A DNA stretch of 64,000 nt from Gammaproteobacteria bacterium (GCA_029862005.1 JAOTYD010000003.1:1-64000), one strand, 5' to 3'. Shown: positions 1-64,000, counted from the stretch's first letter. The notes: generated by a model from the letters alone, not told the origin. Translations and numbers: made by a program.

Positions 1-2692
1 ACAGGTTGTCGAGCTTTTTACCGGATGGCTCGGCCATGTAAAGATTGAGCGATTGCCCCTGGTCGATCCATTTTTGCCGGCGCGATGCTGCTTCGACCAG
101 CCAGCGCGAATCGACTTCAAACGCGGTCGCATATATGGCTTTCAATATTTCCGGTACCCGATCAATGTGCTGTACGCTGCCATCGTAATACTTCAGATCG
201 TTGACCATGACATCGTCCCACAGGCCCTGCTGCTTCAAATCGTCCACCAGGTAAGGATTGACCACGGTAAATTCACCGGAGAGGTTCGATTTGACAAACA
301 GGTTCTGGTATATCGGTTCGATTGACTGGCTGACCCCGCAGATGTTCGAAATCGTCGCTGTGGGTGCAATCGCCATCGTATTCGAGTTACGCATGCCAAT
401 GCTCATAACCCGCTGGCGCAGGCTGTCCCAGTTCATGCGTGAACTTTCGTCCTGTTGCAGGTAGTCACTGCGAGATTCCCGCAGTCGCGCTACCGAGTCG
501 ATTGGCAGGATACCCTGGCTCCACAGTGAACCCGGGTAGCTGGAGTAGGTGCCGCGTTCCTCTGCAAGCTGGGTGGAGGCCTGGATCGCGTAGTAACTGA
601 CGGCTTCCATCGATTCATCGGCAAACTCGATGGCGTCTTCCGAGGCATAGGGAATATGCTGCTTGTACAGGGCGTCCTGGAATCCCATGATGCCGAGTCC
701 GACCGGTCGATGGCGCAGGTTGGAGGTACGCGCCTGCGGCACGCTGTAATAATTGTAATCAATCACGTTATCCAGCATGCGCATTGCGGTGTTAATGGTC
801 TGCTCGAGTTTCGCGAGATTCAGGCCGTTTTCATCGACATGCTGGGGCAGGTTGACGGAGCCCAGGTTACAGACCGCGATCTCGGTATCCGAAGTATTCA
901 GTGTAATCTCGGTGCACAGGTTGGACGAATGCACAACGCCGGCATGTTGTTGCGGCGACCGGATATTGCACGGGTCCTTGAAGGTTATCCACGGGTGGCC
1001 GGTTTCAAACAGCATGCCGAGCATTTTGCGCCATAAATCGATTGCCTTGATGCGGCGAAAAGACTTGATTTCGCCACGGTCAGCCTTTTCTTCATAGGCC
1101 ACGTAAGCGGCCTCGAAATCAGTGCCGTAGAGGTCGTGTAATTCCGGGACTTCACAAGGTGAGAACAGCGTCCACGGTCCTTCCTCGGCAACCCGTTTCA
1201 TGAATAAATCGGGAATCCAGTTGGCGGTATTCATGTCGTGGGTGCGACGTCGCTCTTCGCCGGTATTTTTCCGTAGATCGAGAAAATCCTCGATATCGAG
1301 ATGCCAGGTTTCGAGGTAGGCACACATTGCGCCTTTGCGCTTACCACCCTGGTTAACTGCTACGGCGGTATCGTTGGCGACCTTCAGGAATGGAACTACG
1401 CCCTGTGATTTACCATTGGTGCCCTTGATGTGCGAGCCCATGCCACGCACCCGGGTCCAGTCGTTGCCGAGACCCCCCGCAAACTTGGACAACATCGCGT
1501 CGTCCTTGATCGCACTGAAAATACCATCGAGATCGTCAGGTACCGTTGTCAGGTAACAGCTCGACAGTTGTGGACGCAGGGTTCCCGAATTGAACAGGGT
1601 CGGGGTGCTGCTCATGAAATTAAACGAAGACAGCAAGTTGTAAAATTCGATGGCCCGTTCCTCACGCTTTACCTCGTTGATCGCAAGGCCCATGGCGACC
1701 CGCATGTAAAATGCCTGCGGTAATTCGAAACGCACGTCGTGATAATGAATAAAGTAACGGTCATACAGGGTCTGCAGCCCGAGATAAGTGAACTGGTGGT
1801 CTCGCTCGGATTTAAGGGAATTACCCAGAAGTTCGAGGTCAAACTTGAGCAGTTCCTTGTCGAGCAGTTCGAGCTCGGTCGCTTTTTTGATGTAATTGCC
1901 AAAATATTCACAGTAACGATCGGACATTTCGGCAAAAGTTGCGCTAGGTGCGCCATCGTTGATAAAGCTCAGGGATTCGGTGCGTAATTCGTCGAGTAAC
2001 AGGCGTGCTGCGACCTGCGAGTATTCCGGCTCTCGATCGATCAGTCCGCGTGCACTCATGACCGCCGTAGGACTGATGTCTTTCTGTGATACGCCATCAA
2101 ACAGGTTCTTGACGGTTCCATTGTAAACCTGCTCGGCACTAACGCTGTCGAGTCCGGTACAGGCTTCATTAATAACCGTTTGCAGGCGCAGGGTGTCGAG
2201 TGGTGCAATGCTGCCATCTTCCTGCTTGACGGTGAGCACGACGCACTCGTCCTCGTGGAACTCTTCCGGCGCATCGATTCTGCTCTGCGCGCGTGCGGCA
2301 GCACGCTCTTCGCGGTAAAGCACGTAAGAGCGCGCAATTTTCTGTTCGCCATTGCGCATCAGGGCCAATTCAACCTGATCCTGGATATCCTCGATATGGA
2401 AAGTACCACCATCGGGCTGACGTCGGGTCAGCGTAACGACCACGAGATCGGTTAACTTTTCGACGGTTTCGTGAACCCGGGTTGAAGCAGCGGCCTGGCC
2501 ACCTTCGACGGCCAGAAATGCCTTGGTCATTGCCACTGCAATCTTGTCTTTATCAAAACTGGTTAACTTGCCGTTGCGGCGTACAACGTTGTAGTTACTG
2601 CTGAGCAAATTGTTCTTGTCTGTGGTGACAGCCGGCACTGACTTGACGGGTGCGTCGGTTGTGTCTGTTAAGGGTGATTCAATATTTTGCAT
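1..2692 (-). CDS. nrdA: Ribonucleoside-diphosphate reductase class Ia, large subunit (3' end off window)
   Basis: Reduces ribonucleoside diphosphates to deoxyribonucleotides together with the NrdB radical subunit. Reading the minus strand from the ATG at 2692 gives an uninterrupted frame to the window edge. The N-terminus carries an ATP-cone (VVRRNGKLTSFDKDKI) and then a second, more divergent cone-like stretch (starting CVVLTVKQEDGSIAPLD), a doubled arrangement known from Pseudomonas aeruginosa NrdA. The catalytic core shows the first redox cysteine (QLSSCYL), NLCTEI with the radical cysteine and its Asn and Glu partners, and the QGGKRKGA loop region. The C-terminal tyrosine pair and redox cysteines lie outside the window, as would nrdB. 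The upstream region holds two NrdR boxes and two DnaA-box-like sites, so control by dATP/ATP-sensing NrdR and by replication status is likely. Confidence 0.97.
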   Translation of the reverse strand, partial: MQNIESPLTDTTDAPVKSVPAVTTDKNNLLSSNYNVVRRNGKLTSFDKDKIAVAMTKAFLAVEGGQAAASTRVHETVEKLTDLVVVTLTRRQPDGGTFHIEDIQDQVELALMRNGEQKIARSYVLYREERAAARAQSRIDAPEEFHEDECVVLTVKQEDGSIAPLDTLRLQTVINEACTGLDSVSAEQVYNGTVKNLFDGVSQKDISPTAVMSARGLIDREPEYSQVAARLLLDELRTESLSFINDGAPSATFAEMSDRYCEYFGNYIKKATELELLDKELLKFDLELLGNSLKSERDHQFTYLGLQTLYDRYFIHYHDVRFELPQAFYMRVAMGLAINEVKREERAIEFYNLLSSFNFMSSTPTLFNSGTLRPQLSSCYLTTVPDDLDGIFSAIKDDAMLSKFAGGLGNDWTRVRGMGSHIKGTNGKSQGVVPFLKVANDTAVAVNQGGKRKGAMCAYLETWHLDIEDFLDLRKNTGEERRRTHDMNTANWIPDLFMKRVAEEGPWTLFSPCEVPELHDLYGTDFEAAYVAYEEKADRGEIKSFRRIKAIDLWRKMLGMLFETGHPWITFKDPCNIRSPQQHAGVVHSSNLCTEITLNTSDTEIAVCNLGSVNLPQHVDENGLNLAKLEQTINTAMRMLDNVIDYNYYSVPQARTSNLRHRPVGLGIMGFQDALYKQHIPYASEDAIEFADESMEAVSYYAIQASTQLAEERGTYSSYPGSLWSQGILPIDSVARLRESRSDYLQQDESSRMNWDSLRQRVMSIGMRNSNTMAIAPTATISNICGVSQSIEPIYQNLFVKSNLSGEFTVVNPYLVDDLKQQGLWDDVMVNDLKYYDGSVQHIDRVPEILKAIYATAFEVDSRWLVEAASRRQKWIDQGQSLNLYMAEPSGKKLDNL

Positions 2693-2768
2693 TTAAAGCC
2701 CGGTCCGTGATTACCAAATTTACTGCTCGGATAAGATCCGCGTTTCTGACTTTCTGGCTATTTGTTCC

Positions 2769-2777
2769 TGTGGATAG
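2769..2777 (-). promoter_or_regulatory. DnaA-box-like site near nrdA start
   Basis: TGTGGATAG differs at one position from the complement of the DnaA consensus. It lies about 77 bp from the nrdA start, on the other side of the NrdR boxes from the perfect DnaA box. Confidence 0.35.
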
Positions 2778-2880
2778 TTAAAGTAATTTCTAACTATCGC
2801 TTACAAGTATTTGTGCTCTTGGTGGATTGGAATCAACCAGCCAGCATTTAATATTTGTTATCGGTTAAATTTAACGTGAC

Positions 2881-2896
2881 ACACAATATAATGTGT
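2881..2896. promoter_or_regulatory. NrdR box 1
   Basis: The 16-bp palindrome ACACAATATAATGTGT matches the NrdR operator family. It lies about 190 bp upstream of the nrdA start and contains the 12-mer ACAATATAATGT, which recurs inverted in box 2. Confidence 0.85.
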
Positions 2897-2912
2897 TTTG
2901 ACGGAAGGTCAA

Positions 2913-2928
2913 GTACATTATATTGTGC
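2913..2928. promoter_or_regulatory. NrdR box 2
   Basis: GTACATTATATTGTGC contains the reverse complement of the same 12-mer as box 1. The centres of the two boxes are 32 bp apart, three helical turns, which is the spacing typical of paired NrdR operators. Confidence 0.85.
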
Positions 2929-2957
2929 ATGATTCTGTGGAGACGGCGGGAATATCC

Positions 2958-2966
2958 TGTGGATAA
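2958..2966 (-). promoter_or_regulatory. DnaA box upstream of nrdA
   Basis: TGTGGATAA is the exact complement of the consensus DnaA box TTATCCACA. DnaA boxes are known in the E. coli nrdAB promoter, so the site fits cell-cycle control of nrdA. A single 9-mer can occur by chance. Confidence 0.5.
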
Positions 2967-3124
2967 GTCGGATTTTATTACTCGAAATGGCGTCAGCAAA
3001 GGCTTCTAGCTTATTGATTTCTCTCACCTCGAAATTTCCCGAATCAAAAAATATTATTTAGTTAAAAATTTCATAAAAAATATGTATAAGCTGATACCTG
3101 TGAAATCATATTTGGGCCTTCGCA

Positions 3125-4021
3125 ATGGGATATAGATTGGGAATCGATCTCGGTGGCACTAAAATCGAGGTATTGGTGCTGGACCCGAATCAGCGACCGG
3201 TTTATCGGGAACGTGTTGCCACTCCGGCCCACAGTTACGACGAAATACTGGCGACGATTGCCGATCGGGTGATAAGCGCACGTGCTAATGTCAAGCAGGA
3301 AATGACGATCGGTATCGGTATCCCGGGTGCGATATCTCCGGCAACCGGATTATTGCGCAATTCAAATACAGTCTGCATGAACGGACGACCTTTTTTAGGT
3401 GATATTGAAAAATTGCTGGAATGTGAGGTTCGTGTTGAAAATGACGCCAACTGTTTTACCCTGTCGGAAGCGTTGGGAGGCGCCGCAAAGGATTACAGGA
3501 TAGTTTTTGGCGTGATTATCGGTACCGGAACCGGGGGTGGTCTCGTGATTGATGGTCGACTGGTGAACGGGCCGCACTCGATCAGTGGGGAGTGGGGGCA
3601 TAATCCGCTGCCTTGGCATCACAGAGACGACGGGTCGCCAGCTTGTTTTTGCGGCAAGACATCCTGTATCGAAACTTTTATTTCGGGACCCGGATTTGCA
3701 CAATCTTTCGAGACTCGTTTTGGGCGCAAGCTTTCGAGCAAGGAAATAATTGCCGCCGCCGATAGCGGGGACGCCGAATGCCGTATCATGATGGACATCT
3801 ATCACGATCAGATGGCACGCGCGTTGGCCCACGTCATTAATATCGTCGACCCGCACGCGATCGTACTGGGTGGTGGCATGTCAAATATCGATTCAATTTA
3901 TGCCGAGATTCCCAGGCGTCTCCCCGAGTACGTATTTTCAGACTTTGTCGAAACCTCGATACTGAAAGCCGAGCGTGGGGATGCCAGCGGTGTATACGGT
4001 GCGGCACTGCTGTGGGAATAA
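3125..4021 (+). CDS. ROK-family sugar kinase (fructokinase/glucokinase type)
   Basis: A 298-residue ROK kinase, likely phosphorylating a hexose such as fructose at the expense of ATP in the cytoplasm. It has the N-terminal ATP-binding motif LGIDLGGTKIEVLVLD, the catalytic NDANCFTLSEA region, the glycine-rich GTGTGGGLVIDG stretch, and the zinc site formed by the EWGHNPL histidine and the CFCGKTSCIETFISG cysteines. Overall spacing resembles the Mak fructokinases of Enterobacteria, but substrate cannot be fixed from sequence. It stands alone, divergent from nrdA, 49 bp before the HDOD gene. Confidence 0.9.
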   Translation: MGYRLGIDLGGTKIEVLVLDPNQRPVYRERVATPAHSYDEILATIADRVISARANVKQEMTIGIGIPGAISPATGLLRNSNTVCMNGRPFLGDIEKLLECEVRVENDANCFTLSEALGGAAKDYRIVFGVIIGTGTGGGLVIDGRLVNGPHSISGEWGHNPLPWHHRDDGSPACFCGKTSCIETFISGPGFAQSFETRFGRKLSSKEIIAAADSGDAECRIMMDIYHDQMARALAHVINIVDPHAIVLGGGMSNIDSIYAEIPRRLPEYVFSDFVETSILKAERGDASGVYGAALLWE

Positions 4022-4070
4022 TGCCGCTTTTTCGACTAAGCTCATTGCCTGTCGAACAAATAAACATAAT

Positions 4071-4958
4071 ATGGCCAGCGTTAATTCATTAAACGTCGCA
4101 GCAGCACAGGGAACCGCCGGTCTTCACCTGCTGGTCGAGGAAATCGACAAGCTGGTGAGCCTGCCGGATATCTACTATCGCCTCGAGGAAGCGATAGTCG
4201 ATCCCGGGTCGACCACTGATTCGATTGCGGAACTGTTGCGCAGTGACCCGGATTTGTGCGCGCGCATGTTACGCATGGCCAATAGCGCTTTCTACAGCTT
4301 CCCGACCACGATTGAAACTATCGAACGGGCGGTCAGTACTATCGGCCTGCGCCAGATTCGCGAGCTGGTCCTGGTTACCGCCGTGATAAAGGCATTCGAG
4401 GGGATACCCCCGGAAAAGGTGGATATGGCCAGCTTCTGGGAACACAGTGTCGCGGTCGGTATCCTGGCGCGCGAGATTGGCCAGGCTGGTGGAATTCCAG
4501 GTGCGCAAAGCTTTTACATACCCGGCCTGTTGCACGACCTGGGACGGCTGGTGATGTATCTGAAACTGCCAGCGCTTATGAATGACTTGCTGGACCAGCG
4601 GGAATCGAGCGGACGCGCCATGCATGAACTCGAGCATGAAGTACTAAGCTACTCCCATGCCGATATTGGTGGCTGCCTGCTGGCGTTCTGGAAACTGCCG
4701 CCGTCGATATGTGAACCCGTGACGACGCATCATAATCCAGCAGAGGGCGGTGAGTTCATGCTAAGCGCCTGTGCTATTCACATCGCTGATGCCTGGGTCA
4801 ACTCAAATCAAATCGGTAGTAGCGGCGACAGATTCGAGCTCGACATCAGTGACGAGGCGCTGGCACTGGTTGGGGTCGATCTGGAGGCTGTCGAAGCGGC
4901 AGCCTCCAGCGCGGCAGAGCAAATCCGTGCCGTGGCAAGACAGTTTATGGGTCATTAG
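4071..4958 (+). CDS. HDOD domain protein
   Basis: A 295-residue cytoplasmic protein with one HDOD domain, a degenerate HD-type phosphohydrolase fold used in signalling scaffolds. The domain begins around residue 15 (LVSLPDIYYRLEEAI) and includes SDPDLCARMLRMANSAFYSF and AVSTIGLRQIRELVL, both characteristic. The GLLHDLGRLVMYL segment keeps an HD pair. I place the start at the ATG at 4071: the frame is open further upstream, but that would run into the ROK kinase gene. The gene converges on mgtE and the two stop codons overlap (4955-4958). Its signal partner is unknown. Confidence 0.85.
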   Translation: MASVNSLNVAAAQGTAGLHLLVEEIDKLVSLPDIYYRLEEAIVDPGSTTDSIAELLRSDPDLCARMLRMANSAFYSFPTTIETIERAVSTIGLRQIRELVLVTAVIKAFEGIPPEKVDMASFWEHSVAVGILAREIGQAGGIPGAQSFYIPGLLHDLGRLVMYLKLPALMNDLLDQRESSGRAMHELEHEVLSYSHADIGGCLLAFWKLPPSICEPVTTHHNPAEGGEFMLSACAIHIADAWVNSNQIGSSGDRFELDISDEALALVGVDLEAVEAAASSAAEQIRAVARQFMGH

Positions 4959-6304
4959 CCGAGAACCAGGGTTGCGAGTCCCAGGAATGCGATGATACCG
5001 ACGACATCGGTAATGGTGGTTAATACCACTCCCCCGGCGATTGCCGGATCAATTCCAATCTGACGCAAGACTACCGGAATAACCGCTCCGGCGAATGCCC
5101 CGGAGAGCAGGTTCACGACGAGCGCAAAGGCGATGACCATGCCAATTGCGAAATTCTGAAACCAGATGATCGACAGTGATGCTACTACTATTGCCCACAG
5201 TAACCCGTTTAATAATCCAACGGATATCTCCTTTCTAATCAGTGAGCGGTAATTAGAGCTACCCAGTTGACCGAGGGCAAGACCGCGAATTGCGATGGTC
5301 AGGGTTTGTGATCCGGCGATTCCACCCATGCTGGGCACGATCGTGATCAGGATCGCGAGTGCGACCACCTGGTCGAGGATTTCTTCGAAGAAGCCGATTA
5401 CGTAGGCGGCCAGAAAAGCGGTTAACAGGTTAATACCCAGCCAGATCCCGCGTCGCTTCGAAGTCACCAGCACCGGGGAAAACATGTCTTCCTCTTCAGA
5501 GAGACCGGCCATGCCCATGATGGAGTGATCGCCTTCATCGCGAATGACATCGACGACGTCGTCGACTGTGATACGACCGATAAGCCTGTGTTCTTCATCG
5601 ACGATTGCGGCGCTCACCAGGTCGTATTTTTCAAATTCACGAGCCACCTCGTTGTCTGACATGTGTACATGCATGGCATCGACATCGGTACGCATAATAC
5701 TTTTGACCTCGGCCTCCGGGTCGTTGGTCAGCAGGTCACGTAAATACAATGCACCCATGTAATGGTCATGACGGTCGGTGACGAAGAGCTGGTCGGTGTG
5801 ATCAGGTAACTCACCGCGGATACGCAGGTAGCGTAACACCACGTCGAGTGAAACATCGGCACGCACCGTGACCTGGTCAATGTTCATCAGGCCGCCGGCG
5901 GTATCCTCGCTGTATGACAGAACCGATTCGAGCTTTTCACGCTTGTGCGCGTCCAGCGTATGCAGCGTCTTTACAAGCTTGTCGGTGGGAAGGGCCAGGA
6001 TAAGATCGGCCTGATCGTCCACATCCGGCAGGGTTCCGACAATCGTGGCAATTTCTTCGGGATCGAGCTCTCTGAGCTTGGCGTCGCTGATGTCGTCCTG
6101 GGTTTCAAGTAATACGGCACCCAGGTCACCCGGTTCGATCAGCGGCCAGATCGAATCCCGTTGCTGTGCTGGCAATGAGTCAAGCAACAAGGCGATCTCT
6201 GCCACGTTGACGGAACTCAATAACTTTAATATCTCAATCCTGTCGCCGGATTCAAGCGCTACCGATACGTCCTGACGCAGTTGCTCGATATCTTCTTCAA
6301 TCAT
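4955..6304 (-). CDS. mgtE: Magnesium transporter MgtE
   Basis: A 449-residue Mg2+ channel of the inner membrane. The order is the N-terminal superhelical domain (residues 1-130, with repeated LLDSLPAQQRDSIWPLI-type helices), a CBS pair that senses cytosolic Mg2+ (about 130-255), a connecting helix, and five membrane segments (about 275-449) containing PSMGGIAGSQTL and a GAVIPVVL stretch. I chose the ATG at 6304. An in-frame ATG at 6337 would overlap ptsH by 26 bp and add 11 residues. The gene is the last of the ptsN-hprK-rapZ-EIIA-HPr run, with 7 bp between the HPr stop and this start, so co-transcription is likely. Confidence 0.93.
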   Translation of the reverse strand: MIEEDIEQLRQDVSVALESGDRIEILKLLSSVNVAEIALLLDSLPAQQRDSIWPLIEPGDLGAVLLETQDDISDAKLRELDPEEIATIVGTLPDVDDQADLILALPTDKLVKTLHTLDAHKREKLESVLSYSEDTAGGLMNIDQVTVRADVSLDVVLRYLRIRGELPDHTDQLFVTDRHDHYMGALYLRDLLTNDPEAEVKSIMRTDVDAMHVHMSDNEVAREFEKYDLVSAAIVDEEHRLIGRITVDDVVDVIRDEGDHSIMGMAGLSEEEDMFSPVLVTSKRRGIWLGINLLTAFLAAYVIGFFEEILDQVVALAILITIVPSMGGIAGSQTLTIAIRGLALGQLGSSNYRSLIRKEISVGLLNGLLWAIVVASLSIIWFQNFAIGMVIAFALVVNLLSGAFAGAVIPVVLRQIGIDPAIAGGVVLTTITDVVGIIAFLGLATLVLG

Positions 6305-6311
6305 TTTGCGC

Positions 6312-6581
6312 TCATTCGGCTTCGCCGAAGCGGTCACCGATCAATTGCAGCAACGCGTCGCGACAGGCCTGCTCGTCGTTTCCCTCAATCTCTAGCTCCA
6401 GTTCAGCGCCCTTGCTCGCAGCCAGCATCATAACGCCCATGATACTCTTGGCGTTGATACGATTACCCTTGCGCGTGATGAATACCTCGCTCTCGAACTG
6501 GCTGGCGCAATTGACCAGTTTGGATGCTGCACGCGCGTGCAGCCCGAGTTTGTTCACGATGGTTACCTTTTCGGTGATCAT
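6312..6581 (-). CDS. ptsH: HPr family phosphocarrier protein (NPr-like)
   Basis: An 89-residue HPr. His15 in LGLHARAA is the site phosphorylated by Enzyme I, and Ser46 in NAKSIMGVM is the site used by HPr kinase, which is encoded two genes upstream (hprK). It probably passes phosphate to the mannose-type EIIA and to PtsN of the nitrogen-type PTS rather than to sugar permeases, since no sugar EIIB/EIIC is present here. It overlaps the EIIA gene by 4 bp. In Pseudomonas the equivalent gene is called ptsO. Enzyme I is not in the window. Confidence 0.93.
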   Translation of the reverse strand: MITEKVTIVNKLGLHARAASKLVNCASQFESEVFITRKGNRINAKSIMGVMMLAASKGAELELEIEGNDEQACRDALLQLIGDRFGEAE

Positions 6582-6976
6582 TCCTGGCCCAGTTGTATCC
6601 CGCTCCTGCCGCCCTTCAGCGCGGTTTCGCTGAGTTGCTCCAGTGGTTGCTGTGCGTAGTTTAATACGCGCAGCAACATCGGCAAGTTTAACCCGCTAAC
6701 GACCCGCGCATTGCGATCGCCGGCGAAATGCCGGGCCAGGTTATCAGGTGTTGCACCAAAGATATCGGTGAGCACCAGTACACCCTGACCCTGTTCCTGG
6801 TCATCGATTGCATTACGGATTAAATCCGCGAATTTACCGAGCACTGCGGGTTCGAGATCCGACGGTACCGACACCAGGGAAACCGGCACGGGGGGCTGTT
6901 TGAATATGGTCCTGGCCACAGTAATCAGCTGCGCGCCGATATCCTCGTGAGTTACCAGTAAAATGCCGACATTCAT
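6578..6976 (-). CDS. PTS EIIA, mannose/sorbose family
   Basis: A 132-residue EIIA of the mannose superfamily, with the phosphorylatable His10 in LLVTHEDIG and the conserved VLTDIFGATPDNLA segment. It lacks fused or adjacent EIIB, EIIC or EIID partners, so it is probably a regulatory phosphoacceptor from HPr and not part of a sugar transporter. It overlaps rapZ and HPr by 4 bp each, indicating translational coupling. Confidence 0.92.
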   Translation of the reverse strand: MNVGILLVTHEDIGAQLITVARTIFKQPPVPVSLVSVPSDLEPAVLGKFADLIRNAIDDQEQGQGVLVLTDIFGATPDNLARHFAGDRNARVVSGLNLPMLLRVLNYAQQPLEQLSETALKGGRSGIQLGQE

Positions 6977-7830
6977 GCCATGTCACGGTGACGGATGGAC
7001 AGGCTGCTACGGTCTTTTTTGAATTTCGTAGCGATACGTTCCGCCAGGTATACCGAGCGATGTTTGCCCCCGGTACAACCGATCGAGATTGTCATGTAAC
7101 TGCGATTCTCTTTTTCGAAGCGCGGGATCCAGTCGTCCAGGAAAGAATGAATTGATTCGAACATTTTCTCGACATCCTCGTATTGCTCGAGGTACTTGAC
7201 CACCGCACGGTCGCATCCGGTCAATGGCCTGAGGCTTTTTTCCCAGTGGGGATTCGGTAGACAACGCACGTCGAATACAAAATCGGTATCCGCTGGAACG
7301 CCATTCTTGAAGCCGAAGGACTGAATTAAAATTCCCATTTCGGAGCTTGATTGCGATAGCAGCTGGTCAATGATCATATGCCGCAGTTCATGCACGCTCA
7401 AATTTGAGCTATCAATCGAAAGATCTGCATTGGTGTGAATATCTTCCAGCATTTTCTTTTCCTGCTGGATGGCGTCGGCCAGCGGCAGGCCCGTTCTGGA
7501 AAGCGGATGTTTGCGACGGGTTTCGCTAAAGCGTTTTAACAGCCGTGAAGTATCCGCGGTCAGGAACAGGATCTTGACCTCTAACGGGTGCTTGTTAATT
7601 TTATTCATGATGACGTCGAAACGATCCGAATCATCAATCCCGCTGCGTGCATCGATAGCGATAGCGACCAGGTCATAAGGTTCCGGGGTCGTGTTGATCA
7701 TGTTATCGATGAGTTGCGGCAGCATTCCGAGCGGCAGGTTATCGATGCAATAGTAACCGGCGTCCTCCAGCGTATGCAGGGCTACGGTTTTTCCAGAGCC
7801 GGACAGGCCGCTCACAATCACCAGTTTCAC
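6973..7830 (-). CDS. rapZ: RNase adapter protein RapZ
   Basis: A 285-residue RapZ/YvcJ family ATP/GTP-binding protein. Walker A is GLSGSGKT (residues 8-15), followed by DAGYYCIDNLPLGML and a C-terminal domain with GCTGGKHRSVYLAERI. In E. coli RapZ presents the sRNA GlmZ to RNase E and so controls glucosamine-6-phosphate synthase. Whether this organism has GlmZ-type RNAs cannot be seen here. It overlaps hprK and the EIIA gene by 4 bp each. Confidence 0.95.
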   Translation of the reverse strand: MKLVIVSGLSGSGKTVALHTLEDAGYYCIDNLPLGMLPQLIDNMINTTPEPYDLVAIAIDARSGIDDSDRFDVIMNKINKHPLEVKILFLTADTSRLLKRFSETRRKHPLSRTGLPLADAIQQEKKMLEDIHTNADLSIDSSNLSVHELRHMIIDQLLSQSSSEMGILIQSFGFKNGVPADTDFVFDVRCLPNPHWEKSLRPLTGCDRAVVKYLEQYEDVEKMFESIHSFLDDWIPRFEKENRSYMTISIGCTGGKHRSVYLAERIATKFKKDRSSLSIRHRDMA

Positions 7831-8807
7831 TCTGTGTTCATCCTCGAAGCCGGGTCGGTCGTAGCAGGATTCTGCGCTATTGCCTGGCTTTGACGCGTGA
7901 TGAAATCCTGCGCGGCATTGTACCCGTTTATCTGTAACAAATGGTTGCGCGTCGCCGCTTCGACCAGTACCGCCAGGTTGCGGCCCTGCGCCACCGGCAG
8001 CGCCACCTCTGGAAACTCGAGGCCCAGGATACTGCGCCGTTCGAGATTTTTACCGAGTCGGTCGAACTCGGTTTTGTTTTTCTGATTCAGTTCGACCAGT
8101 TTGATGATGAGACCCAGTGGCATGCTATTTTTCAGCGCGTTGGCACCAAACATCGCGCGCACGTTGACAACACCAAGGCCGCGTACCTCCAGGAAATCGG
8201 TCAGCAATTCCGGGCTTTGGCCCACAACCATATCGGGGGTGCTGCGTGAAAATAACGTAACGTCATCAGATATCAAATGGTGACCCCGGGAGATCAGCGA
8301 TAAAGCCAGTTCGCTTTTACCAACTGCCGTTTTACCAGTAATAAAAACGCCGACATTATAGACTTCTAAAAAGACGCCGTGTTCATCGGTTTTTTCAGCC
8401 AGGGCGTGCGCGAGCAGGTAACGAGTATTGTCGAGTAAATCGGAATCGTTAAGTCCCGAAACCAGAACCGGCACCTCGTTGGATTCGCACAATTTGATCA
8501 TGGCCTCCGGAAGCAGGTTGTCCTGGCTACAGATGATCGCGCAAACCGGTCCGTGAAACAGCGTTTTGAACAAGCTGGTTTGTTGACTATTGCTCAGCTT
8601 CCGGATATAGCGAGATTCCTGATAGCCGACAACGACGATACTCGAGGTGCGGATAACGTTGAAGTAATCGGCCGCATCGAAAGTGTTCGAAGCCTGGCGC
8701 GACAGCTTTATCTCGCGTTCCAGGCCGACCGGGCGAGAATTGAAGTCTAGTTTTAGTTTTTGCTGATACTGGGAGAGAAAGTCACGGATTTTTAAAGCGG
8801 ATCTCAT
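7827..8807 (-). CDS. hprK: HPr kinase/phosphorylase
   Basis: A 326-residue bifunctional enzyme that phosphorylates and dephosphorylates HPr at Ser46. The C-terminal catalytic domain has the P-loop GKTAVGKS (158-165), the following HHLISDDV segment, and the EVRGLGVVNV signature. The N-terminal half is the usual regulatory domain. In Proteobacteria with an incomplete PTS, HprK sits beside ptsN, rapZ and a mannose-type EIIA as here. E. coli lacks it. It overlaps ptsN and rapZ by 4 bp. Confidence 0.95.
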   Translation of the reverse strand: MRSALKIRDFLSQYQQKLKLDFNSRPVGLEREIKLSRQASNTFDAADYFNVIRTSSIVVVGYQESRYIRKLSNSQQTSLFKTLFHGPVCAIICSQDNLLPEAMIKLCESNEVPVLVSGLNDSDLLDNTRYLLAHALAEKTDEHGVFLEVYNVGVFITGKTAVGKSELALSLISRGHHLISDDVTLFSRSTPDMVVGQSPELLTDFLEVRGLGVVNVRAMFGANALKNSMPLGLIIKLVELNQKNKTEFDRLGKNLERRSILGLEFPEVALPVAQGRNLAVLVEAATRNHLLQINGYNAAQDFITRQSQAIAQNPATTDPASRMNTE

Positions 8808-9256
8808 TGCTCAGCCGACCGAATTATTTGTCCAATTTCATCGCGGTTGGCCGCAGCGCGTATCGCTTCACAAATCTCCGGTTTGGAGAATATGCCGGCA
8901 AGCGAAGACAGGATTATCAAATGTTCTTCGGTTGCTTCTTCGGGGATGATTATGGTGAATACCAGGTCAACCGGAATGTTATCGGGCGACTCGAAATTGA
9001 CCGGTTCATTTAGCCGGAAAAAAAAGCCCAGGGTCTGGTCGAGGTTCTCCAGGCGGGCATGCGGGACCGCAAAGCCGTGACCGAGTCCGGTGCTACCGAG
9101 CCGTTCACGATTCAGCAGATTGTTGTAAATCACGGATTCGGGAAGTTGGGTTCGATCAGCTACAATATTTGCGATCAGCTCCAGGAGCTTTTTCTTGCTG
9201 GTTAATTCAGTATCGATGAAAATACTTTGTGGTGACAAAAGTGCAGAAATTGTCAT
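8804..9256 (-). CDS. ptsN: PTS EIIA-Ntr
   Basis: A 150-residue nitrogen-PTS phosphoacceptor. The active histidine is His66 in GFAVPHARLE. Its known roles elsewhere include control of K+ transport and stress responses through its phosphorylation state. It is the first gene of the ptsN-hprK-rapZ-EIIA-HPr-mgtE run. The strong terminator at 9350-9374 separates it from hpf, so this run probably has its own promoter in 9257-9350; a weak pair TTGCAT / TAAGAT spaced 16 bp can be read there on the minus strand. Confidence 0.94.
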   Translation of the reverse strand: MTISALLSPQSIFIDTELTSKKKLLELIANIVADRTQLPESVIYNNLLNRERLGSTGLGHGFAVPHARLENLDQTLGFFFRLNEPVNFESPDNIPVDLVFTIIIPEEATEEHLIILSSLAGIFSKPEICEAIRAAANRDEIGQIIRSAEQ

Positions 9257-9349
9257 TATTCAAGGATTGAACATGGGCGACTTGGAATTGATGCGCGAAT
9301 CTTAATGCAATTGTACGAGTATGCAAGTGCAATGGATCTCGTTTTGGGC

Positions 9350-9374
9350 AAAAAAAGGGGGAGCAGTCTCCCCC
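9350..9374 (-). terminator. Rho-independent terminator after hpf
   Basis: On the minus strand a 7-bp perfect stem GGGGGAG / CTCCCCC with a 4-nt loop is followed by seven T residues. It lies 11 bp past the hpf stop and should end the rpoN-hpf transcript before ptsN. Confidence 0.9.
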
Positions 9375-9384
9375 TGGTTTGATT

Positions 9385-9702
9385 TCAGGCCAGCTCGGCA
9401 GACGTGCCTTTGAGCCGATGGCTCTTCAGTTTTTCTTTGTGTTTTTTTCCCTGGCGATCAAGTTTATCGACGAGACCATCAATTGCGGCATACATATCTT
9501 CCTGGACATCGTCGGCATGCAGGTTACTGCCGCTGACGTGCAGTGTGGCCTCCGCCTTGTGACGCAGTTTTTCCACAGTTAGTACGATATGAATGTCCAG
9601 CGCCTGGTCGAAGTGCCGATCGAGCTTTCCGACCTTTTCGTTTACATAGTTGCGCATGGATTCCGTTATGTCGACATGATGACCGCTTAGACTGACTTGC
9701 AT
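9385..9702 (-). CDS. hpf: Ribosome hibernation promoting factor, short form
   Basis: A 105-residue HPF/YfiA protein that binds the small ribosomal subunit and helps form inactive 100S dimers in stationary phase. The sequence MQVSLSGHHVDITESMRNYV is the typical start. I chose the ATG at 9702 over one at 9732 because a strong ribosome binding site, GAGGAGG, lies just upstream of 9702. It is a short HPF without the C-terminal dimerisation domain. It follows rpoN, as in many Gammaproteobacteria. Confidence 0.94.
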   Translation of the reverse strand: MQVSLSGHHVDITESMRNYVNEKVGKLDRHFDQALDIHIVLTVEKLRHKAEATLHVSGSNLHADDVQEDMYAAIDGLVDKLDRQGKKHKEKLKSHRLKGTSAELA

Positions 9703-9752
9703 ATGTAACCTCCTCGGCTGTGAGGTTCGCATTGCTGCGAACCGTTGGTGTC

Positions 9753-11240
9753 TCAGAAAAGACGTTTACGCTCGTTGGACGGTGGAATATTTAACGCTTC
9801 CCTGTATTTAGCTACGGTTCTCCTGGCTACGTTAATACCCTGTTGCTCCAACAAAGTTGCTATCTTGTTATCGCTTAGTGGTTTCTCCGGTTTTTCCGCG
9901 GCAACGAATTTTTTAATAATGGCCCGTATTGCCGTGGCCGAGCATTCACCGCCATCGGCGGTACCCACATGACTCGAAAAGAAGTACTTGAACTCGAGTA
10001 TACCACGCGGCGTGTGCATGTATTTATGAGTCGTCACTCTCGAGATCGTCGATTCATGCAGCTCCAGCTGTTCGGCAATATCGCGCAGTACCATGGGCTG
10101 CATTGCCTCTTCGCCATATTCGAGGAAGGCATGCTGGCGTTCGACGATTGCCGTTGCGACACGCAACAGGGTTTCGTTACGGCTTTGCAGGCTCTTGATA
10201 AACCAGCGCGCCTCCTGTAAATGATCTTTTAAATAAGTATTCTGATCGCTAGTGTCGCTACGCTTGATCAGGCTCGCGTACTGGTCGTTAACCCGGAGTC
10301 GCGGGGCGTGCTCCGGATTGATACTGACTCGCCAGCGTCCCGATTGCTTGCTAACGTAAACATCCGGTACAACATATTCCGCATGGTTTTGACTGATACT
10401 GTGTCCTGGGTGCGGATTGGTCGTCTGGATCAGTTTGATGATTTCTGCCAGTTCGCTATCACTGGCCTGCAAACGACGCTTCAGTAGCGCCACATCGTTA
10501 CTGGCAAGGTGTTCTAGGTACTTGTCGACCAGCACTTTTGCCTTGGCGAGGCAGGGTGTTTCGGGGTCGTACTGTTCCAGCTGAATCGTCATGCATTCGC
10601 TTGGCGATTTGGCCGCAACGCCTACCGGGTCGAATCGCTGCACCAGGTGTAACACCGCTTCGACTTCATCTAGCTCCAGGTTCTCGTGTTGTTGTGCCAG
10701 ACCTTCGTAAATATCTTCGATGGAATCGCTCAGGTACCCGCTGTCGTTTATAGCGTCGATTATCGCAAGTCCGATATCGTGGTCGATTTCTGAAATATGG
10801 GCACAGTCGAGCTGCCAGGTTAGATGATTCTTGAGCGTATCCTCGGCACCCGACTGGTTCTCAAACATATCGCGATTGTCGATGCCTGAAGTGGCGGACT
10901 GGGTGGACGAACCCGGCAGGTTGTCGTAGATGTGTTCCCAACGGGCGTCGATTTCAAGTTCATCCGGAAGCGTTTGTTGGGCGCGATTCTCTGACACCGG
11001 ATTGGGTAGTTTGAAATCGGTCGAATCCTCGCTATTGGAACCACCGCTTGATGCATCGGTATCAAAAACGGTTATCTCACCGAGATTATCTTCCTGTTCG
11101 AGTAGCGGATTGGCATCCAGGGTTTCCTGGATTTCGGCCTGGAGTTCCAGCGAGGAAAGCTGCAGCAATTTGATTGCCTGCTGCAACTGAGGCGTCATCG
11201 TAAGGCTTTGCCCTATTCGCAGTTGCAGGCTTTGTTTCAT
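9753..11240 (-). CDS. rpoN: RNA polymerase sigma-54 factor
   Basis: A 495-residue sigma-54. The N-terminal activator-interacting region is glutamine- and leucine-rich (SLTMTPQLQQAIKLLQLSS), followed by an acidic linker (about 50-110), the core-binding domain, the helix-turn-helix, and the C-terminal RpoN box ARRTVAKYRE that reads the -24 element. Length and order are normal for the family. It lies between lptB and hpf in the conserved order, 61 bp after lptB. Confidence 0.97.
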   Translation of the reverse strand: MKQSLQLRIGQSLTMTPQLQQAIKLLQLSSLELQAEIQETLDANPLLEQEDNLGEITVFDTDASSGGSNSEDSTDFKLPNPVSENRAQQTLPDELEIDARWEHIYDNLPGSSTQSATSGIDNRDMFENQSGAEDTLKNHLTWQLDCAHISEIDHDIGLAIIDAINDSGYLSDSIEDIYEGLAQQHENLELDEVEAVLHLVQRFDPVGVAAKSPSECMTIQLEQYDPETPCLAKAKVLVDKYLEHLASNDVALLKRRLQASDSELAEIIKLIQTTNPHPGHSISQNHAEYVVPDVYVSKQSGRWRVSINPEHAPRLRVNDQYASLIKRSDTSDQNTYLKDHLQEARWFIKSLQSRNETLLRVATAIVERQHAFLEYGEEAMQPMVLRDIAEQLELHESTISRVTTHKYMHTPRGILEFKYFFSSHVGTADGGECSATAIRAIIKKFVAAEKPEKPLSDNKIATLLEQQGINVARRTVAKYREALNIPPSNERKRLF

Positions 11241-11301
11241 AGGCGGGGCCGTTCCTTGTCTAGTAAATTGCCAGGATACTTGTTATCTCCCATGGGTATT
11301 G

Positions 11302-12036
11302 TTATAGCTTAAAATCATCGCCTAAGTAAATCTTTCTTACGATTTTATTATCGAGAATCTGGCTCGGATTTCCCTCGGCCAAAACCTCGCCATTGCCCAT
11401 GACATAGGCACGATCACATATCCCCAGGGTTTCGCGAACATTGTGGTCGGTGATCAAAACGCCGATCCCGCGCGTGGCGAGCTGACGGATAATTGACTGG
11501 ATGTCGATCACCGAAATCGGGTCAACCCCGGCGAAGGGTTCATCCAGCAGGATGAACTCGGGTTGATTGGCCAGTGCGCGCGCGATTTCAACACGCCGAC
11601 GTTCTCCACCGGAAAGCGAGATACCGTCGGTGTCGCGCAAATGTTCTATCTGGAACTCTTCCATGAGTTGTTCCAGCATTTGATTACGGGCGGCCTTATC
11701 AAGGTCTTTGCGCAGCTGCAGAATGGCCATGATATTCTGCGCCACCGTGAGACTGCGAAATACCGATGCTTCCTGGGGCAGGTAGCCGATCCCGAGTCTG
11801 GCGCGAAGATGCATTGGCAGGTGGTCTATGGATTTATCATTCAGATGAATGGTGCCCGCGTCATTGTTGATCAAGCCGACGATCATGTAAAAACAGGTGG
11901 TTTTTCCGGCACCGTTAGGGCCCAGTAATCCAACGATTTCGCCGGCAGCAACCTGCAGTGAAACCGATCTGACAACCTCGCGTTTCTGGTAGGCCTTGGC
12001 CAGCCCGGTCGCTTTGAGTAGATTGGTGTTGCTCAT
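11302..12036 (-). CDS. lptB: LPS export ABC transporter ATP-binding protein LptB
   Basis: A 244-residue ATPase that powers LPS extraction from the inner membrane with LptFG. It has Walker [10 protein letters not shown], the signature [15 protein letters not shown], Walker [14 protein letters not shown] and the H-loop ITDHNV. I used the ATG at 12036; an adjacent in-frame TTG at 12039 is less likely. It follows lptA by 7 bp. LptF and LptG are elsewhere, as usual. Confidence 0.96.
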
Positions 12037-12043
12037 CAAAGAT

Positions 12044-12550
12044 TTATTCGGAGGATTTAGAATCCTGGCGGGGCTGGATCAGCATCTTCACACGCTCATC
12101 GGACTCTGAACTGCCGGCCTTGATACTGTTACTCTCGGTGTTGACGCGAATCATCTCGCTTTCGATGATATCGCCGGCGTGACTGAAACGTGCGCTGCCA
12201 CGCAGCACGAGCAGGGACTGGCTTTCGGTGTAGTCGATCTGTGCTGCTTCGCCCAGCATTTCGATTTGATCGTCATCGAGCTGTCGAAACCTGGCCGGGG
12301 CACCGGTCATTTCGATGACCTGCAACTCATTATCTGCATTGAAACGAATCACCAGTCGTTCGGAACTGATCTGGAGACTTCCCTGGATCAATTTGACGTT
12401 ACCCTGGTAAATACTGATGCGCTCCGACTCCCTGACTTCGAGGCTGTCTGCCTCGACCTCAATCGGTTGGTCACCGTCAGAGGCAAGCGCCCGGAGCTGA
12501 CCGGGAAACAACAGGAAAAGTAATACAATGGTTTTAACTATCGCCGTCAT
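12044..12550 (-). CDS. lptA: LPS export periplasmic bridge protein LptA
   Basis: A 168-residue periplasmic protein of the OstA/LptA jellyroll family that forms the bridge carrying LPS to the outer membrane. The start is the ATG at 12550, giving the signal peptide [21 protein letters not shown] and then [13 protein letters not shown] and [14 protein letters not shown], typical of LptA. A longer open frame upstream is only read-through into lptC. It overlaps lptC by 17 bp. Confidence 0.93.
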
Positions 12551-13091
12551 AATAAGTAGCGCGGGTATTTTTGAATCGGTAGACCTTGCCGCCCAGATCG
12601 AATACAGCCTGTTCGGCCTCGATCGTGGCCTGATCGCTAAGCATTGAAATCCTGCTATCGCTGATGACCAGGTCTCGATCCGGTTCGAAACTAATGCTTT
12701 CGGTGTTGATGCGTAGCGGGTTATCACCCTGCCTTTGCATGACCACGCTTTCCCTCAGATGCAAAATATTAACCTGGTGCTCGAATTCCCCGACATTGGC
12801 ATCAACCTGCCATTGGTCACGGTCGCGAAATATCTTCAACGACGGAATTTCGATGGTGCTCACATCGGTACGCAGGTAGTGTTCTAGGCGGGGACTGTCG
12901 AATTCGTAATCAACATTACCATCCGTATTCATCGAGCGGTAATGCAAATTGGTCAGGTAGTAATCGATATTGTCGGGGATAATCAGGTCAGCTCTTTCGG
13001 TGATGGGTCGAAGGTGAATTTCATAGATCCATCCGGCCGCGATCGCTCCGATGCCGAGCACAAAGATAAAAACCAGAATCCGCAATTTCAT
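12534..13091 (-). CDS. lptC: LPS export protein LptC
   Basis: A 185-residue bitopic inner-membrane protein that links LptB2FG to LptA. It has one N-terminal membrane helix (residues 3-24) and a periplasmic beta-jellyroll with NLHYRSMNTDGNVDYEFDSPRLEHY, the typical early segment. It overlaps kdsC by 4 bp and lptA by 17 bp. Confidence 0.93.
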   Translation of the reverse strand: MKLRILVFIFVLGIGAIAAGWIYEIHLRPITERADLIIPDNIDYYLTNLHYRSMNTDGNVDYEFDSPRLEHYLRTDVSTIEIPSLKIFRDRDQWQVDANVGEFEHQVNILHLRESVVMQRQGDNPLRINTESISFEPDRDLVISDSRISMLSDQATIEAEQAVFDLGGKVYRFKNTRATYYDGDS

Positions 13092-13615
13092 GACAGGTAG
13101 CTATTCTGCCGGTCATCAAGCATGGACTGTGCTTCCAGGATGAAGTCGCATACCTCACGCACCGCTCCCTTGCCACCTGGCGTCTCGGTCACCCAGTCAC
13201 AGTGTTGTTTGACAAAATTGTGCGCGTTATTTACCGCAATCGCCAGGCCGACTTTTTGCATGATCGGCAGATCCGGCAAATCATCCCCGACGTAAGCCAC
13301 CTGTGCTGGTTCGAAGCCAGTAGCCTGCAGCAGTTTTTCAAAAGCCGTTAACTTGTCACGGTGACCCTGGTAGATATGTTTGACACCGAGCTCCCCCATG
13401 CGATGGTTGACGATATCCGAATTGCGTCCGGTAATGACCGCGACTTCAATGCCACAATCGAGCAACATGCGAATGCCATGTCCATCGAGAGAATTAAAGG
13501 TTTTGTATTCTTCTCCCCGGTTATCAAATGTCAGTCCGCCATCGGTGAGCACTCCATCAATATCGACGATGAGCAAACGCACCTGCCTCGCATCATCGCT
13601 TGCTCTAGTTGTCAT
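13088..13615 (-). CDS. kdsC: 3-deoxy-D-manno-octulosonate 8-phosphate phosphatase
   Basis: A 175-residue HAD phosphatase that makes Kdo from Kdo-8-phosphate for LPS core. Motif I is DIDGVLTDG with the catalytic aspartates D18 and D20, and the GLAIAVNNAHNFVKQ and TETPGGKGAVREVCD segments are typical of KdsC. No cap domain is present, as expected for the tetrameric family. It lies 9 bp after kdsD. Confidence 0.96.
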   Translation of the reverse strand: MTTRASDDARQVRLLIVDIDGVLTDGGLTFDNRGEEYKTFNSLDGHGIRMLLDCGIEVAVITGRNSDIVNHRMGELGVKHIYQGHRDKLTAFEKLLQATGFEPAQVAYVGDDLPDLPIMQKVGLAIAVNNAHNFVKQHCDWVTETPGGKGAVREVCDFILEAQSMLDDRQNSYLS

Positions 13616-13624
13616 GCATTTCTC

Positions 13625-14599
13625 CTATACAACACCGGCTCTTAATAAATCATGCATGTTTAATGCACCCTGAACGTTCATCCCGTCATCGACGACCATG
13701 AGTGCGTTGATTTTCTTGTCGTGCATAATCTTTAATGCCTCGCTGGCAATACGTTCGGCCTCGATCGTTACGCAGTCTGCCGTCATGAAATCCTGCACCC
13801 TGCTGGTAGCAATATCGGGCATGCTCTCAAAGGTACGACGCAGGTCGCCGTCGGTGTAAATACCCACCAGCTTGTTACTGTCGGCATCGATGACACCCGC
13901 CATGCCGAGGCCCTTGGCGGTCATCTCCAGTAACGTGTCCTTGAGCGTGGTTTCGGCAGTCACCAGCGGAATCGCATTACCGGTATGCATGATGTCGCTG
14001 ACGCGCAGCAGCAGGCGCCTGCCCAGGTGACCACCGGGGTGAGACAGCGCAAAATCCTGTTCAGTGAATCCGCGTGCTTCGAGCACCGCCACGGCGAGTG
14101 CATCGCCCATCGCAAGTGCTGCCGTGGTGCTTGAGGTCGGTGCCAGACCCAGCGGGCATGCCTCCTTGGTTACGCTTACATCGAGGTGGATATTGGCACT
14201 CCTGGCCATGGTGGAAGTCGGGTTTCCGGTTAGCGCGACGAGCGGAATGCCGAGGCGTTTCAGCAGGGGCAGTAACAACGTAATTTCACTGGTTTCACCG
14301 GAGTTGGATAGTGCGATGACCAGGTCATCCGCGGTTATCATGCCGAGGTCGCCGTGGCTGGCTTCACCGGGGTGCATGAAAAAAGCGGGCGTTCCGGTGC
14401 TTGCCAGTGTCGCCGCTATCTTGTTGGCGATATGCCCGGATTTCCCCATGCCGGTAACAACGATTCGACCTTTGCATTTCAATACCAGTTCGCAAGCGTC
14501 ATGAAAACCCTGGCCCAATCGATCGGCCAGGCTTAAAACTGCATCTGCTTCGGTTTTTAATACGGCGAGGCCAAGCTCGATATAGGCATGTTTTGTCAT
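13625..14599 (-). CDS. kdsD: Arabinose-5-phosphate isomerase
   Basis: A 324-residue enzyme converting ribulose-5-phosphate to arabinose-5-phosphate, the first step of Kdo synthesis. An N-terminal SIS domain (GMGKSGHIANKIAATLAS, HPGEASHGDLGM, SNSGETSE) is followed by a CBS pair from about residue 205. Length matches E. coli KdsD (328). It starts 2 bp after yrbG ends. Confidence 0.96.
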   Translation of the reverse strand: MTKHAYIELGLAVLKTEADAVLSLADRLGQGFHDACELVLKCKGRIVVTGMGKSGHIANKIAATLASTGTPAFFMHPGEASHGDLGMITADDLVIALSNSGETSEITLLLPLLKRLGIPLVALTGNPTSTMARSANIHLDVSVTKEACPLGLAPTSSTTAALAMGDALAVAVLEARGFTEQDFALSHPGGHLGRRLLLRVSDIMHTGNAIPLVTAETTLKDTLLEMTAKGLGMAGVIDADSNKLVGIYTDGDLRRTFESMPDIATSRVQDFMTADCVTIEAERIASEALKIMHDKKINALMVVDDGMNVQGALNMHDLLRAGVV

Positions 14600-14601
14600 A
14601 G

Positions 14602-15585
14602 TTATCCCGCGGCGGCTTGATAATACAAATATAGCTGGTAAATGACAAAAGCCGCGAACAGAAAAATGCCTTTAACACGCGTCAGGTGGCGTGGTATCGC
14701 GGCCGGAAATCTTGACATCAGCAACAGTACCAATGTCAAGCCGATAGCGATCGGTAAATCACGCGCACGCGCGGCAGCATCGATGCTGAAAGTTGTGAAC
14801 AGGGCGGGTAAACCGATTACCGCAAGTGAATTGAACAGGTTGGAACCGATGACATTGCCTATTGCCAGATCGGGCTTGCCTTTTTTCAGGCTTGCGATCG
14901 AAGCCGCGAGCTCGGGCAGGCTTGTGCCCAGTGCGACAATCGTCAGGCCGATGATCAATTCACTGACACCCAGGGTTTGCGCGATATTGGATGCGCCCCA
15001 GACCAGCAGCTTGGAGCTGCCGACCAGCACCACCAATCCCAGCAACAACCAGCCGATTGCCGCGGGCATCTTCATATCATGGATCATTTCCTCCTGCGCA
15101 TGTTCCTCCCTGGCATACGCTGCCGGATTGCGTCGGTGTTCGCGTATCAAATAGTGTAGGCTCAGCAGCAACAAGCCGAACAGGGCGAAACCATCCACGA
15201 TATCGAGCGTTAAATCGAAAAGACTCCAGGTCATCAACACCGTGGCGAGCGCCAGCAATGGGTACTCGGCTTTGAACAGCCGGGTTGCGATCGGAATCGG
15301 AGCCAGGATGGCCGTGATACCCAGAATCAAACCGATATTGGCGATGTTGGAGCCGAGCGCGTTACCGATTGCAATATCGGGCGTGTCTTGCAGGACCGCG
15401 ACAATGGAAACCACGATCTCGGGCGCGGAAGTGCCGAATCCCACGATCGTGATGCCGATGATCATGACCGAAACGCCCAGTAAGTGCGCCATGGCCGCGG
15501 CGCCCTCGACAAATTTGTCTGCGCTCCAGATAAGCAATGCCAATCCAGCGAGGACGGCTGCAATGTGGCTAAGCAAGCTCAACAT
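14602..15585 (-). CDS. yrbG: Calcium/sodium antiporter, CaCA family (YrbG-like)
   Basis: A 327-residue inner-membrane protein with about ten membrane helices in two inverted halves. The two alpha repeats are visible as VGFGTSAPEIVVS plus ALGSNIANIGLI, and VALGTSLPELAAS plus VIGSNLFNSLAV, the ion-binding GxG(T)S(x)PE motifs. A charged loop (about 145-170) links the halves. The position next to kdsD is the same as E. coli yrbG. The physiological ion is not proven for this family. Confidence 0.92.
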   Translation of the reverse strand: MLSLLSHIAAVLAGLALLIWSADKFVEGAAAMAHLLGVSVMIIGITIVGFGTSAPEIVVSIVAVLQDTPDIAIGNALGSNIANIGLILGITAILAPIPIATRLFKAEYPLLALATVLMTWSLFDLTLDIVDGFALFGLLLLSLHYLIREHRRNPAAYAREEHAQEEMIHDMKMPAAIGWLLLGLVVLVGSSKLLVWGASNIAQTLGVSELIIGLTIVALGTSLPELAASIASLKKGKPDLAIGNVIGSNLFNSLAVIGLPALFTTFSIDAAARARDLPIAIGLTLVLLLMSRFPAAIPRHLTRVKGIFLFAAFVIYQLYLYYQAAAG

Positions 15586-15601
15586 ACGATTTGTCTAATA
15601 G

Positions 15602-16129
15602 TTAGAATTCGTCGGTAGAGGTGAATAGGCCGACACGTAAATCTCTAGCGCTGTAGATTTCCCTGTTATCGACTTCCATCGACGCGTCGCCGATGCCCAT
15701 GACCAGCTTACGCATGATGACGCGTTTCATATCGATCCGGTAAGTGACCAGTTTCGAGGCCGGCAGCACCTGCCCGAAATACTTGACCTCGCCCGCGCCA
15801 AGGGCACGCCCGTGCCCCGGACCCCCTTTCCAGCCCAGGAAAAAACCGATCAATTGCCACATTGCATCAAGCCCCAGGCAGCCCGGCATTACCGGGTCGG
15901 TCTCAAAATGACACTTGAAGAACCAGAGATCCGGATTGACGTCCAGCTCGGCAATGATTTCACCTTTTTCAAACTTGCCGCCGGTATCGTTGATATTGAT
16001 GATACGGTCGAACATCAGCATCGGTGGCAAGGGCAGCAGGGCGTTACCGGGACCGAATAAACCACCTTTTCCACATTCGATGAGTTCTTCATAGCTAAAG
16101 CTATGTCGATCGGTTAAAGATCTGGACAT
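15602..16129 (-). CDS. fabA: 3-hydroxydecanoyl-ACP dehydratase/isomerase FabA
   Basis: A 175-residue enzyme that dehydrates 3-hydroxydecanoyl-ACP and isomerises the product, starting unsaturated fatty acid synthesis. The active residues are His74 in [11 protein letters not shown] and Asp88 in [13 protein letters not shown], exactly as in E. coli FabA. FabB, its usual partner, is not in the window. A FabR/DesT-like palindrome is present upstream at 16224-16241. Its place beside yrbG is not part of the usual backbone. Confidence 0.97.
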
Positions 16130-16223
16130 ATAAATGAGCCAACGGGATTAATGGTGCGAACACTAACTTTTATGTGACAAATTTGCCAGTATTTCATAGG
16201 AATCATCCTCATTTACCCTGTTC

Positions 16224-16241
16224 AGCGTTCACTTGCAGGCT
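16224..16241. promoter_or_regulatory. FabR/DesT-like operator candidate
   Basis: AGCGTTCACTTGCAGGCT is an imperfect 18-bp palindrome resembling the operators of the TetR-type regulators FabR and DesT, which control unsaturated fatty acid genes. It lies 95 bp upstream of fabA, in the fabA/TolC-like divergent region. The match is partial (6 of 8 arm positions). Confidence 0.35.
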
Positions 16242-16328
16242 GTTAGCGGATAGACTCTGCTGGGTTTCCTTGCCGGTTGGCGATTTGAGTCAGCTATCAT
16301 TCAGCTTCGCTAGGGAAGAATCACGATC

Positions 16329-17699
16329 ATGATAAAATTAGCTATACAATTAGTCGGGCCTCTGGCCTTGATTTATGCCAGTTTCGCTCTGCACGCGGCG
16401 GAAAAGTTAGACCTGGAGCAAGCCATCGAGCTGGCGCTTGCCCACGATCCCCGTATCGATGAAAAGCAGGCCTTTGTGCGCAAGGCGCGGGGCTTACTGC
16501 AGGAAGCTGAGGGCTCCGAGGGTTTTCGCTACTCGGTAGACAGTTTCCTTGCACTGTCGACGGGCCTGGACGGCGGCTTTTATGAGGGCGGTGATGATTC
16601 CTGCAGTAGCAATTGTGCACCGCGCGATGATGCCTACGACTTCGATGACGGGCTGTCGCTCTGGGCTGGACTGACCTTCAGTATCGTCAAACCGCTGGCA
16701 ACCTTCGGTCGCCTTGAGAACTACCAGGAGGCCGCGCAAAACAATATTCTGATCAAGCAGCAGGACGTTACCCTGCAGCGTGACGAAGTTGCCCTGCAGG
16801 TGGTCAAGGCTTATTACGGTTACCTGACAGCGCGCGATAGCCGTCTGCTGCTCGAGGATACCCGCAAGCGCCTCGACGGAGCGCTTGAACTGGTTGACGG
16901 ATGGCTCGAAGAAGGTTCGGGCAATGCCAGCCTTTCGGACAAGTATGCACTTCAGGCCGGACTGGGCCTGGTTGATAATTTTCTCGCCGAGGCAAAAGGC
17001 CTGGAGCAGATCGCCATGGCGGGACTGAAGTTATTGACCGGCCGTGAAGAAGATGTGATTGAGCTTGCTGATCGACGTTTGCAGCCCCTGCCGCTACCCG
17101 AGCAGAGCCTGGAACAATGGATCGATCTGGCGCGTGAAAATCGAGTCGAGTTCAAGCAGGTTGCAGCGGGCCTTAGCGCGCGCCGCGCGCTGGTCGAGGC
17201 GACACGGGCGGATAAGAAGCCAATCGTATTTGCCGGAGTCGCCGGCTCGGTGGCGGTCGCGCCGGAACGTGATACGCTGGATAACCCTCATATTTATGAT
17301 CCGTTTAATCATGCAGCCCTGTCGCCAGTACTTGGCATGCGTTGGCAGTGGGAGCAGGGCGCACAGCCCGCCCGTGTGGTGCAGGCGCAGGCGGACCTCG
17401 ATGCACTGGTGCATAAAGCGTCGTTTGCGCGCATGGGGATCCCGTTCCAGGTCAGCGAGCAGTATTACTCGATGCAGGCCAAGCATGAAGCGATCGGTTC
17501 GATGCGCGCAAGCTCCAGGGCAGCACGCCGCTGGATGATAGCCTCGTATTCCGATTTCGAGGCGGGTCTCGAGGAAGCCGATGATATTATTAACGCGTTA
17601 CAGGTATACGTGCTCGCTTATGCAGAGTATTTGCGAGCGGTGAATGATTTCAATAATCTTGTGTCTAAACTCAAAAGCGTTAGTGGGGTATTCCAGTGA
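16329..17699 (+). CDS. TolC-family outer membrane protein
   Basis: A 456-residue TolC-like protein with a signal peptide (cleavage probably after ALHA, near residue 23), then the first efflux-protein repeat starting LDLEQAIELALAHDPRI and a second starting near residue 250 (EQWIDLARENRVEFKQ). Long amphipathic helices dominate, as expected for the periplasmic tunnel. It has no RND or ABC partner next to it. Its stop overlaps the start of mlaC by 4 bp, so the two are translated together, which suggests a shared envelope role, perhaps in lipid traffic. That role is inference. Confidence 0.85.
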   Translation: MIKLAIQLVGPLALIYASFALHAAEKLDLEQAIELALAHDPRIDEKQAFVRKARGLLQEAEGSEGFRYSVDSFLALSTGLDGGFYEGGDDSCSSNCAPRDDAYDFDDGLSLWAGLTFSIVKPLATFGRLENYQEAAQNNILIKQQDVTLQRDEVALQVVKAYYGYLTARDSRLLLEDTRKRLDGALELVDGWLEEGSGNASLSDKYALQAGLGLVDNFLAEAKGLEQIAMAGLKLLTGREEDVIELADRRLQPLPLPEQSLEQWIDLARENRVEFKQVAAGLSARRALVEATRADKKPIVFAGVAGSVAVAPERDTLDNPHIYDPFNHAALSPVLGMRWQWEQGAQPARVVQAQADLDALVHKASFARMGIPFQVSEQYYSMQAKHEAIGSMRASSRAARRWMIASYSDFEAGLEEADDIINALQVYVLAYAEYLRAVNDFNNLVSKLKSVSGVFQ

Positions 17700-18286
17700 A
17701 AAGAATTTTCACGTTCATGCTGTTACTGGTGGTGTGGCCTGTCTTCGCCGCGATGGGGCCCGAGCAACTGATCAAGCAAACCTCGGACAAGGTGCTGGCA
17801 GAAATCAAGGCCAATGCGGATGTTTACCAGAGTGATCCGGAGCGGATTTACCAGCTGGTTGATGACGTGGTGTTACCGCATTTTGACTTTTCCGCAATGA
17901 CGGATCTCGCGCTCGGGAAATACAAGGATAAAGTTAACGGCGAGCAAAGGCCAACGATCGTCAATGAGTTCCGCTCCCTGTTGGTGCGCACCTACAGTTC
18001 CGCCTTGCTCGAATACACCGACCAGGAACTCATCTACCTGCCGATGGAAGGTGTCGAGAGCGACGGTATTGTCACCGTCAGGACTGAAATTGAACAGGCA
18101 GGCGGATTTCCGATACCCATCAACTACACGCTGCGCCTCGGCGATGAAGGCTGGAAGGTGTTTGATATCAGTGTTGACGATGTCAGCCTGGTTACCAATT
18201 ACCGCTCGAGCTTCGCCCGCGCGATTAAAAAGGACGGTGTGGATGGGTTGATCAAAACCCTTCAGGATCGCAACCAGGAGCAGTAG
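17696..18286 (+). CDS. mlaC: MlaC/Ttg2D-type periplasmic phospholipid-binding protein
   Basis: A 196-residue periplasmic lipid carrier of the MlaC (Tol_Tol_Ttg2) family, with a signal peptide (residues 1-19, ending VFA) and the family pattern DDVVLPHFDFSAMTDLALGKY, followed by the FRSLLVRTYSSALLEY helix and the INYTLRLGDEGWKVFDISVD strand. GTG start overlapping the TolC-like stop. In relatives mlaC is flanked by mlaFED and mlaB; here those genes are absent and a TolC-like gene takes their place. Whether MlaFEDB lies elsewhere in the genome cannot be seen. Confidence 0.9.
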   Translation: MKRIFTFMLLLVVWPVFAAMGPEQLIKQTSDKVLAEIKANADVYQSDPERIYQLVDDVVLPHFDFSAMTDLALGKYKDKVNGEQRPTIVNEFRSLLVRTYSSALLEYTDQELIYLPMEGVESDGIVTVRTEIEQAGGFPIPINYTLRLGDEGWKVFDISVDDVSLVTNYRSSFARAIKKDGVDGLIKTLQDRNQEQ

Positions 18287-18460
18287 CTAACATCTGTCAG
18301 CGGCGTTTTTTCGAGCTCGTCCGCGATCATCGCATCCCGATTCGCAATCTTGCCGGAAATACTTGCGATTCAGTGCCAAGTGAGATTCAAATCCATCATG
18401 GCAAGCCGAGGCATATACCTAATACTAACGGCGGTCTTCTGATAGAATGGCCGCCCTTGA

Positions 18461-19735
<1,275 letters not shown>

Positions 19736-19741
19736 TCGACC

Positions 19742-20371
19742 ATGCCTACCGGGTTAACCATAGCACTCGCGAAGGGCAGGGTTCTCGATGAATCCCTGCC
19801 CCTGCTGGCGCGCGCAGGGATTGAGCCTGCCGATGACCTCAGTGGCAGCCGCAAGCTCGTGTTTGCCACCAGTCACGCGGATATCAAGCTGGTGCTGATC
19901 CGTTCCGCGGATGTGCCGACCTACGTTCAGTACGGTGCGGCCGATCTCGGTGTGGCTGGCAAAGATGTACTGGCGGAGCACGGTGGTGAAGGCCTGTACG
20001 AACTTGTCGATCTGAAAATTGCGCCCTGTAGGATGATGACCGCCGGGTTTGCCGACAAACCGATGCCGCGCGGCCGCCTCAAGGTTGCGACCAAGTACCC
20101 GCGAATGACACGCCAGTTTTTCCTGGAGCAGGGGCGTCAGGTTGAGTTGATCAAGCTTTATGGTTCGATGGAACTGGCGCCCGCGGTCGGACTTGCCGAC
20201 ATCATCGTCGATCTCGTGGATACCGGCAATACGCTGAAGGCGAACGGGCTGACACCACTCGACCACATTATGGATATCAGTTCACGCCTGATCGTGAATC
20301 GTGCTTCGCTGAAGATGAAGAATCAGGCGGTCAAGAAACTCGTGGGCAAAATCGAAAAAGCGGTGAAGTAG
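19742..20371 (+). CDS. hisG: ATP phosphoribosyltransferase, short form
   Basis: A 209-residue HisG that joins ATP and PRPP in the first step of histidine synthesis. It is the short type lacking the C-terminal regulatory domain and therefore expected to need HisZ, which is not in the window. Motifs include [18 protein letters not shown], the substrate-binding [13 protein letters not shown], and the PRPP loop [14 protein letters not shown]. It lies 6 bp after murA and 1 bp before hisD. Confidence 0.96.
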
Positions 20372-20372
20372 A

Positions 20373-21668
20373 GTGGATATCAAGCGGCTCGACAGTCTTG
20401 ACGACAATTTCAGAGCAGAACTCGATCAACTGCTGGCCTGGGATTCCGCGTCCGATGAAGCAGTTTTCAAAACCGTCAGAGAAATATTGAAATCGGTAAA
20501 AAACCAGGGCGATAGTGCGGTACTGGATTTTAGCCTGCGCTACGACGGGCTCAAGGCAAAAAACCTGGCCGAACTGGAAATGCCGCTGAATCGACTCCGG
20601 CAGGCTTATGATGAAATCGAATACAAGGATCGAGAGGCATTAGAGCAGGCCGCTGCAAGAATTCGCGCTTACGCGGAGCATCAGAAACTCGAGTCATGGG
20701 AATATACCGAGACCGACGGGACGCTGCTGGGTCAACAGGTTACCCCGCTGGATCGGGTCGGACTTTACGTGCCGGGTGGTAAAGCGGCTTATCCATCCTC
20801 GGTATTGATGAATGCTATTCCAGCGGTCGTGGCCGGGGTCCAGGAATTGATCATGGTCGTGCCGACACCGCGGGGCGTGGTCAACGAACTGGTATTGGCG
20901 GCAGCCCACGTTGCCGGCGTCACCCGGGTTTTCACGATCGGTGGAGCGCAGGCTGTAGCGGCGCTGGCCTACGGTACCGAGACGCTGCCGGCGGTGGATA
21001 AGATCGTGGGCCCCGGTAATATCTACGTCGCCACCGCCAAGCGCATGGTGTTTGGCACCGTCGGAATCGATATGGTCGCCGGTCCGTCGGAAATACTGGT
21101 AATCTGCGATGGCAAAACCGACCCGGACTGGATTGCGATGGACCTGTTTTCGCAAGCCGAGCACGATGAAGACGCACAGGCGATACTGCTCTCGCCCGAC
21201 GGCGAATTTCTCGATCGGGTGGCGGCAAGTATCGAACGCCTGATCGATGAAATGCCGCGCAAACAGATCATCGACCGCTCGATGAGCACCCGTGGCGCCC
21301 TGATCAAGGTCTGTAACCTCGACGATGCCGCGGCCGTGGCCAACCATATTGCGCCCGAACACCTGGAACTCTCGGTCGATAATGCACAGCAATTGGCGAA
21401 ATCGATTCGCCATGCCGGCGCGATTTTTCTCGGACGCTATACCGCTGAAGCACTGGGCGATTACTGCGCCGGCCCCAATCACGTGTTGCCGACTTCGCGT
21501 ACCGCGCGTTTTTCTTCGCCGCTCGGGGTCTATGATTTCCAGAAGCGCTCGAGCCTGATCGGTTGTTCCGCGCAGGGCGCGTCCGAGCTCGGCAAGGTTG
21601 CCTCGAGGCTGGCACGCGGCGAGGGTCTGGAAGCCCACGCCCGCTCCGCGGAAAATCGCATAAAGTGA
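20373..21668 (+). CDS. hisD: Histidinol dehydrogenase
   Basis: A 431-residue zinc enzyme oxidising histidinol to histidine in two NAD-linked steps. It starts with GTG. Visible are [16 protein letters not shown], the [13 protein letters not shown] and [12 protein letters not shown] segments, [10 protein letters not shown], and the zinc/catalytic region [13 protein letters not shown] and [16 protein letters not shown]. In Pseudomonas hisC comes next; here the accessory island begins instead. Confidence 0.97.
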
Positions 21669-21688
21669 AGCCGCCCAAAGGCGGCTTC
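21667..21688. terminator. Hairpin after hisD, possible terminator
   Basis: A perfect 9-bp stem GAAGCCGCC / GGCGGCTTC with the loop CAAA overlaps the hisD stop codon. No T tract follows on either strand, so it may be a processing or stabilising hairpin and not an intrinsic terminator. It marks the left border of the island. Confidence 0.45.
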
Positions 21689-21802
21689 ATCCCGGAAAGT
21701 GCGTCAGCACTTACCGCTGCGTCGGACCGCCGGGATCTCGCAAGAGCCTCCAGATACTAGCTATCGACTGGTTCGTGAAGACAGAACTTTCGGCAGCGTC
21801 AA

Positions 21803-22645
21803 TTAAATTTTATCGTTGATCACCAATTCGAGCGTTTTACTGAAATTTGAAGGAATCGAATTTGACAGCTGTTCGTAATCTCCTGACTGTCTCTCGGGAT
21901 TTCCGGATATTGATACCCTGGCCCCCACGATTACATTGTCGACACTGGATATTGTTCGGCCTGGTATCATTGCGTGACTGTCGTTTAGCGCGATGTCGAG
22001 AGGGAGTTCTGATACTTTCTTACGTAAAACTGCCAATGGAGGGCCGGGACTCTCAGCCGCGCGCGCAAAAACGAAGACCAGCGATTCGGGCGACAGTTTT
22101 TTTTGCAATGCGGGATTCAGTGATAATTTTAGTTGCAATCCAGCAGATTCTTCTGGGCCTGTCTGGCTGACTGCTTCCACAACCTGACTTTTTGCCAGAC
22201 TCTCGTCTGCATTGGTCTTGTAGTCACGAAAATTGATTGAGGAATCAAAATTCTGTATTGAAGAATTATTCCGACTGAAGGAATCAATTCGAGGAAGGGG
22301 CTGCCAACTGCCTGCATAACTCAGGGCTTTAGCTTTTTCGAATGCTGCCTCCGCTTCCTGCCATCGATTCAGGTGATAGTAGGATTTGGACAGCAACACC
22401 CAACCGTCGACATCGTCCGGCTGGCTTTCTAAGCGTTGCTTCAGGCCGACCAGCAATACCTCGACCGATGCCAGGCCAGCGTTTGAATCCTGGGTGCCAG
22501 GGGTAACAGCTTGGGGGGCCTTGAATTCGCGCATAGGGTCTCGTTCTACGGGATCAGAGAATTGGGTAATCACAAAATAGATTCCCACTCCAACCAGCGT
22601 CAGCACAACGAATATCGATATCTTAAACTTTGATAAAAGGATCAT
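21803..22645 (-). CDS. CcmI-like cytochrome c biogenesis protein (TPR plus C-terminal domain)
   Basis: A 280-residue protein with one N-terminal membrane helix (about residues 8-26), a TPR-like pair of helices (VDGWVLLSKSYYHLNRWQEAEAAFEKA, near 80-105), and a C-terminal domain with SLVFVFARAAESPGPPLAVLRK and SGNPERQSGDYEQL, the pattern of the C-terminal domain of CcmI/CycH. CcmI presents apocytochrome to the haem ligation machinery. This copy is shorter than usual, with a single membrane helix, and stands apart from any ccm operon. It follows the 36-heme gene on the same strand, so it may be dedicated to maturing the island's cytochromes; that is inference. A TTG at 22651 is an alternative start. 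Confidence 0.7.
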   Translation of the reverse strand: MILLSKFKISIFVVLTLVGVGIYFVITQFSDPVERDPMREFKAPQAVTPGTQDSNAGLASVEVLLVGLKQRLESQPDDVDGWVLLSKSYYHLNRWQEAEAAFEKAKALSYAGSWQPLPRIDSFSRNNSSIQNFDSSINFRDYKTNADESLAKSQVVEAVSQTGPEESAGLQLKLSLNPALQKKLSPESLVFVFARAAESPGPPLAVLRKKVSELPLDIALNDSHAMIPGRTISSVDNVIVGARVSISGNPERQSGDYEQLSNSIPSNFSKTLELVINDKI

Positions 22646-22783
22646 GTTCAATCGAATAATCTTGCTAATTGTTGGTAACAGGCTGTGGCGCGAAAATTTT
22701 AATCGTTCGTCTCGTATTTTATATGCAGCATTGAGGAATGAGGAAACCTCTGCGCCATTTGCGTTTGGTGGCAGGCAAATGCA

Positions 22784-25700
22784 CTAAAACTCGCTGTCGC
22801 TGACTCGATGACAGCCACTGCCACCGCAATTCTTGTTTTGCTCGACGGTGCCGCCCTTTCCACCGTTGTGAGCTCCTTCACTTTCGAAATCATTCGCGTG
22901 ACAGGCTGCGCAAAAGGGCGCGTACTGGGGCCAGGGATACGGAATCGTACTGCTTATGGGGCTACCGTGGCATACAGTACAGCCCAGGTTCCTTCTGTGG
23001 TCGCCCGGATAGTTCCCTTGCGGGTCGTGACTGAAACTGGTCGGCGCCCAGCCGTTGGTGGTATGGCAAACGTCGCACTGTACGGTTGTCGATAAATGAT
23101 CCGCTGGCTTGAAGGTCGCACCGCCGCCCGGACTATGACAGGTGTCGCAGTTACCGATACTACTGGCATCGTGTGTCCAGGTGCCGCCTACGAAGGTTGC
23201 CGTGGTGTGACAGAAGTAGCAGTCGAGACTGGTCGGAATATGCGCGGGCACGGCATCCATCATACCAGTCGCCGTAGTACCGTCGTGACATGAAACGCAA
23301 TTATTAATGATCCCGGTATGATCGAACGTTGCCGGAATAAAGCTACTGGGGGAGTGACAGACACCGCAGTCCTGATTGGTTGCAACATGGCCGACTTTTT
23401 TCGGCGTAGCGAAACCGGCATCGTGACAGGATGCGCAGTTATCCACGATACCCGCATGATCAAATGTCGCCGGCAAAAAGCCCGTGGTCTGGTGGCAATC
23501 GACGCAATCACCGTTGGTCGGCACATGGTCGTTGTCTTTGCCTGTGGCGGTAATGCCGTCATGACATGAACCGCAGTTATTCAGGATGCCCTGGTGGTCA
23601 AATGTGGCCTGGGCAAATGATGTGGGGGTATGGCACACCGAACAATCCTGGGTGATCGGAATGTGGGGTGGGTTAACCTTGGCATCGGTGCCGGTCGCAA
23701 TGACGCCATCGTGGCAAGACGCACAGTTGTCGACGATACCGGTATGATTGAACACCGCCGGCGCAAATGTGCCGCCGGGCACGTGACAGACTCTGCAATC
23801 CTCGGTTGTTACGACGTGGTTGACCTTGGCGTCCTTGCCGGTCGCATCGGTACCGTTGTGGCAGGAATCACAGCGCACTGCCAGCACGGCGGGATCGCTG
23901 TGGTCGACAAACGCGTCGGCAAAATTAGTCGTGTTATGACACAACGCGCAATCGGCAGAAGTTGCCGGATGCGGAGGAGTCGGTGTCTTTCCCCGGGCTC
24001 CAAGTGCGACAAAACCGGGGCTGCCATCGTGGCAGGAAGCGCAATTACCGGTAATGCCCTGGTGAGCCAGCATCGTGGTTGGCGTGAAGCCGTTGATGTT
24101 ATGACAAACGTCACAATCCTGGGCCGTCGGTAAATGGTTTGCATCCTTGACTAGATTGGCGACAGGATTGCTCGGCAAAGGCAAGAATTGGCTGGTATGG
24201 CAGCCTTCGCAGCCGCGGGTTATAGAATCGTGAACCGCAGTACGAAATGTTGCCGACGGCGAGAAATCTCCTTGATTAGTCGTATTAGCACTGTGGCACA
24301 CGACGCATGCTCCAAGTGCCGGGATATGATTCAGCTTTTTACCGATGGCCCCGGCCGCAACAAAGTCGGGATTGCCGCTGTGGCAGGATTCGCAATTGCC
24401 GGTGATGCCCGAGTGAACGAAGCCCTGTGCCGGCTTGAATGGAGCCGTGGTAGTGTGGCAAAAACTACAATCCTGGTTTGTCGGCAGATGGGAAGCCGGT
24501 TTTCCATAAAGCGTATTACCCGTTGTGCTGAAGTCACCGTTGTGGCACGACGTGCAGTCGTTGGGATTAATGCCGACATGGTCAAAGGTTGCGCCCGCAA
24601 AATCCGTGGTGGTGTGGCAATCGACGCAATCCTGGCTCGGGCCGAGCGGGGTGGGAAAGTGATTCAGGAGCATACCCACAGTGATCACATTGTCGTGGCA
24701 TGTCGCACAATTGTTAACCACACCGGCATGGTCATAGGTGCCGGTTGTAAAGGTACCCGGGGTATGACAGACCCTGCAATCCTCGATGGTTGGCATGTGG
24801 TTGGCGTGCATACCGCTTGCCGATCCGGACCCATCTGCAACATGGCAGGAATCACAGCGAGCCGCCAGAACGACAGGATCAGTATGATCGACCCCGAATG
24901 CGGGCGTGAAACTGTCGGTGTTATGACAATTAGCGCAGTCGGCACTGGTTACAGGGTGGGTGGGCACCGCGGACGACTTGGCGGGGGCGTTAATACCATT
25001 GGTTTCGTTATGGCACGATTCGCAGGACTGTAACGTGGCATCGACCACGCTGTGGTTGAAAATACCGCCCATACTGAAGCTCACGATGCCGTGGCAGGTA
25101 TCGCAATCGACAACAGTTACCGGATGGCCAATCGGTTGCCCCGTCGCCGAAACGCCATGACAGGAATCGCAGGTTATACCCGGACCGACCACGTCAGAGC
25201 CGGTGTGATCGGGGTAGGCGTCCAGGAAACTGGTGGTCGTATGGCAGTATCCACATTCGGAGCTGGTATCAGGGTGGGGAGGCGTGGGCGTCTTACCCCG
25301 GGACACGGTGCCGTTGTGGCAACCCGAGCATGATCTGGAAATACCCGTATGATCGAAGCTACCGTCCGCTGCTAGCGCCAGAAAACTCGTGGTATTGTGA
25401 CAGTCGTCGCATTCGGCGTTCGTCGGCGCATGAAATTCGGACTTGCCGACGGCCAGTATACCGTTATGACATCCGCTACAGTTTCCAAATACTTCCTGAT
25501 GATCAACGAATGGGGTGATATCAAATCCCGTGGGTGTATGACAGGTTTCGCAGTTATTGGTGGCAGCGACATGATTGCCTGATTTGGGCGGAATACCATT
25601 GACGCCATCGTCATGACAATTGACGCAGTTCGAAGACAGGCCTTGATGATTAAATGGACCCGTGGGTCTTTCCGGTGGAATTGTCGCCACGATCAGCTGA

Positions 25701-26098
25701 ATGGCACGCTCACTGGTAAGGGCTCCAGCACTAACCGCCAGCTGCACCCGGAATGAACCTCTGGTATCGGCAACAAAACTGGGATTGGCTGAAGTAGCGT
25801 TTTGCAACACGGCGTTACTGCCGTCGGGCCTCGAAGCAAAAGACCAGCGAAAGCTTAGTGGTTGAGACGATGTGGTAAATGAATTGTTGTCGCTTGGGTA
25901 GGCAGTCTCACCGACTCGCACGGCAAGGATAGGCCCCGTCCTGGCCACTATGTCGACAGTCTTGTCTACCGCGGTACTCTGCAGGGAGGCTCTTTCGTCC
26001 CCGCCTCCACCGCATCCAGCGGCAAGCAAAACCAGCATCAATGCGAGCAAATTGATGCTAGGCCTTATGTACCTCCTATGTGTCGGCGCGGTGTGCAT
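22784..26098 (-). CDS. Giant multiheme c-type cytochrome lipoprotein (36 CXXCH plus one CX4CH)
   Basis: A roughly 1,104-residue secreted cytochrome. From the ATG at 26098 the N-terminus is a lipoprotein signal ending LLAAGC, followed by a PKD/Ig-like beta domain (about residues 50-150, containing SFRWSFASRPDGSNAV) and then 36 CXXCH heme motifs plus a last CGGSGCH (CX4CH). Most hemes fall in a repeating two-heme unit of about 40-50 residues with the pattern FDH-x-GI-x2-NC-x-SCH-x-G-x-ATGK-x-H-x-PT-x2-DC-x2-CH. An upstream ATG at 26182 would put 28 residues in front of an otherwise normal lipoprotein signal, so I rejected it. Likely outer-membrane-anchored, possibly extracellular, electron carrier; cell location is inferred. 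Confidence 0.88.
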   Translation of the reverse strand: MHTAPTHRRYIRPSINLLALMLVLLAAGCGGGGDERASLQSTAVDKTVDIVARTGPILAVRVGETAYPSDNNSFTTSSQPLSFRWSFASRPDGSNAVLQNATSANPSFVADTRGSFRVQLAVSAGALTSERAIQLIVATIPPERPTGPFNHQGLSSNCVNCHDDGVNGIPPKSGNHVAATNNCETCHTPTGFDITPFVDHQEVFGNCSGCHNGILAVGKSEFHAPTNAECDDCHNTTSFLALAADGSFDHTGISRSCSGCHNGTVSRGKTPTPPHPDTSSECGYCHTTTSFLDAYPDHTGSDVVGPGITCDSCHGVSATGQPIGHPVTVVDCDTCHGIVSFSMGGIFNHSVVDATLQSCESCHNETNGINAPAKSSAVPTHPVTSADCANCHNTDSFTPAFGVDHTDPVVLAARCDSCHVADGSGSASGMHANHMPTIEDCRVCHTPGTFTTGTYDHAGVVNNCATCHDNVITVGMLLNHFPTPLGPSQDCVDCHTTTDFAGATFDHVGINPNDCTSCHNGDFSTTGNTLYGKPASHLPTNQDCSFCHTTTAPFKPAQGFVHSGITGNCESCHSGNPDFVAAGAIGKKLNHIPALGACVVCHSANTTNQGDFSPSATFRTAVHDSITRGCEGCHTSQFLPLPSNPVANLVKDANHLPTAQDCDVCHNINGFTPTTMLAHQGITGNCASCHDGSPGFVALGARGKTPTPPHPATSADCALCHNTTNFADAFVDHSDPAVLAVRCDSCHNGTDATGKDAKVNHVVTTEDCRVCHVPGGTFAPAVFNHTGIVDNCASCHDGVIATGTDAKVNPPHIPITQDCSVCHTPTSFAQATFDHQGILNNCGSCHDGITATGKDNDHVPTNGDCVDCHQTTGFLPATFDHAGIVDNCASCHDAGFATPKKVGHVATNQDCGVCHSPSSFIPATFDHTGIINNCVSCHDGTTATGMMDAVPAHIPTSLDCYFCHTTATFVGGTWTHDASSIGNCDTCHSPGGGATFKPADHLSTTVQCDVCHTTNGWAPTSFSHDPQGNYPGDHRRNLGCTVCHGSPISSTIPYPWPQYAPFCAACHANDFESEGAHNGGKGGTVEQNKNCGGSGCHRVSDSEF

Positions 26099-26441
26099 CT
26101 TAATCTTGTAAACAGTTACCGGTGTTGCTTCTGATAATGGAATCCATCGCTTTGCTAGTAGAATCCAGGGGAACCAATTCATATTTATTGGGAACTATAT
26201 CCCAAATTAAGTGAAATGATATGGGAATATTACGCAAAAGTAAGTGTTCAGCAGACCCAGAACAGTCTCATTTTAGTTAAAAAAACACTGCTCGCTGTAT
26301 ACCGTTGGTAACGGAAACTGTACGTTTGGTCTGAAATCAGGTGGTTTCTACCGATGATGGCATCCTGCTGGAATCGACGTATCCTGCTAGCTCCTCGCGG
26401 AATCAGGCATAGTAAATTAACCGCAGGCTAGCCTGTTTATA
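26099..26441. other. Promoter region of the 36-heme gene
   Basis: This 343-bp gap between two genes on the same strand carries the palindrome at 26188-26205 and a lone left half-site, TGGGAATATT, at 26222-26231. It suggests that the 36-heme gene has its own regulated promoter, separate from the operon of the beta-barrel gene. I see no coding frame or RNA gene here. Confidence 0.55.
26188..26205. promoter_or_regulatory. Island palindrome, copy 1 (GGGA-N6-TCCC)
   Basis: TTGGGAACTATATCCCAA, with 6-bp arms, lies 90 bp upstream of the 36-heme start. It shares its plan and length with the copies at 31846, 35296 and 35368, all in promoter regions of the island. Confidence 0.65.
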
Positions 26442-28469
26442 TCAGAAGAAATACGAATACCCAAGATACAGCGAATATGCGATCTGCTGGTCGAAATCGG
26501 GTAAGTCCAGGTCCGAATACTCGATGCCCAAATCGGCTTCAAAATCGAGGCTTTTTGCTGCCCGGTATCTGATTTTGATCGAAGGCATCAGAATATATTG
26601 ATCGATCCTGGTACGCTTGCTGCGACGGTGATCCAGTCGAATTCTCGGATCATAGATTAAACCCCCGTCACCCGGGAATCGGCTTCGCAGGCGAACCGAT
26701 TCGATGTCACTCGAGTCCAGATCAGACAAGCGCAGCCCGAAGGACGTAAAATCCCTGGCAGTGAAAAAGCCGCTGACAGAGTAGTCAAACGATAGCTCAA
26801 CATCCCTCGATGAGGGAATGGCATCCACGCCGCCGGAGGATTTTGCCGCATCGAGTTCAACAACAGAGAGGTCCATGTTTAACTGTCGGTTATTATCAAT
26901 AAAATAGCTGGCGCCGAAATACAGGGTATTGCTTTTGCTGCTCCGGTCTTCGGCCAGCTGGTAAATTTCATCCCGGGAAAACGTTTCGTCAAGCTCGTCG
27001 ATCGAGTCTGCGCCCTGTCCCTGCAGTGCATTCAGCGTGGACAATAGTGGTGAATTAAGGCGACCAAGCGTCAGGTTGAAAGTCCACCGCGGATCGTAGC
27101 GGTAGTTCGAGATAAAGGTGACATTGTTCAGTTCTTCATAGAAAACGTCGTAGTCGACAATGCCGTAAATAAATCCGACGTCATTCCGGAGCTGGAATTC
27201 GCTGCCGATCGCCTGTCGGTCTGTTAGATCCGAGACCTCCTGATTTACCAGGTACAGATTGATATCGACCCAATCGTACGGGCTAATATCCAGGTTGGCT
27301 CCCAGCAGGGGATTATCGGATTCGAGACCGTCATATGGGGACCGGACCAGGTTTCCCGCGAAGTAACTGGGTTGATAGGCCGTGCGCGACAAATCCCTGA
27401 AGGTGAACCCGTCAAAACGTCCGTAGACGCCGGTTACGGTGCGATACTGGCGCCCACCGATAATACTGAAACTGTCCCGCGTGTAGCTCAGGTTAGCCTG
27501 CGAAATCCGGCTGTCGTTTTCATCTTCGATAAAGTCATTGACCAGACTCGAATCGATCTGAATCGACCATGTGTCTGCATCCGTTCTGCGTTGAATCTGC
27601 AGGTTGACATCGGTAACCAGTGCCTGGTTGACTTCCTCGGAACTTTCTCCGGGCCGGTCAATGACATCATCCCGATAATATTGTTGCACTGCGCCGCGAA
27701 ATATCCAGTTGCCCTGGTCAGGATTCTTGTCCGGATTCGCCAATCGTTGTTTGGGATTGTCACCCATGGTGCGAATACCTTCCAGGCGATTCTGGACTCT
27801 TGCCGAGATTTCTGGCGGCGGACTGGTATCGAGCAAGGTTTCATATAGCACCACGGCCTCCGCGAATTTACGCTGGCGTTCGCGGGTGGTGCCGGCAAGC
27901 TCAAGGGCGGCACGTGCCTGTTCCAAATCTCCGCTTGATACGATTGCGTCGGTGATCGCAATGACCCGCGCATAGTTTTCATCCAAAAATGCCTGCCTGG
28001 CCTTTGACAGTAAAACATCATTCGTTTCGGGACTATTTTGTTCGGATTCAGTTTTCTGCTCGCTACCCACCTGTTTTAAAAAGGCGGTTAACTTTTGTTG
28101 CTCGGTCTTCGTTCGTAGATAAATCCTGGCACTCGAAAAATACGGCTTCAGTTTTTTTAGAGCCGCCCGGGCAATGTCGGCAGTTCTAAAATTTCCCAGT
28201 ACCAGTCGGTGAAAAAATTCCCCATTGACCTTAACCTTGGCCTGATAGACAAAGTAGTTCTGCAGGGTATTCCGGGTATTTTGTGGCAGGCCGTCAAAGG
28301 GCTGTCTGCTCGATGCTATGATGATTGCATGAGGTTGCACCTGCATTGGCTGGGGTGGGCTTAAGAACAGGTTTTCAATCGCAATAATTTCGTAACTGGC
28401 TGCCGAAACATCGGATACACAAGCGAACCAGGGGATTGCCAGAATGATAGCGACGAAGGCTTTTTTCAT
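26442..28469 (-). CDS. Outer-membrane beta-barrel protein with SPOR-like and TPR-like N-terminal region
   Basis: A 675-residue exported protein. A signal peptide (residues 1-24, ending VSA) is followed by a SPOR-like segment (FFHRLVLGNFRTADIARAAL, near 86-105), a helical TPR-like part (about 150-225), and from about 250 to the end alternating aromatic and polar beta strands that finish in YLGYSYFF, the terminal aromatic expected of barrels inserted by Bam. I do not see the CXXCH or CXXC motifs of MtrB-type porins. Lying among multiheme cytochromes, it is a candidate for the porin sheath of an electron conduit. It is not recognisably MtrB or PioB. It lies 57 bp after the 9-heme gene on the same strand. 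Confidence 0.75.
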   Translation of the reverse strand: MKKAFVAIILAIPWFACVSDVSAASYEIIAIENLFLSPPQPMQVQPHAIIIASSRQPFDGLPQNTRNTLQNYFVYQAKVKVNGEFFHRLVLGNFRTADIARAALKKLKPYFSSARIYLRTKTEQQKLTAFLKQVGSEQKTESEQNSPETNDVLLSKARQAFLDENYARVIAITDAIVSSGDLEQARAALELAGTTRERQRKFAEAVVLYETLLDTSPPPEISARVQNRLEGIRTMGDNPKQRLANPDKNPDQGNWIFRGAVQQYYRDDVIDRPGESSEEVNQALVTDVNLQIQRRTDADTWSIQIDSSLVNDFIEDENDSRISQANLSYTRDSFSIIGGRQYRTVTGVYGRFDGFTFRDLSRTAYQPSYFAGNLVRSPYDGLESDNPLLGANLDISPYDWVDINLYLVNQEVSDLTDRQAIGSEFQLRNDVGFIYGIVDYDVFYEELNNVTFISNYRYDPRWTFNLTLGRLNSPLLSTLNALQGQGADSIDELDETFSRDEIYQLAEDRSSKSNTLYFGASYFIDNNRQLNMDLSVVELDAAKSSGGVDAIPSSRDVELSFDYSVSGFFTARDFTSFGLRLSDLDSSDIESVRLRSRFPGDGGLIYDPRIRLDHRRSKRTRIDQYILMPSIKIRYRAAKSLDFEADLGIEYSDLDLPDFDQQIAYSLYLGYSYFF

Positions 28470-28526
28470 CCTTTTACTGCGTCCTTTATTTTTAATTTTC
28501 GATCCCGATACATGAGACAGGCTCGA

Positions 28527-29303
28527 CTAGGGTGGCGTTGCTGGAGTCCAGCCCAGGACACTGTGACAAGCCTCGCAGTCATTTCCCGAAGGAATATGCA
28601 TCGGATCCTTGCCCTCGGCGATGACGCCATTGTGACAACTGAAGCAGGTTCCGATTACCGAACCGTGGTCAACCCGGATTACCGGTATCCAGTCCCGGGT
28701 ATTGTGACAATCCTCGCAACTCGCCGTAGACGGGATGTGGCCGGGATTTTTACCTTCAGCAAATCCGCCGTTATGACAACTGACACAATTGCTGGTGGTG
28801 TCGATATGATAAAATTTCCAGCTCAGTGTAATGTGGCAGGCATCGCAGATATTACTGCTCGGTACATGTCCCGGATTCTTGCCCTCGGCGGTAACCCCAT
28901 TGTGGCAGCTCGCACAGCTACCGCGGACCGCGGCGTGATCGACCCTGATAATGTTGGTCCATAAAGTGGGCGTGTGACAATAGTCGCAATCACCGGTGAC
29001 CCGTATATGCTGGCTGGACGGAGCGCTGGCCTTTATTCGCCCCGAGTCGGAATGGCAACTGGCACATTGCCTCGGGGTGCCGACGAAAATCCCGTCTACG
29101 TGGCAGGACTCACAGCTAATCAGGGCATGTTTGAAATCCAGCGGAAAACTGGTCTCGTCATGATTAAAATCCGACCCGAGGTCAAGCGCAGCCGTATTGC
29201 TTGCATAGCAACCAGCTAACACAAAGAAAATGATTAAAGCCGCACCGAACTTAATAGAAAGTTGAGCGGGAACCCATGAAGATACTTGAATGGCCATATT
29301 CAT
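28527..29303 (-). CDS. Nine-heme c-type cytochrome lipoprotein
   Basis: A 258-residue lipoprotein (lipobox FVLAGC near residue 32) with nine CXXCH motifs. The repeat unit NGVTAEGKNPGHVPSSNICDACH is the same two-heme plan as in the 36-heme protein, suggesting that both arose by unit duplication from one ancestor. It overlaps the 21-heme gene by 4 bp. Possible role: an electron carrier between the periplasmic 21-heme protein and the outer-membrane part; that is inference from order and lipid anchor. Confidence 0.87.
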   Translation of the reverse strand: MNMAIQVSSWVPAQLSIKFGAALIIFFVLAGCYASNTAALDLGSDFNHDETSFPLDFKHALISCESCHVDGIFVGTPRQCASCHSDSGRIKASAPSSQHIRVTGDCDYCHTPTLWTNIIRVDHAAVRGSCASCHNGVTAEGKNPGHVPSSNICDACHITLSWKFYHIDTTSNCVSCHNGGFAEGKNPGHIPSTASCEDCHNTRDWIPVIRVDHGSVIGTCFSCHNGVIAEGKDPMHIPSGNDCEACHSVLGWTPATPP

Positions 29304-30916
29304 TCTCTTACCTTTTCTGGTTCTTGCTTCCCGAGGTTTCTAAAAGATTGAATATTGATTGTGCTGAAGCCTTGCTCACTGTGGCAGCGGTCGCATGCAC
29401 CACCGAAGTTTCCGTTATGAACATCGTCACGCCGATGACAATCAATACAGCGCCAATTATCCCTGGTAAACCGGTCTAGAGGTCTGTTGTGACAGGTATG
29501 GCAATGCACTTCGGTGTGCGCATGCCTGAGTTTGAAGTCGGTGTCATCGTGGTCGAAGTGCCAGATCAACCAGGCATTGGGATTGTGGCAATCGGCACAA
29601 TCCTCTCCCAGGCTTTGCTCGTGCACGTCGTCGGGGCGATGACAGTCAACACAAGCGTCGTCGGCCTCAGCAAACACGGAGGACGTATGGCAGGCCTCGC
29701 AGCCGAGTGCGGCATGTTGTCCTATGAGGGGGAAACTGCTTAGATCATGATCGAATCGAACGTCTTGTTGCCAGGACTTTTCATTGTGGCATTGATCGCA
29801 CTCGTTGCCCTGATCATCTTTGTGAACATCGTTCTGCTTGTGACAGCTGTAACAGTCGGTATCAATTTCCTTGGTCCTGGCACCGACCAGGTGACATGCC
29901 TCGCAAACCAGGTTTTGATGCGCGCCGTTGAGCGCAAAATCGGTGTTTGCATTATGGTCAAATTCTGCATCCTGCCATCCGGTGACGGTATGACAGTCCT
30001 GGCACTTTTTACCATTTAACTCGTTATGAACATCGTCAGTACGATGGCAGCTGTAACAGTCACGTGGTTTTTTGTTAAATTTTTTGGAAACCTCGTAGTC
30101 GATGGCATGACAGTCGTTACAGGCCTGCCTGCGATGCCTTCCCTCGAGTTGGTAGCTGGTGTCCCGGTTGTGGTCAAAAATCGATTTATCCCAGGTTCTT
30201 TCCTGGTGGCAGGTTGCGCAGTTTTGACCGAAGCGGTTGCTGTGAACGTCTCTTATCGCATGGCAATCGACACAACGCTTGGGTGTGTCCTTGTATTGCT
30301 CATTGATGTGGCAAGCGTTGCAAGCCACACGCCGATGTGAGAATTCTAATTTGAAGTCCGTGTTGTCATGGTCAAACTCGGATCTGGACCATCCACTGGT
30401 CACGTGACAATCTTTACATTTTTTGCCCAGTTCGCCCTTGTGAATATCATCTTCCGAGTGGCATTCATAACAGGTTCGCTTGGCGTCACGGTATTTCTCG
30501 TCTTGCTGATGACAGGCATTACATTCCACCAGCTTGTGCTTGCCGTCCAGCTTAAAATCAGTGAATTGATGATCGAACTTGTCCTTGTCCAGCCAGACTA
30601 CCCTGGCATCGCGACCCTTGTGATCGCTGTGGCAGGCTTTACAGTCCAGGTCTCTTGCGTTCTTGTCCTTGCCATGAAATCCCTTTTTTTTAAGGATATC
30701 CTCGGCAATCGGCTTGTGGTCGTGACAATCAAGGCATAGCTTCTTTTGGGTTGTATCGCGCAATCTGACGTGGCAATTGGTGCATTCTGATTCGAGTTCC
30801 TCGTGCCCCGATATCAACTTGCCCGGCATGAAAAATTGTTCAATCTCGGCTGCCTGCGCATTCCATGTGCTGATGACACCCAGCAGTAGGGCCAATAGGT
30901 AAATGGTTCTCATCAA
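29300..30916 (-). CDS. 21-heme periplasmic c-type cytochrome
   Basis: A 538-residue cytochrome with a Sec signal peptide (residues 1-22, ending AQAA) and no lipobox, so probably soluble in the periplasm. It has 21 CXXCH motifs. The repeat, about 55-65 residues with three hemes, reads CH...DDVH-x5-G-x2-CxxCH...W...FDH-x3-TDF-x-L-x-G-x-H-x4-C-x-ACH, clearly different from that of the 9- and 36-heme proteins. The chain length could span the periplasm, as MtrA-type cytochromes do. It overlaps the membrane cytochrome gene and the 9-heme gene by 4 bp each. Confidence 0.88.
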   Translation of the reverse strand: MMRTIYLLALLLGVISTWNAQAAEIEQFFMPGKLISGHEELESECTNCHVRLRDTTQKKLCLDCHDHKPIAEDILKKKGFHGKDKNARDLDCKACHSDHKGRDARVVWLDKDKFDHQFTDFKLDGKHKLVECNACHQQDEKYRDAKRTCYECHSEDDIHKGELGKKCKDCHVTSGWSRSEFDHDNTDFKLEFSHRRVACNACHINEQYKDTPKRCVDCHAIRDVHSNRFGQNCATCHQERTWDKSIFDHNRDTSYQLEGRHRRQACNDCHAIDYEVSKKFNKKPRDCYSCHRTDDVHNELNGKKCQDCHTVTGWQDAEFDHNANTDFALNGAHQNLVCEACHLVGARTKEIDTDCYSCHKQNDVHKDDQGNECDQCHNEKSWQQDVRFDHDLSSFPLIGQHAALGCEACHTSSVFAEADDACVDCHRPDDVHEQSLGEDCADCHNPNAWLIWHFDHDDTDFKLRHAHTEVHCHTCHNRPLDRFTRDNWRCIDCHRRDDVHNGNFGGACDRCHSEQGFSTINIQSFRNLGKQEPEKVRE

Positions 30917-31731
30917 TAGAGATGCACAACGAGAACATGGATTGTTCCGGACAGGACCAGCATGACTAAAAGTGGGATATGGAAAACGTGCCAGTAAGAG
31001 AACAGGATTTCGTTAATTCCAAGTACGCAGATCAAGTGCAGATCCTTCAATCTGCGATAAACCTGTTTTTTCTCGGCGGGTTCCAGTGCACAACGAGCAA
31101 CTTCGCGACGCAAGCGGCCGATACGCGATTTCATACTGCGGTAGAATCCCAGTGATCGATTTATACCCGTATGCTGATGGGTTAAACTGGTTTCGAGCTC
31201 ATTAAATTCGTGCGCAATATGAGCGTCAATGGCGGTTGACCTACCTTTCAACAAACCCGATAAATCATCACCCGAGTAGAACTCTTCGAAGCGGATTTTA
31301 CGGCCATACAAGCCGTGGTGAATGCGCTGATACCAATAACGACCCAGCAAACCGCTAGTGGCAACGATCAGCATGCAGAACAATGCCACGCTGCTGTTAA
31401 ATGAACCGAGCTTGAAGCCAGAGTGAAAAAGAATAATTACCGGACCGACCAGGCCCAATATCATATGAATCCTGAACCAGAACTTGACGGAACCTATTGA
31501 TGCCCAGCTTTTGAAACGTTTTCGCAGGGGGTAGGCAAAAATGAGCAACATCATCGACCCCCCGATGATTCCGAACCAGTATCCGATCCCAGATTCTGCA
31601 ACCAGGTAATTCTGGTCGCGGGCAGCCCAGCCCGCAGCGATCAGCAAGGCGATCGCTGAATACCAGATGATCGAGGTCATGCTGAGCAAATAGGAAGTGA
31701 ACTTGTTCGACAAAAATCTATCCTGTCTCAA
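30913..31731 (-). CDS. Diheme-b-type inner membrane protein
   Basis: A 272-residue membrane protein with helices near 15-35, 48-68, 86-106, 113-130 and 246-270 and a charged cytoplasmic-like loop between 130 and 245. Two helices each carry a pair of histidines spaced 13 residues apart: His89/His103 and His251/His265. That is the bis-histidine plan for two stacked b hemes in cytochrome b and ferric-reductase-type proteins. It heads the operon with the 21-heme cytochrome and is divergent from the Fe-S flavoprotein, so electrons probably pass from that protein or from quinol through it to the periplasm. No family name is certain. Confidence 0.72.
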   Translation of the reverse strand: MRQDRFLSNKFTSYLLSMTSIIWYSAIALLIAAGWAARDQNYLVAESGIGYWFGIIGGSMMLLIFAYPLRKRFKSWASIGSVKFWFRIHMILGLVGPVIILFHSGFKLGSFNSSVALFCMLIVATSGLLGRYWYQRIHHGLYGRKIRFEEFYSGDDLSGLLKGRSTAIDAHIAHEFNELETSLTHQHTGINRSLGFYRSMKSRIGRLRREVARCALEPAEKKQVYRRLKDLHLICVLGINEILFSYWHVFHIPLLVMLVLSGTIHVLVVHLY

Positions 31732-31845
31732 CTATGCTTGAGTTGTTCCCTGGGGTCACTGCAATCCATTCGATTCGAACTTTCCCGGCGCCTGTCGAGC
31801 CCCTTAACGGGAAATAAAATATAGCAGAAAATACGAAATATTTAT

Positions 31846-31859
31846 GGGAAAAAATTCCC
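31846..31859. promoter_or_regulatory. Island palindrome, copy 2 (GGGAA-N4-TTCCC)
   Basis: GGGAAAAAATTCCC is a perfect 14-bp palindrome in the 177-bp divergent promoter region between the cytochrome b-type gene and the Fe-S flavoprotein gene. It is 50 bp from the rightward start and 115 bp from the leftward one, well placed to control both. Confidence 0.65.
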
Positions 31860-31908
31860 TATTTAAGGTAAATTTAACGAGTTTTAATCGGAAACGCAAT
31901 TAAATCGC

Positions 31909-33219
31909 ATGACAACGCTGCAATACTGGTTATCCCTGTTGCCCCCACTGTTAATCCTGTTGACCTACTTGGCCTGGTACCGTCGACGCGAGCGAATCAA
32001 CAGCCAGACTCGCCTGCAGGCTATTGAATCGGGACTTTCCGAGCCGGCTTCATTGCACCCGCTCATCGATCGCAACAAATGCATCGGTTGCAAATCATGT
32101 GTTTTTGCGTGCCCGCAACAGCTCGGACATGATGTGCTCGGAATTTTCCATGGCAAAGCCGAACTGCTGGAGCCGGCCAACTGTATCGGGCACGGCGCCT
32201 GCAAGACGGTCTGCCCGGTGGGTGCGATCAATTTGGTGTTCGGTAGCGAAAAACGGGGTGTTGATATCCCGCAGGTTGACGATCATTTTGAAACCAACAT
32301 ACCGGGAATCTATATCGCCGGAGAGCTGGGAGGTATGGGCTTGATTCGAAATGGTATCGAGCAGGGCAAAACTGCGATGCTGTCACTTGCAAAAGATTTA
32401 CCCAGCTCAAGCAGTAATGCACATCAGGTCGTTATTGTCGGTGCAGGCCCCGCGGGATTCGCCGCAACCCTGAAGGCTAAGGAACTCGGTTTGAATTACC
32501 TGACGCTGGATCAGGAATCACTGGGCGGTACGGTATACAAGTATCCTCGCGGGAAGATTGTCATGACGCACCCGGTCGACTTACCGATCGCGGGCAAAAT
32601 GCACTTCAAGGAGACTACCAAGGAAGAGCTGCTGGAATTCTGGCAGGGTGTAAAGAAAAATACCGGGATCAGAATAAATTACCAGGAACTGGTTTCCAAT
32701 ATCACGACCCGGGACGCTGGTTTTGAGCTGAAAACCAGCCGTGGCCAGTACACCGCGGATAAGGTATTGCTCGCAATCGGCAGGCGCGGCACACCCCGTA
32801 AACTGGGAGTTCCGGGTGAAGATCATCCCAAGGTTGTTTACTCGCTGATCGATCCCGAGCAGTACCTGGGAAAAAAAGTATTGGTCGTCGGTGGTGGCGA
32901 CAGTGCACTCGAGGCCGCGTTATCGATTGTTGATGCCGGTGGAGCCGATGTTTCAATTTCATATCGCAGCGATGCTTTCTCTCGAGCCAAGGCAAAAAAC
33001 CGGGAGCGCGTCGATAACTATGCCGCTGCGTCGAAAGTCAAGCTCTACTTATCATCGAACCTGATCAATATTTCCCCCCACGAGGTGGTTCTCGAGCACA
33101 AGGGACAGGCTATTCAGCTTGAAAACGATGCAATTATTATCAATGCCGGCGGTATCTTACCCACCGGCTTTCTCAAGGATATCGGTATATCTGTTGAGAC
33201 AAAATACGGCACAGCTTGA
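31909..33219 (+). CDS. Membrane-anchored Fe-S flavoprotein, NAD(P)-linked oxidoreductase
   Basis: A 436-residue protein with one N-terminal membrane helix (about 5-24), a two-cluster ferredoxin domain (C58, C61, C64, C68 and C92, His95, C98, C102), a segment like the C-terminal FAD motif of disulfide oxidoreductases (ETNIPGIYIAGELGGMG, near 128-145), then the FAD Rossmann motif VVIVGAGPAGFAA (about 175) and the NAD(P) motif VLVVGGGDSALEAA. The CXXC redox pair of thioredoxin reductase is missing. Likely moves electrons between NAD(P)H and the neighbouring membrane cytochrome at the inner face. The domain order looks circularly permuted. Confidence 0.82.
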   Translation: MTTLQYWLSLLPPLLILLTYLAWYRRRERINSQTRLQAIESGLSEPASLHPLIDRNKCIGCKSCVFACPQQLGHDVLGIFHGKAELLEPANCIGHGACKTVCPVGAINLVFGSEKRGVDIPQVDDHFETNIPGIYIAGELGGMGLIRNGIEQGKTAMLSLAKDLPSSSSNAHQVVIVGAGPAGFAATLKAKELGLNYLTLDQESLGGTVYKYPRGKIVMTHPVDLPIAGKMHFKETTKEELLEFWQGVKKNTGIRINYQELVSNITTRDAGFELKTSRGQYTADKVLLAIGRRGTPRKLGVPGEDHPKVVYSLIDPEQYLGKKVLVVGGGDSALEAALSIVDAGGADVSISYRSDAFSRAKAKNRERVDNYAAASKVKLYLSSNLINISPHEVVLEHKGQAIQLENDAIIINAGGILPTGFLKDIGISVETKYGTA

Positions 33220-33238
33220 GATAATTAAGGTCACTCGA

Positions 33239-35233
33239 ATGAAAATAGTCCTGCTGATCCTGACCCTCGTGCTAACTTCGGCTCCCGCCCTTGGCAAACT
33301 GGATCAATCACTAGAAGAAATCGAAAAACTGATTCGATTGCGTGATTATTCGCAGGCGGTTAGTCGCCTACAGATCATGGCAGAAAAAGGTGATCCCGAA
33401 GCGCAATACCGACTGGCGGGACTGTATCGAGCCGGTAAAGGTGTGAGCAAAGATCTGGATAAAGCAACCGACCTGTACCATGAGTCGGCACAGGGCGGTC
33501 ATGCGGACGCCCAGTATGCAATAGCGTTAATCATCGAGAAGTCCAACGACTCAGCTGCCTCACGAAATGAAGCGCGGAGATGGTATAAAAAATCTGCAGC
33601 CCAGGGTAACCAGCGCGCTTCAATCAAGCTCGAGCAGTTTCAGCAAGCCCCGCAGGTAACGCCGCGGCGAATTAACCGGAAAGACCTCTTTAACGCAATT
33701 CAACATAACGATGAAGCCCTGATAAATTCCCTCATTTCGAATGATGTGGATTTGAATTTGACTGACCGACAGGGTAACTCGACGGTAATGGCAGCATTAC
33801 TCGCTGGATGGCCGCGATTAGCCGGCACATTAATCCCCAAAACGCAGCATCTCGGGCAGGCCAATATATATGGAGATAGTCCGTTGCACGTCGCTTCCAG
33901 TCGAGGATACAAAGGCATCGTTAAAGCCTTGCTCGATAGTAACGTGGGTATCGATCAAACCGACTACCGGGGCGATACGGCGCTAATGCTGGCGCTGAAA
34001 AACAGGCATGCCGAGATAGCTGAACTGTTATTGGAGCGAGGCGCAGATTACGAACTTACCAACAAGAAGAATCGCTCGGCAGTTGATTTTGCCTTTGCCG
34101 ATGATAATCCAGCCAGCAAGGCCTTATTCGCGCAGTTTGGTATTAAGCCAAAGGTCGTTACCAGGAAAAAAGCGCCGAATAGCCTCGAAACATTTAAATC
34201 GTCGGTCGACAAATATGGGGCGCGTTATGCCGGCTGGCCCTTGCTCAATATTGCGATCGAGCTTGGTGACGATTCAATTTCTAATCAATTAATTGCGCGA
34301 AAACCTGACCTGAACGCAGCCGATCCTGACGGCAATAGTGCCTTGCACGTCGCAGCCCGCAAGGGTGATTCCGTAACCTTGAAACAGCTCATCAGAAACG
34401 GTGTGAGTAAAAACGGGCTGAACCGCAGAAAGGAAACCGCCCTGTACCTGTCGGTCGAATCCGCCTGTCTGAAATGCGTAAGACTGCTGCTAGGTTATAA
34501 GGCCGATCCATCGATCGCGACAAAATTCGAGGTTACGCCACTTGAAGCCGCTATCCGGAATAACCAGGCAAAAATCGCACAGGCGCTGTTGCAAAATAAA
34601 TCCAATTACCCGGGTATTCATCGAGTGCTGTTACTTGCGATTCAGAAGAAAATGGAGAACCTGAGCAGCGTGTTGATTAAACGCGATAAGCATCTCGACT
34701 CTGTCGACGAAAAGAAACGGTCGGCGCTATGGCACAGCGCTGACCAGGGGCTTGAAAAGACCACGGCGTTACTGATTGCATCGGGTGAAATAGACGTTAA
34801 TCGCAAGGACATCAACGGACACAGTGCACTTGCGCAGGCGGTGATACACGGTCATTTCAAACTAGTGCGGCTGTTGATCGAGCACGGCGCTGACCCGACC
34901 ACGCGCACGCAAGAGGGCAATACGCTGGTAATGCTGGCCGTGCTATCGCAGAGTCCCGAAATCGTCGAGTTTTTACTGAATCGCGGTATCGAAATGGGTG
35001 TTCGGGATATCGACCTCAATGCGCGGGATAATGTCGGAGAAACCGCGTTGATGATGGCCGCGGCTACTGCCCAGGATCAAGTCATTGAGGTGCTATTGCA
35101 TGCCGGAGCCGATCCACAGCTGCGTAACAATGAGGACTTGAATGCATTTCAAATAGCGACTAATGCCGGACATCGCGATACCGCCCGGTTCATCCACGAT
35201 AAAAGCAATTTCGTTTTCAAATTGTTTAATTGA
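33239..35233 (+). CDS. Secreted Sel1-repeat and ankyrin-repeat protein
   Basis: A 664-residue exported protein. I chose the ATG at 33239, which gives the signal peptide MKIVLLILTLVLTSAPALG; the frame is open upstream but overlaps the flavoprotein gene. Residues 30-130 contain Sel1-like repeats (DPEAQYRLAGLYRAGKGV, HADAQYAIALII), and from about 145 to the end at least ten ankyrin repeats (GDSPLHVASSRGYKGIVKALL, GETALMMAAATAQDQVIEVLL). A binding scaffold in the periplasm is likely; the partner is unknown. It lies 19 bp after the flavoprotein gene, probably in the same transcript. Confidence 0.85.
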   Translation: MKIVLLILTLVLTSAPALGKLDQSLEEIEKLIRLRDYSQAVSRLQIMAEKGDPEAQYRLAGLYRAGKGVSKDLDKATDLYHESAQGGHADAQYAIALIIEKSNDSAASRNEARRWYKKSAAQGNQRASIKLEQFQQAPQVTPRRINRKDLFNAIQHNDEALINSLISNDVDLNLTDRQGNSTVMAALLAGWPRLAGTLIPKTQHLGQANIYGDSPLHVASSRGYKGIVKALLDSNVGIDQTDYRGDTALMLALKNRHAEIAELLLERGADYELTNKKNRSAVDFAFADDNPASKALFAQFGIKPKVVTRKKAPNSLETFKSSVDKYGARYAGWPLLNIAIELGDDSISNQLIARKPDLNAADPDGNSALHVAARKGDSVTLKQLIRNGVSKNGLNRRKETALYLSVESACLKCVRLLLGYKADPSIATKFEVTPLEAAIRNNQAKIAQALLQNKSNYPGIHRVLLLAIQKKMENLSSVLIKRDKHLDSVDEKKRSALWHSADQGLEKTTALLIASGEIDVNRKDINGHSALAQAVIHGHFKLVRLLIEHGADPTTRTQEGNTLVMLAVLSQSPEIVEFLLNRGIEMGVRDIDLNARDNVGETALMMAAATAQDQVIEVLLHAGADPQLRNNEDLNAFQIATNAGHRDTARFIHDKSNFVFKLFN

Positions 35234-35295
35234 ATTCTGAAATCGAGCGCCTAACTCCGGCGGCAGTAAAAATTTCTTGCTTTTTATACTAATTT

Positions 35296-35309
35296 GGGAA
35301 TATAATCCC
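35296..35309. promoter_or_regulatory. Island palindrome, copy 3 (GGGAATATAATCCC)
   Basis: The core matches copy 4 exactly and is extended by flanking ATTT and AAAT to perfect 8-bp arms (35292-35313). It lies 86 bp upstream of the DUF5666 start and 72 bp centre to centre from copy 4. Confidence 0.75.
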
Positions 35310-35367
35310 AAATTATATAAGTACTCAGTCACAATGTCTGGGTTTTTTAAAGATTTTTATAACAAAT

Positions 35368-35381
35368 GGGAATATAATCCC
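35368..35381. promoter_or_regulatory. Island palindrome, copy 4, next to the ribosome binding site
   Basis: An identical 14-mer to copy 3, ending 13 bp before the ATG at 35395, immediately ahead of the AGAGG ribosome binding site. Bound protein here could block transcription, or the RNA hairpin could affect translation. Confidence 0.75.
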
Positions 35382-35394
35382 AAGAGGTTTTAAA

Positions 35395-36825
35395 ATGAAA
35401 ATTTTACCAACAAAATACTTTACCGGTGTTTCAGCGCTCGTAGCAACAGTTCTGCTAGTTGGCGGTTGCGGTGGGTCATCCTCGAGTGGTGACGGGGATG
35501 CCGACAGTACGGTTGTTAGCCGTGGTTTGATAACCGGATTCGGAAGCGTTTACGTTAACGGCATCCGTTTCCATACGGGTAGTGCGCGATTTTCTATTGA
35601 TGATGACAGCGGTGTAGAGTCCGACCTGAGAGTCGGTATGATCGTGACGGTAAAAGGCACTAGGAATGATAGCTTTAATGGTCACGCAACACATATTGTT
35701 TATGACAATGAATTGAAGGGGCCTGTGTCCAGTATTTCCTACGATACACCTAATCCTGTCGATGCAGCCTTGGCAACAATGACCATTCTTGGACAAACTG
35801 TAATAGCCAATCGTGATACAACAATCGACAACGACCATGGCCTGACCTTTGACAATATTCAGGTCGGTGATGTACTCGAAGTCAGCGGATTCATCAGCGA
35901 TTCGGGTTTGCTCGCAACGCATATCGAAAAACAGGATGACGCATCAGAAATCGAAATCAAAGGATATATCGATAACGGCAGCCTGACTTCCAATAGCTTT
36001 ACCATCAACGGATTCCCCGTGAGTTACGATGGCACTACCCAACTCGATGATATCAGCGCGCTCGCGGAAGGCCTTTTTGTCGAGGTGGAAGGTCGGTTGG
36101 ATGGACTGGGAACTACCTTGATCGCCGAAGAGATTGAAGCTGAACACGAAGGCCTCGATGATGATACGGATGAGGCCGAAGTAGAAGGCGCCATATCTGA
36201 CTATAACCCCCTGAACGATACCTTCATGATTCAGGGCCAGTTAGTTGATGCCACTGGTGCCGAGCTGTATCCCTCTACGCTGGTTTTAGCGGACGGTTTG
36301 ATCGTGGAAGCCGAGGGTCATATTGTGAATGGTATCCTGCAGGCAGATGAAGTCGAACAGAAAGGCAAGAAGATTAAGATTTATGCGACCTTATCGGCGG
36401 TAGGTTCGGATTCAGTAAGTTTTAAATTTAACTTGACTGACATTGTTGCCCGGGTCAATCACCAGACCGAACTGGAAGACGATATAAATGATACTGATAT
36501 TGTATTATCGCAGCTGTCGCCGGGTGATTTCGTCGAGATGGAAGCATTCGATGATGGCAGCGGGATCATTAATGCCGTCGAAATCGAACGTAAAACACCC
36601 GATGAAATACGTATTGTTGCCCCGGTAGAGGGGTGGGATGATAGCGCCGAAACCGTGATGTTGCTCGGGGTAGTGTTCGACCTCAGCGCGGCAGTTTACG
36701 AAAATGACTTCGACCAGAATATACCGGCCGACACATTTTATAACTCGCTTAGTCCGGGAAGGTTCGTCAAGATCAAGGATACCGATAGTAACGGCATCTT
36801 CGATAAAGCGGAACTGGATGACTAG
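35395..36825 (+). CDS. DUF5666 lipoprotein A
   Basis: A 476-residue lipoprotein (lipobox LLVGGC, then a glycine/serine linker) made of about six beta-rich repeats of 65-75 residues. Repeat signatures are TGFGSVYVNGIRF, VGDVLEVSGF and LFVEVEGRL, matching the DUF5666 family, for which I know no established function. It is strongly acidic. It is a paralogue of the protein at 37680-39194 and lies on the other side of the HTH-like gene. The upstream region carries two copies of the island palindrome. Confidence 0.8.
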   Translation: MKILPTKYFTGVSALVATVLLVGGCGGSSSSGDGDADSTVVSRGLITGFGSVYVNGIRFHTGSARFSIDDDSGVESDLRVGMIVTVKGTRNDSFNGHATHIVYDNELKGPVSSISYDTPNPVDAALATMTILGQTVIANRDTTIDNDHGLTFDNIQVGDVLEVSGFISDSGLLATHIEKQDDASEIEIKGYIDNGSLTSNSFTINGFPVSYDGTTQLDDISALAEGLFVEVEGRLDGLGTTLIAEEIEAEHEGLDDDTDEAEVEGAISDYNPLNDTFMIQGQLVDATGAELYPSTLVLADGLIVEAEGHIVNGILQADEVEQKGKKIKIYATLSAVGSDSVSFKFNLTDIVARVNHQTELEDDINDTDIVLSQLSPGDFVEMEAFDDGSGIINAVEIERKTPDEIRIVAPVEGWDDSAETVMLLGVVFDLSAAVYENDFDQNIPADTFYNSLSPGRFVKIKDTDSNGIFDKAELDD

Positions 36826-36882
36826 TTAACTCGAAGCCCGTGTGTTGAAATTGCAGCACACGGGTTTCGTCGATTTGAAGAT

Positions 36883-37683
36883 ATGCAAGAAATACTGCGC
36901 AATACACTGAGAAAAATTCTGATGGCTCTGGTACGCACACTGTTACGCAACGGCATGGCTTACGGAGAGTTCGACCAGATTGCACGCAAGGCCTTTGTTG
37001 ACGTTGCCTATCGTGATTTTACGCCCAGCGGCAAGAAACAGACCGTGTCAAACGTGGCGATCCTGACCGGATTAAATCGCAAGGAAGTCAAGAAACTATC
37101 TGAACTTGATCTGGGGCAATCCCCGGGTGACGACAAGCAATACAATCGGGTGGTGCGAGTGCTGGGAGGCTGGATTAACGATCCTCGCTTTTTACGCAAG
37201 GATGGTAATCCGCGCGACCTGGAGCACGAAGGCGAGAATTCGTTTAGCGAACTGGTCAAGCTCTATAGTGGCGATATGCCGGTAGCGGCGATGCAAAAGG
37301 TTTTACTCAATTCGGCCAATATCAAGTTTACCGACGATAACAAGGTGCGCTTGCTCAGCCATGCCTACCTGCCGTCGGATGATCCGGTCGAAAAACTGGC
37401 GATTCTCGGCACCGATGCGAGCCAGCTGGTGGACACCATCGATTTCAATCTAACCGCCCCGGAAGAGGCGCTGCGTTTTCAGCGCAAGGCTTCGAATCCA
37501 AAGGTGGCGCCAGAATCGATACCGGAAATCAAGCAATTTTTAAGACGCAAAGGACAGGCCTTCCTCGAGGAAATCGATTTATACCTGTCTCAGCATGAAA
37601 CTGAAGATGACTCGAGCGCCGAAGTCAGTGTCAGCGTGTTTTACCACGAGTCGAAAGATGAAGATCGGGACGTTGAAAAATGA
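36883..37683 (+). CDS. Putative DNA-binding protein, DUF6502-like
   Basis: A 266-residue cytoplasmic protein without signal peptide or membrane helix. The N-terminal 80 residues contain FDQIARKAFVDVAYRDF followed by TVSNVAILTGLNRKEVKKL, which reads like a helix-turn-helix with its recognition helix. The rest is helical and charged. I recall such proteins as DUF6502, often beside DUF5666 genes, but this assignment is from memory of the pattern. It lies between two DUF5666 genes and overlaps the second by 4 bp. It is the only plausible DNA-binding protein in the island, so it is the leading candidate for the regulator of the palindromes. Confidence 0.6.
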   Translation: MQEILRNTLRKILMALVRTLLRNGMAYGEFDQIARKAFVDVAYRDFTPSGKKQTVSNVAILTGLNRKEVKKLSELDLGQSPGDDKQYNRVVRVLGGWINDPRFLRKDGNPRDLEHEGENSFSELVKLYSGDMPVAAMQKVLLNSANIKFTDDNKVRLLSHAYLPSDDPVEKLAILGTDASQLVDTIDFNLTAPEEALRFQRKASNPKVAPESIPEIKQFLRRKGQAFLEEIDLYLSQHETEDDSSAEVSVSVFYHESKDEDRDVEK

Positions 37684-39194
37684 TTAATAGCCAATGGAAT
37701 CCCGTTAAAGCGGCCACACTAATTTGCCTGTTAGCGGGCAGCCTTATGCTGAACGGCTGCGGTGGCAGCAGTGGCGGCTCGGACACAAGCGCCGGCATCG
37801 GCGGCACCGGCATTGCAGTCGGTAAGATAACCGATTTCGGCAGTGTTTATGTCAACGGCAACATTTTCAATACTAATCAGAGCCAGTTCATCGTCGATGG
37901 CAATTCATCCGCAAGCGAAAATGATCTGTCTATTGGTATGGTGGTAATTGTCAAGGCCGAGACCAATAACGGTCTGTTCACCGGTAATGCGCTCGAAGTC
38001 TTTTACGACGACGAAGTCGAAGGGCCTGTCACGAGTGTCACGCCTGATCCGATGGACGCGAATTTAAAAACCATCACAGTATTCGGCCAGACCATTACCC
38101 TCGATGATACAAGTACATTGTTTAAAGACAGGTCCGTTACTCCCGATCCCAATTACGGCTTTGCTACGATTGCTGTCAATGATGTAATTGAAGTCAGCGG
38201 ATTTCGCGTTTCACCGACCGAAATCACAGCAACTTATGTCGAGAAGACCGATGATCTGAATCCAGGAGCAAGCGAGGTCGAATTGCGCGGCACCGTCAGT
38301 CAGTTCTCGGCGATGAACCAGAATTTCATGCTCGATGGCGTGCAGATTACTTTCGACATGAACACCCAAATCGAAGTTACCGGCAGTCTGGTAGATGGTC
38401 TTTTTGTCGAAGTCGAGGGAATTTACTTCGATAATCCATCCGTATTTGTACACGCCGAGGAAATTGAGGAAGAGGAAGAGGGCTTCGGCGATGATGTTGA
38501 CGATGTAAGCCTGCAGGGAATCATTAGTAACTTTATGGGAGGTCCCCAAACCTTTGAAATCGATGGTCAGATGATCGACTTCAGCGGTGCGCAAATCGAG
38601 CCCACCGGTGCGATGCTTGGCGATGGTCTGGAAGTTGAAGTCGAGGGCGACATCGTCGCCGGTGTTTTAATCGCCGAGGAAGTCGAAGTCCGGGAAGGCG
38701 AGGCTAAACTCGAGGCTTTTGTGAGTTCTGTTAATCTGGCAAATAACAGTTTTGAGGTTAGCTACTTTGGTGGGCTCGGAACGGTAACGGTCCTTGTCGA
38801 CACCCAGACTATCTTCGAAGACGAGAAGGGAGCTATGCCACTTGAGGATTTAGAGCTTAGTGGCCTTACTCCCCTTGTTGATTTCGTCAAGCTCGAAGGT
38901 AAAGAGATGGTCAATGATGAAGTCGTCGCGAGTACGATCAAAAGAATCGATGATGATGATTATAAGCTCCAGGGTGCGGTTGACGGTTGGATCCCGATAG
39001 GCACATCAGCTTCGATCACGGTCCTGGGTATCATTTTTCCAGTGGATACAACCCCGATAACCGGCACGGAATTCGAAGGCTACGCGAACGCGGCAGAATT
39101 TTTTACTGCGCTCGCTGCGGCAGTCGATCCTGAAGTAGAAATCGAAGACGATATTCCCGCCGATGGTGTCGCCGACAAAGTTGAATTCGAATAG
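37680..39194 (+). CDS. DUF5666 lipoprotein B
   Basis: A 504-residue acidic lipoprotein (lipobox LMLNGC, then GGSSGGSD) with the same beta-repeat plan as lipoprotein A: TDFGSVYVNGNIF, VNDVIEVSGFRV, LFVEVEGIYF. Overlap with the DUF6502-like gene indicates one operon. The gene ends 6 bp before the convergent protease gene stops, so the island abuts the backbone here. Function unknown; a role in envelope or extracellular assembly is possible but unproven. Confidence 0.8.
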   Translation: MINSQWNPVKAATLICLLAGSLMLNGCGGSSGGSDTSAGIGGTGIAVGKITDFGSVYVNGNIFNTNQSQFIVDGNSSASENDLSIGMVVIVKAETNNGLFTGNALEVFYDDEVEGPVTSVTPDPMDANLKTITVFGQTITLDDTSTLFKDRSVTPDPNYGFATIAVNDVIEVSGFRVSPTEITATYVEKTDDLNPGASEVELRGTVSQFSAMNQNFMLDGVQITFDMNTQIEVTGSLVDGLFVEVEGIYFDNPSVFVHAEEIEEEEEGFGDDVDDVSLQGIISNFMGGPQTFEIDGQMIDFSGAQIEPTGAMLGDGLEVEVEGDIVAGVLIAEEVEVREGEAKLEAFVSSVNLANNSFEVSYFGGLGTVTVLVDTQTIFEDEKGAMPLEDLELSGLTPLVDFVKLEGKEMVNDEVVASTIKRIDDDDYKLQGAVDGWIPIGTSASITVLGIIFPVDTTPITGTEFEGYANAAEFFTALAAAVDPEVEIEDDIPADGVADKVEFE

Positions 39195-39200
39195 TCCGGA

Positions 39201-40355
39201 TTACAGTTGCGGGCGTTGGATGACCTTCATGTCGAGGTTTAATTTTTCCGGGCCACGATAGATTGTGACTTTTATCTGCTCGCCGGGTTGGTACGGCGTT
39301 ATCTGGTTAAGCAAATCGCGGATCCCGAGCACCGGTTTGCCCTCGACTTCAACTACTATATCGCCGGCCCTGATGCCGGCCATGTCGGCGGGGCTATTGA
39401 TAAATACGCCGACGATTAATGCGCCCTTGATGTCCGGGTCGCCGGTGGCCATCGCCGCACTGGTGGTTACTTCGGTGCCTTCAACCCCGAGCCAGCCGCG
39501 CGTCACTTTTCCGAACTTGATGATTTGTCGCATGATGTCGAGCGCCAGCGATATGGGTATTGCGAAGCCGATACCCTGTGCACCGACGGACTGACTGAAA
39601 ATTGCCGTATTGATGCCGATCAGCTCGCCGCGCGCGTTGATCAGCGCACCCCCCGAATTGCCGGGATTAATTGCAGCATCGGTCTGGATAAAGTTCTCGA
39701 AGGTATTGAGCCCGATGCGATTACGCCCGGTCGCGCTGACGATACCCATGGTCACAGTCTGACCGACGTTGAGCGGATTTCCAATCGCCAGCACGACATC
39801 GCCGACGCGGATGGCTCGTTCGTCTGCGATCTTGATCCCGGCCAGGTCGGTGATCGGGATCTGTAAAATGGCGATGTCGGTCTCCCGGTCCTCGCCGATC
39901 AGAACGGCCTGGCTGCCGCGTCCGTCGGCCAGGGAAATCAGGATTTCATCGGCACCGTCAATAACGTGCTGATTAGTGAGAATGTAGCCGTCGGCACCAA
40001 TGATGACGCCAGAACCCAGGTTGGTTTCACTGCGGCTGCGTTGGCGCCGTTTTAGTTGATCGCTAAAGAACTGGCTGAATATCGGATCCTCGAGCAATGG
40101 ATGCGGTTTTTCGGTAACCGTTTTCATTGTATAAATCGTGACTACCGAAGCGCTCGAAGATGCGACTGCATCCGCGTAGGAAAACACCCCTTTACCGTTA
40201 CCTGGTAGTGGCTGTACCTGCTCCTGTGACGATGACAGGAATGCCAGGATTTCGTCTTTATCCTTGTCACTTACGGTAATCAGGTAGATGGTCGCAAGTG
40301 CCAGTCCGATTAATCCGAATTGAAATAAGAAGCCGACGGCTTTGATTAGTTTCAT
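39201..40355 (-). CDS. degS: DegS/AlgW-type periplasmic serine protease
   Basis: A 384-residue membrane-anchored HtrA protease with an N-terminal helix (about 8-27), a trypsin-like domain with the catalytic triad His130 (LTNQHVIDGAD), Asp160 (ETDIAILQI) and Ser234 (NPGNSGGAL), and one PDZ domain (about 285-375, containing GIRAGDIVVEVEGKPV). One PDZ and the membrane anchor fit DegS/AlgW, which start the cleavage of anti-sigma factor RseA/MucA under envelope stress. Position upstream of Nif3-like and petABC matches Pseudomonas algW. Confidence 0.92.
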   Translation of the reverse strand: MKLIKAVGFLFQFGLIGLALATIYLITVSDKDKDEILAFLSSSQEQVQPLPGNGKGVFSYADAVASSSASVVTIYTMKTVTEKPHPLLEDPIFSQFFSDQLKRRQRSRSETNLGSGVIIGADGYILTNQHVIDGADEILISLADGRGSQAVLIGEDRETDIAILQIPITDLAGIKIADERAIRVGDVVLAIGNPLNVGQTVTMGIVSATGRNRIGLNTFENFIQTDAAINPGNSGGALINARGELIGINTAIFSQSVGAQGIGFAIPISLALDIMRQIIKFGKVTRGWLGVEGTEVTTSAAMATGDPDIKGALIVGVFINSPADMAGIRAGDIVVEVEGKPVLGIRDLLNQITPYQPGEQIKVTIYRGPEKLNLDMKVIQRPQL

Positions 40356-40399
40356 CCTGCGATAGTATCATAGCGATCTTGAATACAGGATCCGGCGCC

Positions 40400-41146
40400 A
40401 TGCAACTAAAACGACTCTGTGAGTTCTGCGATGAGTACCTGGGCGTCAGTGAATTTGACGACTATTGCCCAAACGGATTGCAGGTCGAGGCAACGGTCGA
40501 AGTCAATAAAATAGTTTGTGGCGTGACCGCGAGCCAGGCCCTGATTGATGCCGCGATTAAGCAGGATGCCGACACCCTGATTGTGCACCACGGTTATTTC
40601 TGGAAGGGAGAATCGCAGGCTATCAGCGGCTACAAGGGCAGACGTATCAGCAGCCTGATAAAAAACGGCATCAACATGCTGGCATTTCACCTGCCGCTGG
40701 ATGTCCATCCCGAGGTTGGCAACAACGTGCAACTTGCCCGGGTCCTGGACTGGGAGGTAACGGGCAGTTTTGGCGAGCAGGGCCTGGTATTCGAAGGTAG
40801 TTTACGCATCCAACAGACCCTGGATCAATTCGCGCAGCAAATTGAAACGGGTATCGATACCCGCGCGCTTGCAATCAGTGCCGGCGATCACGCGATAAAG
40901 CGGATTGCCTGGTGTACCGGTGCAGCGCAGGGCTTTATCGAAGCCGCGGCCGAACGTGGTGTCGATGCTTTTGTCAGCGGCGAAGTATCGGAACCAACCT
41001 TTCACCTGGCCCGGGAAATGGGCATTCACTATGTTGCGGCAGGACATCATGCGACCGAGCGCTACGGAGTGCAGGCACTGGCGAAAGTCATTGCCGAACG
41101 GTTCGGTATCGAACAGCAATTTATCGATATTCCGAACCCAGTCTGA
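40400..41146 (+). CDS. Nif3-like dinuclear metal center protein (YbgI/DUF34)
   Basis: A 248-residue cytoplasmic protein of the Nif3/YbgI family. Metal ligands are visible in DTLIVHHGYFWKG, NMLAFHLPLDVHPEVGNN, and the C-terminal VAAGHHATERYGV. I use the ATG at 40400; an in-frame TTG at 40379 is less likely. Function is not firmly known; GTP cyclohydrolase-like or iron-handling roles have been proposed. It is divergent from degS, as in relatives. Confidence 0.93.
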   Translation: MQLKRLCEFCDEYLGVSEFDDYCPNGLQVEATVEVNKIVCGVTASQALIDAAIKQDADTLIVHHGYFWKGESQAISGYKGRRISSLIKNGINMLAFHLPLDVHPEVGNNVQLARVLDWEVTGSFGEQGLVFEGSLRIQQTLDQFAQQIETGIDTRALAISAGDHAIKRIAWCTGAAQGFIEAAAERGVDAFVSGEVSEPTFHLAREMGIHYVAAGHHATERYGVQALAKVIAERFGIEQQFIDIPNPV

Positions 41147-41310
41147 AGCCTTGCCGGGAAAGTGATTGAAATCTGCACCAACGGATCCATTTAGGCCTTA
41201 AACGCTCTCGACGCAAAAGTGAAAGTAAGCTATCCTAACGACCGTTTTTTGTGCCCGGGCCGAGGGTCGATTGTGCCGGAACTTCAATACTCAATCGAGG
41301 AAGAATTCGA

Positions 41311-41886
41311 ATGTCTTCAGATGGTTTAGATAATAATCGCAGGCGCTTTCTGACTGCGGCGACGGTTGTCGTTGGCGCCGTCGGTACCGTGGCCGTGGCG
41401 GTACCCTTTCTGTCGAGCTGGAGCCCGAGTGCACGGGCCAAAACTGCTGGCGCGCCGGTGGAGGCAAATATCGGCAAACTCGAACCCGGTCAGCAGATTA
41501 TCGTTAAATGGCGCGGCAAGCCGGTGTGGGTAGTGCGCCGGGACGAGAAAGCATTGGCGACGTTGGCGAATGTTGCAGACCAGCTGCGCGATGTCGAATC
41601 CGATGAAAGTATACAACCGGAATACGCTAAAAATGAGCATCGCTCTCGTAAACCTGAATTTTTGATTATCGAGGGTATTTGCACGCATCTGGGTTGTTCG
41701 CCGACCTACGTGCCCGAAATCACTTCGGATTTCGAGGGTGGTTTCTTCTGTCCCTGCCATGGATCAAAGTTTGATTTTGCCGGACGGGTTTACCAGGGCG
41801 TACCGGCACCAACAAACCTGCCCGTTCCACCACATTACTTCGTCAGCGACGACGTGATTCTTATCGGCGAGGATGGGGTAGCATAA
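41311..41886 (+). CDS. petA: Ubiquinol-cytochrome c reductase Rieske iron-sulfur subunit
   Basis: A 191-residue Rieske protein of the bc1 complex. The N-terminus has [13 protein letters not shown], a Tat-type signal anchor. The 2Fe-2S ligands are Cys124, His126, Cys147 and His150 (CTHLGC and CPCHGS), with Cys129 and Cys149 forming the usual disulfide. The ATG at 41311 has a good ribosome binding site (GAGGAAG); a GTG at 41251 would put 20 residues before the Tat motif. It overlaps petB by 1 bp. Confidence 0.96.
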
Positions 41887-43112
41887 TGAGTGAAAATAAA
41901 AACAGCGGCGGGTTCCTCGGCTGGATCGATGCGCGTTTCCCCTTGACGAAGATGTTCGAAGAGCATCTGTCAAAGTATTACGCTCCTAAAAACTTCAACT
42001 TCTGGTACTTTTTCGGCTCGCTGGCGCTACTGGTGCTGGTTATTCAGATAGTGACCGGAATTTTCCTGACCATGCATTATAAGCCGGATGGCGACATGGC
42101 GTTCAGCTCGGTCGAATATATCATGCGTGATGTCGACTGGGGCTGGCTAATTCGCTACATACACTCAACCGGGTCCTCGGCATTTTTTATCGTGGTTTAC
42201 CTGCACATGTTCCGTGCGCTGATATATGGTTCTTACCAAAAACCGCGTGAGCTGATCTGGCTGTTCGGCATGTTCATCTTCCTCGCCCTGATGGCCGAGG
42301 CTTTCATGGGCTACCTGTTGCCCTGGGGTCAAATGTCTTACTGGGGTGCACAGGTCATCATTTCGCTGTTTGGTGCGATTCCGGTGGTGGGGGATGAATT
42401 GACCTTGTGGATTCGCGGCGATTTCGTGGTTTCAGATGCGACCCTGAATCGTTTCTTCGCGTTGCACGTGGTGGCAGTCCCTATCGTACTGCTGTTGCTG
42501 GTGGTTATGCATATCATCGCGCTGCATGAAGTCGGCTCGAACAACCCGGATGGCATCGAAATCAAGAAGAACAAGGATGCAAACGGCATTCCGCTCGACG
42601 GCATCCCTTTTCACCCCTATTACTCGGTCAAGGATCTTGTCGGCGTCGTGGTATTTTTGATTTTATTCAGCATCGTGGTGTTTTTCATGCCCGAAATGGG
42701 CGGCTATTTCCTGGAACACGCCAATTTTGTGCCGGCCAACCAGTTTAAAACACCCGAGCACATCGCGCCGGTCTGGTACTTCACGCCGTTTTACGCGATT
42801 TTGCGTGCAATCCCAGACAAGCTCACCGGTGTTATCGCGATGTTTGCGTCAATTGCAGTGCTGTTTGTATTACCCTGGATTGACCGGGGCAAGGTCAGGT
42901 CGGTGCGTTATCGCTCTACAACTTTCAAGATGTTGCTGGTGATGCTCGTGATCAGCTTCATCGGGCTGGGATACCTGGGGGCGCTACCCGCAACCGAGAC
43001 CCGGACCATGTTTGCGCGGATATTCAGCCTCGGTTATTTCGGATTCTTCCTGGGCTTGTGGTGGATCAGCAAGTATGAGGTCACCAAGCCGGTTCCGGAG
43101 AGGGTGCGATAA
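41886..43112 (+). CDS. petB: Ubiquinol-cytochrome c reductase cytochrome b
   Basis: A 408-residue integral membrane subunit with eight helices and both b hemes, carrying the quinone sites. Heme-ligand histidines fall in IRYIHSTGSSAFFIVVYLHMF and FALHVVAVPIVLLLLVVMHIIALHE, and the PEWY-equivalent at the Qo site is PVWYFTPFYAIL. Cytochrome b is unsplit, as in Proteobacteria. It overlaps petA and petC by 1 bp each. Confidence 0.97.
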   Translation: MSENKNSGGFLGWIDARFPLTKMFEEHLSKYYAPKNFNFWYFFGSLALLVLVIQIVTGIFLTMHYKPDGDMAFSSVEYIMRDVDWGWLIRYIHSTGSSAFFIVVYLHMFRALIYGSYQKPRELIWLFGMFIFLALMAEAFMGYLLPWGQMSYWGAQVIISLFGAIPVVGDELTLWIRGDFVVSDATLNRFFALHVVAVPIVLLLLVVMHIIALHEVGSNNPDGIEIKKNKDANGIPLDGIPFHPYYSVKDLVGVVVFLILFSIVVFFMPEMGGYFLEHANFVPANQFKTPEHIAPVWYFTPFYAILRAIPDKLTGVIAMFASIAVLFVLPWIDRGKVRSVRYRSTTFKMLLVMLVISFIGLGYLGALPATETRTMFARIFSLGYFGFFLGLWWISKYEVTKPVPERVR

Positions 43113-43879
43113 TGAACAAGATGTTAATCGTTATTGCGGTTCTGCTATTCCCGGCGATGGTTCATGCTGCCGTTAACGGTCATACCTTTCCGCACGATAA
43201 GATTGAGATTGACTGGAGTGACAAGGCCGCGATGCAGCGCGGTGCTCGTACCTTTGTCAACTATTGTCTCAGTTGTCATTCGGCGTCTTACTCGCGATTC
43301 AACCGCGTCGGCGCAGATCTGGGGATTCCGGACAATCTGGTGCGTGAAAACCTGATTTTTACCACGGATCTCAATGGTAACAAAACCAAGGTCGGTGAAT
43401 TGATGAAGACGACCATGACGCCCGATTACGCGGAACAGGCATTTGGAACCGTGCCGCCCGATCTTTCGCTGGTCGCTCGTTCGCGCGGCGTCAACTGGCT
43501 TTACAATTACCTGCGGGGTTTTTATATCGATGACACCCGTGTCGGGCTGGGGGTCAACAACGGTGTCTTCAAGAATGTAGGTATGCCCCACGTACTGGCT
43601 GAATTACAGGGACTTCAGCAACCAAAATACAAAACCGTGATAGACTCCCACGGTAACGAGAGCGAGGTCATTGTCGATTTCGAAATTATCAAACCAGGTT
43701 TGATGACGGAATCCGAGTATGACCAGACCATTTACGACCTGGTGGCATTTCTTGACTATCTCGCGGAGCCCTATAAGCAGACACGCAAGAACGTTGGTAC
43801 CGGTGTCCTCATTTTTCTATTCGTCTTCCTGATTCTGGCTTATTTCCTCAAGAGAGAATACTGGAAGGACGTTCATTGA
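43112..43879 (+). CDS. petC: Ubiquinol-cytochrome c reductase cytochrome c1
   Basis: A 255-residue cytochrome c1 with a signal peptide (1-19), the heme motif YCLSCHSASY (Cys52 to His56), the likely axial methionine in NVGMPHVLAEL, PPDLSLVARSRG, and a C-terminal membrane anchor (about 228-246). It passes electrons from the Rieske protein to soluble cytochromes, which could also link to the multiheme island; that link is speculation. Confidence 0.96.
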   Translation: MNKMLIVIAVLLFPAMVHAAVNGHTFPHDKIEIDWSDKAAMQRGARTFVNYCLSCHSASYSRFNRVGADLGIPDNLVRENLIFTTDLNGNKTKVGELMKTTMTPDYAEQAFGTVPPDLSLVARSRGVNWLYNYLRGFYIDDTRVGLGVNNGVFKNVGMPHVLAELQGLQQPKYKTVIDSHGNESEVIVDFEIIKPGLMTESEYDQTIYDLVAFLDYLAEPYKQTRKNVGTGVLIFLFVFLILAYFLKREYWKDVH

Positions 43880-43895
43880 CCAGGAAATTATTATT

Positions 43896-44522
43896 ATGTC
43901 AGTAGTGGCAAATCGCCGTTCGGTGATGAGTTGCTTTTCTTCTCCGACCGATCCCGAGTGTCACCGGGCACGCATAGTGCTCGCGGAAAAAGACATTACG
44001 GTTGAAATCCATGATGTAGATACCAACCATCTACCGGAAGATCTGCTCGACTTGAATCCGTACGCAACAGTCCCAACCATGGTCGATCGAGACCTTGTTT
44101 TGTATAACGCGCGGGTATTGATCGAATATCTGGACGAACGTTTTCCGCATCCTCCGCTGATGCCGGTTGACCCGGTATCTCGAGCCAAGAGCCGACTGGC
44201 CCTGTTTCGTATCGAAAGTGACTGGTTCAGCTTGTTGGGAGATATCGAACGTGGCACCGAAAGGAGAAAAACCCAGGCAAAAAAAGCGCTAACCGAAAGC
44301 CTGATTAATTCGAACGATGTGTTTGGTGCAATGCCATATTTTCTGTCTACGGAGTTTAGCCTGCTGGACTGCAGTATTGCCCCGATACTCTGGCGATTGC
44401 CCCATTACGGAATCGAGTTGCCAAAGACTAGCAGGCAGATAACAAACTACATGAAACGCGTTTTCTCTCGACCGTCGTTCCAGGCCAGTCTGTCCGAGCA
44501 GGAACGGGATATGGTTGCCTAG
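43896..44522 (+). CDS. sspA: Stringent starvation protein A
   Basis: A 208-residue protein of the GST fold that binds RNA polymerase in stationary phase and acid stress. The N-terminal thioredoxin-like half starts SVMSCFSSPTDPECHRARIVLAEK, and the helical half contains FSLLDCSIAPILWRLPHYGI. The neighbours petC and sspB are the same as in E. coli relatives and Pseudomonas. Confidence 0.95.
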   Translation: MSVVANRRSVMSCFSSPTDPECHRARIVLAEKDITVEIHDVDTNHLPEDLLDLNPYATVPTMVDRDLVLYNARVLIEYLDERFPHPPLMPVDPVSRAKSRLALFRIESDWFSLLGDIERGTERRKTQAKKALTESLINSNDVFGAMPYFLSTEFSLLDCSIAPILWRLPHYGIELPKTSRQITNYMKRVFSRPSFQASLSEQERDMVA

Positions 44523-44577
44523 GATACCGGGTATTCATGTGGGTAGATCTAAAATGTTCGAAGCGTGAAGGTGCCCG

Positions 44578-44973
44578 GTGACCTCGAGCAAACCTTACCT
44601 GGTACGGGCTCTGTACGAATGGATCCTGGACAACGACACCACCCCGTACATCCTGGTGAGTACCAGTAATGACCAGGTGTTAATACCACCTGGAATCTCC
44701 AATGATGGCAAGGTCGTGTTGAATCTCGCTCCGGCCGCGATACAGGATCTCGAAATGACAAATGAACATGTCTCTTTTTCGGCGCGTTTCAACGGGGTTG
44801 CCGAAAATATCTACTGCCCGATCTCATCTCTGCTGGCAATCTATGCACGTGAAAATGGTGAGGGCATGATGTTCCCGGCCGAAGAATCCGACGACGACGC
44901 TGCCCAGTCCGGCGACGCCGAAACGTCGGACCGCGCTAAATCCAAAGGCCCAACCCTCAAAGTCATCAAATAA
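44578..44973 (+). CDS. sspB: ClpXP adaptor SspB
   Basis: A 131-residue adaptor that delivers ssrA-tagged proteins to ClpXP. It starts with GTG. The substrate-binding domain begins KPYLVRALYEWILDNDTTPYILV, a flexible acidic linker follows (about 100-120), and the C-terminal tail LKVIK is the ClpX-binding motif. Confidence 0.95.
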   Translation: MTSSKPYLVRALYEWILDNDTTPYILVSTSNDQVLIPPGISNDGKVVLNLAPAAIQDLEMTNEHVSFSARFNGVAENIYCPISSLLAIYARENGEGMMFPAEESDDDAAQSGDAETSDRAKSKGPTLKVIK

Positions 44974-45078
44974 CGCCGTAAGACGTCATCGACGATCAAA
45001 GGCAACCGAGGAACCCCCTCTAGCTTCGATCGGTAACCGCGAGTTCCGGTATCTCGCGTTGGTAACCGAATCATCTGG

Positions 45079-45447
45079 TTATTCGGCATAGAAGGCGTTT
45101 CTGATCCAGTTAAATTCGTTAGCGCCATTGGGCTGGCGCTGAATCAGGAACGCGTCAAAGCGCAGCGCCCGATTACCTAAACGCGTGTTTGTCGCGATGT
45201 AGAGCCGGGCGGATTTGATAATTTTGCGTTGCTTGCCCTGGGGTAATGCCACAGCAGCGCCGCCAAACGCAAGTGATCTGCGAAACTTCACCTCGACGAA
45301 ACAAATGACGTCACCATCATGCATGATCAAATCTATTTCGCCAAAGCGACAGCGGTAATTGGATTGTAGTAACCCAAGACCCTGTTCGATCAGGTAATCC
45401 CTGGCCAGATCTTCGTATTGCAATCCCTTGCGAAGGTTGGAGTTCAT
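45079..45447 (-). CDS. yraN: YraN family protein (UPF0102), endonuclease-like
   Basis: A 122-residue protein of the UPF0102 family with a restriction-endonuclease-like fold. The GEIDLIMHDGDVICFVEVKFR stretch carries the Asp and Glu-x-Lys of the fold. Function is not established. It lies 0 bp after lpoA on the same strand, as in many Gammaproteobacteria. Confidence 0.93.
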   Translation of the reverse strand: MNSNLRKGLQYEDLARDYLIEQGLGLLQSNYRCRFGEIDLIMHDGDVICFVEVKFRRSLAFGGAAVALPQGKQRKIIKSARLYIATNTRLGNRALRFDAFLIQRQPNGANEFNWIRNAFYAE

Positions 45448-47385
45448 TCAATCAGGGAGAGGTAGTTCGGGAGAGAGCTCCAGGGTATCGGGAGGTTCGA
45501 GCAGCTTGGCGCGGCCTTTTTCATAGGTTGCCATCATCAGTGACCGCTTCACCCAACCCTTGTTATCGACCGAGAGGGTGCCAGTGTTATGCGGCAGTGA
45601 TTCCTCGGGGTTGATCATCAGTCGACGCAGCGACGGAATCATGCGATAGGCGTCGATACCGAGCGCAAACAGGCGGCTGAAGCGTTGGCTTTCATCGGGC
45701 CACAGGCGGCTGATTTGCTTGTAGTCCGAATTATCCTGGTTATCGAGCATCCACGGAATGTCGACGAAAAAGATCTCGTCAAGATCACGATCATCATCCG
45801 GGTTGCCGCTACTCGAAGAAATATGCGAGGTCGAGTAAACCGGTAAATCCTGCGCACGATGAAATTTGAGCTGCGGCTTGATCAGTCGGGCCTGTCTCGT
45901 GTTGGCAGCGATGAAAATCATGTCGACATCCTGTCGACGGCGCTCATCGAATTTAACCTGTTCCTTGATCACCTGTTGCAAAATGCTCTTGCGCTGGCTG
46001 CTAGTGGTCAGGTTGAGCAGGCTTTTAATCGACGCCGAATAATCGTTCTGTTTCGCCGGATATATAGTACTGCCAACAACATGTCCGCCCAGTGATTCGA
46101 AGCGTTTGCTGAATGCTCGCTGGAGTCGATAACCCCATTCCGTATCGGGCACCAGTACTGCCGCATGGTGTTTGCCTTGCGCAAGCGCGTAGTCTGCAAT
46201 TTGTACTGCTTCGTCTTCGGGGCGCAGCCCGAACTGGTAGAGATTGAGCCTGGTCTCGTCCTGATCATTGCCGTAATTCAAGGTCAGGGTTGGGACCTCG
46301 AGATTCTCGCGTTTTTGCAGCAGGTCTATCAAATCCTTGTTGATAGGCCCGACGATGAAATCAGCGCCATTCTGGATGGCCTGCTCATACTGCAGGTTGA
46401 ACTCTGCTGGATTGTTGCTGGCATCGATAATCTCGATGTCGGCGACCTGTTCGGGATTCTGGTAATAAGCATAGAGAAAACCATTCTGGATTGCTTCTGC
46501 AACTTTTTCCAGGCGCCCGGAAAAAGGCAGCAGTAGCGCAATACGCGTGGGATTAATGTAAATCCGTCTGCTTTCTTCAAGCAGGTTAATCGCGTATCTC
46601 GGTGCTGCGGGGTGATCACCGTAGAGTTGGTACCACTGATCGATCCAGGGTTCCATCTTTTCCGGGAGCATATTCGAGCGACGTGCGATCAGATTCAGTT
46701 CCAGCCATCCGCGCAGCTCGTCGGTTTGGGGCTCGGCGAGCGTGCGAATCATTGCTGGTTCGGAGATACGTTTTAGTGCATCCCAGACGAAATCATGATT
46801 TTCTTCTATTTCCTGCGAGCTGTTCAAATAATTGTCGATTTGCATTCGCAATATGGCACTTTCCAGTGGTTTTCCGATCGCGAGTACTCCGCGCGAGCGA
46901 ATCCGGAGTGCGAGCGCCTTGTAGCGGAAGTCACTAAGATCCTCGATCTCTGGCAGCGCCAGTAAACTCTGGTAAACCTTACCTTCTCCGAGATACCCGC
47001 CCGCCTGGATCGTCGCCTGGTAGTTCAGGTCCTGTGGCAAGATGTCCTGATCGCGCAGACCTTCGAAATAAGGATCAATTTCATCGTAAAACCCCCCCTC
47101 GAAATACATGAGCGCAACCTTGAGCAGGTAAGTCGAGCGTTCCGGCTGAATGCTGGACTGCGCCAGTTTGTCATACAGCACCGCGGCCTCGAGCCATTGT
47201 TTATCAACCTCGTACTGGAAGGCCCGAATCAGGTCTTCTTCGGTTGGCGTTAAAATCGAGTCGGCCGATTCGAAGTAAAGTGAGCTTGGGTCGGTGCCAT
47301 CCGTGGCCGTTCGCAGCCCTGTTTGACAGGCAGCGAGCCACAGGCTTAACGCCAGTAGAAGCAGGATTGAACGAGATGGTCTCAT
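45448..47385 (-). CDS. lpoA: Penicillin-binding protein activator LpoA
   Basis: A 645-residue outer-membrane lipoprotein (lipobox LWLAAC, Cys20) that activates PBP1A across the periplasm. An N-terminal TPR-like helical half (about 40-275) precedes a periplasmic binding protein-like C-terminal domain from about 280 (RIALLLPFSGRLEKVAEAIQNGF). Order and length match LpoA. It is divergent from rsmI. Confidence 0.93.
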   Translation of the reverse strand: MRPSRSILLLLALSLWLAACQTGLRTATDGTDPSSLYFESADSILTPTEEDLIRAFQYEVDKQWLEAAVLYDKLAQSSIQPERSTYLLKVALMYFEGGFYDEIDPYFEGLRDQDILPQDLNYQATIQAGGYLGEGKVYQSLLALPEIEDLSDFRYKALALRIRSRGVLAIGKPLESAILRMQIDNYLNSSQEIEENHDFVWDALKRISEPAMIRTLAEPQTDELRGWLELNLIARRSNMLPEKMEPWIDQWYQLYGDHPAAPRYAINLLEESRRIYINPTRIALLLPFSGRLEKVAEAIQNGFLYAYYQNPEQVADIEIIDASNNPAEFNLQYEQAIQNGADFIVGPINKDLIDLLQKRENLEVPTLTLNYGNDQDETRLNLYQFGLRPEDEAVQIADYALAQGKHHAAVLVPDTEWGYRLQRAFSKRFESLGGHVVGSTIYPAKQNDYSASIKSLLNLTTSSQRKSILQQVIKEQVKFDERRRQDVDMIFIAANTRQARLIKPQLKFHRAQDLPVYSTSHISSSSGNPDDDRDLDEIFFVDIPWMLDNQDNSDYKQISRLWPDESQRFSRLFALGIDAYRMIPSLRRLMINPEESLPHNTGTLSVDNKGWVKRSLMMATYEKGRAKLLEPPDTLELSPELPLPD

Positions 47386-47452
47386 TAGTGAATCGAGTAG
47401 AAACGGAGGTCAGGCGATTTTCGTAACAGGCGGATAGTGTACACTCTTTTGC

Positions 47453-48295
47453 ATGACCGGCGTACTCTATATTGTCGCAACCCCGATCGGAAATCTGGAT
47501 GATATTAGTTCGCGCGCGATCGCAACGCTTAACGCGGTGGATGTGATTGCTGCCGAGGATACCCGCCACAGCAGGCACCTGCTGAACCATCACGGAATTA
47601 AGACCCGCATGATTTCATGCCACGAGCACAATGAAAAATCGCGCAGCGGGGAGCTGCTTAAAAAGCTGCTGGCCGGGAGCGATGTTGCATTGATATCGGA
47701 TGCGGGAACGCCCCTTATTTCGGATCCGGGGTATCGACTGGTGCGTGCAGCGCGGCAGGCGGGTATCCGGGTTTCACCCATTCCGGGCGCCAACAGTGCG
47801 ATAGCGGCCCTGAGCGCTGCCGGCCTGCCGACTGAAAACTTTTATTTTTGCGGCTTTTTATCCTCGCGTACCAAACAACGGGGTGTTCAACTGGAGGCAT
47901 TACGAGATTTACGCGTCACCCTGGTCCTGTTTGAGTCGAGCCATCGTATCAGGGGCCTGTTGCGGCAACTGGACCAGCTATTTCCGGAAAAACCGTGTGT
48001 CATAGCCAAGGAAATCACCAAGGTTCACGAACAATTCATGCACGGCAAGGCCGGCGAGCTGCTGGCACGGCTAAACGATGACAGCGCTTTAAACAAGGGC
48101 GAATTCGTCGTGCTGATCGATAATTCGGACGATGCTGCAACTCGCCAGCTGAACACGGACGATATTGAATTGTTAAAGGTTCTGCTCGAGGAAGTTTCTG
48201 TTAAAATTGCGGTAAAAATTGCCACTCGATTGACGGGAAAGAAAAAGAATGAACTTTATCCACAGGCGCTTAAGTTGCAGGATTTCTCGGGCTAA
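47453..48295 (+). CDS. rsmI: 16S rRNA 2'-O-methyltransferase RsmI
   Basis: A 280-residue SAM-dependent enzyme that 2'-O-methylates C1402 of 16S rRNA. The first residues MTGVLYIVATPIGNLDDISSRA, the AAEDTRHSRHLLNH segment, ALISDAGTPLISDPGY and the PIPGANSAIAALSAAGLP motif are characteristic. RsmH, which methylates the same base, is encoded at 57086. Confidence 0.97.
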   Translation: MTGVLYIVATPIGNLDDISSRAIATLNAVDVIAAEDTRHSRHLLNHHGIKTRMISCHEHNEKSRSGELLKKLLAGSDVALISDAGTPLISDPGYRLVRAARQAGIRVSPIPGANSAIAALSAAGLPTENFYFCGFLSSRTKQRGVQLEALRDLRVTLVLFESSHRIRGLLRQLDQLFPEKPCVIAKEITKVHEQFMHGKAGELLARLNDDSALNKGEFVVLIDNSDDAATRQLNTDDIELLKVLLEEVSVKIAVKIATRLTGKKKNELYPQALKLQDFSG

Positions 48296-48679
48296 AATAA
48301 AGCGAAAGGGTAGTTACCATTCTCTAAGCAGTTGATTTTCATAGCATATAGATGATTGATTAGTGGTAGCAGGCCTTTTGTTAGACTATTAGCCATATTT
48401 TGTGCGCCAACTTGGTCAAGTTCTTGCATATCGATAAAAAGTTGGCTTCAATTATCGCGCTGATGTCGCAACTTTGGCGATGACCCGTTAGTGAATTAGT
48501 TTATGTCTAAATAAATTAATTTTGCGAACGAAATTCACAGGTCTTCGTCTAAAACTTTACTATGCTTAGTAAAGCATAGCCAAATGACGATCCAGTGTAA
48601 TTTCATCAGGCGGCGCCTGGTCAATAAAAGCGATGTGCGGGGTGCCGGTCCTGATCCGAACTTGGAACAGGTAGCCCAA
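48296..48679. other. Upstream region of the PrkA/YeaH/SpoVR operon
   Basis: This 384-bp AT-rich stretch holds the overlapping palindromes at 48555-48579. An open frame starting at 48584 is continuous with the PrkA gene, but its first 32 codons do not resemble the family. I see no RNA gene. Confidence 0.5.
48555..48579. promoter_or_regulatory. Two overlapping alternate palindromes upstream of prkA-like gene
   Basis: CTTTACTA-TGCT-TAGTAAAG (48555-48574) and CTATGCTT-AGTA-AAGCATAG (48560-48579) are both perfect 8-bp-arm palindromes that share their middle. They could be alternative hairpins in the leader or operator sites for a dimeric regulator, about 100 bp before the start. Confidence 0.45.
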
Positions 48680-50602
48680 ATGAGTATTTTCGAAAGTTAT
48701 CGGCAACGATTTGATCAACACCTGCAGGAAGAATACACGCTGCAGGAATACCTCGAACTGTGTAAAAAAGACCCCCTGGTTTACGCAACTGCAGCGGAAC
48801 GCATGCTTGCCGCAATCGGTGAACCCGAGCTGGTGGATACTTCGCAGGATACGCGGCTAAGCCGCATCTTTTCCAACAAACTGATCGCACGCTACCCGGC
48901 ATTTTCAGAATTCTACGGTATGGAGGAGGCAATCGAGCAAATCGTTTCCTACTTCAAGCACGCCGCGCAGGGACTGGAGGAAAAGAAACAGATTCTTTAC
49001 CTGCTGGGCCCGGTGGGCGGCGGCAAGTCATCGCTTGCTGATCGCCTCAAGATTCTGATGGAGAAACTGCCGATCTACGCGATCAAGGATTCTCCCGTAT
49101 TCGAATCTCCGCTGGGATTGTTTGATGTCAATGAAGATTCCGAAATCCTGGAACAGGATTTCGGAATCTCGAAACGCTACCTCAATAAAATCATGTCACC
49201 CTGGGCGGTCAAGCGCCTCAATGAATTCGGCGGTGATATTACCCAGTTCAAAGTGGTCAGGGTTCAGCCTTCCATCCTGAACCAGATCTCCATCGCCAAG
49301 ACCGAGCCAGGTGACGAGAACAACCAGGATATTTCGGCGCTGGTCGGCAAAGTCGATATCCGCATGCTCGAGCATTACGCGCAAAATGACGCCGATGCCT
49401 ACAGTTACTCGGGGGCGCTGTGTCGCGCCAATCAGGGTTTGATGGAATTTGTCGAAATGTTCAAGGCCCCGATCAAGGTACTGCATCCATTGCTGACCGC
49501 AACCCAGGAAGGTAACTACAACGGCACCGAGGGACTTTCCGCGTTGCCGTTTGAAGGTACCATCCTGGCGCACTCTAATGAATCCGAGTGGCAGGCGTTT
49601 CGGAACAACAAGAATAACGAAGCCTTTCTCGACCGGGTTTATATCGTCAAAGTGCCTTATTGCCTGCGCGTGTCCGAAGAAATTCATATTTACGACAAGC
49701 TGTTGCACAACAGTTCGCTGGCAGAATCCCCGTGCGCGCCGAGTACCCTCGAAATGCTCGCGCAATTCAGTGTTTTGTCGCGCCTGGTCGTGCCCGAAAA
49801 TTCGAGTATTTACTCGAAGATGCGCGTCTATGACGGTGAAAGTCTCAAGGATACCGATCCAAAGGCGAAGTCTTACCAGGAATACCGTGACTATGCCGGT
49901 GTCGACGAGGGTATGAGGGGTCTTTCCACGCGTTTTGCATTCAAGATCCTGTCGCGGGTCTTTAATTTCGACCAGACCGAGGTAGCCGCGAACCCGGTTC
50001 ATCTGCTTTACGTGCTCGAACAACAGATCGAGCGTGAGCAGTTCCCACAGGATCTGCATGACCGCTATCTTGAGCACATAAAGGCCTTTCTGGTACCCAA
50101 CTACGTCGAGTTTATCGGCAAGGAAATCCAGACCTCTTATCTCGAATCCTACTCGGAGTATGGACAGAATATTTTCGACCGCTACGTCACCTATGCTGAT
50201 TTCTGGATCCAGGACCAGGAATACCGGGATCCGGAAACGGGCGAAAATTTTGGACGGGCATCCCTCAACGAGGAGCTGGAGAAAATTGAAAAGCCCGCGG
50301 GCATTTCCAATCCCAAGGATTTCCGCAACGAGGTGGTCAATTTCGTATTACGTGCCCGCGCCCAGAACGACGGTAATAACCCGGAATGGGTGAGTTACGA
50401 AAAACTGCGTACCGTCATCGAAAAGAAAATGTTCTCCAATACCGAAGAACTGTTACCGGTCATTTCATTCAGTGCAAAAGCTTCCGAGGAAGACGAAAAG
50501 AAGCATGCTAATTTTGTTTCGCGCATGGTCGAGAAGGGCTATACCGAGAAACAGGTACGCCTGTTGTGCGAATGGTACCTGCGGGTACGGAAGTCCTCTT
50601 AA
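48680..50602 (+). CDS. PrkA-family serine protein kinase (YeaG-like)
   Basis: A 640-residue AAA-type protein kinase. I use the ATG at 48680 (MSIFESYRQRF), which aligns with the start of E. coli YeaG. The P-loop is GPVGGGKSS (about 110-118), and YGMEEAIEQIVSYFKHAAQGLEEKKQ just before it is nearly the same as in YeaG. The C-terminal domain is the PrkA domain. YeaG/YeaH work in nitrogen starvation and stationary phase in E. coli. It lies 30 bp before the YeaH-like gene. Confidence 0.94.
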   Translation: MSIFESYRQRFDQHLQEEYTLQEYLELCKKDPLVYATAAERMLAAIGEPELVDTSQDTRLSRIFSNKLIARYPAFSEFYGMEEAIEQIVSYFKHAAQGLEEKKQILYLLGPVGGGKSSLADRLKILMEKLPIYAIKDSPVFESPLGLFDVNEDSEILEQDFGISKRYLNKIMSPWAVKRLNEFGGDITQFKVVRVQPSILNQISIAKTEPGDENNQDISALVGKVDIRMLEHYAQNDADAYSYSGALCRANQGLMEFVEMFKAPIKVLHPLLTATQEGNYNGTEGLSALPFEGTILAHSNESEWQAFRNNKNNEAFLDRVYIVKVPYCLRVSEEIHIYDKLLHNSSLAESPCAPSTLEMLAQFSVLSRLVVPENSSIYSKMRVYDGESLKDTDPKAKSYQEYRDYAGVDEGMRGLSTRFAFKILSRVFNFDQTEVAANPVHLLYVLEQQIEREQFPQDLHDRYLEHIKAFLVPNYVEFIGKEIQTSYLESYSEYGQNIFDRYVTYADFWIQDQEYRDPETGENFGRASLNEELEKIEKPAGISNPKDFRNEVVNFVLRARAQNDGNNPEWVSYEKLRTVIEKKMFSNTEELLPVISFSAKASEEDEKKHANFVSRMVEKGYTEKQVRLLCEWYLRVRKSS

Positions 50603-50632
50603 ATAGGAGGAGACAGTCCTGAGCAGACCGAA

Positions 50633-51895
50633 ATGGCGCAACTCATCGACAGAAGGCCGAATGCTAAGAACAAGAGCACGGTAAATCGGCAGCGATTTTT
50701 AAGGCGGTACAAAACGCAGATTAAAAAAGCGATCTCGGAGCAGATTTCCGAGCGTTCGATCACCAACATCGACAGTGGCGAAAGCGTGTCGATCCCCACC
50801 CGTGATATCTCGGAACCCACTTTTCGCAATGACAAGGGTGGCGTGCGTGAGGGCGTTTACCCGGGCAACAAGGAATTTGCACCGGGTGATAAGATCAAGC
50901 GCCCGCTCAACCAGGGACAGGGAAAGGGTCGACGTGCGAGTGATAGCGGTGAAGGCGAGGACGAGTTTGTTTTTGAAATCTCGAAGGATGAGTATCTCGA
51001 CATGCTGTTTGACGATCTCGAGTTGCCCAACCTGAAAAAGAACCAGTTGCGTAAGATGACCAAGAGCAAGACCGTGCGCGCTGGTTTCACCAACGACGGT
51101 GTGCCGACGAACATCAATATTGTGCGTTCGCTGCGCTCGGCGTTGTCGAGGCGCGTCGCCATGGGCGCCGAACCCAGGCGACAGCTGCACGAACTCGAAG
51201 ACGAACTTCAGGCCCTGGAACAGGAAGTCGGTGGTGACGAGATTAAACGCCTTGCGCTGCAGGAGGAAATCGAGGCGTTACGCAGCCGTATCCAAAAGAT
51301 TCCCTTTATCGATACCTTTGACCTGCGTTTCAATAATTTCGTGCAGCGTCCGGAACCGACTGCGCAGGCGGTCATGTTCTGCCTGATGGACGTGTCGGGG
51401 TCCATGGACCAGGAAACCAAGGATATCGCCAAGCGCTTCTACATCCTGCTTTACCTGTTCCTGACGCGCAGCTATCGCGACGTCGACGTGGTGTATATAC
51501 GTCATCACACCCAGGCCAAGGAAGTCGACGAAGAAGAATTTTTCTATTCACGCGAAACCGGGGGCACGATCGTATCGAGCGCGTTAGAACTGACCCGTGA
51601 TATTATCACGCAGCGTTACCCGCCGACCGACTGGAATATTTATGCTGCCCAGGCGTCTGACGGCGATAACTGGAATGATGATTCTCCGGTTTGCGAACAG
51701 ATCCTGGCGAAACAACTGTTACCCCAGTTACGCTATTACGCTTATGTTGAAATAACCCGGCGCGACCACCAGGGATTGTGGGACCACTATACCCACCTGT
51801 TGGAAAGCCACGATAATTTTGCCATGCAGCATATTCGTGAATACGAAGATATCTACCCGGTATTCCGCGAGTTTTTCAGGAAACATACGCAATGA
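50633..51895 (+). CDS. YeaH/YhbH family protein (VWA-like)
   Basis: A 420-residue protein of the DUF444 family. It begins [22 protein letters not shown], aligned with E. coli YeaH, and has a von Willebrand A-type domain in its C-terminal half ([19 protein letters not shown], a MIDAS DxSxS motif). A strong AGGAGGAG lies about 25 bp upstream of the start, unusually far. It overlaps spoVR by 4 bp. Confidence 0.93.
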
Positions 51896-53385
51896 GCGAA
51901 CCGATTTCGACAGGCGCCGAGTGGACCTTCGAATTAATCGAGGAATATCACGCCGAGATAGCCGCAATCGCTGAAGAATTCAAACTCGATACCTACCCCA
52001 ACCAGATCGAGTTGATTACCGCCGAGCAGATGCTTGATGCCTACGCCAGCATCGGCATGCCTATCGGTTACAGCCACTGGTCGTTTGGTAAGCATTTTAT
52101 TCGCAACGAACAACAGTATCGGCGCGGCCACATGGGGCTGGCTTACGAGATCGTGATTAATTCGAATCCCTGCATTGCCTATTTAATGGAAGAAAATACC
52201 ATGATGATGCAGGCACTGGTGATTGCACACGCCTGTTTCGGACATAATTCGTTTTTCAAGGGTAACTACCTGTTCCGGGCATGGACCGATGCCGAGGCAA
52301 TTATTGACTACCTGGTTTTTGCAAAGCGCTATATCAACGAATGCGAAGAGCGTTACGGAATAGAAGAGGTGGAAAATCTGCTCGATTCCTGCCACGCGCT
52401 GCAAAATCATGGCGTGGACCGTTACAAGCGTCCCTATCCGATATCGATGCGTGAAGAAAAGGAGCGGCTGAAAGAACGTGAGGCCTACCTGCAGTCACAG
52501 GTCAACGACCTGTGGCTAAAAACCGTACCGCAAAAAGAGGCCGCGGAAGAGGATGTCACCCATCCGAATTTCCCGGCGGAACCGCAGGAAAATATCCTTT
52601 ATTTCATCGAAAAGAATGCCCCGCTGCTCGAGCCCTGGCAGCGCGAGGTGGTGCGTATCGTGCGCAAGATCGGCCAGTATTTTTATCCGCAGCGGCAAAC
52701 CCAGGTCATGAACGAGGGCTGGGCCTGCTTCTGGCATTATCATTTAATGAACGCGCTATACGACCGGGGCAAGGTTACCGAGGGATTTATACTCGAATTC
52801 CTGCAAAGTCATACCAACGTTGTCGCCCAGCCGGAATTCGATAGCCCCTATTTCAGCGGCATCAACCCCTATGCGCTGGGTTACGCAATGATGACCGATA
52901 TCAAGCGAATCTGTGTCGATCCGGACGAGGAGGACAAAAAGTGGTTTGCCGACATCGCCGGGTCTAACTGGCAGGAAACGCTTGATTTCGCCATGCGTAA
53001 TTTCAAGGATGAAAGCTTTATCTCGCAATTCCTGTCACCACGACTGATCCGTGAATTCAAGCTGTTCTCGATACTTGATGACGAGGAACGCAGCGAGCTC
53101 GAAGTGATCTCGATTCACAACGATGCCGGGTACCAGCATATACGCCAGGCACTGTCTGATCAGTACAACCTGAGTATGAATGAGCCTAATATCCAGGTTT
53201 TCAATGTTGATACCCGGGGTGATCGCATGCTTACCCTGCGGCATGTCCCGCACAATAACGTGCCGTTGGCGGAAAACAGTGCCGAGGTGTTGAAGCATTT
53301 GCGACGTTTGTGGGGATTTGACGTCAGGCTTGAAACACTCGACGCCGATGGCAATATCAATACTACCGAGGAATGCGCTGCCTGA
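51892..53385 (+). CDS. SpoVR family protein
   Basis: A 497-residue cytoplasmic protein of the SpoVR/YcgB family, with [31 protein letters not shown] and the HVVAQP-like region ([14 protein letters not shown]) all conserved. In Bacillus SpoVR affects the spore cortex, but Gram-negative members act with the PrkA and YeaH proteins in stress, without sporulation. Mechanism unknown. It ends 6 bp before the convergent MoaD-like gene. Confidence 0.94.
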
Positions 53386-53391
53386 TGCGGG

Positions 53392-53643
53392 TTATCCGCC
53401 CTTGATCGGGGGTAGCAATACTATTTCGTCTTTTTCCTGAATTATGATTTTTGCATAATTCTCACGCGATATTTTTTCATCGTTTAGTATGACAATGTAA
53501 GGCTTGTTCTCGGGTATCGGAATTTGCTGCAACAGGGTCTCGAGGCTGGCGCCATCTTCGGTATGGATATCGCACTTGTTGAAGGAACTGCCGGCGGGTA
53601 GGAAGTGCCGCAGCCCGCCAAACAGGGTTACCGAGATATCCAT
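53392..53643 (-). CDS. MoaD/ThiS-family small protein
   Basis: An 83-residue ubiquitin-like sulfur carrier. The C-terminus is LLPPIKGG, the diglycine that is thiocarboxylated. It follows the aldehyde oxidoreductase gene by 27 bp on the same strand, a common pairing, and probably supplies sulfur to the tungsto- or molybdopterin of that enzyme. Assignment rests on the fold pattern and the tail; no MoaE or ThiF is nearby. Confidence 0.85.
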   Translation of the reverse strand: MDISVTLFGGLRHFLPAGSSFNKCDIHTEDGASLETLLQQIPIPENKPYIVILNDEKISRENYAKIIIQEKDEIVLLPPIKGG

Positions 53644-53670
53644 CTATGATCCAGGTACTACTCGCCGAAT

Positions 53671-55491
53671 TCAATTCAGGCCGAGACGTTGCAGTGTTTC
53701 TTTGGTAGGAACGCCCTCGCTATCCCAGCCGCATAACTCGTAGTACTCGGGCAGCATTTCGTCCAGCCGACAGACCAGGCCCTTGGCGGTGCCGACATCG
53801 GCCGGTTCTTCCAGGATGCGCCTTGGCAGGGTGTCGTCTTTCTTGCCCAATCCGGCCTTGAGGTTGAACAGTTTTTCCAGCACCCAGATCCGTTCACCGG
53901 TTTCACGCATGCGTTCATCACTGCTCCAGTCGCTCTCGCAGGCGGCATCGACCAGCGTGCGATAGTCTTCCAGTCCCCAGCCACAACCGCCGGGAAACAG
54001 GCACAGTCCGCTTGAATCGAGAAAAGCGACATCTCGCTGGGAATCGCGCACGATCTCGGCCTTACCTTCGATTTCGGTAGTTTCGAAATCATGCCCGTAG
54101 GGATCGGCGCGCAGATGACAGGCGCCCCGGTTACTGGTTGCGTAGGCGAGACCCATGCCCTGCATCGCACGTCCGTCGTAAGCCGCAAATTCCTGCCCCT
54201 TGACCGTCATCGACAGATCTGGTTGTCCATATTTTTCGCACAGGCGTTTTGAACCCAATGCAATATCAGCGCCAAAGCCTTCACCCTTGCCGACCAGCTC
54301 TGCTATCTGGCACAGTGCCTCGGCTGAACCGAACTCAAGCTTAATGCCGCCGGTGGTTTTCTCATCGATGGCGCCAATATCAAACAGCTCCATCGCGGCG
54401 GCAATCGAACCGCCGAGTGAAATGGGATCCATGCCATACTCGTTGCAGATGAAGCCGGCGAAGGTCGCCGCGTCAATATCGTCAATACCGCAGGCCGCAC
54501 CCAGCGCGTATGCGGTTTCATACTCGAGACCGCCCGAGGCGCCGTGGTACTCGGGTCTGTCCTTGACCGAAAAATGGGTAGGATCAATTTTACAAATGCG
54601 CCCACAACCGATAGTGCAACCGAAGCAAGCGCCGTTGGTAACGATATTGGTATGACCGTTTTCATTCGGCGTGTGCATTGCTTCGGGATTGAGCTTGTTG
54701 GCACCTTCGAAGCGTACGCTGCGGTTGTTTCGGGTCGGTAAACTACCGAAACCGTTGGTGACGTCCATCATCGCCAGCGTGCCGTCGCGCGCCATTTCGT
54801 CGCGGTCAGTCATACGCGCGTTAACTTCATTGACAATCCGATAGAAAGCCTTGGGGTCCTTGTTGCGTACACCCCTGGTGCCGCGTACCGCAATCGTCTT
54901 GATTTTCTTCGAACCCATTACCGCGCCAACACCGGAGCGGCCGGCAGCGCGATGCTTGTCGTTGACCACGCAGGCATAGCGGCACAGTGTTTCTCCCGCC
55001 TGACCGATCCCGGCAAAGCGCATCAACGGATCCTGGTATTTCTGCGCCAGTATGTCCTCGGTTTCCCAGACGGTTTTGCCCCAGATTTCGCTTGCGTCGC
55101 AGATTTCAACTTTTTCATCTTCGATATGCAGGTAAACCGGTTTTTCCGATTCGCCCTCGATAATGAGCAAATCGTAACCCGCCATTTTTAATTCACCACC
55201 GAACTTGCCGCCGGAATTGGAACAGGCGATGGCCCCGGTTAGCGGCCCTTTGGTAATGACGGTATAGCGGCCACCGGTTGAAGCCATGGTGCCGGTCAGT
55301 GGACCGGTGGCAAAGATAATCTTGTTTTCTGCCGACAAGGCATCCGCGGCCGGGTCCATTTCCTCGTACAGGTATTTGCTGCCAAGTCCGCGAGAGCCAA
55401 GAAATGCTTCGGCCCATTCCATGTTAAGCGGTTCGATATCGCAGCTACCCTTGCTCAGGTTGACGCGAAGAATCTGTTGTTGCCAGGCCAT
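53671..55491 (-). CDS. Aldehyde ferredoxin oxidoreductase family protein (tungsten-pterin)
   Basis: A 606-residue AOR. The N-terminal domain (LGSRGLGSKYLYEEM, IFATGPLTGTMASTGGRYTV) binds the bis-pterin. The 4Fe-4S ligands are CFGCTIGC (around residues 286-293) with a later cysteine, probably in GLCLFPGGC. The family oxidises aldehydes to acids with ferredoxin as acceptor; substrate is unknown here. No ferredoxin is adjacent. It is transcribed with the MoaD-like gene and divergent from the ABM gene. Confidence 0.92.
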   Translation of the reverse strand: MAWQQQILRVNLSKGSCDIEPLNMEWAEAFLGSRGLGSKYLYEEMDPAADALSAENKIIFATGPLTGTMASTGGRYTVITKGPLTGAIACSNSGGKFGGELKMAGYDLLIIEGESEKPVYLHIEDEKVEICDASEIWGKTVWETEDILAQKYQDPLMRFAGIGQAGETLCRYACVVNDKHRAAGRSGVGAVMGSKKIKTIAVRGTRGVRNKDPKAFYRIVNEVNARMTDRDEMARDGTLAMMDVTNGFGSLPTRNNRSVRFEGANKLNPEAMHTPNENGHTNIVTNGACFGCTIGCGRICKIDPTHFSVKDRPEYHGASGGLEYETAYALGAACGIDDIDAATFAGFICNEYGMDPISLGGSIAAAMELFDIGAIDEKTTGGIKLEFGSAEALCQIAELVGKGEGFGADIALGSKRLCEKYGQPDLSMTVKGQEFAAYDGRAMQGMGLAYATSNRGACHLRADPYGHDFETTEIEGKAEIVRDSQRDVAFLDSSGLCLFPGGCGWGLEDYRTLVDAACESDWSSDERMRETGERIWVLEKLFNLKAGLGKKDDTLPRRILEEPADVGTAKGLVCRLDEMLPEYYELCGWDSEGVPTKETLQRLGLN

Positions 55492-55600
55492 CAGGTTTCC
55501 TCCGGTAAGATATTGTTTTCTGATTGCGATTGTATATCCTGCAGATCTGATTTAACACAGGTAAGCGGCCGTAAGGAGGTCGAAAACGAGGTGATAATCA

Positions 55601-55912
55601 ATGATCAGGGTAATCATCGAGCGCGAAATCGCGGAAGGTATCGAGCAATACTACGAATCTGCCATTGCAGACCTGCTCGGCGTGATGGCAAATGCGCCAG
55701 GTTATGTGTCGGGCGAGTCGTCGGTCGATATTCGTCGACCCAACCACTATGTGGTGATTACGCGCTGGACCGATGAGGCTGCCTGGCATCGCTGGTTTCA
55801 ATCCAGTGAACGCCAGGAGTTACTGGATGCGATCAGACCCTTCCTGATGACGGAGGAAAAATTTACACTGCTGAAGCAGCTGATCTTGCACCGGGATGAG
55901 TCGGCTGGTTGA
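55601..55912 (+). CDS. Antibiotic biosynthesis monooxygenase (ABM) domain protein
   Basis: A 103-residue dimeric alpha-beta barrel protein: MIRVIIEREIAEGIEQYYESAIADL, GYVSGESSVDIRRPNHYVVITRWTDEAAW, then a C-terminal helix. Members act as monooxygenases or heme-binding proteins; which of these cannot be told. It is divergent from the AOR gene, 109 bp away. Confidence 0.85.
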   Translation: MIRVIIEREIAEGIEQYYESAIADLLGVMANAPGYVSGESSVDIRRPNHYVVITRWTDEAAWHRWFQSSERQELLDAIRPFLMTEEKFTLLKQLILHRDESAG

Positions 55913-55997
55913 TGGGTTCGCGAAGATACACTCATTGCGTTATTTCACAGCGAAATAAGTATACTGTCCCTCCTGTTTTTGATTATTATTACGCTCT

Positions 55998-56337
55998 AGT
56001 CAGCTGGATAATCGCTGGTTCCAAATGTGAACTGGAGGAAAGTCCGGGCTCCGCAGGGCAGGGTGCCAGATAACGTCTGGGGGGCGCAAGCCCACGGCCA
56101 GTGCAACAGAAAGTATACCGCCGGCTTAGGCCTGGTAAGGGTGAAATGGTGCGGTAAGAGCGCACCGCACTTCTGGTAACAGAAGTGGCAGGGTAAACCC
56201 CACCCGGAGCAAGACCAAATAGGAAAACAATGACGCGGCCCGTGTCGTTTTCGGGTTGGTCGCTTGAGGCTGGGGGGTGACCTCCAGTCCAGATGAATGA
56301 TTATCCTCGACAGAACCCGGCTTATAGGCTGACTATC
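55998..56337 (+). ncRNA. rnpB: RNase P RNA, class A
   Basis: The catalytic RNA of RNase P that trims tRNA 5' ends. Conserved segments run GGAGGAAAGTCCGGGCTCC, AGGGCAGGGTGCC, CCAGTGCAACAGAAAG, GTAAGGGTGAAA, GGTAAGAGCGCACCGC, CCCGGAGCAAGACCAAATAG, and the 3' part GACAGAACCCGGCTTA. Helix P1 can form between TAGTCAGC near 55998 and GGCTGACTA near 56330. It lies upstream of mraZ, as in Pseudomonas. Ends are approximate within a few bases. Confidence 0.96.
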
Positions 56338-56347
56338 AATTTAACGG

Positions 56348-56380
56348 GGGGGCGCAGGGCATTGCGCCCCCTTGTTTTTA
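56348..56380 (+). terminator. Rho-independent terminator of rnpB
   Basis: A 9-bp perfect stem, GGGGGCGCA / TGCGCCCCC, with loop GGGCAT is followed by TTGTTTTT. It separates rnpB from the dcw operon. Confidence 0.93.
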
Positions 56381-56551
56381 ATCCGTGAAATTGTGCAAAA
56401 TCGCACATAATCTGACCCAACTTAATGTATCACTTTAACTATTAGGTATAAGTATCGGTTTTGGCTGGCGTATTGACTTGCGTACTTTAACTCAACAAGC
56501 TAAGTTACTGACGCCATTGAGAAAAAACCCGTATTACAGCCCTTAATTTAC

Positions 56552-56581
56552 TTGACTTGTGGCAAAAATCAGCCATATTGT
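56552..56581 (+). promoter_or_regulatory. Promoter of the dcw operon
   Basis: TTGACT (56552-56557) and TATTGT (56576-56581) are spaced 18 bp apart and match the sigma-70 pattern. Transcription would start near 56588, at the beginning of the MraZ-type repeats, which fits repression by MraZ. Confidence 0.6.
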
Positions 56582-56625
56582 GTCACTAAGTGGGCAATAG
56601 TGGCACAAAGTGTCACATAACGGGT
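56581..56625 (+). promoter_or_regulatory. MraZ-binding repeat array
   Basis: Five pentamers TGTCA, TGGGC, TGGCA, TGTCA and CGGGT begin at 56581, 56591, 56601, 56611 and 56621, exactly 10 bp apart. This is the spacing of the direct TGGGN repeats bound by MraZ in E. coli. The array overlaps the -10 element and ends just before the mraZ start, indicating autoregulation. The bases are looser than in E. coli. Confidence 0.65.
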
Positions 56626-56630
56626 TAAGC

Positions 56631-57089
56631 GTGCACAAATTTCGAGGGGTTTCCAATTTATCTTTGGATGCGAAGGGAAGAATTGTTCTTCCCGCGCGCT
56701 ACCGTGAGCGGCTGCTTGAGATCTGTCAGAGTCAACTGATCGTCACGATCGATACCGACCAACCCTGCCTGCTGATATACCCGCTCCCTGAATGGGAACT
56801 GATCGAGGAAAAAATCGAAGCCTTACCCAGCTTTAATCCGACAACCCGTCGAATCCAGCGCTTGCTGATCGGTCATGCCACCGAGGTTGAGGTTGATGCC
56901 AATGGTCGCATGTTGCTGTCCAATCCGCTGCGGGAGTATGCACAGCTCGGCAAGAAGGTGGTACTGATCGGGCAAGGTAAAAAGTTTGAGCTCTGGGACG
57001 AAGTTCTCTGGGCCGAGCGCATGGACGACTGGCTGGGTGATGGTACTGGCGATGACATGCCGGCGGCGCTTGCGGATCTAACGCTGTGA
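56631..57089 (+). CDS. mraZ: Transcriptional regulator MraZ
   Basis: A 152-residue AbrB-like DNA-binding protein that represses the dcw operon. The two repeats each hold the DxxGR motif: DAKGRIVLPARYR and DANGRMLLSNPLREYA. I chose the GTG at 56631 (MHKFRGVSNLSLDAKGR); the GTG at 56610 falls inside the repeat array. It overlaps rsmH by 4 bp. Confidence 0.94.
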   Translation: MHKFRGVSNLSLDAKGRIVLPARYRERLLEICQSQLIVTIDTDQPCLLIYPLPEWELIEEKIEALPSFNPTTRRIQRLLIGHATEVEVDANGRMLLSNPLREYAQLGKKVVLIGQGKKFELWDEVLWAERMDDWLGDGTGDDMPAALADLTL

Positions 57090-58021
57090 GTCAGGAGCAT
57101 GCACCGGTGCTGCACGCCGAAGTCCTGGCGGCACTCGAAATCAAGCCGGATGGCCGCTACGTCGATGGTACCTATGGCCGGGGTGGTCACGCGCATTCGA
57201 TTCTGTCGGAACTTGGCGATCAGGGGCGTCTGATCGTAATGGATCGCGATCCGCAAGCAATTGCCGATGCGCAGGAGACGATGGGCTCGGACCGCCGGGT
57301 TACGATTATCCACGACGACTACGCCAACATGTATGCGCAAATTGCCGATCTCGATCTGCTAGAGCAGATCGATGGAATTCTGCTCGACCTCGGTGTTTCT
57401 TCGCCGCAACTCGATGACGCGGCACGCGGTTTCAGTTTTCAGCTAAACGGGCCACTGGACATGCGGATGAATCCCGGGCAGGGTGAGTCGGCAGCCGAGT
57501 GGCTTGCGCATGCCGATGAAGCGGAGATCGCCAGGGTGCTCTGGGAATATGGTGAAGAACGCCATTCGCGACGCATTGCCAAAAAGATCGTCGAGCGGCG
57601 CCAGTCAGGCAAAATAGAAGATACCGCGACCCTCGCCGCCTTAATCAGTGAGATAGTACCGCGCCCGAAAAACAATAAACATCCGGCAACCCGCAGTTTC
57701 CAGGCCGTAAGAATTCATATCAACCAGGAACTCGACCAGATCCAGCACCTGCTAGAAACGGTACTGGATATTCTGAAAATCGGCGGGCGCCTGCTGATTA
57801 TCAGCTTTCACTCACTCGAAGACCGCCTCGTAAAACGTTTTTTCAAGGCGCAGAGTTCGCGTGCAAAAATCCCTCGCGGACTGCCGCTACGCGATAGTGA
57901 AATCCCCTCCAATATTCGTCTCAGGTTGGTGAACAAGGCTATCAGGGCAGGAGCCAGGGAGCTGGCGTCAAATCCTCGTGCTCGTAGCGCAGTACTTCGT
58001 ATTGCAGAGCGGGCTGCCTGA
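57086..58021 (+). CDS. rsmH: 16S rRNA m4C1402 methyltransferase RsmH
   Basis: A 311-residue SAM-dependent methyltransferase (formerly MraW) that N4-methylates C1402 of 16S rRNA. Motifs are VDGTYGRGGHAHSIL for SAM, LLDLGVSSPQLD, and LIISFHSLEDRLVKRFF. GTG start. It overlaps ftsL by 1 bp. Confidence 0.97.
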   Translation: MSQEHAPVLHAEVLAALEIKPDGRYVDGTYGRGGHAHSILSELGDQGRLIVMDRDPQAIADAQETMGSDRRVTIIHDDYANMYAQIADLDLLEQIDGILLDLGVSSPQLDDAARGFSFQLNGPLDMRMNPGQGESAAEWLAHADEAEIARVLWEYGEERHSRRIAKKIVERRQSGKIEDTATLAALISEIVPRPKNNKHPATRSFQAVRIHINQELDQIQHLLETVLDILKIGGRLLIISFHSLEDRLVKRFFKAQSSRAKIPRGLPLRDSEIPSNIRLRLVNKAIRAGARELASNPRARSAVLRIAERAA

Positions 58022-58284
58022 TGACCGGTAAATTCTGGATCTCACTGCTGCTAACCCTGGTTCTCGGCAGTGCGCTGACCGTGATTTACGTGAAGCACGA
58101 GAGCCGGGTTCTGTTCGCTGAATTACGCACCATCCAGAAGCAGCAGGATCAGCAGGTCATTGAATGGGGACGGTTACAGCTGCAAAACACCACCCTGGCG
58201 ACGCACAGTAACGTTGAATCAAGGGCCCGCAAGGACCTGAAAATGCGTTTACCCGAGAGTGTTGAACTGGTGCCTGTGCAATGA
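58021..58284 (+). CDS. ftsL: Cell division protein FtsL
   Basis: An 87-residue bitopic divisome protein with one membrane helix (residues 4-22) and a periplasmic coiled coil (about 28-60) ending in the ESRARKDLKMRLPE segment. It works with FtsB and FtsQ to recruit and activate FtsWI. It overlaps ftsI by 4 bp. Confidence 0.9.
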   Translation: MTGKFWISLLLTLVLGSALTVIYVKHESRVLFAELRTIQKQQDQQVIEWGRLQLQNTTLATHSNVESRARKDLKMRLPESVELVPVQ

Positions 58285-60017
58285 AGCGAAGCAAAAAAAC
58301 CGCAGGGCAAGAGGACCAGATAGCCTTTCTTGGCACGCGTCATTACTTCGTATTGCTGGTATTGATTTCTTTGCTTGCCGGCCTGATGGCTCGTGCTCTT
58401 TACCTGCAGGTTGTCGAGCAGGATTTTCTGACCAGCCAGGGCGGGCAGCGACAAATACGCACCATCGAAACGCCGGCCTATCGAGGTGCAATTCTGGATC
58501 GTTTCGGTACGCCGCTTGCGATCAGTACACCGGTCGACTCGGTCTGGGTCAATCCGTCTGAAATTCTGGGAGACCTCGCCGCACTCAAACAGGTAACCCG
58601 CAAGTTGAAACTCGATTACCGCACGACGGTCGCCATGCTGAAGCAACGCGCCGACCGGGAGTTTGTTTACCTAAAGCGTCAGCTTGAGCCGGAATTTGCG
58701 CGCGACATCGCGGCAGGCTTTGAAGGTGTATACCTGCAGCGCGAGTATCATCGATACTATCCTGCCGGAGAGGTGGTATCACACCTGGTTGGATTTACCG
58801 ATATTGACGACCAGGGCCAGGAGGGCCTCGAACTGGCCTACCAGGACTGGTTACGTGCCGAACCGGGTGAGCGGCGCGTCATTCGCAGCCGTCGTGGCGA
58901 GGTCATCGAGGAACTGGAGCAGCTGAAGCCGGCTGAATCCGGCAACGATATCTACACCAGCATCGATATGCGTTTACAGTACATCGCTTACCGCAGCCTT
59001 GCCCGGGCCATTAAGTTCCATGCGGCCAAAGCCGGTTCAGCGGTTCTGCTGGATGCCCGCAGTGGCGAAATCCTGGCGATCGTAAATCAGCCATCCTATA
59101 ACCCGAACCAGCGCAGTAAAACCACGACCGAACGACTGCGTAACCGGGCCCTTACCGACGTATTTGAACCTGGTTCCGCGATCAAACCTTTCACCCTGGC
59201 GGCCGCAATTGATCGTGGCCGTTACCACCGTGGCAGCAGTATAGACACGTCACCCGGCTACATGATGGTGAGTGGTCACCCGGTTAAGGACATCCGTAAC
59301 TATGGCATACTTGACCTCTCCGGAATTTTACGCAAATCGAGTAACGTCGGTGCATCTCGCATCGCCATGTCGTTACCCAAAAAGGAGCTGTGGGAGAGTT
59401 TCAGGGCTTACGGCTTCGGCGAGTTATCTGGTGTTTCCTTCCCAGGCGAATCGGCTGGATACTTCCGTCATCATAGTCAGTGGCAGCCACTGGACCACGC
59501 TACCATGGGATTCGGTTACGGCATGTCGCTGTCGATTACCCAGCTCGCGCGCGCCTATGCCGTAATTGCCAACCAGGGCCGCCTGGTGGATCTCACGCTG
59601 TTGCGAAAAGAACTGGTTCGAAATCCGAACAATGAAATCTCGCGTCATGTCATGAAATCCTCGACCGCGCGACAGATGATCAGGATGCTAGCTGAAGTTG
59701 TCGGCCCCAAAGGGACTGCGCCACAGGCAGCGGTTGATGGCTACAAGATTGCAGGCAAGACCGGGACCGCAAAGAAAAGCATTGCCGGGGGTTACCAGGA
59801 AGACGATTACGTGGCCGTATTTGCCGGTCTCGCGCCGGCCAGTAATCCACGCCTGGTAATGGCAGTCATGATTGACGAACCTACCCAGAACGGATACTAC
59901 GGTGGACTGGTTGCCGCACCGGTGTTCCAGGAAGTGATGTCTAACGCATTGCGGATTCTCGATGTTCCACCCGATGATCTGCCGACCCTGGCGCAAGGTA
60001 AGGGAAAGGGGGCATGA
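58281..60017 (+). CDS. ftsI: Peptidoglycan D,D-transpeptidase FtsI (PBP3)
   Basis: A 578-residue division-specific transpeptidase. One N-terminal membrane helix (about 21-43), a pedestal domain starting RGAILDRFGTPLA, and the transpeptidase domain with the active-site Ser299 in GSAIKPF, the SSN motif at 353-355, and KTGT in YKIAGKTGTAKK near 495. Length and order match E. coli FtsI. It overlaps murE by 4 bp. Confidence 0.97.
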   Translation: MKRSKKTAGQEDQIAFLGTRHYFVLLVLISLLAGLMARALYLQVVEQDFLTSQGGQRQIRTIETPAYRGAILDRFGTPLAISTPVDSVWVNPSEILGDLAALKQVTRKLKLDYRTTVAMLKQRADREFVYLKRQLEPEFARDIAAGFEGVYLQREYHRYYPAGEVVSHLVGFTDIDDQGQEGLELAYQDWLRAEPGERRVIRSRRGEVIEELEQLKPAESGNDIYTSIDMRLQYIAYRSLARAIKFHAAKAGSAVLLDARSGEILAIVNQPSYNPNQRSKTTTERLRNRALTDVFEPGSAIKPFTLAAAIDRGRYHRGSSIDTSPGYMMVSGHPVKDIRNYGILDLSGILRKSSNVGASRIAMSLPKKELWESFRAYGFGELSGVSFPGESAGYFRHHSQWQPLDHATMGFGYGMSLSITQLARAYAVIANQGRLVDLTLLRKELVRNPNNEISRHVMKSSTARQMIRMLAEVVGPKGTAPQAAVDGYKIAGKTGTAKKSIAGGYQEDDYVAVFAGLAPASNPRLVMAVMIDEPTQNGYYGGLVAAPVFQEVMSNALRILDVPPDDLPTLAQGKGKGA

Positions 60018-61537
60018 TGGCGAACACCAATATTCCCGGAATGGCTTTGTCGCAACTGCTATCCGGTTTCGCGGTGGAGGAGTCCGTGCCGTCGATACGG
60101 ATCAGCGATATCGCCAGTAACAGTGTGAACGTCACGGCAAATTCGGCATTCATTGCGTTGCCCGGGATCAAGTCAAATGGCATCGATTATGCTATCGATG
60201 CCGTCAAGGCAGGGGCAGTGGCAGTAATTTATGATGCCGCAGATGAATATAGCCTGCAGCGCATTCCGCTGTTGCGCAAACAGGTAGAGACCTGCTGGAT
60301 CGGCGTCGATGACCTGGAACGTGCCAATGGCCATATCGTCAGTCGTTTCTTCGGTGACCCGGGGCAAGCCATGACAATCGTCGGCGTCACGGGAACTGAC
60401 GGAAAATCCAGCGTCGTCCATCTCGTTACCCAGGCTTTGACGCGGATAGGAAAATCCTGCGCCAGTATCGGAACTCTCGGATATGGGATTGGCAACAAGT
60501 TGACACCGGATTCGTTAACAACACCAGATGCCGTCAGCTTGCAGGCACGTTTACACCAGTTCCGCCAGCAACGTTGTGAGTACGTGGTCATGGAAGTATC
60601 GTCACACGCGCTCGAACAGTATCGCGTCAACGGTTGTGACTTTGATATCGCGGTGCTGACCAATCTGGGGCGCGACCACCTCGATTATCACGGTGACCTG
60701 GATAGTTACGCAGCCGCCAAGGCGCGACTGTTTCATGATTTTGAACTTTCCGGGCGAGTGGTAAATATTGATGACAGCTTCGGACAGGCGTTAAGCCGGT
60801 CGGTTGAGAAAGATTCGCTGCTGCGCTATTCGGTAGAGACTGAAGCAGGGCGCGAGGCCGAGGTTAAATTGATCTCCAGTGAATTGACCGCTAGTGGAAT
60901 AAATATCAGGGCTTCGACCCCGTTGGGAGAAGTGACCGCTGTTACCGCACTACTGGGTCATTTCAATATCGAGAATACGTTAGCCTGTATCGCTACCCTG
61001 GTTGCATTAGGTCTCGATCACAAGCAGCTCGAACTTGCAGTCAAGGATTTAAAACCGATTCCTGGTCGCATGGAAAAATTCATTGGCCAGCCCGGTAGCG
61101 CGTCGGCAGTAGTCGATTTTGCCCATACCGAGCAGGCCCTGCGCGCCTGTCTTGCAGCCTGTCGACAGCATACCAGCGGATTATTGTGGTGTGTATTTGG
61201 TTGCGGCGGGGATCGTGACCAGGGAAAACGCAGCGGCATGGGACGCGCCGTGGAAGAGTTGGCGGATCGCATGATTATCACCGACGATAATCCGCGCAAT
61301 GAATCACCCCAGAAAATCGTCAGCGAAATCATTGCCGGCATGAAACGGCCCGGTCAGGCCTGTATTGTCCATAATCGTCAGGCAGCCATCGAATATGCGA
61401 TATCACAGGCGGCCCCCGAAGACCTGGTCGTTATTGCGGGCAAGGGTCACGAGCAGGAGCAAATTGTCGGAAACGAGCGCCGCCCCTTTTGTGATCGTCA
61501 CGTGGTTAGCCGAATTCTGCAGGTGGATCATGATTAG
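60014..61537 (+). CDS. murE: UDP-MurNAc-L-Ala-D-Glu:meso-diaminopimelate ligase
   Basis: A 507-residue Mur ligase adding meso-diaminopimelate. The P-loop is VTGTDGKSSV, a variant of the usual GTNGKTT. DDNPRNESP is the signature for meso-diaminopimelate over lysine, so the cell wall is of the Gram-negative type. The last codons overlap the murF start by 8 bp. Confidence 0.96.
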   Translation: MMANTNIPGMALSQLLSGFAVEESVPSIRISDIASNSVNVTANSAFIALPGIKSNGIDYAIDAVKAGAVAVIYDAADEYSLQRIPLLRKQVETCWIGVDDLERANGHIVSRFFGDPGQAMTIVGVTGTDGKSSVVHLVTQALTRIGKSCASIGTLGYGIGNKLTPDSLTTPDAVSLQARLHQFRQQRCEYVVMEVSSHALEQYRVNGCDFDIAVLTNLGRDHLDYHGDLDSYAAAKARLFHDFELSGRVVNIDDSFGQALSRSVEKDSLLRYSVETEAGREAEVKLISSELTASGINIRASTPLGEVTAVTALLGHFNIENTLACIATLVALGLDHKQLELAVKDLKPIPGRMEKFIGQPGSASAVVDFAHTEQALRACLAACRQHTSGLLWCVFGCGGDRDQGKRSGMGRAVEELADRMIITDDNPRNESPQKIVSEIIAGMKRPGQACIVHNRQAAIEYAISQAAPEDLVVIAGKGHEQEQIVGNERRPFCDRHVVSRILQVDHD

Positions 61538-62900
61538 CATGTCGATGATGTCACTGGCCGAGGTTCTCGGGTCTAGTACCGACCAGCTGCCGGAGCTGTC
61601 CTTTTCGGGGGTCACAATCGATAGCCGAAAATCCTGCGAGGGCAAGTTGTTCGTTGCCATAAAGGGCGTCAATTTTGACGGTCATAGCTTCGTTGATCAG
61701 GCTTACCAGAACGGCGCTGTCATCGCCCTCGTTGAACAGCGTCAGCCCTGCCATATACCCCAGATCGAGGTTGCCGATTGCAAGCAGGCTATGGGCCGGT
61801 TGGCCAATCACTGGCGCCGTCACTGTGACCCCTGCGTCATCGCCCTCACCGGCAGTAACGGTAAAACAACGGTCAAGGAAATGCTTAAACAGATATTGTC
61901 GAGACAGGCCGCGACCCTTGCGACCATTGGCAATTTCAATAACGACATCGGCGTACCACTGACATTATTCGAACTCGATCAAGATCATGATTTCGCCATT
62001 ATCGAAATGGGTGCCAATCATCGTGGCGAGATCGCCGGCCTCGCCAGGATTGCAGAGCCCGATATCGTCTACGTCAACAATGTTGCCGCCGCACACCTGG
62101 CGGGCTTCGGTGACGTTCAGGGTGTAGTTGAAGCCAAAGGCGAGCTCTATGCTTACTGCACCCCGCAGCACAAGGCGTTGTTCAATGCCGACGAAGTCGC
62201 CAGTCAATACTGGCAAAGTATTTGTGCGGCGCAAAACCGGATTAGCTGTGGGCTGCAAAATGAAGCTGACGTGACCGCGACCTGGTCAGTCTCGGGTGAA
62301 AACCTGAAGGTTGATTTTTCTTACCAGGGTAGGTCACGGGATTGTGAACTGAATGTGATCGGCGAGCATAACGTCCGCAACGCGCTAGCCGCGGTATCGC
62401 TTGCGATCCTGAGCGGTAATGATTTAACCGTGGCCGTTGACAACCTGGCGGGATTCTCCGGGGTAAAAGGGCGATTGCAGATACTGGCCGGTCCGTCCCG
62501 CAGTCGCCTGATTGACGATAGCTACAACGCGAATCCGGACTCTCTTGAAGCGGGTATCAAGGTACTTTGCTCATTGCAGGGTTCAGCCTGGCTGGCGCTG
62601 GGCGATATGGCCGAACTGGGTGCGGAAGCGGTCGACCTGCACCGCGAGGCCGCGCAGACCGCACGTCGTAACGGAGTAGAAAAATTTTTTGGTATTGGCG
62701 AAATGAGTTGTATCGCCAGCGAGGAATTCGGCGATGGCGGCTACTGCAGCGAGCGCATCGAAGACATGGCAGTGGTCATATCGTCGCAAATCCATGAAGG
62801 CGTGAATCTCCTGATCAAGGGGTCGCGTGCCGCCGGCATGGAGCGACTAGTCGCCCTGTTAACACGAACCGTGAACGCAGGGGGTGCCAATGCTGTATAG
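61530..62900 (+). CDS. murF: UDP-MurNAc-tripeptide:D-Ala-D-Ala ligase
   Basis: A 456-residue Mur ligase that adds D-Ala-D-Ala to make the pentapeptide precursor. The P-loop is [15 protein letters not shown] and the central motif is [13 protein letters not shown]. The ATG at 61530 follows an AGGTGG ribosome binding site; the open frame extends upstream inside murE but has no family match. It overlaps mraY by 11 bp. Confidence 0.95.
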
Positions 62901-63972
62901 CCTGTCGGAGTTTCTCACCCAGTTCCATAGCGGTTTTAACGTATTCCAGTATCTGACGATGCGCACCATCCTGGGTGTGCTCACGGCACTCGTGATTTCG
63001 CTGATCGTCGGACCGTTTATGATTACCTATTTGAGCAGTTCCAAGATAGGGCAGAGCGTGCGCGATGATGGCCCCGAAAGCCATTTTGTCAAGGCAGGCA
63101 CACCGACCATGGGTGGTGCGTTAATCCTCGTTGCTATTGTCACCAGCACCATACTGTGGAGCGATTTATCTTCACGTTTCGTCTGGATCGTCCTGTTTGT
63201 AACCGTCGGCTTTGGTGCAATCGGCTGGATTGATGATTACAAAAAGATCGTTTATGGCAACGCCAAGGGGCTGTCCGTCCGGGTCAAGCTAATCTGGCAA
63301 TCGCTGATTGGACTGGGTGCAGCGCTGGCTTTGTTTCACACCGCCCAATTTCCAATTGAAACCCAGCTTATTGTCCCGTTTATCAAGGACATCCTGCTTG
63401 ATCTCGGCTGGCTGTACGTGGTGCTGGCTTATTTCGTCATCGTCGGTAGCAGCAACGCGGTCAACCTGACCGATGGACTCGATGGCCTCGCGATTCTGCC
63501 TACCGTGCTGGTCGGCGGCGCCCTTGGAGTTTTTGCTTACCTGACGGGTAACTTTAACTTTTCAAATTACCTGGGCATTCCCTACGTCCCAGGCGTAGGG
63601 GAAATGGTCGTTTTCTGCGGCGCCCTGGTCGGCGCAGGTCTTGGCTTCCTGTGGTTTAACACGTATCCAGCCCAGGTCTTCATGGGTGATGTCGGCGCAC
63701 TCGCGCTGGGTGCCGCACTCGGTACCCTGGCGGTGATTGTGCGCCAGGAACTGGTGCTGTTTATCATGGGTGGTATTTTTGTGGTCGAAACGGTGTCGGT
63801 AATGCTGCAGGTCGCATCGTTCAAGCTGACCGGACGCCGCATATTTCGTATGGCGCCTCTACATCATCATTACGAGCTCAAAGGTTGGCCGGAGCCGCGC
63901 ATTATTGTGCGCTTTTGGATTATTACCGTGGTGCTGGTGTTGATCGGTCTTGCGAGTTTAAAGATTCGGTAA
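62890..63972 (+). CDS. mraY: Phospho-MurNAc-pentapeptide transferase
   Basis: A 360-residue integral membrane enzyme making lipid I from UDP-MurNAc-pentapeptide and undecaprenyl phosphate. Motifs are [50 protein letters not shown] and [11 protein letters not shown]. The ATG at 62890 gives the same length as E. coli MraY; a GTG at 62884 would add two residues. Confidence 0.97.
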
Positions 63973-64000
63973 TGTTAAACGTGAGCCAACAAAAAACAGC
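63972..64000 (+). CDS. murD: Start of murD (partial)
   Basis: An ATG overlapping the mraY stop opens a frame (MLNVSQQKT) that runs off the window. Identity rests on position, since murD follows mraY in the dcw cluster; nine codons give no motif. Confidence 0.5.

Follow-up and report, generated by a model that had tools for sequence, protein, structure and literature searches.

A PCC3-type porin-cytochrome cluster and its flavoprotein partner in the hisD-degS gap of a gammaproteobacterial genome

Gene content of the hisD-degS gap

The window, i.e. the whole stretch of 64,000 nucleotides analysed here, lies on contig C3 of a gammaproteobacterial genome of 3.99 Mb that is 97% complete. ORF and domain inspection of the gap bounded by hisD (20373-21668) and degS (39201-40355) found solely the genes listed in an earlier, sequence-only reading of this DNA. 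The minus-strand genes come first and encode, in this order, a CcmI-like protein, a 37-motif cytochrome, a barrel protein, the 9-heme and 21-heme cytochromes and a membrane protein; on the plus strand follow those for the flavoprotein, the Sel1/ankyrin protein and the three members of the DUF5666-DUF6502-DUF5666 block. That reading's count of 66 CXXCH motifs (36+9+21) plus one CX4CH for the gap is exact, and its ORFs and coordinates also agree with ours. In the 64-kb window the CXXCH DNA pattern has 72 matches, compared with 4.65 expected from shuffles. The features are as follows.

21803-22651, minus strand: CcmI/CycH-like apocytochrome chaperone paralog with TM, TPR and Ig_CycH domain (PF23892, E=1.5e-30)
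22784-26182, minus strand: MHC1, predicted extracellular multiheme lipoprotein with 36 CXXCH and one CX4CH (Cytochrome_C7, E=2.6e-47)
26188-26205: candidate operator TTGGGAACTATATCCCAA upstream of MHC1, an exact TTGGGA-N6-TCCCAA
26442-28469, minus strand: PCC3 porin, with a 22-strand beta-barrel following an N-terminal SPOR domain and TPR helices
28527-29303, minus strand: MHC2, 9-heme lipoprotein (9 CXXCH; lipobox LAGC)
29300-30916, minus strand: MHC3, 21-heme periplasmic cytochrome (21 CXXCH; cleavable signal peptide)
30913-31731, minus strand: PCC3 inner-membrane protein (IMP) of 272 aa, with five TM helices and the published PCC3 motifs
31732-31908: promoter region between the divergently transcribed IMP and flavoprotein genes, holding the degenerate operator ATGGGAAAAAATTCCCTA
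31909-33219, plus strand: flavoprotein with an N-terminal TM helix, two Fe-S sites, and FAD and NAD(P) Rossmann domains of YpdA/TrxR/FNR type
33236-35233, plus strand: secreted Sel1 and ankyrin-repeat protein (ank) by domain matches, a conserved neighbour of the flavoprotein
35294-35383: operator copies TTGGGAATATAATCCCAA (35294-35311) and ATGGGAATATAATCCCAA (35366-35383) before the DUF5666/DUF6502 operon
35395-36825, plus strand: DUF5666 lipoprotein (PF18914, E=2.9e-42), outside PCC3 proper and, in G002 and others, found in the absence of PCC3
36883-37683, plus strand: DUF6502 protein (PF20112, E=2.1e-50)
37680-39194, plus strand: another DUF5666-like lipoprotein belonging to this block and resembling the first

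As defined by He et al. 2017, PCC3 comprises a porin, an extracellular MHC (median 34 hemes), a periplasmic MHC (median 21) and an IMP of about 300 aa with five TM helices, SGXXG on TM4 and WX3HX13H on TM3 and TM5, and its cytochromes have an amino acid to heme ratio of 22-39 (PMC5566968). The cluster encodes a porin that forms a large outer-membrane beta-barrel in the model, a many-heme MHC with 37 motifs and a lipobox, whose surface location is predicted from sequence, a periplasmic MHC with 21 CXXCH and a signal peptide, and a 272-aa IMP with five hydrophobic peaks and all three motifs. Heme counts of 36 and 21 compare with the PCC3 medians of 34 and 21, and the three cytochromes have 30.6, 28.7 and 25.6 amino acids per heme, inside the range of 22-39. 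Judged by all its testable defining features, the core of the cluster is a PCC3, an already described kind and not a new system. The sequence-only reading had seen here a module linking cytoplasmic NAD(P)H or the quinone pool to the outer surface, or the reverse; the module is the PCC3 of He et al. 2017.

The two PCC3 clusters of Sideroxydans ES-1 (Slit_0867-0870 and Slit_1446-1449) have the same porin, extracellular MHC, 21-heme periplasmic MHC and 5-TM IMP. In contrast to published PCC3, the present cluster has in addition a 9-heme second surface cytochrome, a CcmI paralog, and divergent flavoprotein and Sel1/ankyrin genes. MtrCAB and MtoAB resemble it in function, as a cytochrome wire through a barrel, but this type was rejected, as no MtrA/DmsE-family decaheme cytochrome of the genome scores above the cut-off of TIGR03508. 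The MtrB barrel has 26 strands, compared with 22 in the porin here. PCC4 shares a porin and an IMP with the same helix motifs, but all three of its MHCs (4, 5 and 10 hemes) are periplasmic, none is extracellular, and its IMP is of another family (PMC5566968); with 37, 9 and 21 hemes and two lipoproteins, the present cluster is not a PCC4.

The AlphaFold2 model of the porin (mean pLDDT 89) has 22 strands between residues 255 and 674 and matches outer-membrane porins in Foldseek (best E=3e-11). Among 32 porin homologs (alignment A5), SPOR is found in 21 and TPR in up to 20; these N-termini suggest attachment to peptidoglycan, perhaps at septa. For MHC1, the lipobox reads LLAAGC, the CX4CH motif at the C-terminus is CGGSGCH, and the ATG at 26098 is a likelier start. 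MHC2 is a probable second outer-surface cytochrome, to judge from its sequence. The three cytochromes have 40, 9 and 26 free histidines, enough for bis-His ligation in each. In the IMP, the motifs are W85-x3-H89-x13-H103 (helix 3), SGLLG at 126-130 (helix 4) and W247-x3-H251-x13-H265 (helix 5). Both His pairs are invariant across 17 homologs, and the protein is predicted to be a di-heme cytochrome b; comparison of its sequence with solved structures gave no useful match.

Elsewhere in the genome, at C6:86051, a 404-aa frame encodes a second CcmI. On the gene maps, the CcmI paralog adjoins MHC1 in G023, G013, G018 and G006, and at the hisD locus it was seen only together with the large MHC1. 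Genome G005 (locus L072) carries PCC3 at hisD with neither MHC1 nor the CcmI paralog, and this joint absence suggests that the paralog serves the 36-heme protein.

The flavoprotein and the electron path

The flavoprotein contains one CxxCxxCxxxCP [4Fe-4S] site and a second site, CxxHxxCxxxCP, which is invariant in 19 sequences. Its FAD and NAD(P) folds have YpdA and TrxR/FNR enzymes as closest solved structures, and it shares these two domains with YpdA/Bdr, TrxR and TrxR-type ferredoxin-NADP reductases; it differs from them in having, at its N-terminus, a TM anchor and a ferredoxin part in which one site is of the type CxxHxxC. The FAD motif is GAGPAG, and Bdr uses a redox-active cysteine at that position. 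The sequence has no CxxC apart from the 4Fe-4S motif and so lacks the redox-active cysteine(s) of YpdA/TrxR disulfide reductases. Since the redox CxxC is missing while the folds are nearest to YpdA and FNR, we infer a role in electron transfer rather than in disulfide chemistry.

One set of 276 Gammaproteobacteria genomes was searched with both a flavoprotein profile (A1) and an IMP profile (A2), and strong matches were counted; two more weak IMP matches (E about 1e-21) were left out. Each protein was found in 32 genomes, and 31 genomes have both (Fisher P=1e-38). Copy numbers track each other in G076, G131 and G308, and wherever a genome has two IMPs it also has two flavoproteins. For 30 of the 34 IMP copies a flavoprotein lies on the same contig within 11 kb, mostly at 0.1-1.8 kb and divergent; contig ends explain at least some of the four remaining copies. 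Genome G215 has the IMP and no flavoprotein. Conversely, among 80 flavoprotein loci, the IMP is present in 66 and the IMP with multiheme cytochromes in 61, many of the others stopping at contig edges. The Sel1/ankyrin protein is found in 60 of them. A cytochrome with exactly 21 hemes occurs in 44 of the 80, some of which are cut at contig ends, and MHC3 is the constant part of the wire. According to the record titles, these loci come from Gamma-, Beta-type (Gallionella, Rhodocyclales), Alpha- and Deltaproteobacteria, Nitrospirae and Nitrospinaceae. The proposal of a linked electron-transfer module was thus borne out, with the same genes kept together at unrelated loci in many families. In one locus, L102 of the single-contig genome G074, which also has a 66-heme cytochrome, the flavoprotein frame is broken by a stop or frameshift.

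The main texts of the PCC3 papers describe four genes only, the flavoprotein not among them, and their supplements might mention it. The distribution of the flavoprotein and the Sel1/ankyrin protein indicates that they are likely general PCC3 partners overlooked so far. Most simply, the flavoprotein would be the port through which electrons enter or leave the di-heme b IMP on the cytoplasmic side, and the NAD(P) domain makes coupling to NAD(P)H plausible. NAD(P)H would reduce the FAD of the inner-membrane-tethered flavoprotein, which may dock on the IMP and would pass electrons through its two Fe-S sites to the two predicted b hemes. From there, the electrons would charge the 21-heme periplasmic wire (MHC3), cross the outer membrane through the 22-strand porin, kept near peptidoglycan by its SPOR domain, and reach the 9-heme and 36-heme surface lipoproteins and finally an external acceptor. 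NAD(P)H-driven export is our best guess for the direction of flow.

The literature treats PCC3 mainly as a candidate Fe(II) oxidase that would feed quinones (PMC5566968, PMC10734462, PMC12442390). In such an inward conduit, which is the model of He et al. (PMC5566968), electrons from an external donor (Fe(II), minerals, cells or a cathode) would pass via the IMP to quinones, and the flavoprotein would be a side branch for pyridine nucleotide or redox sensing. The presence of PCC3 in many Gallionellaceae Fe(II) oxidisers (PMC10734462) and the increase of one PCC3 IMP in Fe-oxidising Sideroxydans CL21 (PMC12442390) are consistent with this direction. However, transcripts of both PCC3 clusters of Sideroxydans ES-1 fall on Fe(II) (PMC8788666), a quinone site was not found, and a near-obligate NAD(P)H-type flavoprotein would be superfluous. 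We regard inward flow as possible but rather unlikely. Extracellular electron transfer activity has been demonstrated for no PCC3 in the PCC3 papers.

History of the hisD/degS site

Gene maps of related genomes show three states of the site. In G026, G032, G015, G031 and G033, hisD directly adjoins degS; the family members G026, G032 and G015 have the uninterrupted order hisD-degS-nif3-petAB(C)-sspA, with small differences in G031 and G033. A second group, G002, G003, G004, G014 and G024, has the DUF block alone between hisD and degS. The third state, with PCC3 separating hisD from the DUF block, is seen in G000, G023 and G005 and also, spread over two contigs, in G013, G018 and G006. The sequence-only reading had claimed an insertion into a conserved gene order. 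Interruption-free relatives do exist and the genes are not scattered, but the nearest empty sites are at least partly secondary. Genome G030, which is without the module, retains the 3' end of ank at the site (the last ~80 codons, with 73% protein identity over 79 residues to G009). Because this C-terminal coding end is still in place, the empty site of G030 is, by its sequence, a deletion scar, and it was ruled out as a pre-insertion state. In G004, a truncated DUF5666 follows straight after hisD, consistent with deletion, and in G002 a trace of only ~12 nt is suggestive. The contig of G020, the nearest relative by HisD, stops at hisD, and this genome has no flavoprotein match.

The PCC3 copies at hisD are monophyletic (100/100) and nested in a family clade (100/100) whose remaining members lie elsewhere. 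On the HisD tree, where the basal branches of the 14-genome clade are weakly resolved, the island state requires five changes; owing to this poor resolution, transfer between close relatives is possible. Since the copies at hisD form one clade and G030 bears a scar, a single acquisition of PCC3 followed by several deletions fits best.

The DUF5666-DUF6502-DUF5666 block is separate and probably occupied the gap earlier. The earlier view of the 17-kb span as one unit does not hold: the electron-transfer island is 21803-35233, and 35395-39194 occupies the same site, with no cytochrome gene there, in relatives. Insertion of the whole 17 kb as one mobile island, DUF5666/DUF6502 included, would account for the position of all genes between hisD and degS, for an operator common to MHC1 and the DUF5666/DUF6502 operon, and for DUF6502 lying close to PCC3 in G073, G125, G103 and G165. 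However, the DUF block also occupies the hisD/degS site in G011, G012 and G024, none of which belongs to the clade that carries PCC3 at hisD; G024 has its PCC3 at another place. The locus shows no tRNA, no flanking direct repeat and no marked GC shift. A single 17-kb island is improbable and was rejected on synteny, although the DUF block and PCC3 could once have belonged together, those lines having lost PCC3 later.

Two minor observations concern the same site. A REP-like sequence at 21687-21740 (starting TCATCCCGGAAAGTGCGTCAGCACTTACC) lies 3' of the hisD terminator hairpin, and similar copies are found at the site in G002 and G030. In G034, another member of the family (L077, 1120-5819), three unrelated ORFs of 627, 282 and 543 aa fill the hisD/degS gap, and the site seems variable.

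DUF6502, a candidate operator and the overall reading

The exact palindrome TTGGGA-N6-TCCCAA has two copies in 3.99 Mb, one before MHC1 and one before the DUF5666/DUF6502 operon, which has an additional near copy upstream. The copies before DUF5666 overlap a TATAAT box. Three further sites with at most one mismatch, outside the locus, look like chance. The shorter form TGGGA-N6-TCCCA (≤1 mismatch) was found in 8 of 31 PCC3 promoter regions, compared with 0.28 expected from composition-keeping shuffles. All palindrome-bearing promoters are in DUF6502-positive genomes (8/20 vs 0/11, two-sided P=0.028, shared ancestry uncontrolled). DUF6502 itself is present in 21 of 32 PCC3 genomes compared with 57 of 244 others (P=3e-6, again with shared ancestry uncontrolled). 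Among 20 PCC3-free genomes, 10 have the palindrome (≤1 mismatch) 21-112 bp before the DUF6502 gene, where 0.02 is expected. The loci covered for palindromes before DUF6502 and PCC3 genes were L217, L220, L222, L224 and L226-L245.

Because the palindrome precedes DUF6502 genes in PCC3-free genomes as well, DUF6502 is probably a transcription regulator. We infer that it may bind the candidate operator, repress or activate its own gene, and have been recruited to PCC3. The protein has a conserved S-x5-TG-x2-R stretch on helices 55-62/66-74, and a helix-turn-helix is predicted; since the fold search gave nothing significant (best E 0.14, with weak IclR-type matches), this prediction draws on the sequence and on model helices. 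No mention of DUF6502 was found in the literature searched. A CRP-family regulator would be a rival or additional binder at PCC3 promoters, as CRP/Vfr-like TGTGA-N6-TCACA (≤1 mismatch) is found in 13 of the 31 regions (L186-L216) compared with 0.34 expected. Some of the CRP-type sites are hybrids with the TGGGA motif.

Taken together, we slightly favour the reading that the PCC3 porin-cytochrome conduit at 21803-35233 was acquired at the hisD/degS gap a single time, by an ancestor of the present species group, and would carry electrons from NAD(P)H to an external acceptor. By analogy with NOX/FRE proteins, and only tentatively, PCC3 may be viewed as an NAD(P)H-driven transmembrane exporter, rather than as a four-gene conduit linked to quinones, in which the flavoprotein, with its unusual second Fe-S site that contains a His, feeds the di-heme b protein, which charges the 21-heme wire, here under the control of DUF6502 as an undescribed regulator class binding TTGGGA-N6-TCCCAA. 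That the cytochromes serve electron storage, as considered for PCC3 (PMC10734462) and in line with the very high heme numbers, or heme-dependent stress protection is very improbable, since the porin, lipoprotein cytochromes and IMP form a trans-envelope path linked at many loci.

The PCC3 core was known; new here are the flavoprotein partner, the regulatory link, the separate DUF block and the repeated loss at hisD. PCC3 is widespread, and its near-obligate NAD(P)H-type flavoprotein partner offers a concrete and testable answer on where electrons enter or leave in the cytoplasm; it also cautions against using PCC3 genes as plain markers of Fe(II) oxidation. The deletion scar means that a close relative can be empty through loss, and the trait therefore turns over within a genus. 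The candidate operator offers a first handle on regulation, as well as a predicted function for DUF6502. Downstream in the window, 48584-53385 and 53671-55491 resemble, by eye alone, a PrkA kinase-YeaH-SpoVR set and an aldehyde ferredoxin oxidoreductase, respectively.
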